From Devosia sp. (GTDB lineage Bacteria; Pseudomonadota; Alphaproteobacteria; Rhizobiales; Devosiaceae), in contig JACDQI010000193.1 in the NCBI GenBank assembly GCA_015657675.1, positions 1-35,386 on the forward strand: a stretch of DNA of 35,386 nucleotides, read 5' to 3'. Of the stretch, positions 1 to 35,386 are shown piece after piece (the stretch's first letter is position 1; each line of letters starts with the position of its first letter). The notes under the pieces are model-generated. The model had not been told where the DNA came from and did not search any database. It worked only from the letters and a program-made list of their open reading frames with translations. The position numbers and the translations under genes were made by a program.

Positions 1-520
1 CCCGCATCTGCCCGCGCAGCTTGGCGTCGAGGTTGGACAGCGGTTCGTCAAAGAGGAAGACGTCCGGGTGCCGCACGATGGCGCGGCCCATGGCGACGCG
101 CTGCCGCTGCCCGCCCGAGAGATGCTGCGGCAGCCGATCCATGTACGGCCCGAGCCCGAGAATCTCGGCTGCCTCGCCGACGCGCTTGGCGATCTCTTCT
201 TCCCCCTGCCCGGCGATCTTGAGACCGAAGCCGAGGTTTTCGCGCACCGTCATATGCGGGTAGAGCGCATAGGACTGGAACACCATCGAGATGTTGCGCG
301 AGCGCGGCGGCAGGGCGTTGACCACCCGATCGCCAATCCGGATCGTACCGCCCGAGATTTCCTCGAGCCCGGCAATCATGCGCAGCGTCGTCGACTTGCC
401 GCAGCCCGAAGGTCCTACCAGCACCACGAATTCGTTGTGCGCGACGTCGAGATCGATGCCGTGCACGATCTCGAGCTTGCCATAGCGCTTGACGACTTTT
501 TCCAGGCGAACTTCAGCCAT
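1..520 (-). CDS. ABC sugar importer ATPase, MalK/UgpC type (3' end outside window)
   Basis: Cytoplasmic ATP-hydrolysing subunit of a carbohydrate ABC importer. About 173 N-terminal residues are visible, starting [14 protein letters not shown]. Walker A ([10 protein letters not shown]), the Q-loop ([11 protein letters not shown]), the signature [10 protein letters not shown] and Walker B with [12 protein letters not shown] are all present and intact. The C-terminal TOBE/regulatory domain typical of MalK/UgpC lies beyond the window edge. It is the last visible gene of the operon that starts at 3712, with only 3 nt between it and the upstream permease stop. It is the only ABC ATPase in the window although there are three binding-protein/permease sets, so it may energise more than one of them, as MsmK or UgpC-type ATPases do (inference). 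Confidence 0.93.
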
Positions 521-523
521 GGC

Positions 524-1384
524 TTATCCTTTGACTCCACCGAACGTCAGTCCGGCGATGAGGTGCTTCTGCACGATGAAAGTGAGAATGAGCGCCGGGA
601 TGATGATCAGCACCGCCATGGCGCTCATTCCGGTCCAGTCGACGGTGAACTGCGCGGTAAAGTCCATCAGTCCCACCGGCATGGTCTTGCTCGCCGTCGT
701 GCGGGTGAGCTGGCTGGCCAGTGCGTACTCGTTCCATGAGGTGAGGAAAGCAAAGATCGCCGCCGAAGCAAGGCCCGAGCGGGCCAGCGGGAACTCGACC
801 TTCCAAAACGCCTGCCAGCGTGTGCAGCCATCGATCTGCGCGGCTTCCGAGAGGTCCGCGGGAATCTGCCGGAAGAACCCGTCGGTCAGCCAGATGGTGA
901 ATGGGATATTAATCGCCATATAGACGATGATCAGCCCGAAGCTGGTGTCGATGATCCCCAGCCGCGCCCAGATGATAAAGAGCGGCAGGCTGAGCGCCAC
1001 GCCGGGCACGGTGCGGCTCAGCATGAAGCCGAGGAACAGTGCCGCCTTGCCGCGGAAATGGAAGCGCGCAAACGCATAGCCCCCCATCATCCCGACGGCG
1101 ATCGCCACCACCGTCGAGGTGATCGAGATCACCAGCGAGTTGATGAAATAGTTGGCGACCGGCAGCCCCTGCTGGGTATCGAGCTGGCCAAAAATGCCAA
1201 GGAAATTATGCAGCGTCAGCTGCTGCGGAATCCACACCGCGGGCCGCGCCAGCACTTCGATATTGGGGCGGAACGCGGTGAGCACCACCCAGGCGCCCGG
1301 CACCACCAGGATCACCATGGCGATGAACACGCCCAGCCGGATCAGCCAGCGCTGCCATGGGCGTTCGATCGTGCCGGCGCTCAT
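524..1384 (-). CDS. Sugar ABC transporter permease, MalG type
   Basis: Inner-membrane permease of about 286 residues. The ATG at 1384 (MSAGTIERPWQRW) overlaps the stop of the upstream permease in an ATGA junction; a longer reading exists but would run deep into the neighbouring gene. A hydrophobic first segment (IAMVILVVPGAWVVL) is followed by the long periplasmic loop usual for MalG homologues and several further membrane helices. The cytoplasmic EAA loop that docks the ATPase is clear (SEAAQIDGCTRWQAFWKVEFP), and the protein ends in GVKG, close to the GG-K/E ends common in this family. Substrate is not readable from the sequence; the divergent IclR operon suggests a sugar or sugar derivative. 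Confidence 0.93.
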   Translation of the reverse strand: MSAGTIERPWQRWLIRLGVFIAMVILVVPGAWVVLTAFRPNIEVLARPAVWIPQQLTLHNFLGIFGQLDTQQGLPVANYFINSLVISITSTVVAIAVGMMGGYAFARFHFRGKAALFLGFMLSRTVPGVALSLPLFIIWARLGIIDTSFGLIIVYMAINIPFTIWLTDGFFRQIPADLSEAAQIDGCTRWQAFWKVEFPLARSGLASAAIFAFLTSWNEYALASQLTRTTASKTMPVGLMDFTAQFTVDWTGMSAMAVLIIIPALILTFIVQKHLIAGLTFGGVKG

Positions 1385-2283
1385 TGTGCGCCTCCCATGA
1401 AGGTCCGCGCTGCGATAAGCTTGCGGTAGAAATAGAAGGTGAAGACGATCGAAAGCAGGATCGAGATGTAGCCCATGGCGTTGGCCATCCCCATCTGGCT
1501 GTTGTTGTAGCCGGTCCGGGTCATCAGCGTCCAAAGCAGCTCGGTACGTCCGGCCGGCCCGCCATTGGTCATGATGCGGACCATGTCATAGGCACGCGCC
1601 ACGTCGAGCGAGCGGATGGTCATGGCGATGTAGACGAAGGGCATCAGGAACGGCAGCGTGATGTGCCGGAACACCTGGATCGGATTGCAGCCATCGACCT
1701 TGGCGGCCTCGATCGGCTCCTTGGGCAGCGCCATCAGTCCGGCGAGCAGCAGGATGGCAAAGACCGATGTCGACATCCAGATTTCCGCCAGCGCGATGGT
1801 AATTGGCGCCAGCGTGCCATCCACCAGCCAGGGGATCGGCGCGTCGATGATGCCCAGGTCAAAAAGCGCGTTGTTCACCAGCCCGACCGCGTCGTTGAAC
1901 AGGTACTTGAACTGGAAGCCGACCAGGATCGGCGAGAACATCATCGGGAACATCATGATGGTGCGTAGCGTGCGCTGGCCCCATGTGACCTTGTTGATCA
2001 GCAGCGCCAGCCCGAGCCCCAGCACCATCTCGAGATTGAGAACCACGGTGATGAAGACAATGGTGCGGCCAAAGGCCCACCAGAAGTCCTCATTGCCCAA
2101 CAGGCGCTGGTAATTGCGCAGGCCCACGAACTGGAACAGCGTCGCCGGCTTGGTGAGGTTGTAGCCGGTAAAGCTCGTCCAGAACGACACCAGCAGCGGC
2201 ACCAGCACGACGGCGAGGATCACCAGGATCGCCGGCAAGAGCAGCAGATAGGGGGTCGCGCGCGGCGATCGGAAAAAACTCAT
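1381..2283 (-). CDS. Sugar ABC transporter permease, MalF/UgpA type
   Basis: Inner-membrane permease of 300 residues, starting MSFFRSPRATPYLLLLP, with a first membrane helix at about residues 11-33 and about six helices in all. The EAA motif is EAAKVDGCNPIQVFRHITLP. It sits directly after the binding-protein gene, from which it is separated by 97 nt holding a strong hairpin, and it is translationally coupled to the MalG-type permease. The protein is of normal length for UgpA/MalF-like sugar permeases without the extra MalF periplasmic domain. Confidence 0.94.
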   Translation of the reverse strand: MSFFRSPRATPYLLLLPAILVILAVVLVPLLVSFWTSFTGYNLTKPATLFQFVGLRNYQRLLGNEDFWWAFGRTIVFITVVLNLEMVLGLGLALLINKVTWGQRTLRTIMMFPMMFSPILVGFQFKYLFNDAVGLVNNALFDLGIIDAPIPWLVDGTLAPITIALAEIWMSTSVFAILLLAGLMALPKEPIEAAKVDGCNPIQVFRHITLPFLMPFVYIAMTIRSLDVARAYDMVRIMTNGGPAGRTELLWTLMTRTGYNNSQMGMANAMGYISILLSIVFTFYFYRKLIAARTFMGGAQ

Positions 2284-2350
2284 CGCTGCTGAAAGTCCTG
2301 CGTGTCTGTCGAATGAAATGTCAGCTCGCCCACAAGGAGCGGACGGATGG

Positions 2351-2372
2351 CCGGCGCCCCGAGGGGCGCCGG
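2351..2372 (-). other. Intercistronic hairpin after binding-protein gene
   Basis: CCGGCGCCCC (2351-2360) and GGGGCGCCGG (2363-2372) form a perfect 10-bp inverted repeat with a 2-nt centre. It lies 8 nt beyond the binding-protein stop and before the first permease. No T-run follows on the minus strand. It is therefore more likely an mRNA-stabilising or attenuating stem that lets the binding protein be made in excess than a full terminator. That role is known for maltose-type operons and is inferred here. Confidence 0.6.
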
Positions 2373-2380
2373 TCAGAGGC

Positions 2381-3712
2381 TTACTGCAGCAGGCCCGCGT
2401 CCTGCATGATCACGGTCGCCTCGGCAACGGCACCGTCGAGCGCGTCCTGCGGTGTCTTTTCGCCAACAATGGCGGCCTGCACGGCCGGCCAGATGACGTT
2501 GGAGACTTCGATCCACTGGGCCACCAGCGGCGGCGTACGGGCTTCCGACAAGGAGGCTTCCCAGGCCGAGAACATCTCGACCATGAATTCCTTGTTATTG
2601 GCCTTGAACCATTCCTTGACCGCCGGATAGGTCGCCGTACGGGTCGGCAGATTGCCGGCCTGGGCTTCCATCATGGCGCTTTCGTCATTGGTCAGGAACA
2701 CCGCGAACGAGGCCGCTGCCGGCTTGTTGTCGCACTCCTGCGTCACCGAGAACGAATGCGAGCCAGACCAGCCGCCGCGCTTGCCCGAGGTGCCGACCGG
2801 CGCCGTGGCAAAGCCGAGTTCGCCGGCAATCTTGGAAGCCGACGGATCCGAGTAGAAGCCGGCAAAGCCCGGCCAGTCGAGATCGATCGCCAGCTGCCCG
2901 GCAGCCATCGCCTGGCCGATATCGTCCCAGGTGTAGTTGACGGTGCCGGCGGGAACCGCCTTGGCGTCATAGATGTCCTTGAACCACTGCACGGCCGCGA
3001 CACCGGCTTCCGAATTGAAGATCGGCTTCCAGTTTTCGTCGAAGATGTCGCCGCCATTGGCGCGCAGGATCTCCATGAACCGGCCCGACATGCCTTCGTC
3101 CTTGCCGGCAAAAGCGGTACCGTAAAGGTTCGGCGGATCGGCGAAGAAGATCACCTGCTGCTTGAACTCGTCGAAGGTCTTGGGCGGCGCCAGATCAGTG
3201 CCGAACTTTTCCTTGTAGGCGGCCTGCTTGGCCGGATCCTCATAGAGGCTCTTGCGATAGTAGAGGTTCGACACGTCCGTGACGCGTCGGCAGCTGCACC
3301 AGGCAGGCCAATCGACCATCGCCGAAGACAGCGTGCCCGGCACGTACTTGTCGAGTTCTTCCTGCGAGATGAATTCCTTCAGGTCGACATAGAGGTCGCC
3401 GTACTGCGGCGCAAAGCTGGTGTGGTTCGAACCCACGCACCACGTGATCGAGCCGGATGCGATGTCCTGCTTGATCTCGCGGTCGAGGTCGAAGTGATTC
3501 TTGGACGAGACGATCTCGACCTTGGCGCCGGTGAGCGCCTCCCACTCGGGAATGCGGGTGTAGAGCTTTTCGTACTGCGTGCCGCCGATCAGCTTCACCT
3601 TGAGCGTGTAGCCGTCGAACTTGCCGTAGTCGAAATCGGCAGCCAGAGCCGCCCCACCCAGACTGACGATGGCGCACGACGCGAGCAGCGTCCGCCACAG
3701 AGTTTTGTTCAT
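2381..3712 (-). CDS. Sugar ABC transporter substrate-binding protein (family 1)
   Basis: Periplasmic binding protein of 443 residues. The start at 3712 (MNKTLWRTLLASC) is preceded by GGAGGAG at good distance; an 18-residue longer reading lacks that site. The signal peptide runs to about ALAA before DFDYGKFDGY. The body has the family-1 hallmarks: an early ligand-lobe segment, NLYGTAFAGKDEG, a YTWDDIGQAMAAGQLAI stretch and the late GGWSGSHSFSV and FAVFLTNDE blocks. It is the first gene of the importer operon and is divergent from the IclR gene. Several cysteines in the mature protein (around WCVGS and CSCRR) are more than usual for this family. Substrate unknown. Confidence 0.93.
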   Translation of the reverse strand: MNKTLWRTLLASCAIVSLGGAALAADFDYGKFDGYTLKVKLIGGTQYEKLYTRIPEWEALTGAKVEIVSSKNHFDLDREIKQDIASGSITWCVGSNHTSFAPQYGDLYVDLKEFISQEELDKYVPGTLSSAMVDWPAWCSCRRVTDVSNLYYRKSLYEDPAKQAAYKEKFGTDLAPPKTFDEFKQQVIFFADPPNLYGTAFAGKDEGMSGRFMEILRANGGDIFDENWKPIFNSEAGVAAVQWFKDIYDAKAVPAGTVNYTWDDIGQAMAAGQLAIDLDWPGFAGFYSDPSASKIAGELGFATAPVGTSGKRGGWSGSHSFSVTQECDNKPAAASFAVFLTNDESAMMEAQAGNLPTRTATYPAVKEWFKANNKEFMVEMFSAWEASLSEARTPPLVAQWIEVSNVIWPAVQAAIVGEKTPQDALDGAVAEATVIMQDAGLLQ

Positions 3713-3731
3713 GATGTCTCCTCCAAGAGAG

Positions 3732-3780
3732 CTTTTCACGCGATAAGCCGTAAGGCCCTTGATCATCCATATGTGAAAAG
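3732..3780. promoter_or_regulatory. Divergent promoter region with split inverted repeat (candidate IclR operator)
   Basis: The 140-nt gap between the importer and IclR starts holds CTTTTCAC at 3732-3739 and its exact complement GTGAAAAG at 3773-3780. The centres are 41 bp apart, close to four helical turns, which would suit a multimeric regulator such as the IclR protein encoded next door. The left copy lies just upstream of the importer ribosome-binding site. The repeat is seen; its function is inferred. Confidence 0.35.
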
Positions 3781-3852
3781 TCTATTCGTAGGTAAGCATA
3801 GCGGAACGCAACCCGTCAACGGGGTTGGGCAACCGCTTGGGAGGAGGACTGC

Positions 3853-4626
3853 GTGACCAGCGTCGACGATCTCGACAAGTACCGTGCCCCTGCGCTCGAC
3901 AAAGGACTGGATATCCTCGAGCTTTTGGCGGCCACAGCGGAGGGGTTGAGCCAGGCCGAAATCGCCAAGTCGCTCGATCGCACGCCCAACGAAATCTACC
4001 GCATGCTCGACCGGCTGGTCCGCCGCGACTACGTCCGCCGCACCGCCGGCGACCGCTACGAGCTGACGCTGAAACTTTTCGAGCTGGCGCATATGGCGCC
4101 CCCGGTCGCCCGTCTTGTCGGCCAGGCGACACCCCTCCTCCGCACCTTTGCCCGCGACGCGCAGCAGGCGGTGCATCTCGTCATTTACGATCGCAACGTG
4201 CTGGTCGTCGTCGCCCAGGTGGATAGCCCCGGCTACTGGAACGTCTCGATCCGCGTTGGCTCGCGCATCGGCATGGTCAACACCGGTTCGGGCCACGTCT
4301 TCCTCGCCTTCGCTTCGGACGCCGAGCGTCAGTTGATGCTGGAGGACCCAGTGACGCGCCAACGCGAACTGCTCCCTGACGATCTCCAGGATCGGCTGAA
4401 GCTGGTTCGCGAGCGCGGCTACGAGAGCATGGCGAGCTTGCAGGTGGCCGGCGTGACCAACCTCTCGGTGCCGATATACGGCCCCAACGGCATGGTCATC
4501 GCGGCGCTGACCTGCCCCTATACGCAACGCCTCGATTCGCGCGACGCGCCCGACCGCGACCGCGTGCTCGACATGCTGCGAGCCACCGGCCGGCAAGTCT
4601 CCGACCAGCACCGCGTCGCCTCGTGA
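3853..4626 (+). CDS. IclR family transcriptional regulator
   Basis: Cytoplasmic DNA-binding regulator of 257 residues, normal IclR length. A GTG start at 3853 follows the strong site GGGAGGAGG. The N-terminal winged helix-turn-helix covers about residues 15-75 (LDKGLDILELLAA, LSQAEIAKSLDRTPNEIYRMLDRL, YVRRTAGDRYELT). The C-terminal IclR effector domain follows (VHLVIYDRNVLVVVAQV, VGSRIGMVNTGSGHVFLAF, VTNLSVPIYGPNGMVIAAL). Its stop overlaps a GTG of the next ORF, so it heads the catabolic operon and probably autoregulates. It is divergent from an ABC importer and likely controls both directions, with a pathway intermediate as effector (inference). Confidence 0.95.
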   Translation: MTSVDDLDKYRAPALDKGLDILELLAATAEGLSQAEIAKSLDRTPNEIYRMLDRLVRRDYVRRTAGDRYELTLKLFELAHMAPPVARLVGQATPLLRTFARDAQQAVHLVIYDRNVLVVVAQVDSPGYWNVSIRVGSRIGMVNTGSGHVFLAFASDAERQLMLEDPVTRQRELLPDDLQDRLKLVRERGYESMASLQVAGVTNLSVPIYGPNGMVIAALTCPYTQRLDSRDAPDRDRVLDMLRATGRQVSDQHRVAS

Positions 4627-4643
4627 CGGACCAGGAGCCCAAG

Positions 4644-5467
4644 ATGCGCATCGTCGATACCCACCTGCACCTGGTCTACAAGGACCGCTTCGCCTATCCC
4701 TGGCTCAGCGCCGCCCCGCCCCTCGACCAGCAATGGACCGCCGAGGATTACTTCGCGCAGGCTCGTGACCTCGGCATCGAGGCGGCTCTCCACATGGAAG
4801 TCGACGTCGCCGACGCCGATATGGAAGCCGAGACCCGCTTCATGTTGACCGTCCATCCCCGCGTCGTCGGTTCGATCGCACCCGGTCGCCCCGAGTCGGC
4901 GGACTTCCCCGCCTACCTCAAGCGCGTCGCCGCCATCCCCGGCGTGAAAGGCATCCGCCGCATCCTCCACACTTCGCCAGACGAACTGAGCGGCGCGCCG
5001 ACCTTCGTCGACAACATCAAGCGTATCGGCACCGCCGGTCTGCCCTTCGACCTCTGCGTCCTCGCCCGGCAACTGCCGGCCGGCACGCTGCTGGTCTCCC
5101 GCTGTCCCGATACGCAGTTCGTGCTCGACCATTGCGGCGTCCCCGATGTCGCCGGCAAAGGCCTCGATCCGTGGCGCGCGACATCGCCGCACTCGCGGCC
5201 AGACCCAATGTCGCCGCCAAGATCTCCGGCATTGTGGCCTACGCCAAGCCGGACTGGACGCTGGACGACCTGCGTCCCTTCGTCGAACACATCATCGCCT
5301 GCTTCGGCTGGGACCGCGTCGTCTGGGGTTCGGACCATCCGGTCTGCACGCTCACCGCCAATCTCGAACGCTGGGTCGCGGCGACCCGCGAGCTCGTTGC
5401 CGGTGCAAGCCAGGACGAGCAGTCAAAGCTCTTTCATCGCAACGCCGAACGCATCTACCAGCTCTAG
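4644..5467 (+). pseudogene. Amidohydrolase 2 family lactonase-like protein, frameshifted
   Basis: TIM-barrel amidohydrolase of the COG3618 type, which includes L-fucono- and L-rhamnono-lactone hydrolases. The metal motif DTHLHL is near the N-terminus, LDHCGVPD lies mid-protein, and SDHPVCTL near the C-terminus supplies the conserved Asp. ATG 4644 has AGGAG six bases upstream; a GTG at 4623 overlapping the IclR stop is an alternative. The reading frame breaks in a GCGCGC tract at about 5175-5180. The first half ends GKGLDPWR and the rest (RDIAALAARPNVAAK to NAERIYQL) continues in the -1 frame, so one base seems missing. Without a correction, the 5' frame runs on past the natural stop and becomes fused in frame with the mutarotase. 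Likely job: opening a sugar lactone made by the neighbouring dehydrogenases. An assembly error is the most likely cause of the break. Confidence 0.8.
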
Positions 5468-5477
5468 GGAGGAACCT

Positions 5478-5807
5478 ATGCAACGCTATGGATCGGTGAT
5501 CGGCCTCAGCGAAGAGGCAAAGACCGAGTACAAGCGCATTCACGCCGCCGTCTGGCCCGACGTGCTGGCCCAGATCGCTCGCTCGAACATCCGCAACTAC
5601 TCGATCTTTTTGAAAGAGCCGGAGAACCTGCTCTTCGCCTATTTCGAGTACCACGGCACCGACTACGCTGCCGACATGGCGGCCATGGCTGCAGACAAGC
5701 GCACCCAGGACTGGTGGGCCGTCTGCATGCCGATGCAGCGACCGCTCGAGACGCGCAAGGACGGCGAGTGGTGGGCGGACATGCCCGAAGTCTTCCATGT
5801 CGACTGA
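5478..5807 (+). CDS. L-rhamnose/L-fucose-type mutarotase
   Basis: Small cytoplasmic protein of 109 residues, the usual length for the RhaM/FucU-like DUF718 (PF05336) mutarotases that interconvert alpha and beta anomers of 6-deoxy sugars. ATG 5478 follows GGGAGGAA. Family landmarks are the YKRIHAAVWP segment (conserved Tyr and His), IRNYSIFLKEPENLLFAYFEY and [14 protein letters not shown]. It lies 10 nt after the amidohydrolase stop and overlaps the next gene by 11 nt, so it is in the operon. A paralogue with the same core motifs lies at 14184-14519. Exact sugar not determinable here. Confidence 0.92.
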   Translation: MQRYGSVIGLSEEAKTEYKRIHAAVWPDVLAQIARSNIRNYSIFLKEPENLLFAYFEYHGTDYAADMAAMAADKRTQDWWAVCMPMQRPLETRKDGEWWADMPEVFHVD

Positions 5808-6872
5808 GCCCCTGCCCCTCGACGTCGGCGGCCTGCGCCAGGCCTGGCCGCGCCCGTCGCGACCAAAACCCATCGTCGTCATCGGCAGCGGCGGCATCGT
5901 CAACGACGCGCACCTGCCGGCCTATCGGCTGGCCAACCTGCCGGTGGCTGGTGTCTACGATCTCGACCACGACAAGGCCCGTGCAGTGGCCGCAAAATGG
6001 GACACCCGCGCCTTCGAGACGCTGGAAGAAGCCATCGCCACGCCGGGCGCCGTCTACGACCTGGCTCTGCCTCCGGCCGCCCATCTCGACGTGTTGCCGA
6101 AGCTCCCCGACGACGCCGCTGTGCTCCTGCAAAAGCCCATGGGCCGCGACCTCGATGAAGCCAGCGCGATCCTGAATCTTTGCCGCGCCAAGCACCTTAC
6201 CGCCGCGGTCAACTTCCAGCTCCGCTTCTCGCCCATGCTGCTGGCCGTGGCCGATGCGCTGGAGCGCGGTTGGTTGGGTCGCTTGATCGACGTCGAGGTC
6301 CATCTCAACCTCGTCACGCCGTGGCACCTCTTCCCCTTCCTCAAGGGCATGCCGCGCGTCGAAATCGCCGTGCACTCGATCCACTATCTCGACACGCTGC
6401 GCGCCCTGCTCGGCAATCCGGTCGGCGTGCATGCGCGCACCATGGGCCACCCCTCGACGGATCTCGCACAGACCCGCACCTCGGCCATTTTCGATTTCGA
6501 GCCGGGCCAGCGGATCACGCTCTCGATCAACCACAACCACGATTTCGGCCGCCGCTTCCAGGACGCCAGCTTCCGCATCGAAGGCACCAAGGGCGCCGCC
6601 ATGCTCAAGCTTGGCCTCTTGCTCAATTACCCCGAAGGCGAGCCCGACGAACTCTGGATCACCAGCGGCGGCAGCGGCTGGACCCAGGTGCCTTTGTCGG
6701 GTCGCTGGTTCCCACATGCCTTCATCGGCACCATGAGCAATCTGCAGCGCTTTTCAGCCGGCGAGGACGCCCGACTCATGACCAGCGTCGAAGACGCCTG
6801 GCACACCATGGCCATGGCCGAAGCCGCCTTTGCCTCGGCGGCCCAGCCCGCCACTCCCGTGAGGACCACGCC

Positions 6873-6876
<4 letters not shown>
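5797..6876 (+). CDS. Gfo/Idh/MocA family oxidoreductase
   Basis: NAD(P)-dependent sugar or sugar-derivative dehydrogenase of 359 residues. The Rossmann dinucleotide loop GSGGIV is at about residues 30-35, after an N-terminal extension of about 20 residues. The usual EKP motif appears as QKPMG at about 112-116. The helix carrying the catalytic His reads [14 protein letters not shown] at about 193-206. The C-terminal half is the alpha/beta substrate domain typical of the family. It overlaps both neighbours (11 nt upstream, 4 nt downstream). Given the upstream lactonase and mutarotase it may oxidise the sugar C1 to a lactone (inference). The Glu-to-Gln change in EKP is a deviation to note; the Lys is kept. 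Confidence 0.93.
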
Positions 6877-7432
<556 letters not shown>

Positions 7433-7433
<1 letters not shown>

Positions 7434-8593
7434 TGCCCACGGACTCCGAGCTGCCGCTGACCGGCCTGGTCGTCGTCGACCTCTGCCAGTTCCTCTCTGG
7501 CCCCTATGCCACGCTGCGCCTGCAGGACCTTGGCGCGCGCGTCATCAAGATCGAGCGGCCCGATGGCGGCGATCTGAGCCGCCGGCTCTATCTCAGCGAC
7601 ACCGAGATCGGCGGCGACTCGACGCTCTTTCACGCCATCAACCGCTCCAAGGAAAGCCTGGCGCTCGATCTCAAGAACCCGGCCGACATTGCCGCTCTGA
7701 AGAGACTCCTCGGCCAGGCCGACGTCATGCTGCAGAACTTTCGTCCCGGCGTCATCGAGCGGCTTGGTCTCGACTATGAGGCAGTCAAAGCCATCAACCC
7801 GCGCCTCGTCTATGGCTCGATCACTGGCTATGGCAGCGAGGGCCCCTGGGTGCAGCGCCCCGGCCAGGATCTGCTGGCTCAAGCCCGCTCGGGCGTCATG
7901 TGGCTCAACGGCGATGACGACCAGGGGCCGGTACCGTTCGGTCTCGCCGTCGCAGACATGCTGGCCGGCGCTGCCATCGCCCAGGGCGTCCTCGCTTCGC
8001 TTGTCCGCCGCGGCGTCACCGGCAAAGGCGCGCATGTCGAGACCAGTCTGCTCGAAGTGCTCGTCGACTTCCAGTTCGAGGTGCTGACCACCCACCTCAA
8101 CGACGGCCGCCGCCCACCCAAGCGCGCCAACTTCCGCTCTGCCCACGCCTACCTCTCGGCCCCCTACGGCGTCTATCCGACAGCCGACGGCTACCTCGCC
8201 GTCGCCATGACCCCGCTCGGTGGACTTGCCGATCTACTCGGTCTCCCGGCGCTCGACACCTGGCGCAATGATCCGCGCAGCTGGTTCACCCATCGCGACG
8301 CCATCAAGCAGGTGATCGCCGCCCGCCTCGCCACCCAGCCGACCGCCCATTGGCTCGCCATCCTCGAGCCCGCCGACATCTGGTGCGCCAAGGTGCTAAC
8401 CTGGCCCGAGCTGCTGGAGAGCGAAGGTTTCAAGGCTCTCGACATGCTTCAGACCGTCACCCGCGAGGACGACGTTTCCATTACCACCACCCGCTCGCCC
8501 ATCCGCATCAACGGCCAACGCGCCCGCACGTCCCGGGCTGCACCACTGATCGGCGAGCAGAGCGCCCGCATCCGCGCGGAGTTCAACCTGTGA
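7433..8593 (+). CDS. CaiB/BaiF family CoA-transferase, first copy
   Basis: Class III CoA-transferase of 386 residues that moves CoA between carboxylic acids through an aspartyl-CoA thioester. Its start (TGATG junction) overlaps the upstream stop. Family blocks: VVDLCQFLSGPYATLRLQDLGA, VIKIERPDGGDLSR, NRSKESLALDLKNP, LQNFRPGVIERLGLDY, VYGSITGYGSEGPW and RPGQDLLAQARSG. Asp165 in LAVADMLAGA matches the catalytic Asp. The C-terminal region has the usual IRINGQRARTSRAAPLIGEQS ending. It is sandwiched between two MaoC hydratases, so an organic acid from the pathway is probably activated here and then hydrated. Substrates are not deducible. Confidence 0.94.
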
Positions 8594-9717
8594 CCACTCT
8601 CAAGGGCATGACCTGGAGCCATCCGCGCGGCTACGACCCGATGGTGGCGACCGCCAAAGCCTTCAAGCAAAAAACCGGCGTCGAAATCCTCTGGGACAAG
8701 CGCAGCCTGCAGGATTTTGAGACCTTCCCGGTCGAGGAACTGGCGCGCGCCTACGACCTCATCGTCATCGATCATCCCCATGTCGGCCAGATCACCGATG
8801 AAGGCTGCCTCACCCCGCTCGATGTGCCCGGCCGCGAGGTTGAGCGCGACGCGATGGCGCGCCACAGCGTCGGCCAGTCCTATCCCAGCTACAACTGGGC
8901 CGGCCGCCAATGGGCCTTCCCCATCGACGCTGCCACTCAAGTGATGGCCTATCGGCCCGACCTGCTGCCCACCCCACCACGCAGCTGGGACGAGGTCATC
9001 ACCCTCGCCCGCGCCGGCAAGGTGACGCTGCCGATGCGCCCGCCGCACGCCATGATGAGTTTTTTCACCCTGGCGGCCAATCTGGGCACGCCCTGCGCCA
9101 CTACTGGCCCCGGCGACCTGATCGCCCCCACTGATGGAGCCCGTGTCGTCGAACTGCTCCGCGCCGTCACTGACCAAATCGCGCCGGGCGACTTTGACAT
9201 CGACCCCATCGTTGCCTCCGAAACCCTCGCCGGCGACAACAGTCCCGTCTCGGTCATGCCGCTCGGCTACGGCTACCTAAGCTACGCGCTCGAGAACTTC
9301 CGGCCGCATCGCCTGAAGTTCACCAACATCCCGGTCGCCGGCACGCTCGGCCCGGTCGGCTCGGCTCTGGGCGGCACCGGTATCGCCGTCTCCGCCTTCT
9401 CAAAGCACCGCGACGCTGCCATCGACTACGCCTACTGGGTGGCGGGCGAAGAGATCCAGAAGACCCTCTACGCTGCCTCCGGAGGTCAGCCCGGCCATGG
9501 CCGCGCCTGGGAGGACGACGCCGTCAATGCGCCGGTCGCCAACTTCTACCGCGACACCCGCGCCACTCTCGAAGGCGCCTTCGTCCGGCCCCGCCACAAC
9601 GGCTACATGGCCTTCCAGGACGCCGCCTCGCAGCGCCTCAACGCCGGCCTCAAATCCGGCGAAGCGGCAACGAGCATCGTCGCCGCGCTCAACACCCTTT
9701 TCCGCGAGAGTTTCTGA
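8590..9717 (+). CDS. Solute-binding-protein-like protein without signal peptide
   Basis: Protein of 375 residues resembling family-1 ABC solute-binding proteins: an early [25 protein letters not shown] strand-helix unit, [18 protein letters not shown], the hinge area [30 protein letters not shown], and late [24 protein letters not shown]. The GTG start at 8590 overlaps the CaiB stop (GTGA). The mature-like fold begins within five residues, and no hydrophobic leader, lipobox or Tat motif is present. No ATG or GTG upstream adds one, because that sequence is coding for CaiB. As read it stays in the cytoplasm, lying between CoA-transferase and hydratase genes with no permease in the operon. It could be a ligand sensor, a carrier or a repurposed enzyme; the function is unknown. 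Confidence 0.85.
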
Positions 9718-10169
9718 TGGAACGCCCCCGTCACTTCGAGGACTACGTCGTTGGCGAGCTCCGCAAGACCTCGGGCCGCACCATCACCGAGACCGACTTC
9801 GTCGTGCATGCGGGCCACACCGGCGACTTCTTCCCGCACCACATGGATGCGGAGTTCATGAAGTCCTCAGAGTTCGGCCAGCGCATCGCCCACGGCACCA
9901 TGACCTTTGCCATCGGCATCGGTCTGACGGCCAGCGAGATCAACCCGCTCGCCTTCACCTATGGCTTCGAACGGCTGCGCTTCCCCAAGCCGGTGTTCAT
10001 TGGCGACACCATCCACACCGAGCTCACCATTTCGGCGCTCGAACCCGACCCCAAGCGCCCCGCCTATGGCCGCATCGTCGAGCAGGTGCGGGTGATCAAC
10101 CAGCGCGGCGAAACCGTTCTCGCCTGCGACCACGTCTATCTGGCGCAGCGCCGGGTCAGCGGCGCCTGA
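9717..10169 (+). CDS. MaoC-like hydratase, second copy
   Basis: Single hot-dog protein of 150 residues. ATG 9717 overlaps the upstream stop (TGATG). The hydratase-2 motif is GDFFPHHMD, with Asp37 and His42 in the canonical D-x-x-P-x-H spacing, unlike the first copy. [36 protein letters not shown] and the closing [12 protein letters not shown] are family landmarks. It shares the F-[IK]-P-x-F-I-G-D-T-I block with the first copy but lacks its N-terminal tail. This is the last gene of the plus operon, and its stop lies 14 nt inside the convergent enoyl-CoA hydratase gene. It probably hydrates or dehydrates an R-hydroxyacyl-CoA intermediate. Confidence 0.92.
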
Positions 10170-10926
10170 ACACCGGCACCCGTTTTTCCTTGAAGGCTGC
10201 GCGTCCCTCGCGCGCATCCTCGGTGGCAAAGCAAATCGTCTGCAGGTCGCGCTCATAGGCGATCGCATCGGCGATCGACATCTCCCAGGCCGCGCGCAGA
10301 TTGAGCTTGGCCGTCTCGGCCGCAATCGGCGCCCGCGCTGCGATGGCAGATGCAATCTTCAAGGCCTCGGCCCGCAGCGCAGTCTGTGGCACCACGCGGC
10401 TCACCAGCCCCCAGCGTTCTGCCGTCGCCGCATCGATCGGATCGCCGGTAATGATCATCAGTGCAGCATTGGATGGCCCCACGGCATGCGCCAGGTTCAC
10501 CGCCATGCCGCCGCCACCGATCCAGCCGAGCTTGACCTCCGGCGCCGCAAAGCTGGCCGTCTCCGCCGCGATGCGGATATCGCAGGCCATCGCCGTTTCC
10601 AGCCCACCGCCGAACGCATAGCCGTTGACCGCCGCAATCGATGGCTTCAGCAGCGCCCGGATCGCGTCGCAATAGTCCGGCCGGTTACGGAACGCCCACG
10701 GCGTCTCGTAGTCGTCCAGCGTCCGGATATCCGACCCTGCCGAGAACGCCTTCTCCCCCGCCCCGGTGAGAACGACGCAACGGATGCCGTCGTCACTGTT
10801 GAACCCCTCCACCGCCGCCACCAGCGCCGTCGCCATCTCCGGCGTCATCGCGTTCAGCTTCTCCGGCCGGTTGATGGTGATGACCCCGACCAACCCCTCG
10901 CGCTCGACGATGATGTTCTCGCTCAT
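10156..10926 (-). CDS. Enoyl-CoA hydratase/isomerase family protein
   Basis: Crotonase-fold enzyme of 256 residues, starting [11 protein letters not shown] at 10926. The oxyanion-hole segments are AFSAGSDI and [16 protein letters not shown], with the Glu after GGGL matching one crotonase catalytic acid. [15 protein letters not shown] supplies the second Glu region, though the usual Pro before the glycine run is Ile. It is the last gene of the large minus operon, 1 nt after the CaiB stop. Its 3' end overlaps the opposing MaoC gene by 14 bp. In crotonases this set of residues fits hydration, dehydration or isomerisation of an S-type or 2-enoyl-CoA, so it complements the R-type MaoC enzymes. Exact reaction unknown. 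Confidence 0.93.
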
Positions 10927-10927
10927 C

Positions 10928-12115
10928 TCACCCCTCCACCACCGCGCCGGCCGCCAGCAGCTGCGCGATGGTCGCCTCGTCATACCCAGCCTCGGCCAGC
11001 ACCTCACGCGAATGCTGCCCGGTGAGCGGCGCGCCGCGCTCGACCACCGATGGCGTCTTGGAGAACCGGATCGGAAAGCCCGGCGTCTTCACATGACCCT
11101 CGGTCGGGTGATCATATTCGACGAACGTGCCATTGTGTTTGATCTGCTCGTCCGCAACGAGATCGGCATAGCCATATACCGGCCCGCACCAGATGTCGGC
11201 AGCACGCAACAGCTCGAGCCATTCCGCGGTGGTCTTGGTCTTCAGTCGCTCCCGCGTCTTGGCAAAGATCTCGTCCCGCTTGGTCCAGGTATCGACCTCG
11301 TCGTCCATGGTCAGAAAACTCGGCTCGCCGATCACCTGCCCCAGATTGGCCAGTTTCGGGAACGCCACGATGATGAAACTGTCACTCGTCGCGAACGCCC
11401 CGTAGGGCGCGCGGATATAGACATGTGCGTGCGGCTCGGCCGAGCGCGCCTGCGGCTTGCCCGCCACCGTGAACACCGAAAGTTCCTGCATCTGGATGGT
11501 GGTGATGGCGTCGAGCATGTTGACCTGCACCAGCTGGCCTTCGCCGGTTCGCTCGCGATGCAGCAGCGCCGCCAGCGCGCCCTCGAATGCCGTGTAGGCC
11601 GTGATGCCGTCGACCAGATACTGCCCCGCTGCATTGGGCGGCTCGCCCGCCCGCCCGGCCGAGAGCATGGCGCCCGACATACCCTGCAAAACCAGATCCT
11701 GCCCCGGCCGATCCCGATACGGCCCGTCCTCGCCATAGCCCGAGATCGACACATAGACGAGCCGCGGATTGATCGCGCTCAGCGTCTCGTAGTCCACCCC
11801 CAGCCGCTTGGCGACACCGGGCCGGTAGTTCTGCAGGAACACATCCGCGGTCTTGACCAGTTCGAGCAGCACCGCCTTGCCGTCCGGCGACTTGAGGTCG
11901 ATGGCCAGCGAGCGCTTGTTGCGGTTGAGCGAGAGGAACGAGACATTGACCTTGTTCCCCCGGGCGCCGCCCGCCGCTGTATGCCGCTGCCATTCGCCGG
12001 TGATCGGCTCGACCTTGACCACATCGGCCCCCAGGTCACCCAACCGCTGCGCTGCAAACGGCCCCGCCATCGCGATGGAACAATCGAGAACGCGATAGCC
12101 CGAAAGGATACCCAA
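10928..12115 (-). CDS. CaiB/BaiF family CoA-transferase, second copy
   Basis: Class III CoA-transferase of 395 residues. The start is a TTG at 12115 with CGGAG eight bases upstream; the conserved RVLDCSIAMAGPFAAQRLGDLGA block leaves no room for the next ATG. Other family blocks: VVKVEPITGEWQR, LSLNRNKRSLAIDLKSP, LQNYRPGVAKRLGVDY, VSISGYGEDGPY and RPGQDLVLQGMSG. Asp169 in GQYLVDGITAY is the predicted catalytic residue. The ending GAPLTGQHSREVLAEAGYDEATIAQLLAAG is the common C-terminus. It lies between an SDR dehydrogenase and an enoyl-CoA hydratase. It is clearly a different subgroup from the first CaiB copy, so the two probably use different acids. Confidence 0.94.
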   Translation of the reverse strand: MGILSGYRVLDCSIAMAGPFAAQRLGDLGADVVKVEPITGEWQRHTAAGGARGNKVNVSFLSLNRNKRSLAIDLKSPDGKAVLLELVKTADVFLQNYRPGVAKRLGVDYETLSAINPRLVYVSISGYGEDGPYRDRPGQDLVLQGMSGAMLSAGRAGEPPNAAGQYLVDGITAYTAFEGALAALLHRERTGEGQLVQVNMLDAITTIQMQELSVFTVAGKPQARSAEPHAHVYIRAPYGAFATSDSFIIVAFPKLANLGQVIGEPSFLTMDDEVDTWTKRDEIFAKTRERLKTKTTAEWLELLRAADIWCGPVYGYADLVADEQIKHNGTFVEYDHPTEGHVKTPGFPIRFSKTPSVVERGAPLTGQHSREVLAEAGYDEATIAQLLAAGAVVEG

Positions 12116-12176
12116 GGTCAGAACTCCGGAGCAGTTATGGAAAGGTCATAGGGGTCAAGCCGCAGAGCTCGCGCCA

Positions 12177-12941
12177 TCAATTCATCCACCAGCCGCCATC
12201 GATATTGATCGCCTGCCCGGTGATGAACGACGCCGCGTCGGAAGCTAGGAACATCACCAGGTTGGCAATGTCCTCGGGCGCGCCGCGCCGCTGGATCGCT
12301 TGGTGGTCGTAGATGCGCTTTTCGTAGGCCGCGAAATCGGCATGGATTTTTTCCGCATCGGTTGGAAAGGCGCCCGGCGAAATGGCGTTGACGGTAATAC
12401 CGTGTTTGCCGAACTCCCGCGCCCAGGCCCGCGTCAGCCCGAGCAGCGCCCCCTTGGACTGCACATAGGGCGCCAGTTCGGCCCAGCCGCCCGAAAGCGT
12501 CACCGAGGTCACGTTGATGATCCGCCCGCGTCCCACCGCCTGCATATGCGGCAGCGCCACCTGCACGCAGACAATGCCCGCATCGACATTGATCCGCTGC
12601 ACCCGCTGCATCTCTTCGATCGAATAGTCGACGAACGGCTTGCTCGGGTAGATCGCCGCATTGTTGATCACCACGTCGAACCCACCGACCTCCGCCGACA
12701 AGGCATCGAGGCCAGAGCGCAACGCCGCCAAGTCACCGAGATCCAGCGTCCCGACCGTCAGTCCTTCGAGACCCGCCGCAGCCTCACGCAGCGCCGCAAC
12801 CTTGGCCGCATCATTGTCGATCGCCACCACGCGCGCGCCGGTGCGCAGGAGGCTCAGCGTCGTCTGCAGCCCGAGCCCACCGGCAGCTCCGGTATAGAGC
12901 ACCGTCCTGCCCGCCAGCGATCCGAAGCTGTCCTGGCTCAC
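12177..12941 (-). CDS. SDR family dehydrogenase (sugar or sugar-acid type)
   Basis: Classical short-chain dehydrogenase of 254 residues. A GTG start at 12941 overlaps the upstream DUF4432 stop (GTGA). The cofactor loop TGAAGGLG is at 17-24, Asp42 at the end of strand 2 favours NAD over NADP, NNAA is at 93-96, and the catalytic set is Ser146, Tyr159 and Lys163 (YVQSK). The end GQAINIDGGWWMN matches sugar dehydrogenases of the family. In the known oxidative L-fucose pathway SDRs act as fucose dehydrogenase or as the dehydrogenase for 2-keto-3-deoxyfuconate. Either fits here next to a mutarotase and a dehydratase, but the sequence alone does not decide. Confidence 0.94.
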   Translation of the reverse strand: MSQDSFGSLAGRTVLYTGAAGGLGLQTTLSLLRTGARVVAIDNDAAKVAALREAAAGLEGLTVGTLDLGDLAALRSGLDALSAEVGGFDVVINNAAIYPSKPFVDYSIEEMQRVQRINVDAGIVCVQVALPHMQAVGRGRIINVTSVTLSGGWAELAPYVQSKGALLGLTRAWAREFGKHGITVNAISPGAFPTDAEKIHADFAAYEKRIYDHQAIQRRGAPEDIANLVMFLASDAASFITGQAINIDGGWWMN

Positions 12942-14161
12942 GACCGCCCCTCGATCCGCGCATGCCGGTTCGAGGGTACCGGATAGTCCTCATCCGGCTG
13001 CTGGGCGATAGCGCGGATACGTGCCTCCGACTGCGCAATGGCATCTGCGCCATCCAGCACCCGAAACGTCGTGTCGTAGCGCCGCTCGTCACCATGCTGG
13101 AGCCAGATCATTTCGCCGCGATCGCGCGCCGCCTGATTGCCGAGCACGTGATGGGTCGAGGGTTCGATGCCCAGCGCATATTGCCCGGCCTGCAGATTCT
13201 GCCACTCGAACTGACAGGGGAACTGGCCCTTGCGTGTCGTCACTTCGAGGCCAAGTCCGACGCGGTCATTGACCAGCGCCACCGGCACCTCGCCGCCAAA
13301 GTCGGCACCCATCTCATGCTGCCAGACCTGCTCGTGGAAATCGAGCTGCGGCGCCGAAAGCCGGCGATAGCCGACGCCCTGCCGGCGATAGTTCGAGTGC
13401 ACGTCGTCAGCCCACACCACATCGGCGCGCGGCATGGGATCGGCATGCGCCGCCCACACCACATCCTTGATCGGCGCGATATAGCGCGCGCCCTCGTCGA
13501 GCACCGGATGGCCGACATTGATGTGGTAGCAGTACATATGCGGCGTCTTGTAAAAGCCGTGGTTGACCACCCGGTCCGTAAGCCGGATCTCGTTGCCGCC
13601 GACATCCGCCTCGATCCGGCGGATCAGATGCAGGTCCTCGCCGAACACAGCCGACTGCTGCACCACGCCTTCCGCCCACAGCGTGCAGCGATCGCCGTCC
13701 CAGCTTTCGCCATAGCCGGTGAGCCGTGCCGGAATGGTCCCCACGCGCCCATGCAACGAATGCTGCACCGTCGGCTTCGGACCATAGACATAGCTCTCGG
13801 CCGAAACCTCGTTCATGAAGAGAATATGGTCGAGCCCACAGGTAACCAGCAGCCCGGAGAACGAGCGCGCCCAGGCGAGCCCGCCCTCCCCTTCATATTC
13901 GTGCAACCCCGGATGCCGGAACCCGGCCGGCGAATGCCAGCCGATCGCCCGGCCATTGTGCTCGCACTCGGCAATATCCATCGCCCGGTCAACTAGAACC
14001 GTGAACCGCAATCCCGAGCCGGTACGGAATTCGAGCAGCCGGATGCCGCGCTCGACGCCGTCGCCCAGCGTCATCAGCCGCACGCCGGCAAACTGGCTCA
14101 GCATGCCCGAGCGCTCCGATACCTCGCGACGCGAGAGAGTCTGCCCGAAGAGTTCAACCAT
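12938..14161 (-). CDS. DUF4432 family protein (aldose 1-epimerase-like)
   Basis: Protein of 407 residues matching the DUF4432 group, a galactose-mutarotase-like beta-sandwich family often found in sugar catabolic operons. ATG 14161 starts MVELFGQTLSRREVSERSG. Landmarks are FTVLVDRAMDIAECEHNGRAIGW, the double-aromatic THMYCYHINVGHPVLDEG-like segment (PHMYCYHINVGHP), and the late ALGIEPSTHHVLGN. His and Glu residues in those blocks are where aldose epimerases hold their catalytic groups. No signal peptide is seen, so it should act in the cytoplasm. It lies between a mutarotase and an SDR. It may epimerise or protect the sugar substrate, but no reaction is established for close family members that I can name. 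Confidence 0.9.
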   Translation of the reverse strand: MVELFGQTLSRREVSERSGMLSQFAGVRLMTLGDGVERGIRLLEFRTGSGLRFTVLVDRAMDIAECEHNGRAIGWHSPAGFRHPGLHEYEGEGGLAWARSFSGLLVTCGLDHILFMNEVSAESYVYGPKPTVQHSLHGRVGTIPARLTGYGESWDGDRCTLWAEGVVQQSAVFGEDLHLIRRIEADVGGNEIRLTDRVVNHGFYKTPHMYCYHINVGHPVLDEGARYIAPIKDVVWAAHADPMPRADVVWADDVHSNYRRQGVGYRRLSAPQLDFHEQVWQHEMGADFGGEVPVALVNDRVGLGLEVTTRKGQFPCQFEWQNLQAGQYALGIEPSTHHVLGNQAARDRGEMIWLQHGDERRYDTTFRVLDGADAIAQSEARIRAIAQQPDEDYPVPSNRHARIEGRS

Positions 14162-14183
14162 CTTTCGTCATCCTCCGTCGTGT

Positions 14184-14519
14184 TCAGTCGAGGTGATAGA
14201 TTTCCGGCATCATCGACCACCACTCGCCGGCACTCGCCGTTGCGAGCTTGGCCTGGCAGGGGTCGGTCAGCGCCAGCCAGCGCTTGGTGACCGCCATCTC
14301 GCCAAGCCGCTGCATATCGGCGGCGTAGTCGGTGCCGGTGTACTCCCAGTAGCCAAAGAGCAGGTTCTCCGGCTCGCGCATGTAGATCGAGTAGTTCCGG
14401 ATGTTCGCCGCGCTCAGCGCTGCGTTCATCTCAGGCCACGGCTCGGCATGCAGCCGTTTGTACTCGGCCAGTTTCTCCGGCTTGACGCCGATCACCATGC
14501 CCATGCGCTGCGTACTCAT
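14184..14519 (-). CDS. L-rhamnose/L-fucose-type mutarotase, second copy
   Basis: DUF718 mutarotase of 111 residues, starting MSTQRMGMVIGVKPEKL at 14519 in an ATGA overlap with the upstream permease. The core motifs EYKRLHAEPWPEM, IRNYSIYMREPENLLFGYWEY and GTDYAADM almost repeat those of the copy at 5478-5807, and the ending GEWWSMMPEIYHLD matches [14 protein letters not shown]. The two are therefore clear paralogues. Being linked to a permease pair and downstream SDR, it likely equilibrates the anomers of the freshly imported 6-deoxy sugar before oxidation. Confidence 0.92.
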   Translation of the reverse strand: MSTQRMGMVIGVKPEKLAEYKRLHAEPWPEMNAALSAANIRNYSIYMREPENLLFGYWEYTGTDYAADMQRLGEMAVTKRWLALTDPCQAKLATASAGEWWSMMPEIYHLD

Positions 14520-15427
14520 TCCTTGGTGCCTCCGGCCGTCATCCCGGTCACCAGGAACCGCTGCGAAAAGAGAAACACGATCAGCACCGGCGAGATCGCG
14601 AGCAGCGTCGCGAGCGCCAGCGCCGAAAGCGAGATCGTGGTCGAGGCCGCATTGGTCGGGTTGAACGCCGGTACATTCGAGAGCAGCTCGGCCAACCCGA
14701 CCTGGATCGGCGCCTTGCGCCCCGGCAGCGTCACATAGGGCAGGAAATAGTTGTTCCAGTTGCCGGTGAAGTTGAAGAACCCCACCAGCGCAATCACCGG
14801 CGTCGCCAGCGGCATGGCGATCTTGGCAAACACCTGGAACTCGTTGGCGCCATCGATCCGCGCTGCGTCCAGCAGGTCGCGCGAGATGGCGGTCGAGAAA
14901 TAGATGTAGGTCAGATAGACGCCAAACGGGAAAAACGAGAACGGCAGGATGACCGCCAGCGGATTGCCGATCAGCTTGACCGCGCTGAGTTCGAGAAAGA
15001 TCGGCAGCACCAGCGCCGTGCCCGGCACCAGCATCACCACCAGCGTCGTCGCCAGCAGTGCCTTGCGCCCCCGGAACTCGGTGAGCGCCAGCGCATAGCC
15101 GGCAGGGATCGAGATCACCAGCGTGATGATCAGCGCGGCGATGCAGTAGAAGGCCGAGTTGCCGATCCAGGTCCACAGCAGCCCGTTCTGGAAGGTGACG
15201 AGACTCATCCAGTTGTCGACCAGTGTCGGCCAGTCGCCGATGGCGAAGGGATGCTCGAGCAGCAGCTGCCGGTCGGTCTTGGTCGGTGCGATCAGCAGCC
15301 AGATCAGCGGCACCACGAAGAAGGCCGCAAAGGTCAGCAGCAGCAGGATAGCGAAAACGCGGCCCAGCCACGCCCCCGGCGACAGGGTCGGCTGGGGCCG
15401 GCCGGTGGAAAGATCAAGCGCGCTCAA
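14516..15427 (-). CDS. Sugar ABC transporter permease, MalG type (second importer)
   Basis: Inner-membrane permease of about 303 residues. No ATG is available near the N-terminus. TTG 15427 (LSALDLSTGRPQ) follows GGGGTGG and overlaps the upstream permease end by 14 nt; GTG 15436 is an alternative. The first membrane helix is FAILLLLTFAAFFVVPLIWLL, about residues 24-44, and the EAA-type loop reads LDAARIDGANEFQVFAKIAMP. The end FLVTGMTAGGTKE is typical for the family. It pairs with the MalF-type permease upstream. No ATPase gene follows in this operon, so it must borrow one, possibly that at the left edge of the window. Confidence 0.9.
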   Translation of the reverse strand: MSALDLSTGRPQPTLSPGAWLGRVFAILLLLTFAAFFVVPLIWLLIAPTKTDRQLLLEHPFAIGDWPTLVDNWMSLVTFQNGLLWTWIGNSAFYCIAALIITLVISIPAGYALALTEFRGRKALLATTLVVMLVPGTALVLPIFLELSAVKLIGNPLAVILPFSFFPFGVYLTYIYFSTAISRDLLDAARIDGANEFQVFAKIAMPLATPVIALVGFFNFTGNWNNYFLPYVTLPGRKAPIQVGLAELLSNVPAFNPTNAASTTISLSALALATLLAISPVLIVFLFSQRFLVTGMTAGGTKE

Positions 15428-16343
15428 ACAAGCCACCCCGGAACACGAACACCACACTGAGGACGACGGCGACGACCAGCAGCAGCAGCGAGATCGCCGC
15501 CGAACCGTTGAAGTCGCTCTGCTTGAAGGCATAGAGGAAGGCGAGCTGGTTGAGCGAATAGTCCTGGCTCACCACGCCGCGGCTGGCCTGCGACAGCACG
15601 CGCGGCTCGACAAAGAGCTGCGTCCCACCGGCAAACGACAGCACCACCATATAGGCGATCCACTTGCGCATCAGCGGGATCTGGATCGACCACGCAATGC
15701 GCACCGGCCCTGCCCCATCGACGCGCGCGGCCTCGATCACGTCCTTGGAAATGTTGTTGAGGGCGCCATACATCACCACGATCCAGCCGCCCGCACCGGT
15801 CCAGAAGGCGATCACCGCCAGCACCAGCGGCAACCGGTCGGCCTGCACCGCCGAGACCAGCGAGGTGATCCCGAAAGCCTGCAGGATGAAGCCTACCGGA
15901 CTGACGGTAGGATCGAGCACAAAGAGCCAGAGCATCACGCTCGATGCCCCCGCCAGCGCGCCGGGGATGTAGTAGAGGAACCGCATGCTCGAGGAGAGCC
16001 AGCGGATGCCGATCGAGTGCACCACCAGCGCCAGCAGGACCACGAAGAACACCAGCCCGACCAGCCAGACGATAAGGAAGACGCCCACATGCTCGACGGC
16101 GGGCAGGAAGCGGTAGTCCTTGAACACCTTGATGAAGTTGTCGATGCCGACAAAGGCACCCTTCTTGGTGAAGGCAAGGTAGACCGCATAGAGCGATGGC
16201 AGGATGCCGAAGACGACAAGAAACAGCGTATAGGCGCTGACAAATATCAGCCCCATGCGCCCCTGCGCCTTCTCGACGCTGCCGTTGCGGGGCCGCAGCC
16301 CGCCCGTTAGCGGGCGGACTGCGTTTTGGTCGAGGCTGGTCAA
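15414..16343 (-). CDS. Sugar ABC transporter permease, MalF type (second importer)
   Basis: Inner-membrane permease of about 309 residues. I chose TTG 16343 (reading LTSLDQNAVRPLT) because CGGAG lies eight bases upstream and the following 30 codons have strongly GC-biased third positions like the rest of the gene. ATG 16256 (MGLIFVSAYTLFL) is the alternative and would leave the hairpin at 16294-16323 outside the gene. An ATG at 16433 overlaps the binding-protein gene and is unlikely. The EAA loop is IEAARVDGAGPVRIAWSIQIP. About six membrane helices are seen and the end is FRGGLFERA. It follows the binding-protein gene by 35 nt. Confidence 0.88.
   Translation of the reverse strand: MTSLDQNAVRPLTGGLRPRNGSVEKAQGRMGLIFVSAYTLFLVVFGILPSLYAVYLAFTKKGAFVGIDNFIKVFKDYRFLPAVEHVGVFLIVWLVGLVFFVVLLALVVHSIGIRWLSSSMRFLYYIPGALAGASSVMLWLFVLDPTVSPVGFILQAFGITSLVSAVQADRLPLVLAVIAFWTGAGGWIVVMYGALNNISKDVIEAARVDGAGPVRIAWSIQIPLMRKWIAYMVVLSFAGGTQLFVEPRVLSQASRGVVSQDYSLNQLAFLYAFKQSDFNGSAAISLLLLVVAVVLSVVFVFRGGLFERA
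16294..16323 (-). other. Strong hairpin near start of second MalF-type permease
   Basis: CGCAG-c-CCGCCCG and CGGGCGG-a-CTGCG pair across a TTAG loop: 7 bp, one mismatch, then 5 bp. It lies 56 nt beyond the binding-protein stop, comparable to the hairpin after the first binding-protein gene. It is either intercistronic, if the permease starts at 16256, or inside the first codons, if it starts at 16343. No T-run follows on the minus strand. Role as an mRNA-processing or stability stem is inferred. Confidence 0.4.
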
Positions 16344-16378
16344 ATCGTCGAACTCCGGACGCTGCTCAGTCGGAAGGC

Positions 16379-17650
16379 TCAGTCGACGGTGTAACCGACG
16401 ACCTGCGCCTCGTTCTTCATTTCCTGCTGCCACTCGGCCGAGAGGTCAGCCATGGTCTTGCCGGCAGCCAGACCCGGGGTGATCACCTTGGCCCAGGCGG
16501 TTTCAGGCGAGAAGTTCGGGTAGCCCCAGCCGTTCCACACCGAGGCGGCAGCTGTCGAGATCGCCGCCTTGAAGTCGCCGGCGTAGAAGCCACTCGAAGC
16601 CTGCGCTTCGAGCCAGGCGTCAGCAGCGGCCTTGTAGGCCGGCAGACCGCCGGTACCGGCCGTCTTCTCGTTCGAAACGATGTACTGCAGGAAGGTCTTC
16701 ACCGCTTCGGGGCTGGCCGTATGGCTCGAGGCATACCAGACACCGCCGCCGACATTGCCGGTGACCTTGTCCTTGCCTTCCCAATAGAGCGGCTCGGCAG
16801 CCACCCAGTCGCCGGCCTTGGCATTGACTCCACCGGGGTTCTGGAACAGCGCGCCCGCATACCAGGCAGCGCCCGGGATGGCGACGAGCTTGTCGGCCGA
16901 CGCCACGAACGACGCACCAAAGAGGCTATCGAGCGTCAGCGTCTTGTTGGCGACCATATGGTCGATCAGCGCCGAGACCTTCGCCGCATCGGGATGGCTG
17001 GTGTCGGACTTGAATTTTTCGCCCTCGACCTGGAAAATGGGCGCCTGGCCGCTCCAGTAGTAGACGTACGGGCCCTCAAAACTGTCGCCGATGGCGCCGA
17101 GGAAATAGCCCGGGTGCTCGGCAGCGAGCTTGTCGCCCAGCGCCTGATAGGCTTCCCAGGTCTTGGGCGCTTCGTAGCCGAACTGCTCGAGCAGCGTCTT
17201 GTTGTACCAGAAGAGCACCGGTGCCAGGTCATTGCGCAGGCCATAGACCTTGCCATCAATGGTCACCGGATCGAGTGCGCCCGGCGTGAAGCCATCGAGG
17301 AACGCCTGATCGAGGAAGCCTTCGTTCAGCACCTGCGCGAAGGGCTGCACACCATTGATCTCTTTCGAGGCCCAGGCGGCGTCGTTATTCTGCGTCGAGA
17401 ACACCACGTCCGGCCAGCCTTCGCCGGCCTGGTCGGCCAGACCGATCTTGGTCTGGAACGTGCCCGAGGCACCCGACGAGCCGTCGTCGACCACAAGGTT
17501 CACCTTGATTTCCGGATGGTCGGCCTGAAAGGCCTCCACCGCCGGCTGGCGCGTCGCGTCAGCCCAGATGGTGATTTCGCCTTCAGCGGCGAGGGCGGGA
17601 CTGGCGGCCATCAGGGCCGAAAGCGCGACCAGTGTGTGCTTCAATTTCAT
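16379..17650 (-). CDS. Sugar ABC transporter substrate-binding protein (second importer)
   Basis: Periplasmic family-1 binding protein of 423 residues. The start at 17650 (MKLKHTLVALSALMA) follows GGAGGAG; longer in-frame readings lack a site. The signal peptide ends about ASPALAA before EGEITIWADATRQPAVEAF. The fold landmarks LRNDLAPVLFWYNKTLLEQFGYEAPKTW-type segment, GAIGDSFEGPYVYYWSGQ and VAIPGAAWYAGALFQNPGG are typical for MalE/UgpB-like sugar binders. It is 55 nt downstream of the enolase-superfamily dehydratase, so uptake and catabolism are coded on one transcript. Substrate probably the same sugar class; not provable from sequence. Confidence 0.93.
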   Translation of the reverse strand: MKLKHTLVALSALMAASPALAAEGEITIWADATRQPAVEAFQADHPEIKVNLVVDDGSSGASGTFQTKIGLADQAGEGWPDVVFSTQNNDAAWASKEINGVQPFAQVLNEGFLDQAFLDGFTPGALDPVTIDGKVYGLRNDLAPVLFWYNKTLLEQFGYEAPKTWEAYQALGDKLAAEHPGYFLGAIGDSFEGPYVYYWSGQAPIFQVEGEKFKSDTSHPDAAKVSALIDHMVANKTLTLDSLFGASFVASADKLVAIPGAAWYAGALFQNPGGVNAKAGDWVAAEPLYWEGKDKVTGNVGGGVWYASSHTASPEAVKTFLQYIVSNEKTAGTGGLPAYKAAADAWLEAQASSGFYAGDFKAAISTAAASVWNGWGYPNFSPETAWAKVITPGLAAGKTMADLSAEWQQEMKNEAQVVGYTVD

Positions 17651-17705
17651 GAGTGTCTCCTCCAGACAGTATGCAGATGCCGTGCGGACGGAAGCCCGCC
17701 GTAGA

Positions 17706-18848
17706 TTATGACTTTGCCTTGACGCGCGGATTGAACGGCGCTGCGCCGAGCTCGCTGCGCGGCAGCAGCTTCGGCCGCGCCCATTCGCGCCGCGCTGTTT
17801 CGCTGAGCACCAGCCCATGGCCCGGGCGGTTCGGTGCGTGCGCAAAACCGTCGCGGATCAGCACCGGTTCGTCGACCAGGTGATCGAAATTCTGGAACGA
17901 GTATTCGAGCCACTGCACTTCGGGCAGCGCTGAGGCCATGTGGACGCCGACTTCGAGGAAGGTGTTGCCCAGCGACACGGGGATGCCCATGTCGGCGGCC
18001 AGCCAGCCGATCCGCATCACGTCCGACACCTGGCCGTGCACGTTGAGAATATCGGTGCCGCCGGCCTGCATCAGTTGCCGCTTGCCCGAGGCATCGAGAT
18101 ACTCGCCCGAGTTGATCAGCGTCCAGTTGCAGCTTTCGCGCAAGAGGCGCAGCCCTTCGTAGTCATTGCGCAGGATCGGGTCCTCGACCCAGAGCAGTTC
18201 GTAGCCGGCGCGGCGGATGGCGCTAAGCTTGGTCACCGCTTCCTTGGCGCCCCAGGCTTCGTTGGCGTCGATCATCAGCAGCGCGCCGGGACGCACCGCC
18301 TGTGCCACGAGTTTCAGCCGGTTGAGGTCCCAGTCGAAGTCGGGGTGGCCGACCTTGATCTTGAACGCCCGGTAGCCGATCGAGTCGGCATGGGCAAAAA
18401 ATTCGCTGAACTCGTGATCGGAGAGATGGAAGTCGAGCCCGCTCGCATAGGCCTCGACCTTGTCGCGCCGGCTCCCCAAGAGCTTGTGCAACGGCAGGTC
18501 GACTTGCTTGGCCGCAAGGTCCCACAGTGCCACCTGCAGCGCCTCATGGAACGGCACCGTATAGGCCCGCTGGTTGCCGCCGCGCGGCCGGCCGACGCGA
18601 TGCACCAGCCCGGCGGGCGGCTGTCCCTCGATATTGGCCCAGACTTCTGAGACGAACACCCGCTCAATCTCGGCCTGATCGGGCAGCGGATAAAACAAGG
18701 TCTGGATAAACCCCAACCCGACGGCGCCGGTGTCGGCAATCAGCTCGAGCGCGGCTATGTTCACATCGTCCGCACGCACCTGGCTGTCGCCAATGACACG
18801 ATCGCGGGCGAACTGGAAACGTGTGATGCGGAACTCGACAACGCGCAT
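17706..18848 (-). CDS. Enolase-superfamily sugar-acid dehydratase (mandelate racemase/muconate lactonizing type)
   Basis: Cytoplasmic Mg-dependent enzyme of 380 residues. Seen in order: the N-terminal capping domain, Lys163/Lys165 in FKIKVG, metal ligands Asp194 (DANEAW), Glu222 (VEDP) and Glu249 (SGEYLD), then Asp266 in GGTDILNVHG. In mandelate racemase the Asp pairs with a His in the seventh strand; here the matching segment reads VSLGNTF, with Asn295 where His is expected. His271 in NVHG might stand in. Acid-sugar dehydratases such as fuconate dehydratase are usually longer (about 430 residues). The role as dehydratase is supported by family and context, the substrate is not. It is the first gene of the operon and is divergent from a GntR regulator. 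Confidence 0.9.
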   Translation of the reverse strand: MRVVEFRITRFQFARDRVIGDSQVRADDVNIAALELIADTGAVGLGFIQTLFYPLPDQAEIERVFVSEVWANIEGQPPAGLVHRVGRPRGGNQRAYTVPFHEALQVALWDLAAKQVDLPLHKLLGSRRDKVEAYASGLDFHLSDHEFSEFFAHADSIGYRAFKIKVGHPDFDWDLNRLKLVAQAVRPGALLMIDANEAWGAKEAVTKLSAIRRAGYELLWVEDPILRNDYEGLRLLRESCNWTLINSGEYLDASGKRQLMQAGGTDILNVHGQVSDVMRIGWLAADMGIPVSLGNTFLEVGVHMASALPEVQWLEYSFQNFDHLVDEPVLIRDGFAHAPNRPGHGLVLSETARREWARPKLLPRSELGAAPFNPRVKAKS

Positions 18849-18859
18849 GCTTTCCGACC

Positions 18860-18909
18860 TAATAGACTAACCACGGGGTCTGATATATCAGATGTCGTGT
18901 GTAATAGAC
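18860..18909. promoter_or_regulatory. Palindromic operator between dehydratase and GntR genes
   Basis: TCTGATATATCAGA at 18879-18892 is a perfect 14-bp palindrome in an AT-rich island of a GC-rich region. It is flanked by two direct copies of TAATAGAC (18860-18867 and 18902-18909) whose starts are 42 bp apart, four helical turns. The position between two divergent starts and beside a FadR-type regulator gene makes it a strong operator candidate. Function is inferred; the sequence symmetry is seen. Confidence 0.6.
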
Positions 18910-18929
18910 CAGAGAGGCAAAGGCCGCAA

Positions 18930-19619
18930 GTGGCGTCGCGCAGCAATTCATCGGACGTGACAGAGTTGTCCCCGGGCGGGCGGCTGAGCGATCTCGCCTA
19001 TACCCGCATCCTCGAAACGCTGTTCGAGCGGAAGATTCCCGCTGGCGCCTTCGTCTCCCAGAACGATCTGGTGCAGCTGCTCGGTATCCCCGTGGCGCCG
19101 CTGCGCGATGCGCTAAAGGTGCTCGAAACCGAGGGCGTGGTGACCATTCACCCGCGTTCGGGCATCCAGTTCGTCAAGCCCGGCCTCGAACTCACCCGCT
19201 CGACCTACCAGTATCGCGGCATAATCGAACGCGCCGCCGTCGCCATCTATGCCGAGACCGCCCAGGACTCCGAACTCGCCGAAGTGGAGCGCCGGCACCG
19301 TCAGGCCCTCGCGGACCTCGAAAGCGAGGGGCTCACCGATCGCGTCCGGCAAGAAATGGAGGATCTCGAAGTGCTGCTGCACAACGGCATCATCGCCAGC
19401 CTCAACAACCCGCTGATCGACAGAAGCTACAAGCGCATGCACAACTATCTCAAACTCGTACGCCTTGACCGCAAGCTCACCGTACCGCTGGCACAGCGCT
19501 CGCTCCGCGAGCACATGGAAATCATCCTCGCCTGCAAGGCCCGCGACCCCGAAAAAGCAGTCGCCGCCCTCTCGGCCCACTTCACCGCCGCCCTGCAGCG
19601 CCACATGGGGATGTTCTAG
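18930..19619 (+). CDS. GntR family regulator, FadR/FCD type
   Basis: DNA-binding regulator of about 229 residues. GTG 18930 (VASRSNSSDVTEL) with AAAGG eight bases upstream is preferred. The longer GTG 18897 would put the start next to the palindrome and has no good binding site. The winged helix covers about residues 20-85 (LAYTRILETLFERKIPAGAFVSQNDLVQLLGIPVAPLRDALKVLE-type helix set, then VTIHPRSGIQFV). The all-helical FCD domain follows, with likely metal or ligand contacts in EVLLHNG, LREHMEI and LSAHF. Members of this group sense sugar acids or related carboxylates. It is divergent from the dehydratase operon and probably represses it in the absence of an acid intermediate. Confidence 0.92.
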   Translation: MASRSNSSDVTELSPGGRLSDLAYTRILETLFERKIPAGAFVSQNDLVQLLGIPVAPLRDALKVLETEGVVTIHPRSGIQFVKPGLELTRSTYQYRGIIERAAVAIYAETAQDSELAEVERRHRQALADLESEGLTDRVRQEMEDLEVLLHNGIIASLNNPLIDRSYKRMHNYLKLVRLDRKLTVPLAQRSLREHMEIILACKARDPEKAVAALSAHFTAALQRHMGMF

Positions 19620-19637
19620 GGCCCCCAGGCAGTAGCC

Positions 19638-19718
19638 CCTCATCCTGAGCCTGTCGAAGGACGAGGGCGTGGCACATCGGCTCACCCGACCTCGTGGTTC
19701 GACAAGCTCACCATGAGG
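19638..19718. repeat. Intergenic palindromic repeat pair
   Basis: Two 29-nt arms, 19638-19666 and 19690-19718, are inverted copies of each other with 24 of 29 positions matching. Each contains the GTCGAA / TTCGAC core and starts or ends CCTCAT / ATGAGG. The unit resembles the dispersed palindromes with a CTGAGC-TGTCGAAGGACGAGG core that are common between genes in many alphaproteobacteria. It lies just past the GntR stop and could act as a bidirectional transcription barrier between gntR and the opposing small ORF. Confidence 0.7.
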
Positions 19719-19736
19719 TCTCAATAGACCAGCGGC

Positions 19737-19928
19737 TCAGCCCTTGCTGGCAAACGTCGTCTGCAACCACGCCTGCAGCTCGGCCCGATCCCCGACCGGC
19801 GCGTCGTTAGCCGACCCAGCGTCGAACCCATGCCGCCGCAACGTCGCCGCCAGCGCCATCGCTCGATTGGCCGGATTGGTCACTTCCACCGTCCGCCCGG
19901 CAATCTCCGCCGCCAGCGTCTTGCTCAT
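19737..19928 (-). CDS. Small hypothetical protein
   Basis: Open frame of 63 codons starting MSKTLAAEIAGRTVEV and ending LQTTFASKG. Third codon positions are strongly G/C like the neighbouring genes, which supports real coding. AGGAGG overlaps the upstream GH95 stop, although it is rather far (about 15 nt) from the ATG. It lies 21 nt downstream of the alpha-fucosidase gene on the same strand and is the last gene of that group. The text is Ala-rich and probably helical, with no membrane segment or metal motif. I do not recognise the family. Confidence 0.55.
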   Translation of the reverse strand: MSKTLAAEIAGRTVEVTNPANRAMALAATLRRHGFDAGSANDAPVGDRAELQAWLQTTFASKG

Positions 19929-19949
19929 GTGCTTTGCGACTGCGACCTC

Positions 19950-22172
19950 CTAGATCACCACCGTCCGCCCCCGCGGCAGCCCCTTGGCGACCGCCTGTCC
20001 GGAAATGACAACGCGACCGGCATAGGGCACGGCGCAGTCCACCACCAGTCGCGTCACTTTCCGGTCCACCCAGCTCATGCCGATGGTCAGCCCGCTGCGC
20101 GCCCGCACCCCATCGACCCGCCCATCCGGCCAGGCGCTGGGCAGTGCCGGCAGCAAGGTCACGGTGTCGCCGCTCGACTGCACCAGCATTTCAAGGATGC
20201 CGGCAGCGCCACCAAAATTGCCGTCGATCTGAAACGGCGGATGCGCATCGAAGAGGTTCGCGTAGCTCCGCTCCGGATGCAGCAGCCGGCGCAGGACGTC
20301 GAACGCATGGTCGCCATCGAGCAATCGCGCCCAGAGATTGATGCGCCAGCCAATGCCCCAGCCGGTGGCATCGTCACCGCGGATTTCCAGCGAGCGCTGC
20401 GCCGCCTTGGCCAGCACCGGCGTCCGCTCCGGCGCGATCTGCTGGCTGGGGTAGAGCCCGTAGAGATGCGACACATGCCGGTGATGGATTTCCGGTACAT
20501 CCATGTCCCAGTCGTCCAGCCATTCCTGCAGATAGCCACCCTTTCCGATCCGATCATCGGGCAGCCGCGCCCGCGTCGCTGCTACTGTCGATGCAAACTC
20601 CGCATCACGCCCCAGTTGCGCTGACGCGGCGCTGAGCGCGTCGAAGAGATCACGCAGAATCTGGCTGTCCATCGCCGGCCCGAAGCAGAGCGTCGCGCCC
20701 TTCGGATGCACGTTCTCCGGCGACACCGACGGGCTCGTCACCAGTCGGTCGGTGCCCGGCAGGTCGACCAGCGCGTCGAGGAAGAACTCCGTCGCACCGC
20801 GCAGCAGCGGATAGAGCCGCTCCACCAGCGCCCGCGGATAGCCGGCATACGCCGCGTGGTCCCAGAGCTGCGCACAAAGCCAGGCACCGCCCGTCGGCCA
20901 GAGCCCCCATTGCGCCCCGTCGATGGGCCCGCTGGCGCGCCAGAGATCCACATTGTGATGCAGCACCCAGCCGCCCGCGCCGTAGTTGACCCGCGCCATC
21001 TCCGCGCCGGTGACCGAGAGGTCCTCGACCATGCGGATCAAGGGCTCCATGCAGTCGGCTAGATTGGCCGCATCGGGCAGCCAGTAGTTCATCTGCAGGT
21101 TGATGTTGCTGGTGTACTTGCTGCCCCACGGTGGCCGGATTTCGTGGTTCCAGATGCCCTGCAGGTTCGCCGGCTGCGTCCCCGGCCGGCTCGAGGTGAT
21201 CATCAAGTAGCGGCCATACTGCACATAGAGCGCCGCCAGCGCCGGATCGTTACTCTCGGCGAAGCGCGAGATCCGATCGTCCGTCGGCAGCTCGGCCGCC
21301 GGCGTCCGCCCCAGGTCGATCTCGAGGCGTGAATAGAGCTGCTGGTGCGCCGCGACATGGTCGGCCAGCAACTGCTCGTAACTCTTGCGCTCCGCCGCAT
21401 CGAGCCGCGCCTTGATCGCCGCCTCCGGATCGCCGGACACATCATCGAAGCGCACAAAGCTCGTGGCGATATCGAGCAGCAGCGTGACCGTAGTGGCCCC
21501 CTGCACCGCAACGCCATCGCCCGCGGCGGCAACACTGCCGCCCTCAGATGTCACCCGCGCTTCCATGCCCCAGCGCAATGCTCCGGCAACGCCGTGCTCG
21601 CCACGGTTGCGTCCGGCAAAGTGCAGCTTCGAACCCTCGACGCGCCCCTGCCCCGGCTGCTCGCTGCAGAACTCGGCCCGCATGTCGATGGCACCCGGCT
21701 GGCTCGCCGTCACCCGGATCACCAGCACCCCATCGGCCGCCGACACGAAACTTTCGCGCAGATAGTCGACGCCACCGCTCGAATAGCTGACGCGCGTCAC
21801 CGCCGTCGCAATGTCGAGCTCGCGTCGATAGGCCAAAAACAGCGTCTTGTGCGGAAAATCGAGCAACAGCCGACCGGCCGGCTGATACGACATTTCGAGA
21901 TAGGGCCGCGCCATCGAATGCGCATTGGCCAGCTCCTGCGCCTCGGCATAGCGCCCGGCAAACAGCAGGGCCCGCACCTCTTCGAGTTTGGGCAGCGCCT
22001 CGGTATTCACGGGCTGATATGGCCCGCCGGACCACAACGTGTCCTCATTGAGCTGGAACTCGTCGCACGGTACGCCGCCGAATACCATAGCGCCCAGCCG
22101 GCCATCGCCCAGCGGCAGCGCCTCGGTCCAGCGCGCTGCCGGTCCGGTGTACCAGAGAAGAGAGTCGGTCAT
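19950..22172 (-). CDS. GH95 family alpha-L-fucosidase, intracellular
   Basis: Glycoside hydrolase of 740 residues, the normal size of the GH95 catalytic core. It opens LLWYTGPAARWTEALPLGDG and continues GAMVFGGVPCDEFQLNEDTLWSGGP, the family N-terminal signature. The (alpha/alpha)6 barrel holds Asn356 and Asn358 in SNINLQMNYW, Glu486 in SPSVSPEN (predicted general acid) and Asp650 in FQIDGNFGG; these match the Asn, Glu and Asp set described for bifidobacterial AfcA. No signal peptide is present, so it cleaves imported fucosides in the cytoplasm. Some GH95 members prefer alpha-L-galactosides, so exact specificity is open. It lies 16 nt after the LacI regulator gene and points to fucose as the theme of the locus. 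Confidence 0.94.
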   Translation of the reverse strand: MTDSLLWYTGPAARWTEALPLGDGRLGAMVFGGVPCDEFQLNEDTLWSGGPYQPVNTEALPKLEEVRALLFAGRYAEAQELANAHSMARPYLEMSYQPAGRLLLDFPHKTLFLAYRRELDIATAVTRVSYSSGGVDYLRESFVSAADGVLVIRVTASQPGAIDMRAEFCSEQPGQGRVEGSKLHFAGRNRGEHGVAGALRWGMEARVTSEGGSVAAAGDGVAVQGATTVTLLLDIATSFVRFDDVSGDPEAAIKARLDAAERKSYEQLLADHVAAHQQLYSRLEIDLGRTPAAELPTDDRISRFAESNDPALAALYVQYGRYLMITSSRPGTQPANLQGIWNHEIRPPWGSKYTSNINLQMNYWLPDAANLADCMEPLIRMVEDLSVTGAEMARVNYGAGGWVLHHNVDLWRASGPIDGAQWGLWPTGGAWLCAQLWDHAAYAGYPRALVERLYPLLRGATEFFLDALVDLPGTDRLVTSPSVSPENVHPKGATLCFGPAMDSQILRDLFDALSAASAQLGRDAEFASTVAATRARLPDDRIGKGGYLQEWLDDWDMDVPEIHHRHVSHLYGLYPSQQIAPERTPVLAKAAQRSLEIRGDDATGWGIGWRINLWARLLDGDHAFDVLRRLLHPERSYANLFDAHPPFQIDGNFGGAAGILEMLVQSSGDTVTLLPALPSAWPDGRVDGVRARSGLTIGMSWVDRKVTRLVVDCAVPYAGRVVISGQAVAKGLPRGRTVVI

Positions 22173-22188
22173 TGGTGCTGAAATGTCC

Positions 22189-23229
22189 TCAGGTCAGGCG
22201 CCGCACGGAATCGCGCAGCAGAATATCGCAATCGATGGTCAAGGTTCGGCGGCCCATTGCCGATGGCTCGGCAAGGCGCTCGTCAATGATGGTGCTGATG
22301 GTTTCCGCCAGCTTCGGGATCGGCTGGCCGACGGTGGTGATCCCCGGATTGTGCAGCCGCAACGCCGCCACGTCGTCAAAACTGACGATCGACATGTCCT
22401 GCGGAATGGAAACCCCCGCCTCGTGCAGCCGCGCGATGACGCCGAGCGTCATGTTGTAGTTTGCTGCAAAGATCGCCGTCGGCCGTTCGGGCAGCGCCAG
22501 CAGTTCGGCCGTATGCTCGTAAGCCACCGACTCGTGCCAGCGCGCATTTCTGATCAGCGCCGGATCAAGCGGCAGGCCATGCGCCTCCATGGCGTCTTTG
22601 TAGCCGCCAAGCCGCTCGCTGGCGGCCGTGTCGCGGAGGTCGCCGTGAAGCGTGGCGATGCGCCGGTGCCCTAGTTCGATCAGGTGGTTGACCAGCCGCG
22701 TGCTCGACTTGCGATTGCTGACAAACACCCGGTCCGCTGCAAGCCCTGGCAGGTCATTGTCGTAGAGCACAACGACCATCCCCTCGTCGACGAGCCGCGA
22801 GAGATCGTGCTGCATGGCCATCTCGCCGTCGACGACGATCGCGTCGACGCGGTGTCGCGCAAAGAACTCAAGACCTTCGTGAATGGAGTCGCGTTGCAGG
22901 TCGTGGAAGTACGACAGCACCGCGCGTCCCTTGCGGCGCATCTGCCGCGTCAGGTGTTCGAGCATCTGCGCGTGGAACTCGCTGAGCGACGGCACGAAAA
23001 AGCCGACGATATGCGTCACGTCCGTCTTCATCGCCACGGCCGTGGAATTGCGCCGGAAGCCAAGGGTCGCAATCGCTTGCTCGATGCGGTCGCGATTGGC
23101 CATCCGCACCGGCTGGCCATTGAGGTGGCGCGACACGGTACCAATGGCGACGCCCGCCGCGTCGGCCACATCGACGATGGTGGCCGGCCGCTTCCTCAGA
23201 TCCTGCTGCGTCTTGTGGTCGTAACCCAT
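22189..23229 (-). CDS. LacI family transcriptional regulator
   Basis: Regulator of 346 residues. ATG 23229 (MGYDHKTQQDLRK) is preferred with a weak AGGG site; a longer reading would extend into sequence without coding character. The LacI helix-turn-helix is TIVDVADAAGVAIGTVSRHLNG with the hinge helix region NRDRIEQAIATLGFRRN. The periplasmic-binding-protein-like effector domain follows (THIVGFFVPSLSEFHAQML, HRVDAIVVDGE, HRRIATLHGD, PTAIFAANYNMTLGV, MSIVSFDDVAALRLHNPGITTV). It sits between the alpha-fucosidase gene and a transporter/hydrolase operon and likely controls both. The LacI-like operator before the binding protein at 28430 is a plausible target. Confidence 0.94.
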   Translation of the reverse strand: MGYDHKTQQDLRKRPATIVDVADAAGVAIGTVSRHLNGQPVRMANRDRIEQAIATLGFRRNSTAVAMKTDVTHIVGFFVPSLSEFHAQMLEHLTRQMRRKGRAVLSYFHDLQRDSIHEGLEFFARHRVDAIVVDGEMAMQHDLSRLVDEGMVVVLYDNDLPGLAADRVFVSNRKSSTRLVNHLIELGHRRIATLHGDLRDTAASERLGGYKDAMEAHGLPLDPALIRNARWHESVAYEHTAELLALPERPTAIFAANYNMTLGVIARLHEAGVSIPQDMSIVSFDDVAALRLHNPGITTVGQPIPKLAETISTIIDERLAEPSAMGRRTLTIDCDILLRDSVRRLT

Positions 23230-23245
23230 TGCCCTGACTATCTTC

Positions 23246-23282
23246 GCAGGCACGACCCGCCGAAACGACGGCACGCGCCTGC
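23246..23282. other. Hairpin between glycoside hydrolase operon and lacI-type gene
   Basis: On the minus strand GCAGGCGCG and CGTGCCTGC pair over nine positions with one G-T wobble, and GCCG/CGGC can pair inside. It lies in the 110-nt gap between the stop of the broken hydrolase gene and the regulator start. It lacks a T-run, so a classic terminator is not supported. It may be a Rho-linked end or an untranslated-leader structure for the regulator gene. Confidence 0.3.
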
Positions 23283-23339
23283 GCCCATTCATAGCCGGGG
23301 AGCATGCCGACATTTAAGCCGGCCGTACCGACGACCCCG

Positions 23340-25367
23340 CTACACGCTTCCCTCGAACACCACCGCACTATGAATGCGCAGATGCGGCAGGATGACCTGA
23401 ACGCAGCCGTCCGGCGTGGTCTGCCACTCGACATCCTGCCCGGTCAGCGCCTCATAAACACGGCTTGGCTCCTTGGGCAACCGCACCGACGCCGTTACCG
23501 GCCCGATCGGCTGGATGTCCTCGATCATTTCCATCACCCGTGTCTTGCCGCCGCCGGCCGGCACCGCCTGGCCACGCACCTGCGGAGTGGCATGCAGCAG
23601 ATGCAGCACATGGCGTTTCCGCTGCGCCTGCTGCACCAGCGTCGCCCGGCCAGACGAGGCCATGTCGGTCCGCAGCACCTCGTCCGGCATCAGTCGCTGG
23701 ATCAGGTCGCGCACCACGTACTTGTAAAGCGGCTGCCCCATCGCGTGGTACATCTCAAAGATCGGATAGGCGATATAGGCGATGCCCTTGTACTCGATCA
23801 CCGCTGGCCCCAGCGGCGCCGCATCCGGATCATCCGGCGTGTGCTGGTGCGACGAAAAGTGCTTGTAGCTGCGGTTGAAATAGGGCTTCACCACGTTCGC
23901 CAGCACCTTGGCGCCCTGCGCCGTGATCGAGCGCGCCACCCCGTACATGACGAACGGCGTCTCCGGCATGCCGGCAAGCTCCGTGCCGGTCGCCAGCGCA
24001 TAACTCGGATTGAACGGCACCACGCCGCCATTGGCGACGATGCCCATATCGAGCAGCGCCGTGCCGTCATCGGCAAAGCCGGAGCGATCCGACGCCACGA
24101 TCTTGCCGCCCGCCGCCACATAGGCGGTCAGACGCTTCGCCGTCTCCTTGTCGAGGCCGATCGCATCAGGAAGGATGACGAGCCGATAGCGAGAGAAATC
24201 GGCGCTGGTATCGATTACGTCGAACGGCAGCTTCAGTTCCTGCAGCACCTGCGCTGCGCCGTCGTCGCTGAAGTGGTTGCGCGCCCCGGCCGGTTGAAAT
24301 GCTCGGCCGACAGGATGGCAATTTCCGAGATCTGCTGCGCGCCTTCGAGAAATGGCTCGAGTTTTTCCACCCGGTCATAGGCCGCCGCGATCGACCGATA
24401 GGTGTCCCGGTTGATCGCCCCATTCGGATGCAACTGGTCGCCGACGAGGCATTTTGACCCCAGCGCCACCATCTGCGCGCATTCATAGTCGAGCGCGTCC
24501 TGATGCTTGAACCCGCCAAACTCGCCCCAGCTGGTGTGGAACTTGCCGGTATGGGCGACGAAATCGAGCCCCAGCGTCGCCGCATAGCGCGCGCTCGACG
24601 GGAAGTGGTCGTAACCCCAGCCGCCGGTCGGCAGGCTTTCCAGTTCCAGATGTGTATAGGGCGCGAAGCGCTTCGGCCCCTGCTTATGGATGTGCCCGCA
24701 ATTGTAGAAGATCCGCATGTCGGGGAACTCGGCCTTCAGCGCCGCCGTCATCTCGGTGCGGAACACCTCGTTGACCCACTCGTCGTTCTTCAGCCGATCT
24801 TCGGCCTTCTCCGGATCGAGCCCATGCGCCTCCATGCTGGCAAGGCACTCGGCACAAACGCAGTCGGCCGTCAGCACGATGTCGAAGAACAGACCCACCG
24901 TCTCGTAGTTGCGCGCCACTTCGCGGGCATGCTCGAGCAACTGGTCGCGATATTCCTTGTGGTTGAGGCAGAGCGTATGCCACCCGGCGGTCAGCTGGTC
25001 GGGATCGAACCGCGTGTCGCTGGCGCTGCGCACCCGCCACTCCGGATGCAGCCGCGAATTGCGTTCGTCCCACTGCACCGAAATGTAGATCGGGCACTCG
25101 ATATCGGCGGCCGTAAGCGCCTTGACCATGTCGCCCAGCAGGTCCGGCCGCGCCAGGTTCGGATGCGGTGCACCAACCTTGGTGGGGTAGTACGACCAGC
25201 CGTGGTGGCACTTGGCAAATGGTGATCGAATCCACGTGCGCTTCCTTGAGCGTCGACACGAAGTCGTCCGGGTCGAACGCCGAGCCGATCCCCGGGATGT
25301 GCTCGGAGGTGTGGAAGTCGAGATGGATCTGCCGGTAGCGAAGCGGCCGGTTGGTGGTCTTGGGCAT
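23340..25367 (-). pseudogene. GHL6/beta-galactosidase-trimerisation type glycoside hydrolase, two frameshifts
   Basis: Three consecutive frames rebuild one protein of about 675 residues. The start MPKTTNRPLRYRQIHLDFHT (25367) runs to DSITI; the frame then shifts at about 25220, where ATTTGCCAAG lacks two bases of an expected ATTTTCGCCAAG-like stretch. The second part begins KCHHGWSYYPTKVGAPHPN and runs to HFNRPG. It shifts again at about 24280 in GGGGCGCGC, one base missing, to RNHFSDDGAAQVLQEL and ends VVFEGSV. The KCHHGWSYYPT block marks the GHL6 alpha-amylase-like barrel. The LVILPDAIGLDKETAKRLTAYV part looks like the beta-galactosidase trimerisation domain. This architecture occurs in GH151 alpha-L-fucosidases, which would fit the locus, but that assignment is inference. 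Assembly indels are more likely than decay because all segments are otherwise intact. Confidence 0.75.
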
Positions 25368-25369
25368 AG

Positions 25370-26191
25370 TTACTCCTTGGCCCCCGTGCGGGCTTGCGAC
25401 CCGGATGCGAACTGACGCTGAAACACGAGGAAGATGACGAGCGGGACAATGGTGGTGACGATGGCTGCCACCGATTGCAGGTCCCAGTTGAGTTCGTACG
25501 TGCCGTTGATCCGAGCCAGGATCACCGGCAGCGGCACGTTGGTGCGCAGGTAGAGCATGGGCAGCAGCAGCGCGTTCCAGGTCCAGAGGAACTGCAGGAT
25601 GCCCACTGCAAACACCGAGTTGAGCGTATTGGGCAGCACCACGAACCAGAAGGTCTGCAGCGGCCCTGCCCCGTCGATGCGCGCGGCCTCGACCAGCTCG
25701 GGGGGAAAATCCTCAAGGAAGGTTTTGACCAGGTAGATCGACCACGCAAAGCTCAGGCCCACATAGGGGATGAGCACGGCGAGGAAATTGTCGATCAGCC
25801 CCATCTCCCGCCACAGCTGGAACAGCGGGATCACCACCACCTGCTGCGGCAACACGAAGGCGTTGATGATGATGATCAGCAACAGCCGACGGAACGGAAA
25901 CTTGAGGAAGTGGAACGCATAGGCCGCAGCCGGCGTCAGCAGCATCGTCCCCAGCGTCGCCACCGCGGCGAGGAACGCCGTAGTACCGAGCGCCGGTGCC
26001 AGCGGATAGGCTTCCCACACCCGCTGCCAGGCACTGAGCGTGAGGGTGAATTCGTCGATCCGCCACCAGCCCCTGGAGGTCTCGGCCAGCGGCCGGATGG
26101 ACGTGGCGACGATGCCGATGATCGGAATGACCCAGATCACCGCGACGATGCCGACAATCACCGTCGGCCAGCGAGGTACGCGCCCGATCAT
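25370..26191 (-). CDS. Sugar ABC transporter permease, MalG type (third importer)
   Basis: Inner-membrane permease of 273 residues. ATG 26191 (MIGRVPRWPTVIVGIV) overlaps the upstream permease stop by 4 nt. The first helix VIVGIVAVIWVIPIIGIVATSI is followed by the periplasmic loop and five more helices. The EAA loop is LVEAARIDGAGPLQTFWFVVLP. The C-terminus FASGSQARTGAKE lacks the common GG-KG end but keeps the charged tail. It is 2 nt from the start of the glycoside hydrolase gene, linking uptake to intracellular cleavage. Confidence 0.93.
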   Translation of the reverse strand: MIGRVPRWPTVIVGIVAVIWVIPIIGIVATSIRPLAETSRGWWRIDEFTLTLSAWQRVWEAYPLAPALGTTAFLAAVATLGTMLLTPAAAYAFHFLKFPFRRLLLIIIINAFVLPQQVVVIPLFQLWREMGLIDNFLAVLIPYVGLSFAWSIYLVKTFLEDFPPELVEAARIDGAGPLQTFWFVVLPNTLNSVFAVGILQFLWTWNALLLPMLYLRTNVPLPVILARINGTYELNWDLQSVAAIVTTIVPLVIFLVFQRQFASGSQARTGAKE

Positions 26192-27153
26192 CGTGCACCT
26201 GCCGTGCGCTGGATGATGGCCGGCACCGAGACGATCAGCACCGCGACCAGCAGGATCACCGTCGCGGCCGCGCCATAGCCGAGTTTGAACTGCGTCATCG
26301 ACTCCCGGTACATGAAATAGCCGACCGTTTCGGTCGAGCGCACCGGCCCGCCGCCGGTCAGAATATAGATGATGTCGAAGGCGCGCAGCATGCCCAGCAG
26401 GTTGATGAAGACCGCCACCCGCACCCCCGACATCGAGAGCGGCACCATGATGTTCCGCATAACCTGCCAGTGCGACGCGCCATCGAGATAGGCCGCCTCG
26501 AACAGCGATTTCGGGATCTGCTGCACCGCCGCAAAACAGAGCATCAGCGGCAAGCCGACCGCGCCCCACGTCGCGGTCGCCACCAGCGCCCAGATCGCCG
26601 TGCGCGGATCACCCAGCCAGGGCTGCGCGAAGCCGGGGCTGAAGAGCCCGATCACCGCGTTGAGCAGACCACCGGAATCCGGCCGCAGAATGCCGATCCA
26701 CATATAGCCGGCCACCGCTTCGGAAATGCCGAAGGCCGCAAAGATCATCACCCGGAACGGCAGCGTCTGGCGCGGCGCAAAGGCGCAGAGCATCGCCAGC
26801 GCCCAACCGAGGCCCACAGAGAAAAACGTCGTGCTGACGGTGAACACCAGCGTCGTCCACATGGTGTTGCGAAACGCCGGGTCGGTGAAGAGCTTGATGT
26901 AATTGCCGATGCCGACGAACTTCGGCTTGCCCAACCCCTTGATGTCGAAAAAGCTCAGGCGAATGGTGTCGATCAGCGGAAACACCACGGCGATACCGAA
27001 CAGGATCAGCACCGGCACCAGCAGCAACAATGCCGCCGGCGAGTCACGGAACCGCCCGCGAGAGCGGGCGAGCAGCTTGCGCTGCCCGTCCGCCTCACGG
27101 GAGGACCTCGTCGAGGCCCCATCCGTCGCGGGGGATGCGACGGAATTGGCCAT
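26188..27153 (-). CDS. Sugar ABC transporter permease, MalF type (third importer)
   Basis: Inner-membrane permease of 321 residues with a charged, Ser-rich N-terminal tail of about 38 residues before the first helix (AALLLLVPVLILFGIAVVFPLI). ATG 27153 overlaps the binding-protein stop. The EAA motif reads FEAAYLDGASHWQVMRNIMVP. Segments such as LGMLRAFDIIYILTGGGP are highly typical of UgpA/MalF-like permeases. No ATPase is coded in this operon, so the complex must share one from elsewhere. Confidence 0.94.
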   Translation of the reverse strand: MANSVASPATDGASTRSSREADGQRKLLARSRGRFRDSPAALLLLVPVLILFGIAVVFPLIDTIRLSFFDIKGLGKPKFVGIGNYIKLFTDPAFRNTMWTTLVFTVSTTFFSVGLGWALAMLCAFAPRQTLPFRVMIFAAFGISEAVAGYMWIGILRPDSGGLLNAVIGLFSPGFAQPWLGDPRTAIWALVATATWGAVGLPLMLCFAAVQQIPKSLFEAAYLDGASHWQVMRNIMVPLSMSGVRVAVFINLLGMLRAFDIIYILTGGGPVRSTETVGYFMYRESMTQFKLGYGAAATVILLVAVLIVSVPAIIQRTAGAR

Positions 27154-28430
27154 CAGTAGGATTCCGCCGCCTTGGCTTCGATGGCGGCAGTGACTTCATC
27201 GATCATCGCATCGGACGGATCCTGCAGGAACTTCTGCAGCTGCACGCGATACTCATCGACCAGATCGCCCGGCAGCAGGTCGCCGAGCACGAACTGCACC
27301 TTGGACGCTGCGACTGCGGCAGTCGCCACCTGCTGCACCGGTCCGAGCAGGCTCGGATCAGCGCTCTTGCTCGGCGACGCGTAGCCGTAGCTGGCCAGAA
27401 TATCCGCCGCATCCTTGGTCACCATGTAGGCGAGGAACGCATCGGCGGCTGCCGGGTTGGTGCCGTTCGAAGTGACCAGCACTTCCTTGGCGTCAACGCT
27501 CGAGGTGTCGTCGTGACCCAGGCCCATGGCGGGGAACTGGAAGATCGAGTAGTCGACGCCTTCCTTGAGCTTGTAGTCGTTGAGCGCACGGGAGTTCATC
27601 CACATGCCGATCATCAGGTAGTTCGAGGCGTCGGCAGTAAAGATCTGGTCGGCCGAATAGTCCCAGTCACCCGCAAACATCTGCTCGGGTGTTCCGCAGC
27701 AGCCCGCCTTGAGCAGCTCGGCATACTTCTTGAGCGTGGTCTTTACCACCTCGTCGGTCCACGGGATTTCATGGGCGGCGAGCTTGGCCGCAGCTTCCAC
27801 GCCACCGGTGCGCAGCAGCAGCGTCTCGAACCATTCGCCATGCGCCCAGTACTTGGCCGGCATGGCAATCGGCGCGGCGAACCCGGCACCCTTGAGCGTC
27901 TCGATCGAGGCGAGGAACTCGTCCCAGGTCTTGGGCGGCGTCACGCCGGCCTTTTCCAGATGCGCCGTCTTGTACCAGATGGCCGAGCGGTTCCCATACG
28001 TATAGGTCACGCCGTAGGTGGCGCCGTCCGTGCTGGAGAGATCGCGCCACGACTGGTCGAGCTGGCTGTCGAGCCCGGCACTGGCCCAGAGATCATCGAT
28101 CGGCCGCAGCAGGCCCGCATCGTTGAGCTCGGCCCGGAAGGCCGGCCACGTGTTGATGATGATATCGACCTTTTCGCCACCGAGAAGCGCGGTGCGCATC
28201 GGTCCGCGCATGTCACCCTGGCCGGTCACCACCAGTTCCTTGACGGTGACAGCGGGGTTCTTGGCGGTGAAATCCGCCTCGAGCTTTTTCCAGAGTTCGC
28301 CGTCGGAGCCGCCCTGCCACTGCAGGATCACCAGTTCACCGCTGAGGTCCTGAGCCCAGCTGGGCAGGCTCGTGCCCGCAAGCGCTGTTGCGGCCATTGC
28401 CGCAAGCAAAGTCCGTCTCAAAAGTCGCAT
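27153..28430 (-). CDS. Sugar ABC transporter substrate-binding protein (third importer)
   Basis: Periplasmic family-1 binding protein of 425 residues. ATG 28430 follows GGAGGA. The signal peptide MRLLRRTLLAAMAATALAG ends about LPSWAQ. The mature part starts DLSGELVILQWQGGSDGELW and shows GVTYTYGNRSAIWYKTAHLEKAG, KTWDEFLASIETL and AADAFLAYMVTKDAADIL, all usual for sugar binders. Vicinal cysteines in AGCCGTPEQM are unusual. Its operon mates are two permeases and a candidate fucosidase, so a fucosylated oligosaccharide is a reasonable ligand guess. Confidence 0.94.
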   Translation of the reverse strand: MRLLRRTLLAAMAATALAGTSLPSWAQDLSGELVILQWQGGSDGELWKKLEADFTAKNPAVTVKELVVTGQGDMRGPMRTALLGGEKVDIIINTWPAFRAELNDAGLLRPIDDLWASAGLDSQLDQSWRDLSSTDGATYGVTYTYGNRSAIWYKTAHLEKAGVTPPKTWDEFLASIETLKGAGFAAPIAMPAKYWAHGEWFETLLLRTGGVEAAAKLAAHEIPWTDEVVKTTLKKYAELLKAGCCGTPEQMFAGDWDYSADQIFTADASNYLMIGMWMNSRALNDYKLKEGVDYSIFQFPAMGLGHDDTSSVDAKEVLVTSNGTNPAAADAFLAYMVTKDAADILASYGYASPSKSADPSLLGPVQQVATAAVAASKVQFVLGDLLPGDLVDEYRVQLQKFLQDPSDAMIDEVTAAIEAKAAESY

Positions 28431-28470
28431 GTCGTCCTCCTCACCTGGATCGCGCCGTTCCGGCTGTCGA

Positions 28471-28494
28471 TCAACTAAGTTGAAACGTTATCAA
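28471..28494. promoter_or_regulatory. Candidate LacI-type operator before third importer operon
   Basis: TCAACTAAGTTGA (28471-28483) is a perfect odd palindrome. It overlaps TTGAAACGTTATCAA (28480-28494), which has an AACGTT core and TTGA/TCAA ends much like LacI-family sites. TATCAACTAGAC then repeats the TCAACTA word at 28491-28497. The cluster lies 40-65 nt upstream of the binding-protein start. The LacI regulator at 22189-23229 is the natural candidate. Symmetry is seen, binding is inferred. Confidence 0.5.
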
Positions 28495-28541
28495 CTAGAC
28501 CAATCTTTGCAATAGGGCTTTCGTCGCGACGCGTGAAAATG

Positions 28542-28574
28542 TGCAAGGCGATATCTTGCATGCGCTGCAAGGCG
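28542..28574. repeat. Short repeats in the intergenic region upstream of the ECF sigma gene
   Basis: TGCAAG (28542-28547) and CTTGCA (28555-28560) form an inverted repeat. TGCAAGGCG occurs at 28542-28550 and again at 28566-28574, with starts 24 nt apart. They sit in the 274-nt gap between the third importer and the ECF sigma gene, where nothing else but the operator cluster is apparent. They could be a regulator site for the sigma operon; no known motif is recognised. Confidence 0.3.
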
Positions 28575-28704
28575 TTGAGAAGACTGCGCGAATTGGCCTA
28601 GTTGCTACGTCGGACCTGTTCTTCAGGCCGATCAATCACGCACCGAAGGATTTCTCCGCCTGGGCCGTATAAGCTCTGACGGGCCGCAGCACTGAACGGG
28701 CAAG

Positions 28705-29271
28705 ATGACCGACGACGCCGATGACGAGGCGCTCATGCAACGCGTCGCGCGAGGCGACGAAACCGCCCTGCGGCGGCTGATGGACGCCCATATGGGCCGC
28801 GCCATCCGCCTCGGCGAACGCATCGCCGGCAGCGCCCTCGACGCCGACGAAATCGCCCAGGAAGCCTTCGTCCGTGTCTGGCGCCATGCCGCACGCTTCG
28901 ATGGCCGTCGGGCGCGCTTTACCACCTGGCTCTATCGCATCGTGGTCAACCTCGCTCTCGACCGCAAACGCCGCCGCCGGCATTTGCCCATCGAACACGC
29001 CGAACACATCCCCGATGGCGCCCTGTCCGCCGACGATGTCCTGCTGGCCCGCGAGCGCCAGCGCCTCGCCGAGGCTGCGCTCGCCAGCCTGCCAGAGCGG
29101 CAGCGCGCCGCAATCGCTTTAGTCTATCTCGAAGGTCTGAGCGGCCGCGAAGGCGCCGCGATCCTAGAGGTGTCCGAAAAGAGTTTCGAGTCGCTGCTCT
29201 CGCGGGGCCGCGCCGCATGCCGACAGTTCACTGCCGCTGCCCTGGCAGCAGGAGGAGGTTCGAATGGATAA
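28705..29271 (+). CDS. ECF-type RNA polymerase sigma factor
   Basis: Extracytoplasmic-function sigma factor of 188 residues. Region 2 holds DADEIAQEAFVRVWRHAARF followed by TTWLYRIVVNLALDRKRRR, the -10 recognition and melting segments. Region 4 holds LPERQRAAIALVYLEGLSGREGA with the recognition helix AILEVSEKSFESLLSRGR for the -35. ATG 28705 (MTDDADDEALMQRV) has only a weak upstream purine site. Its stop overlaps the anti-sigma-like gene, and the third gene is a CnrX/CpxP-like sensor, so it probably responds to envelope metal stress and drives this block. It may also control the P-type ATPase downstream (inference). Confidence 0.94.
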   Translation: MTDDADDEALMQRVARGDETALRRLMDAHMGRAIRLGERIAGSALDADEIAQEAFVRVWRHAARFDGRRARFTTWLYRIVVNLALDRKRRRRHLPIEHAEHIPDGALSADDVLLARERQRLAEAALASLPERQRAAIALVYLEGLSGREGAAILEVSEKSFESLLSRGRAACRQFTAAALAAGGGSNG

Positions 29272-29695
29272 CCGCAAGTTCCAGCAGCTCGCCAATGCCT
29301 ACGGCGCCGACCTGGCCCGCTGGCCGGCCGAGCTCCGCTCAGAGGCTGAGGCCGTTGCCGCAACCCCTTGGGCGCAAGCCATCCTCGCCGACGCAGCCAG
29401 CATCGACGACCTCTTCGCCCCCCTGCAGACCCCGGTGGCCCCGAGCCGGATCGGCCGCAACATCGGCGCCGTCACCGCCGCGATCCAAAAGCCTGCCGGC
29501 GCGCCAACCTGGTGGCGCCGCTTTGCCCTTTCGGGCACGGGCCTGGTAACGGCCGGCATCATGGGCGTCGCGCTCGCCCTCTCCAACACCGCCCCGCCCA
29601 GTGCGCCGGACCAGGGCGCCGGCGACCTGCTGGCCCTCGCTTTGTCCTACAGCGACTCCCCGCTCCTATCGACCGGAGACCGATATGAACCGTAA
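29264..29695 (+). CDS. Anti-sigma-factor-like single-pass membrane protein
   Basis: Protein of 143 residues starting at ATG 29264, six bases after GGAGGAGG and overlapping the sigma stop by 8 nt. The N-terminal 80 residues (MDNRKFQQLANAYGADLARWPAEL) are cytoplasmic and helical, a size suited to bind a sigma factor. One membrane helix follows WWRRF (about residues 88-106, GTGLVTAGIMGVALAL), then a short outer tail. It lacks the HxxxCxxC zinc motif of ZAS anti-sigmas. Position and topology support the anti-sigma role, similar in layout to CnrY; no closer identity is claimed. Confidence 0.75.
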   Translation: MDNRKFQQLANAYGADLARWPAELRSEAEAVAATPWAQAILADAASIDDLFAPLQTPVAPSRIGRNIGAVTAAIQKPAGAPTWWRRFALSGTGLVTAGIMGVALALSNTAPPSAPDQGAGDLLALALSYSDSPLLSTGDRYEP

Positions 29696-30122
29696 CCGCC
29701 TCCTCACCGTCGGCATCTTCGTGTCGCTGCTGCTCAACGTCTTCCTCGTCGCCTACGTGGGCACCATGCTCGCCCGCCCGCCAGAACCGATCCCGGTCCT
29801 GGCTGCGACGCCCGTCGAGATCGGCAATAGCATCGCCGATTCCCTTTCGGGCGAGGCCGGCACCCGCCTGCGTAGCAAGCTGGGCGATGTCGGCCCGCAG
29901 CTGCTACGCAACTTCCGCGAGTACCGGCGCGCCCTGGCGGCGGCATCCGAATTGCTCAAGGCCGAGACCGTGGACACACAGGCCCTCCGACAGGCCGTCC
30001 GTCAGGCCCGCGATGCCCGAGCCGAGATCGGCAGCATGCTGACCGATAGCTTTGTCGAAACGGCAGCCACGCTCTCCCCCGAAGAGCGTCGCAAATTAAT
30101 CCGCCGCTTCCGTCTGCAGTAG
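29685..30122 (+). CDS. Periplasmic heavy-metal sensor-like protein (CnrX/CpxP-type)
   Basis: Membrane-anchored periplasmic protein of 145 residues. ATG 29685 (MNRNRLLTVGIFV) follows CCGGAG and overlaps the anti-sigma gene by 11 nt. A single N-terminal helix (LLTVGIFVSLLLNVFLVAYVGTML) leads into an all-helical outer domain with FREYRRALAAASELLKAE and ALRQAVRQARDARAEIGSML, ending TLSPEERRKLIRRFR. That pattern fits the heavy-metal resistance (HMR) domain of the CnrX/NccX and Spy/CpxP superfamily. There are few His or Met residues, so the metal site is not obvious. It likely feeds periplasmic stress to the anti-sigma factor. Confidence 0.82.
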   Translation: MNRNRLLTVGIFVSLLLNVFLVAYVGTMLARPPEPIPVLAATPVEIGNSIADSLSGEAGTRLRSKLGDVGPQLLRNFREYRRALAAASELLKAETVDTQALRQAVRQARDARAEIGSMLTDSFVETAATLSPEERRKLIRRFRLQ

Positions 30123-30187
30123 CGAAGGAAAGGTCAGGACCGGCCGTATCAAGGAGGTTTTGAAACACCCATTTGTAAGGAAGCCTC

Positions 30188-30490
30188 TTGTCTCCGCATT
30201 CAGAACGTCCCGTGACCCGCCTGGTCCTTTCCGCCTCAGTCGGCCTGGCCCTCGTCCTTGCCGCATTCACCATCGTCCTCAGCGCCGGTCAGGTGACCGC
30301 GCAAGAGTCTACGCCCAAGCCGACACACGAGCAGCGAGAGGCCTGCAAGGCTGACTTCCTGCGCCTCTGTCCGGGCGTGAAACCCGGCGCGGGCAGGCCA
30401 ATGCAATGCCTGCAAAGTCATGTCGCAGAACTGTCTCCGCCCTGCGGCGAGCTGGTCAATGCCGCTATCGCCAGCCAGGCGGCGAGCTGA
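30188..30490 (+). CDS. Secreted cysteine-rich repeat protein
   Basis: Small exported protein of about 100 residues. TTG 30188 with AAGGA upstream is chosen; GTG 30212 (VTRLVLSASVG) is a shorter option without a site. The signal sequence LVLSASVGLALVLAAFTIVLSAG ends about VTAQ. The mature part has the Cys-rich repeat pattern C-x5-LRLCPGV-x-GAGRPMQCLQSHVAELSPPC (four Cys), as in bacterial proteins with the GLG1-type Cys-rich domain. Four cysteines would form two disulfides or bind metal. It is coded 65 nt after the metal sensor and before a P-type ATPase, so it is likely part of the metal-stress regulon. Confidence 0.82.
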   Translation: MSPHSERPVTRLVLSASVGLALVLAAFTIVLSAGQVTAQESTPKPTHEQREACKADFLRLCPGVKPGAGRPMQCLQSHVAELSPPCGELVNAAIASQAAS

Positions 30491-30505
30491 CCTCCTCTCG
30501 CACGC

Positions 30506-30526
30506 TGACCATGTTGCGTAAGGTCA
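30506..30526. promoter_or_regulatory. Inverted repeat before atypical P-type ATPase
   Basis: TGACC (30506-30510) and GGTCA (30522-30526) are inverted across 11 nt in the 106-nt gap before the ATPase start. The spacing is like that of a dimeric regulator site, but the arms are short and no promoter elements are clear. A weak candidate only. Confidence 0.25.
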
Positions 30527-30596
30527 AAGACTCCGGGCGGTGCAAGGCATAGGTTGCGGTGCGGCGATATCGGTCGCCGAAAAACCGCGAGCTCCA

Positions 30597-32441
30597 ATGT
30601 CCAGCACGACCGCCACTGCTGCCCCGTCCGCCCACCCATCAGCCTTGGGCGGTTGGTTGGCCGCCAACTTCAGTGTGCTTCTAGCTGCTGTTGCCGTCCT
30701 CGGTCTCGCCACGGGCACTCTGCTCTGGTTCGGAGGCATGCCCGAGCTGGCGCCCTTCGCCTGGGCAGCCGGCACAGCACCCGTGCTATTGGCGCTGCTC
30801 GTCCAGATCGTCGTGTCGCTCCGCCGCGGCGATGTCGGCCTCGACGTCGTCGCCGCCCTCTCGATGTCGGCAGCACTCGCCTTTGGCGAACCGCTGGCCG
30901 GCAATGTCGTGGCGCTGATGTATTCAGGCGGGCAACTGCTCGAAACCTTCGCCGCCGGTCGCGCCCGTCGCGAAATGACGGCCCTCCTGGGTCGCGTCGC
31001 CAAGACCGCCATGGTCTATACGGACAAAGGCCTCGCCGAGCGCCCCATCGCCGACATCGTCCCCGGCGACCGCCTGCTGATCCGCCGCGGTGAAGTCCTG
31101 CCGGTCGATGGCACCACCGCCAACCCCGCAGCCGAACTCGATCTTTCTGCCCTCACCGGCGAGTCGGTCCCGGTCACCGTCGCCAAGGGCGGCGATGCGC
31201 TTTCCGGCAGCACCTCGGTCGGCGCCTCCTTCGATCTCGTCGCCGTCCGCCCCGCCGCCGAAAGCACCTATGCGGGCATCGTCCGGCTGGTCGAGGCCGC
31301 GCAATCGAGCAAGGCCCCGATGGTGCGCCTCGCCGACCGCTACGCCATGGGCTTTCTCGTCCTCACCGTTGCGCTCTCGGCCGCCGCCTGGATTTTGAGT
31401 GGCGACCCGCTGCGGGCCCTAGCCGTGCTCGTGGTCGCCACACCCTGCCCGCTGATCCTTGCGGTGCCGGTCGCCATCATTTCCGGCATGTCGCGCACGG
31501 CCCGGGTCGGCGTCTTGGTCAAGGGCGGCGGCGTGCTGGAAACTCTGGCCCGCGTCAAAACCGCCATCCTCGACAAGACCGGCACCCTCACCCACGGCCA
31601 GGCCACCGTCACCCGTATCATCGCCGCCCCGGGTCAGACGGAGGACGAAATCCTTCGCCTCGCTGCCAGCCTCGACCAGGCCTCCGGCCACGTCGTCGCC
31701 ATCGCCCTGATCGAGGCGGCCGCGGCGCGGGGCCTCGCCCTCTCGCTACCGCTCGACACCCGCGAAACACCCGGCGAAGGCATCGAGGGCAGCATCGATG
31801 GCCGCAAACTCATTGTCGGTGGCCGCGACTTCGTCGCTGGCAAAACCTCTGCGACCTCAGGCCTTGTTGCTGAAGCCACGCCCGGCGCCATGACGGTCTC
31901 GCTGGGCATCGACGGCACCCTCGCCGGCATCATCGTGCTGCAGGATCACCTGCGCGCCGACGCCGAAACCGTGCTCAAGGATCTGCGCGCCGCCGGCGTC
32001 TCGCGCATCGTCCTCGCCTCCGGCGACCGCACCGATATCGTCGAGGCCATCGGCCAACGCCTCGGGCTCGATCGCATCGCTGGAGAACTCTCTCCCGAGG
32101 GCAAGGTCGCAGTCATCCGCGACGAGGCCCGGAGCGGCACGGTGATGATGGTTGGCGATGGCGTCAACGACGCCCCTGCCCTCGCCGCCGCCGATGTCGG
32201 CGTTGCCATGGGCGCGCGCGGCACTGCCGCGTCATCCGAGGCCGCCGGCGTCGTTCTGCTGGTCGATCAACTGGCCCCGCTCGCCCAGGCCATCGTCATC
32301 GCCCGCCGCACCCGCACCATCGCGCTGCAAAGCGTCGTGGTCGGCCTCGGCCTCTCCTTCGCCGCCATGCTCGCCGCCGCCTTCGGCTACCTGCCCCCGG
32401 TGCAGGCGCCCTGCTCCAGGAACTCATCGACGTCGCCGTGA
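30597..32441 (+). CDS. Atypical heavy-metal P-type ATPase (CPL motif), C-terminus frameshifted
   Basis: P1B-like transporting ATPase, about 615 residues as read, 624 if corrected. It has no N-terminal HMA domain; membrane helices begin at about residue 17. Phosphorylation site Asp326 in DKTGTLT, TGES in the actuator and GDGVNDAP in the P-domain are intact. The transmembrane metal motif is Cys284-Pro-Leu rather than CPC or SPC, and the SEHP block reads S-G-His365-Val instead of HP. I recall the same pairing of CPL with S-x-HV in a poorly characterised heavy-metal ATPase group, so it is a subfamily trait rather than decay. At about 32403 a missing base puts the end out of frame; GALLQELIDVAVILNALRALR follows in the next frame to a stop at 32468-32470. 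ATG 30597 is chosen; GTG 30540 is an alternative. Confidence 0.88.
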   Translation: MSSTTATAAPSAHPSALGGWLAANFSVLLAAVAVLGLATGTLLWFGGMPELAPFAWAAGTAPVLLALLVQIVVSLRRGDVGLDVVAALSMSAALAFGEPLAGNVVALMYSGGQLLETFAAGRARREMTALLGRVAKTAMVYTDKGLAERPIADIVPGDRLLIRRGEVLPVDGTTANPAAELDLSALTGESVPVTVAKGGDALSGSTSVGASFDLVAVRPAAESTYAGIVRLVEAAQSSKAPMVRLADRYAMGFLVLTVALSAAAWILSGDPLRALAVLVVATPCPLILAVPVAIISGMSRTARVGVLVKGGGVLETLARVKTAILDKTGTLTHGQATVTRIIAAPGQTEDEILRLAASLDQASGHVVAIALIEAAAARGLALSLPLDTRETPGEGIEGSIDGRKLIVGGRDFVAGKTSATSGLVAEATPGAMTVSLGIDGTLAGIIVLQDHLRADAETVLKDLRAAGVSRIVLASGDRTDIVEAIGQRLGLDRIAGELSPEGKVAVIRDEARSGTVMMVGDGVNDAPALAAADVGVAMGARGTAASSEAAGVVLLVDQLAPLAQAIVIARRTRTIALQSVVVGLGLSFAAMLAAAFGYLPPVQAPCSRNSSTSP

Positions 32442-32479
32442 TCCTCAACGCCCTACGGGCGCTGCGGTAGCATTGGCCC

Positions 32480-32643
32480 TCAAAGCCTCAGTCAGGTCTC
32501 CCTCCCCCTTTGCGGGCTTCGAGCCGGCCGCAGGCGAAGTCGCTCCAGTGGAGCGATTTCGGGCGAGACGCCACGAGGCCTCTGGCCGAATAGCCGAGGG
32601 GGGACCCGCGCAGCGGGTGGGTGGGGGTGAGGAGCCAACTTCC
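32480..32643. repeat. Intergenic repeat-like segment with hairpin
   Basis: This 164-nt gap between convergent genes holds CTCCCTCCCCCTTTGCGGG early and GGGTGGGTGGGGGTGAGG late, the arms of a purine/pyrimidine-strand type element often scattered in rhizobial-type genomes. Inside, TCGCTCC (32540-32546) and GGAGCGA (32550-32556) form a perfect 7-bp stem with a 3-nt loop, followed by TTTC. It may terminate transcription from both sides. Dispersal in this genome cannot be checked from one copy. Confidence 0.4.
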
Positions 32644-32644
32644 C

Positions 32645-33067
32645 TCAATGCTTATGCTCACCACTGCACTGACTGTGATCCGCCAGCGCCTCGATGATCC
32701 GGCAATCGCAGATGCGCCCATGCCCGCACTCTTCGATCATGCGCGTAAGCTCGCCCTTGAGCGCAGTGAGACTCGCGATCCGCCGCTCGATCTCCTTGAG
32801 GTGGTTCCGCGCAATCGAGTCGGCGCTGTGGCATGAGGCCTGCGGCTCGGCGCTCATTGCCAGCAGCTCACGGATATCGTCGACCTCGAACCCCAGTTCC
32901 CGCGCATGCCGGATGAAGCTGAGCCGCTCGACATCTTCCTGGCCATAGCGCCGCTGGTTGCCCTCGGTCCGCGGCGGCGCGGTCACCAGTCCGATCTGCT
33001 CATAGAACCGGATAGTCGGCACCTTTACCCCGGTCTTGCGGGCCAGTTCACCAATCGGCAGCGTCAT
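32645..33067 (-). CDS. MerR family metal-responsive regulator (CadR/PbrR/ZntR-like)
   Basis: Regulator of 140 residues, starting MTLPIGELARKTGVKVPTIRFYE, the MerR winged helix with RRYGQEDVERLSFI. The dimerisation helix follows. Metal-site candidates are Cys79 (ASCHS), Cys114 (ECGHG), Cys120 and Cys122 (ICDC), plus the His/Cys tail HSQCSGEHKH. Cys79 with the 114-122 loop matches the divalent-metal group (Zn, Cd, Pb) rather than CueR, which lacks Cys79. It is divergent from the ZntA-type ATPase and the shared 71-nt gap carries a MerR-type promoter, so it activates the pump when Zn, Cd or Pb is in excess. Which metal is inferred, not shown. Confidence 0.95.
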   Translation of the reverse strand: MTLPIGELARKTGVKVPTIRFYEQIGLVTAPPRTEGNQRRYGQEDVERLSFIRHARELGFEVDDIRELLAMSAEPQASCHSADSIARNHLKEIERRIASLTALKGELTRMIEECGHGRICDCRIIEALADHSQCSGEHKH

Positions 33068-33077
33068 GAAAAACCTC

Positions 33078-33108
33078 TTGAGCCTCTAGTGGCTAGAGGT
33101 TGTAGCGT
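33078..33108 (+). promoter_or_regulatory. MerR-type promoter and operator of the ZntA-like gene
   Basis: The -35 element TTGAGC (33078-33083) abuts the perfect dyad CCTCTAGTGGCTAGAGG (33083-33099). A weak -10 TAGCGT lies at 33103-33108, giving a 19-bp spacer, the overlong spacing that MerR proteins correct by twisting DNA. Layout and words closely resemble promoters of zntA, cadA and pbrA. It reads toward the ATPase at 33139. Confidence 0.88.
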
Positions 33109-33138
33109 TCTCTCGACTTTACAAGCAGAGGCTGCGCC

Positions 33139-35280
33139 ATGACCGACCAGATCAGTATCCGCTACCGGGTCGGCGGCATGGATTGCGCCGCCTGCGCCAG
33201 CAAGATCGAGACCGCTGTCCGCCGCATTCCCGGCGTCACCGATGCCGGCGCCTCCTATACCGCTGGCACCCTCAACGTCACGCCCGCCAATGTGCCGTTC
33301 GTGGCGGTACAGAAGGCGGTCAAGTCACTCGGGTACAGCCTCGCCTCCGCAGAAGGCCCTGCACCCGCATCGCACGACCACGATCATGACCACGCCGCCC
33401 CGATCGATGGCCCCTGGTGGCGCACCGGCAAGGCGCAGCTGACCCTCGCCTGCGGACTTGCGCTGCTTGCCGCCTATGGCCTCGGCCAACTGGTCCCCGC
33501 CATCGGCCACTGGGCCTTTCTCGCCGCGCTGCTGGTCGGCCTCGTGCCCCTCGGCCGTCGCGCCATTGCCGGCGCTCTCGCCGGCACGCCCTTTTCCATC
33601 GAAACGCTGATGACCGTCGCGGCCATCGGCGCGGTGATCATCGGCGCCACAGAAGAAGGCGCCACTGTCGTGCTGCTGTTTCTCGTCGGGGAACTGCTTG
33701 AAGGCGTTGCCGCCGGCCGCGCCCGCGCCAGCATCCGCAACCTGACCCAACTGGTGCCCCGTACCGCCTTCATCGAGACCGAGGGCGCCACGCGCGAAGT
33801 CTCCGCCGCGTCCCTGGCACTTGGCGACACCATTATGGTCCGCCCTGGCGATCGCATCCCCGCTGACGGAACCATCCTTTCCGGCAGCAGCGCCATCAAC
33901 GAAGCCCCCGTTACGGGCGAAAGTGTGCCGCGCCGCAAGAGTGTCGGCGACCCGGTCTTTGCCGGCACCATCAACACCGACGCCGTGCTGCGCATCCGCG
34001 TCACCGCCACCGCGGCCGACAACACCATCGCCCGCATCGTCCGGCTGGTCGAAGAGGCGCAGGAGAGCAAGGCTCCCACCGAGCGCTTCATCGATCGCTT
34101 CGCCAAAATCTATACCCCCGGCGTGCTGGTCGCCGGCACACTCGTCGCCATCGTGCCGCCACTTCTCCTCGGCGGCAGCTGGAGCGAATGGGTCTACAAG
34201 GGCCTTGCCGTGCTGCTCATCGGCTGCCCCTGCGCGCTGGTGATCTCCACCCCCGCCGCTATCGCCGCCGGCCTTGCCGCCGACGCCCGTCGCGGCCTGC
34301 TGCTCAAGGGCGGCGCCGTACTCGAAGGCCTGGGCAAACTCACCACCATCGCCTTCGATAAGACCGGCACGCTGACCGCCGGCACGCCCGTCGTCACCGA
34401 CATCGTCACCTTCGGCCGCAACCGCGCGCAGGTGCTCTCTCTTGCCGCCGCGCTGGAAAACGGCTCGTCGCATCCCCTCGCCCTCGCCATCCTCGCCGCC
34501 GCTAAGGCGGAGAACGCAGCAGTCCCGCCCGCCCACAATGGCACCGCCATCGGCGGCAAAGGCATTCGCGGCTCCGTTGGTGGAGAAACAGTCTTCCTCG
34601 GCTCGCCCCAGGCCACCGGCGATATCGCGCCCCTCTCCGAGGCGCAGCAAACCCAGATCGGCGCCCTTAACGATGAAGGCAAGACCGTCTCGGTGCTGGT
34701 CGTGAACAGCGCGATCACCGCGCTCTTTGCCATGCGCGACGAACCGCGCCCCGACGCTGCATCCGCGCTGGAAACCCTGCGTCAGGCCGGCATCGACACC
34801 GTTATGCTCACCGGCGATGCGACCCGCACCGCCGCCGCCATCGGCCGGCAGCTTTCGATCAAGGTCCGCGCCGAACTCCTCCCCGAAGACAAGCAGCGCA
34901 TCGTCCGCGAACTGCAGGCCGGCGGCCAGTTCGTCGGCAAAGTCGGCGACGGCATCAACGACGCCCCGGCCCTCGCCGCGGCCGATATCGGCATCGCCAT
35001 GGGCGGCGGCACCGACGTCGCGCTCGAAACCGCCGACGCCGCCATCCTACACGGTCGCGTCGCCGATATCCCGGCCATGATCGATCTGTCCAAAGCCGTG
35101 ATGGGCAATATCACCCAGAACATCACCATCGCGCTGGGCCTGAAGGCCGTGTTCCTGGTGACCACCATCCTCGGCGTCACCGGCCTCTGGCCCGCCATCC
35201 TCGCCGACACCGGCGCCACGGTCCTCGTCACCGCCAACGCCATGCGCCTCCTGGCCTGGAAGGGAAAGCGCGCGGCTTGA
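33139..35280 (+). CDS. zntA: Zn/Cd/Pb-exporting P1B-type ATPase, ZntA-like
   Basis: Inner-membrane metal exporter of 713 residues. The N-terminal HMA domain has GMDCAAC (Cys16, Cys19), then a His/Asp linker HDHDHDH at 79-85. The transmembrane motif is Cys363-Pro-Cys365 (GCPCALV). Asp407 in DKTGTLT is phosphorylated; TGES, SSHPLALAI and GDGINDAP are all canonical. The last helices hold the Lys of ALGLKAVFL and the Asp of LWPAILADTGAT, both typical of the Zn/Cd/Pb (P1B-2) group. ATG 33139 follows AGAGG. It is divergent from its MerR regulator. Symbol given by family and context; Cd- or Pb-preference is possible. Confidence 0.94.
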   Translation: MTDQISIRYRVGGMDCAACASKIETAVRRIPGVTDAGASYTAGTLNVTPANVPFVAVQKAVKSLGYSLASAEGPAPASHDHDHDHAAPIDGPWWRTGKAQLTLACGLALLAAYGLGQLVPAIGHWAFLAALLVGLVPLGRRAIAGALAGTPFSIETLMTVAAIGAVIIGATEEGATVVLLFLVGELLEGVAAGRARASIRNLTQLVPRTAFIETEGATREVSAASLALGDTIMVRPGDRIPADGTILSGSSAINEAPVTGESVPRRKSVGDPVFAGTINTDAVLRIRVTATAADNTIARIVRLVEEAQESKAPTERFIDRFAKIYTPGVLVAGTLVAIVPPLLLGGSWSEWVYKGLAVLLIGCPCALVISTPAAIAAGLAADARRGLLLKGGAVLEGLGKLTTIAFDKTGTLTAGTPVVTDIVTFGRNRAQVLSLAAALENGSSHPLALAILAAAKAENAAVPPAHNGTAIGGKGIRGSVGGETVFLGSPQATGDIAPLSEAQQTQIGALNDEGKTVSVLVVNSAITALFAMRDEPRPDAASALETLRQAGIDTVMLTGDATRTAAAIGRQLSIKVRAELLPEDKQRIVRELQAGGQFVGKVGDGINDAPALAAADIGIAMGGGTDVALETADAAILHGRVADIPAMIDLSKAVMGNITQNITIALGLKAVFLVTTILGVTGLWPAILADTGATVLVTANAMRLLAWKGKRAA

Positions 35281-35345
35281 TTGCAGGGGATTGCCCCGAA
35301 CCGTCCCCACGCAGCTAGGTCGTCGGTGGTGGTCCTATGAGCCCT

Positions 35346-35369
35346 CATCGTGATCACAGCGCCACGATG
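35346..35369. terminator. Weak hairpin downstream of ZntA-like gene
   Basis: CATCGTG (35346-35352) and CACGATG (35363-35369) are perfectly inverted across 10 nt, 65 nt after the ATPase stop. No T-run follows, so terminator function is uncertain. Nothing else is recognised between 35281 and the window end. Confidence 0.25.
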
Positions 35370-35386
35370 CGCCCCTAACTCACCCG

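What the first reader, a model, noticed from the sequence alone, without database searches (positions are those of the whole stretch)
3853..18848. Two convergent operons join 6-deoxy-sugar oxidation genes with CoA-transferase and hydratase genes
Seen: mutarotase, lactonase-type amidohydrolase, oxidoreductases and an enolase-type dehydratase share tight operons with two CaiB transferases, two MaoC hydratases and a crotonase. Known: L-fucose and L-rhamnose oxidation normally ends with a keto-deoxy acid cleaved by an aldolase or a diketo-acid hydrolase, with no CoA step. CoA-transferase plus MaoC pairs occur in itaconate and mesaconate routes, where a CitE-type lyase finishes; no such lyase, aldolase or FAH hydrolase is seen here. 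Inference: a sugar-acid pathway completed through CoA thioesters, possibly undescribed.
Basis: partly seen in the sequence, partly recalled or inferred. Interest (0 to 1): 0.75.

Follow-up and report, generated by a model that had tools for sequence, protein, structure and literature searches.

The report
CoA-transferase module in sugar-acid operons
Two neighbouring operons of a bacterium carry, among genes for breaking down a fucose-like sugar, a conserved set of CoA-using enzymes plus an unexported sugar-binding protein whose joint role I found described nowhere in the papers I could search, which makes it a good lead for a new step of sugar metabolism.

Summary
Window 3853-18848 has two convergent operons with the listed genes; corrections: the lactonase frame is broken near 5180, and 'no FAH' is true of the window only. 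The pathway inference is partly right. On other contigs the same genome carries relatives of L-fuconate dehydratase, of the keto-deoxy-fuconate SDR and of the FAH hydrolase, and two long orthologous clusters hold them beside the CoA genes; so the CoA genes do not replace the known L-fucose ending. They are not bystanders either. The signal-less binding protein (SBPc, 8590-9717) has a CoA-transferase on the same strand in 106 of 112 distinct copies (99 within 300 nt) from Pseudomonadota, Streptomyces and Bacteroidota; of the 6 others, 2 sit at contig ends and 4 are distant members. All three CaiB genes of this draft genome lie on its two SBPc contigs. No thiolase, hydroxyacyl-CoA dehydrogenase, AMP-ligase or CitE relative was found within 5 kb of SBPc in 115 loci. 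Ten of 14 CaiB2-type loci show no sugar-acid dehydratase; six of those carry a relative of 2-keto-3-deoxy-acid dehydratases. I propose CoA cycling as in carnitine dehydration: CaiB charges a sugar acid, MaoC or crotonase dehydrates it, CoA moves on. Mechanism and substrate are inferred.

The parts
3853..4626 (+). IclR-type regulator
   Evidence: Pfam IclR_C, HTH_IclR; IclR also in relatives' clusters
4623..5467 (+). L-fucono-lactonase-type amidohydrolase, reading frame broken near 5180
   Evidence: PF04909 on the first part; two homologous pieces in different frames; 'L-fucono-lactonase-type' from the neighbourhood and recall
5478..5807 (+). L-rhamnose mutarotase family protein (rhaM1)
   Evidence: PF05336
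5797..6876 (+). Gfo/Idh/MocA oxidoreductase
   Evidence: PF01408, PF02894
6873..7433 (+). MaoC1, hydratase fold with the His of the usual Asp/His pair replaced
   Evidence: PF01575; DxHPYV in 64 of 64 distinct homologues
7433..8593 (+). CaiB1, family III CoA-transferase
   Evidence: PF02515 4.5e-101; Asp column kept in 113 of 113 distinct CaiB
8590..9717 (+). SBPc, sugar-binding-protein fold without export signal
   Evidence: PF13416/PF01547; no strongly hydrophobic N-terminus; model pLDDT 92.6, Foldseek carbohydrate-binding SBPs first
9717..10169 (+). MaoC2, hydratase with Asp/His pair kept
   Evidence: PF01575; PDB 4ffu match 5e-66; motif in 51 of 52 distinct, the one miss being a partial match that starts after the motif
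10156..10923 (-). crotonase (enoyl-CoA hydratase) with both Glu kept
   Evidence: PF00378, alignment to solved hydratases, first Glu motif in 15 of 15 distinct, second in 16 of 16 aligned
10928..12115 (-). CaiB2, family III CoA-transferase
   Evidence: PF02515 1.1e-108
12177..12941 (-). SDR oxidoreductase
   Evidence: PF13561
12938..14161 (-). DUF4432 (aldose-1-epimerase-like) protein
   Evidence: PF14486
14184..14510 (-). second rhaM mutarotase family protein (53% identical to the first)
   Evidence: PF05336
14516..15532 (-). ABC permease
   Evidence: PF00528
15414..16433 (-). ABC permease (longest open frame; true start probably inside)
   Evidence: PF00528
16379..17650 (-). exported ABC binding protein
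   Evidence: PF01547 3.2e-16; hydrophobic N-terminus 1.87
17706..18848 (-). enolase-superfamily (dehydratase/racemase-type) protein, close to PDB 2oz8 Mll7089
   Evidence: PF13378, 1.4e-186 to 2oz8
1..3766 (-). ABC importer (binding protein, two permeases, UgpC-type ATPase cut by the window end) that flanks the IclR gene as in relatives
   Evidence: 51% and 75% identity to binding protein and ATPase of the Pararhizobium cluster

Best explanation
The CoA genes are a conserved module (CoA-transferase + signal-less sugar-binding protein + MaoC and/or crotonase) that works on a sugar acid made or imported by the operon. I think it uses CoA in a cycle, as the carnitine CaiB/CaiD system does: CaiB moves CoA from a product thioester to the incoming acid, the hydratase removes water at C2-C3, and CoA is handed on, so that an aldonate becomes a 2-keto-3-deoxy acid without an IlvD- or enolase-type dehydratase. 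An FAH-family enzyme then acts on the keto-deoxy acid. In this window one copy (MaoC1-CaiB1-SBPc-MaoC2) ends a 6-deoxy-sugar (L-fucose-type) oxidation operon and a second pair (CaiB2-crotonase) ends a DUF4432/SDR operon, probably for acids that the L-fuconate dehydratase does not accept. SBPc probably binds the acid or its precursor in the cytoplasm and may present it to CaiB. Shown: gene content, conservation, adjacency, missing signal, kept active-site-type residues, missing CoA-cleaving enzymes nearby, relatives of the classical ending elsewhere in the genome. Inferred: substrate, dehydration, CoA cycling, a CaiB-SBPc complex.
For: SBPc with a CoA-transferase on the same strand: 99 of 112 distinct copies within 300 nt, 4 more within 1 kb, 3 at 2.6-6.5 kb; 13 of 17 clusters at 58% identity. 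In a sample drawn evenly over the phylum (398 genomes: 23 places in 18 genomes; the query profile A3 was itself built from SBPc copies of CoA-linked loci) 22 of 23 have one in the stretch seen, 19 of them adjacent or with one gene between, 3 farther or of another family; the one left (G051:C17) was seen with 1.5-kb flanks only. All 3 PF02515 genes of the 85%-complete draft lie on the two contigs bearing SBPc; on the second a non-homologous family I CoA-transferase lies one gene after SBPc. No export-like N-terminus (109 of 109 places from the alignment start; 114 of 115 when extended to the farthest in-frame start). CaiB Asp 113 of 113, MaoC2 motif 51 of 52, crotonase Glu 15 of 15 distinct. 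0 of 115 loci have a thiolase, hydroxyacyl-CoA dehydrogenase, AMP-ligase or CitE hit within 5 kb of SBPc. Of 15 CaiB2-type loci (14 distinct; L055 = L153) 11 (10 distinct) had no hit to IlvD, Edd, enolase, UxaA or UxuA references and 7 (6 distinct, all among the former) had FAHb, a relative of 2-keto-3-deoxy-D-arabinonate dehydratase. L030: LacI, MaoC, TRAP importer, CaiB2, crotonase, SBPc by Pfam and alignment. The CaiB/CaiD CoA cycle: PMC2131755 (passages).
Against: CaiB1-type loci, like the left half of the window, also carry enolase-type dehydratases (42 of 93 hit by one reference in the stretch held), so a second dehydration is not obviously needed there. The window's CaiB2 operon also has an enolase-type gene. 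15 of 115 loci have no MaoC or crotonase in the stretch held (several are short). Four distant SBPc members have no CoA-transferase found near and sit by lactonase or enolase genes, so SBPc may serve something other than CoA transfer. CoA-enzyme hits exist farther off: AMP-ligase 5.6 kb and thiolase 7.2 kb in L113 (source of these two queries), dehydrogenase 6.9 kb in L044, and CitE, thiolase and ligase relatives 7.1-8.9 kb away in L055/L153; 23 of 115 places have less than 6 kb on one side. Each missing-enzyme test used one or two reference proteins, so distant relatives could be missed. MaoC1 lacks the usual His. One place (L146) reaches hydropathy 1.79 if a start 22 residues upstream is used.
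Confidence: 0.42

Rival explanations
1. One reading: the sugar acid is degraded through CoA thioesters to the end, with C-C cleavage of the CoA ester (for example by the crotonase acting as hydratase/lyase) to an aldehyde and a short acyl-CoA.
For: In L030 the operon from LacI to SBPc holds MaoC, a TRAP importer, CaiB2 and crotonase and no other enzyme; L075 looks the same by alignment and by eye. CoA thioesters in sugar-acid breakdown have a precedent in deoxyribonate catabolism (PMC6365646, passages). L055/L153 have CitE and thiolase relatives 7-8 kb away.
Against: No thiolase, hydroxyacyl-CoA dehydrogenase, ligase or CitE relative within 5 kb of SBPc in 115 loci; FAH-type enzymes accompany a number of copies.
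Confidence: 0.2
2. Stereo-inversion: CaiB plus two hydratases epimerise a hydroxyl of the acid by dehydration and rehydration as CoA ester (carnitine-racemase-like), feeding the enolase-type dehydratase and the normal ending.
For: Two MaoC genes, or MaoC plus crotonase, in one cluster; coexistence with enolase-type dehydratases in CaiB1 loci.
Against: MaoC1 lacks the usual His in 64 of 64 distinct sequences, so it may not be a second hydratase; some loci show one hydratase gene only.
Confidence: 0.18
3. SBPc is a cytoplasmic sensor or carrier of the sugar acid and has no part in CoA transfer; the CoA genes are a separate, loosely linked function.
For: Four distant SBPc members without CoA-transferase found near, beside lactonase and enolase genes; several copies lie next to IclR genes.
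Against: Adjacent to CaiB in most copies, in either order (of 95 places within 150 nt, CaiB upstream in 85 and downstream in 10), in three phyla; linked once to a family I CoA-transferase.
Confidence: 0.3
4. Ordinary L-fucose oxidation operon with hitch-hiking fatty-acid-type genes and no functional link.
For: Relatives of the classical L-fucose genes lie elsewhere in the genome.
Against: Gene order conserved among Hyphomicrobiales and the core pair in three phyla.
Confidence: 0.05

Closest known systems
Carnitine CaiB/CaiD system of enterobacteria (PMC2131755, passages seen)
   Same: Family III CoA-transferase paired with a crotonase hydratase, CoA cycling between product and substrate
   Different: Partner genes here are for sugars and sugar acids; an unexported SBP is coupled to the transferase; MaoC may replace the crotonase; no AMP-ligase (CaiC type) within 5 kb of SBPc; CaiA and CaiT equivalents were not searched for
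Non-phosphorylative L-fucose/L-rhamnose pathway, Route III (PMC6336799, passages seen)
   Same: Mutarotase, lactonase, enolase-type dehydratase, SDR and FAH in orthologous clusters; relatives elsewhere in the genome
   Different: No CoA step there (the search for 'CoA' in that paper's main text gave 0)
Oxidative deoxyribonate catabolism (PMC6365646, passages seen)
   Same: CoA thioesters of a sugar acid; one cluster has a CoA-transferase
   Different: Uses a beta-keto acid cleavage enzyme, or CoA-synthetase, dehydrogenase and thiolase; 'solute-binding' does not occur in the text searched
Itaconate/mesaconate CoA-transferase-hydratase-CitE routes (recalled; NCBIfam models only)
   Same: CaiB and MaoC family members
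   Different: Scores far under the curated cut-offs (e.g. 203 and 215 of 700 for succinyl-CoA:mesaconate transferase); no CitE within 5 kb of the module
ABC sugar-binding proteins such as SmoF/SQBP, LpqY, MalE
   Same: Fold of SBPc (Foldseek TM about 0.73-0.84)
   Different: No export signal seen; coupled to a CoA-transferase rather than to permeases

Membership tests
Family III CoA-transferases (CaiB/BaiF) | Full-length PF02515 domain | tested here: met
   CaiB1 4.5e-101, CaiB2 1.1e-108
Family III CoA-transferases (CaiB/BaiF) | Active-site Asp (position recalled from formyl-CoA transferase) | tested here: met
   Asp in 113 of 113 distinct sequences; aligned with Asp of the formyl-CoA transferase 10uh
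Family III CoA-transferases (CaiB/BaiF) | CoA-transfer activity | not testable with these tools
   needs enzyme assay
Carnitine CaiB/CaiD-type CoA cycling | CoA-transferase plus hydratase together, no CoA-ester-cleaving enzyme beside them | tested here: met
   window genes; 100 of 115 loci have MaoC or crotonase in the stretch held; no cleaving-enzyme hit within 5 kb
Carnitine CaiB/CaiD-type CoA cycling | Carnitine-specific CaiB family membership | tested here: not met
   L-carnitine CoA-transferase model 78.1 and 138.9 bits against cut-off 413
Non-phosphorylative L-fucose pathway (Route III) | L-fuconate dehydratase, KDF dehydrogenase and FAH hydrolase in the operon | tested here: not met
   absent from the window; relatives of all three on contigs C300, C150, C168 of the genome
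Non-phosphorylative L-fucose pathway (Route III) | Orthologous cluster contains these genes | tested here: met
   Pararhizobium and Nitratireductor plasmids
Itaconate/mesaconate CoA route | CitE-type lyase with the module | tested here: not met
   0 of 115 loci within 5 kb; nearest 7.1 kb in L055/L153; one PF03328 gene on contig C221 of this genome
Deoxyribonate CoA route (Klebsiella type) | CoA-synthetase, dehydrogenase and thiolase with the module | tested here: not met
ABC importer binding protein (for SBPc) | Export signal | tested here: not met
   hydropathy only, no signal-peptide predictor; 1 of 115 places (L146) borderline with an upstream start
MaoC R-hydratase | Asp/His pair (recalled motif) | tested here: inconclusive
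   kept in MaoC2 (51 of 52 distinct), His lost in MaoC1 (64 of 64)

The most novel reading that the evidence does not exclude
A two-part CoA-transferase in which a cytoplasmic sugar-binding protein delivers aldonic acids to CaiB, giving a CoA-cycling dehydration of sugar acids that needs no metal centre and replaces IlvD- and enolase-type dehydratases in at least three phyla.
Probability: 0.25. Interest if true: 0.85.

Novelty: new variant of a known kind. Interest (0 to 1): 0.6.

Why it matters
Sugar-acid catabolism is thought to rest on a few dehydratase families; a CoA-cycling dehydration would add a new chemistry and explain operons that now look incomplete. An ABC-type binding protein kept inside the cell and coupled to an enzyme would be an unusual reuse of that fold. 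CaiB1 and SBPc relatives occur in Sinorhizobium meliloti, a tractable model, so both points can be tested directly, and the result would correct annotations of 'CaiB' and 'extracellular solute-binding protein' genes.

Tried and rejected
Chance neighbourhood: rejected by conservation. Known CoA routes of itaconate or mesaconate: not supported, by model scores and missing CitE. Mutant data for the S. meliloti orthologues: two literature searches (on L-fucose and S. meliloti tags; on six locus tags that I recalled and did not confirm) and passages of PMC11378808, PMC12542648 and PMC9007349 gave nothing on these genes. Searches for the gene set, for a cytoplasmic SBP with CoA-transferase, or for CoA-dependent aldonate dehydration listed nothing relevant to the pair (listings only unless a paper is named as seen in passages). 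Natural CaiB-SBPc fusions: none among the open frames listed (longest 571 aa). A single SDR-CaiB reading frame of 697 aa on contig C159 could be a fusion or a frame error and was not pursued.
Full report
What is there. Searches give two convergent operons. The + operon is IclR (3853-4626), a lactonase-type amidohydrolase (from 4623, frame broken near 5180), mutarotase rhaM1 (5478-5807), Gfo/Idh oxidoreductase (5797-6876), MaoC1 (6873-7433), CaiB1 (7433-8593), a solute-binding protein without export signal, here SBPc (8590-9717), and MaoC2 (9717-10169). The - operon, read from the right, is an enolase-type protein (18848-17706), an exported ABC binding protein and two permeases, rhaM2 (14510-14184), DUF4432 (14161-12938), SDR (12941-12177), CaiB2 (12115-10928) and a crotonase (10923-10156). 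MaoC1, CaiB1, SBPc and MaoC2 overlap by one, four and one bases. The enolase-type protein is close to Mll7089 (2oz8, 1.4e-186); MaoC2 is close to 4ffu, named only 'oxidase'.

The missing ending is not missing. The window is contig 308 of a 3.94-Mb, 317-contig draft estimated 85% complete and 4.9% contaminated. On other contigs it has an L-fuconate dehydratase relative (C300, 80% over 179 aa), an unbroken lactonase with a divergent SDR (C150; the SDR 69% to that of the Pararhizobium cluster) and an FAH relative (C168, 68% over 252 aa, cut by the contig end). The FAH of the Pararhizobium cluster scores 425 bits against a cut-off of 500 for 2,4-didehydro-3-deoxy-L-rhamnonate hydrolase. On plasmids of Pararhizobium and Nitratireductor CaiB1, SBPc, lactonase, IclR, ABC importer, enolase-type protein, rhaM, Gfo/Idh, MaoC2, SDR, FAH and L-fuconate dehydratase are neighbours. 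So a classical L-fucose ending stands with the CoA genes rather than being replaced by them. Among the 80 loci kept with 10-kb flanks, 65 show at least two of nine fucose-cluster marker genes, 2 show one and 13 none; only 2 of 80 show an FAH or L-fuconate-dehydratase relative, the cluster being longer than the flank. FAH also lies in the CaiB1 clusters L112, L139 and L140.

The CoA genes are a module of their own. Of 115 places, 3 are repeats of the same record (L153, L162, L163). Of the 112 distinct SBPc sequences, 99 have a CoA-transferase on the same strand within 300 nt, 4 within 1 kb (L030, L055 and L075 with the crotonase between; L138 with a family I CoA-transferase), 3 at 2.6-6.5 kb; 6 have none, of which L021 and L039 are at contig ends and L158-L161 are distant members beside lactonase or enolase genes. 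At 58% identity there are 17 clusters, 13 with a CoA-transferase. SBPc was found in 18 of 398 genomes over the phylum, 6 of 385 over the class and 2 of 369 over another class (the samples share some genomes). Contexts outside the fucose cluster: Streptomyces (CaiB, SBPc, crotonase, FAHb, with DUF4432 and SDR divergent), Pseudosulfitobacter, Sinorhizobium plasmids, Bacteroidota Rufibacter and Persicobacter with two CaiB genes, and LacI-MaoC-TRAP-CaiB2-crotonase-SBPc in L030 (Pfam) and by eye in L075, with FAHb next in L055. In this genome PF02515 occurs three times: twice in the window and once on C159, the contig of the second SBPc, where SBPc is followed by IclR, a family I CoA-transferase and an RraA-like gene and, 11 kb on, by CaiB; PF01547 has 46 matches, 43 over the cut-off.

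SBPc itself. From the alignment start, none of 109 places has a strongly hydrophobic N-terminus (maximum of a 12-residue window in the first 45 residues 1.09; the window's two exported SBPs 2.03 and 1.87). Extended to the farthest in-frame start, 1 of 115 (L146) reaches 1.79 and the others stay under 1.6. This is hydropathy, not a signal-peptide predictor. The model (A4, window plus 36 loci sequences) has mean pLDDT 92.6 and pTM 0.91; Foldseek ranks sulfoquinovosyl-, trehalose- and oligosaccharide-binding proteins first. Residues such as W9, R13, D61, H62, Y101, D113, Y227, Y229, Q300, R333 and R335 are invariant in 13 sequences from three phyla.

Chemistry. The CaiB Asp column is Asp in 113 of 113 distinct sequences; MaoC2 keeps the Asp/His pattern in 51 of 52 (the miss, L007, is a partial match); MaoC1 reads DxHPYV in 64 of 64, without the usual His; the crotonase motif GGGxE is kept in 15 of 15, the second Glu in 16 of 16 aligned copies. 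That these positions are catalytic is recalled. With FadA, a second thiolase, an AMP-ligase, the FadB dehydrogenase part and this genome's CitE relative as queries, no hit lies within 5 kb of SBPc in 115 loci; the nearest are 5.6 kb (ligase) and 7.2 kb (thiolase) in L113, the source of those two queries, 6.9 kb (dehydrogenase) in L044, and 7.1-8.9 kb (CitE, thiolase, ligase) in L055/L153; 23 places have less than 6 kb on one side (one search was a first version measured start to start). Of 15 CaiB2-type loci (14 distinct), 11 (10) had no hit to IlvD, Edd, enolase-type, UxaA or UxuA references and 7 (6) had FAHb; the window and L111 have enolase-type genes, L147 and L149 UxuA relatives. FAHb matches 9kkt (FAH family) and 2-keto-3-deoxy-D-arabinonate dehydratase but no NCBIfam model; D-KDP dehydratases are annotated as FAH family (PMC7374468, passages). 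This genome has an FAHb (57%) next to an aldehyde dehydrogenase on C15. Together this suggests that CaiB and a hydratase do the work of the aldonate dehydratase, with CoA cycled as in carnitine dehydration (PMC2131755, passages). For the CaiB1 copy in the fucose-type operon, where enolase dehydratases are also present, the substrate is open.

Verdict. My searches of open-access text found no description of it; most subscription papers are not held there, and fitness databases were not searched.

Noticed in passing
window 4623-5467: Lactonase-type amidohydrolase is frameshifted near 5180; an unbroken relative (57% over the first part) lies on contig C150.
   Followed up: partly
window 19950-22172 and 23340-25369: GH95 glycosidase (fucosidase/galactosidase family, recalled) beside the - operon, a LacI-type regulator, and a second glycosidase-like gene (GHL6 and GH42M domains) split over two frames, then another ABC importer.
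   Followed up: no
window 28636-35280: ECF sigma factor, Metal_resist-domain protein, MerR regulator and two P-type ATPases: probably a heavy-metal homeostasis cluster next to the sugar genes.
   Followed up: no
window 6873-7433: MaoC1 keeps the fold but has Val where the usual hydratase His stands (DxHPYV in 64 of 64 distinct homologues); it may be a partner subunit of MaoC2.
   Followed up: partly
L169 2578-15663 (contig C159): Second SBPc locus: SBPc, IclR, family I CoA-transferase, RraA-like gene, enolase-type gene, Rbs-type importer, and an SDR and CaiB read as one 697-aa frame.
   Followed up: partly
L107 8992-13788; L108 9001-13677: Bacteroidota operons with two CaiB genes and two SBP genes in mirror order, suggesting a heteromeric transferase.
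   Followed up: no
L158, L159, L160, L161: Distant SBPc relatives beside lactonase or enolase-type genes with no CoA-transferase found near.
   Followed up: partly
window 12938-14161: A DUF4432 protein next to an SDR recurs with CaiB2 in L106 (divergent), L109, L111, L114, L150 and L015.
   Followed up: partly
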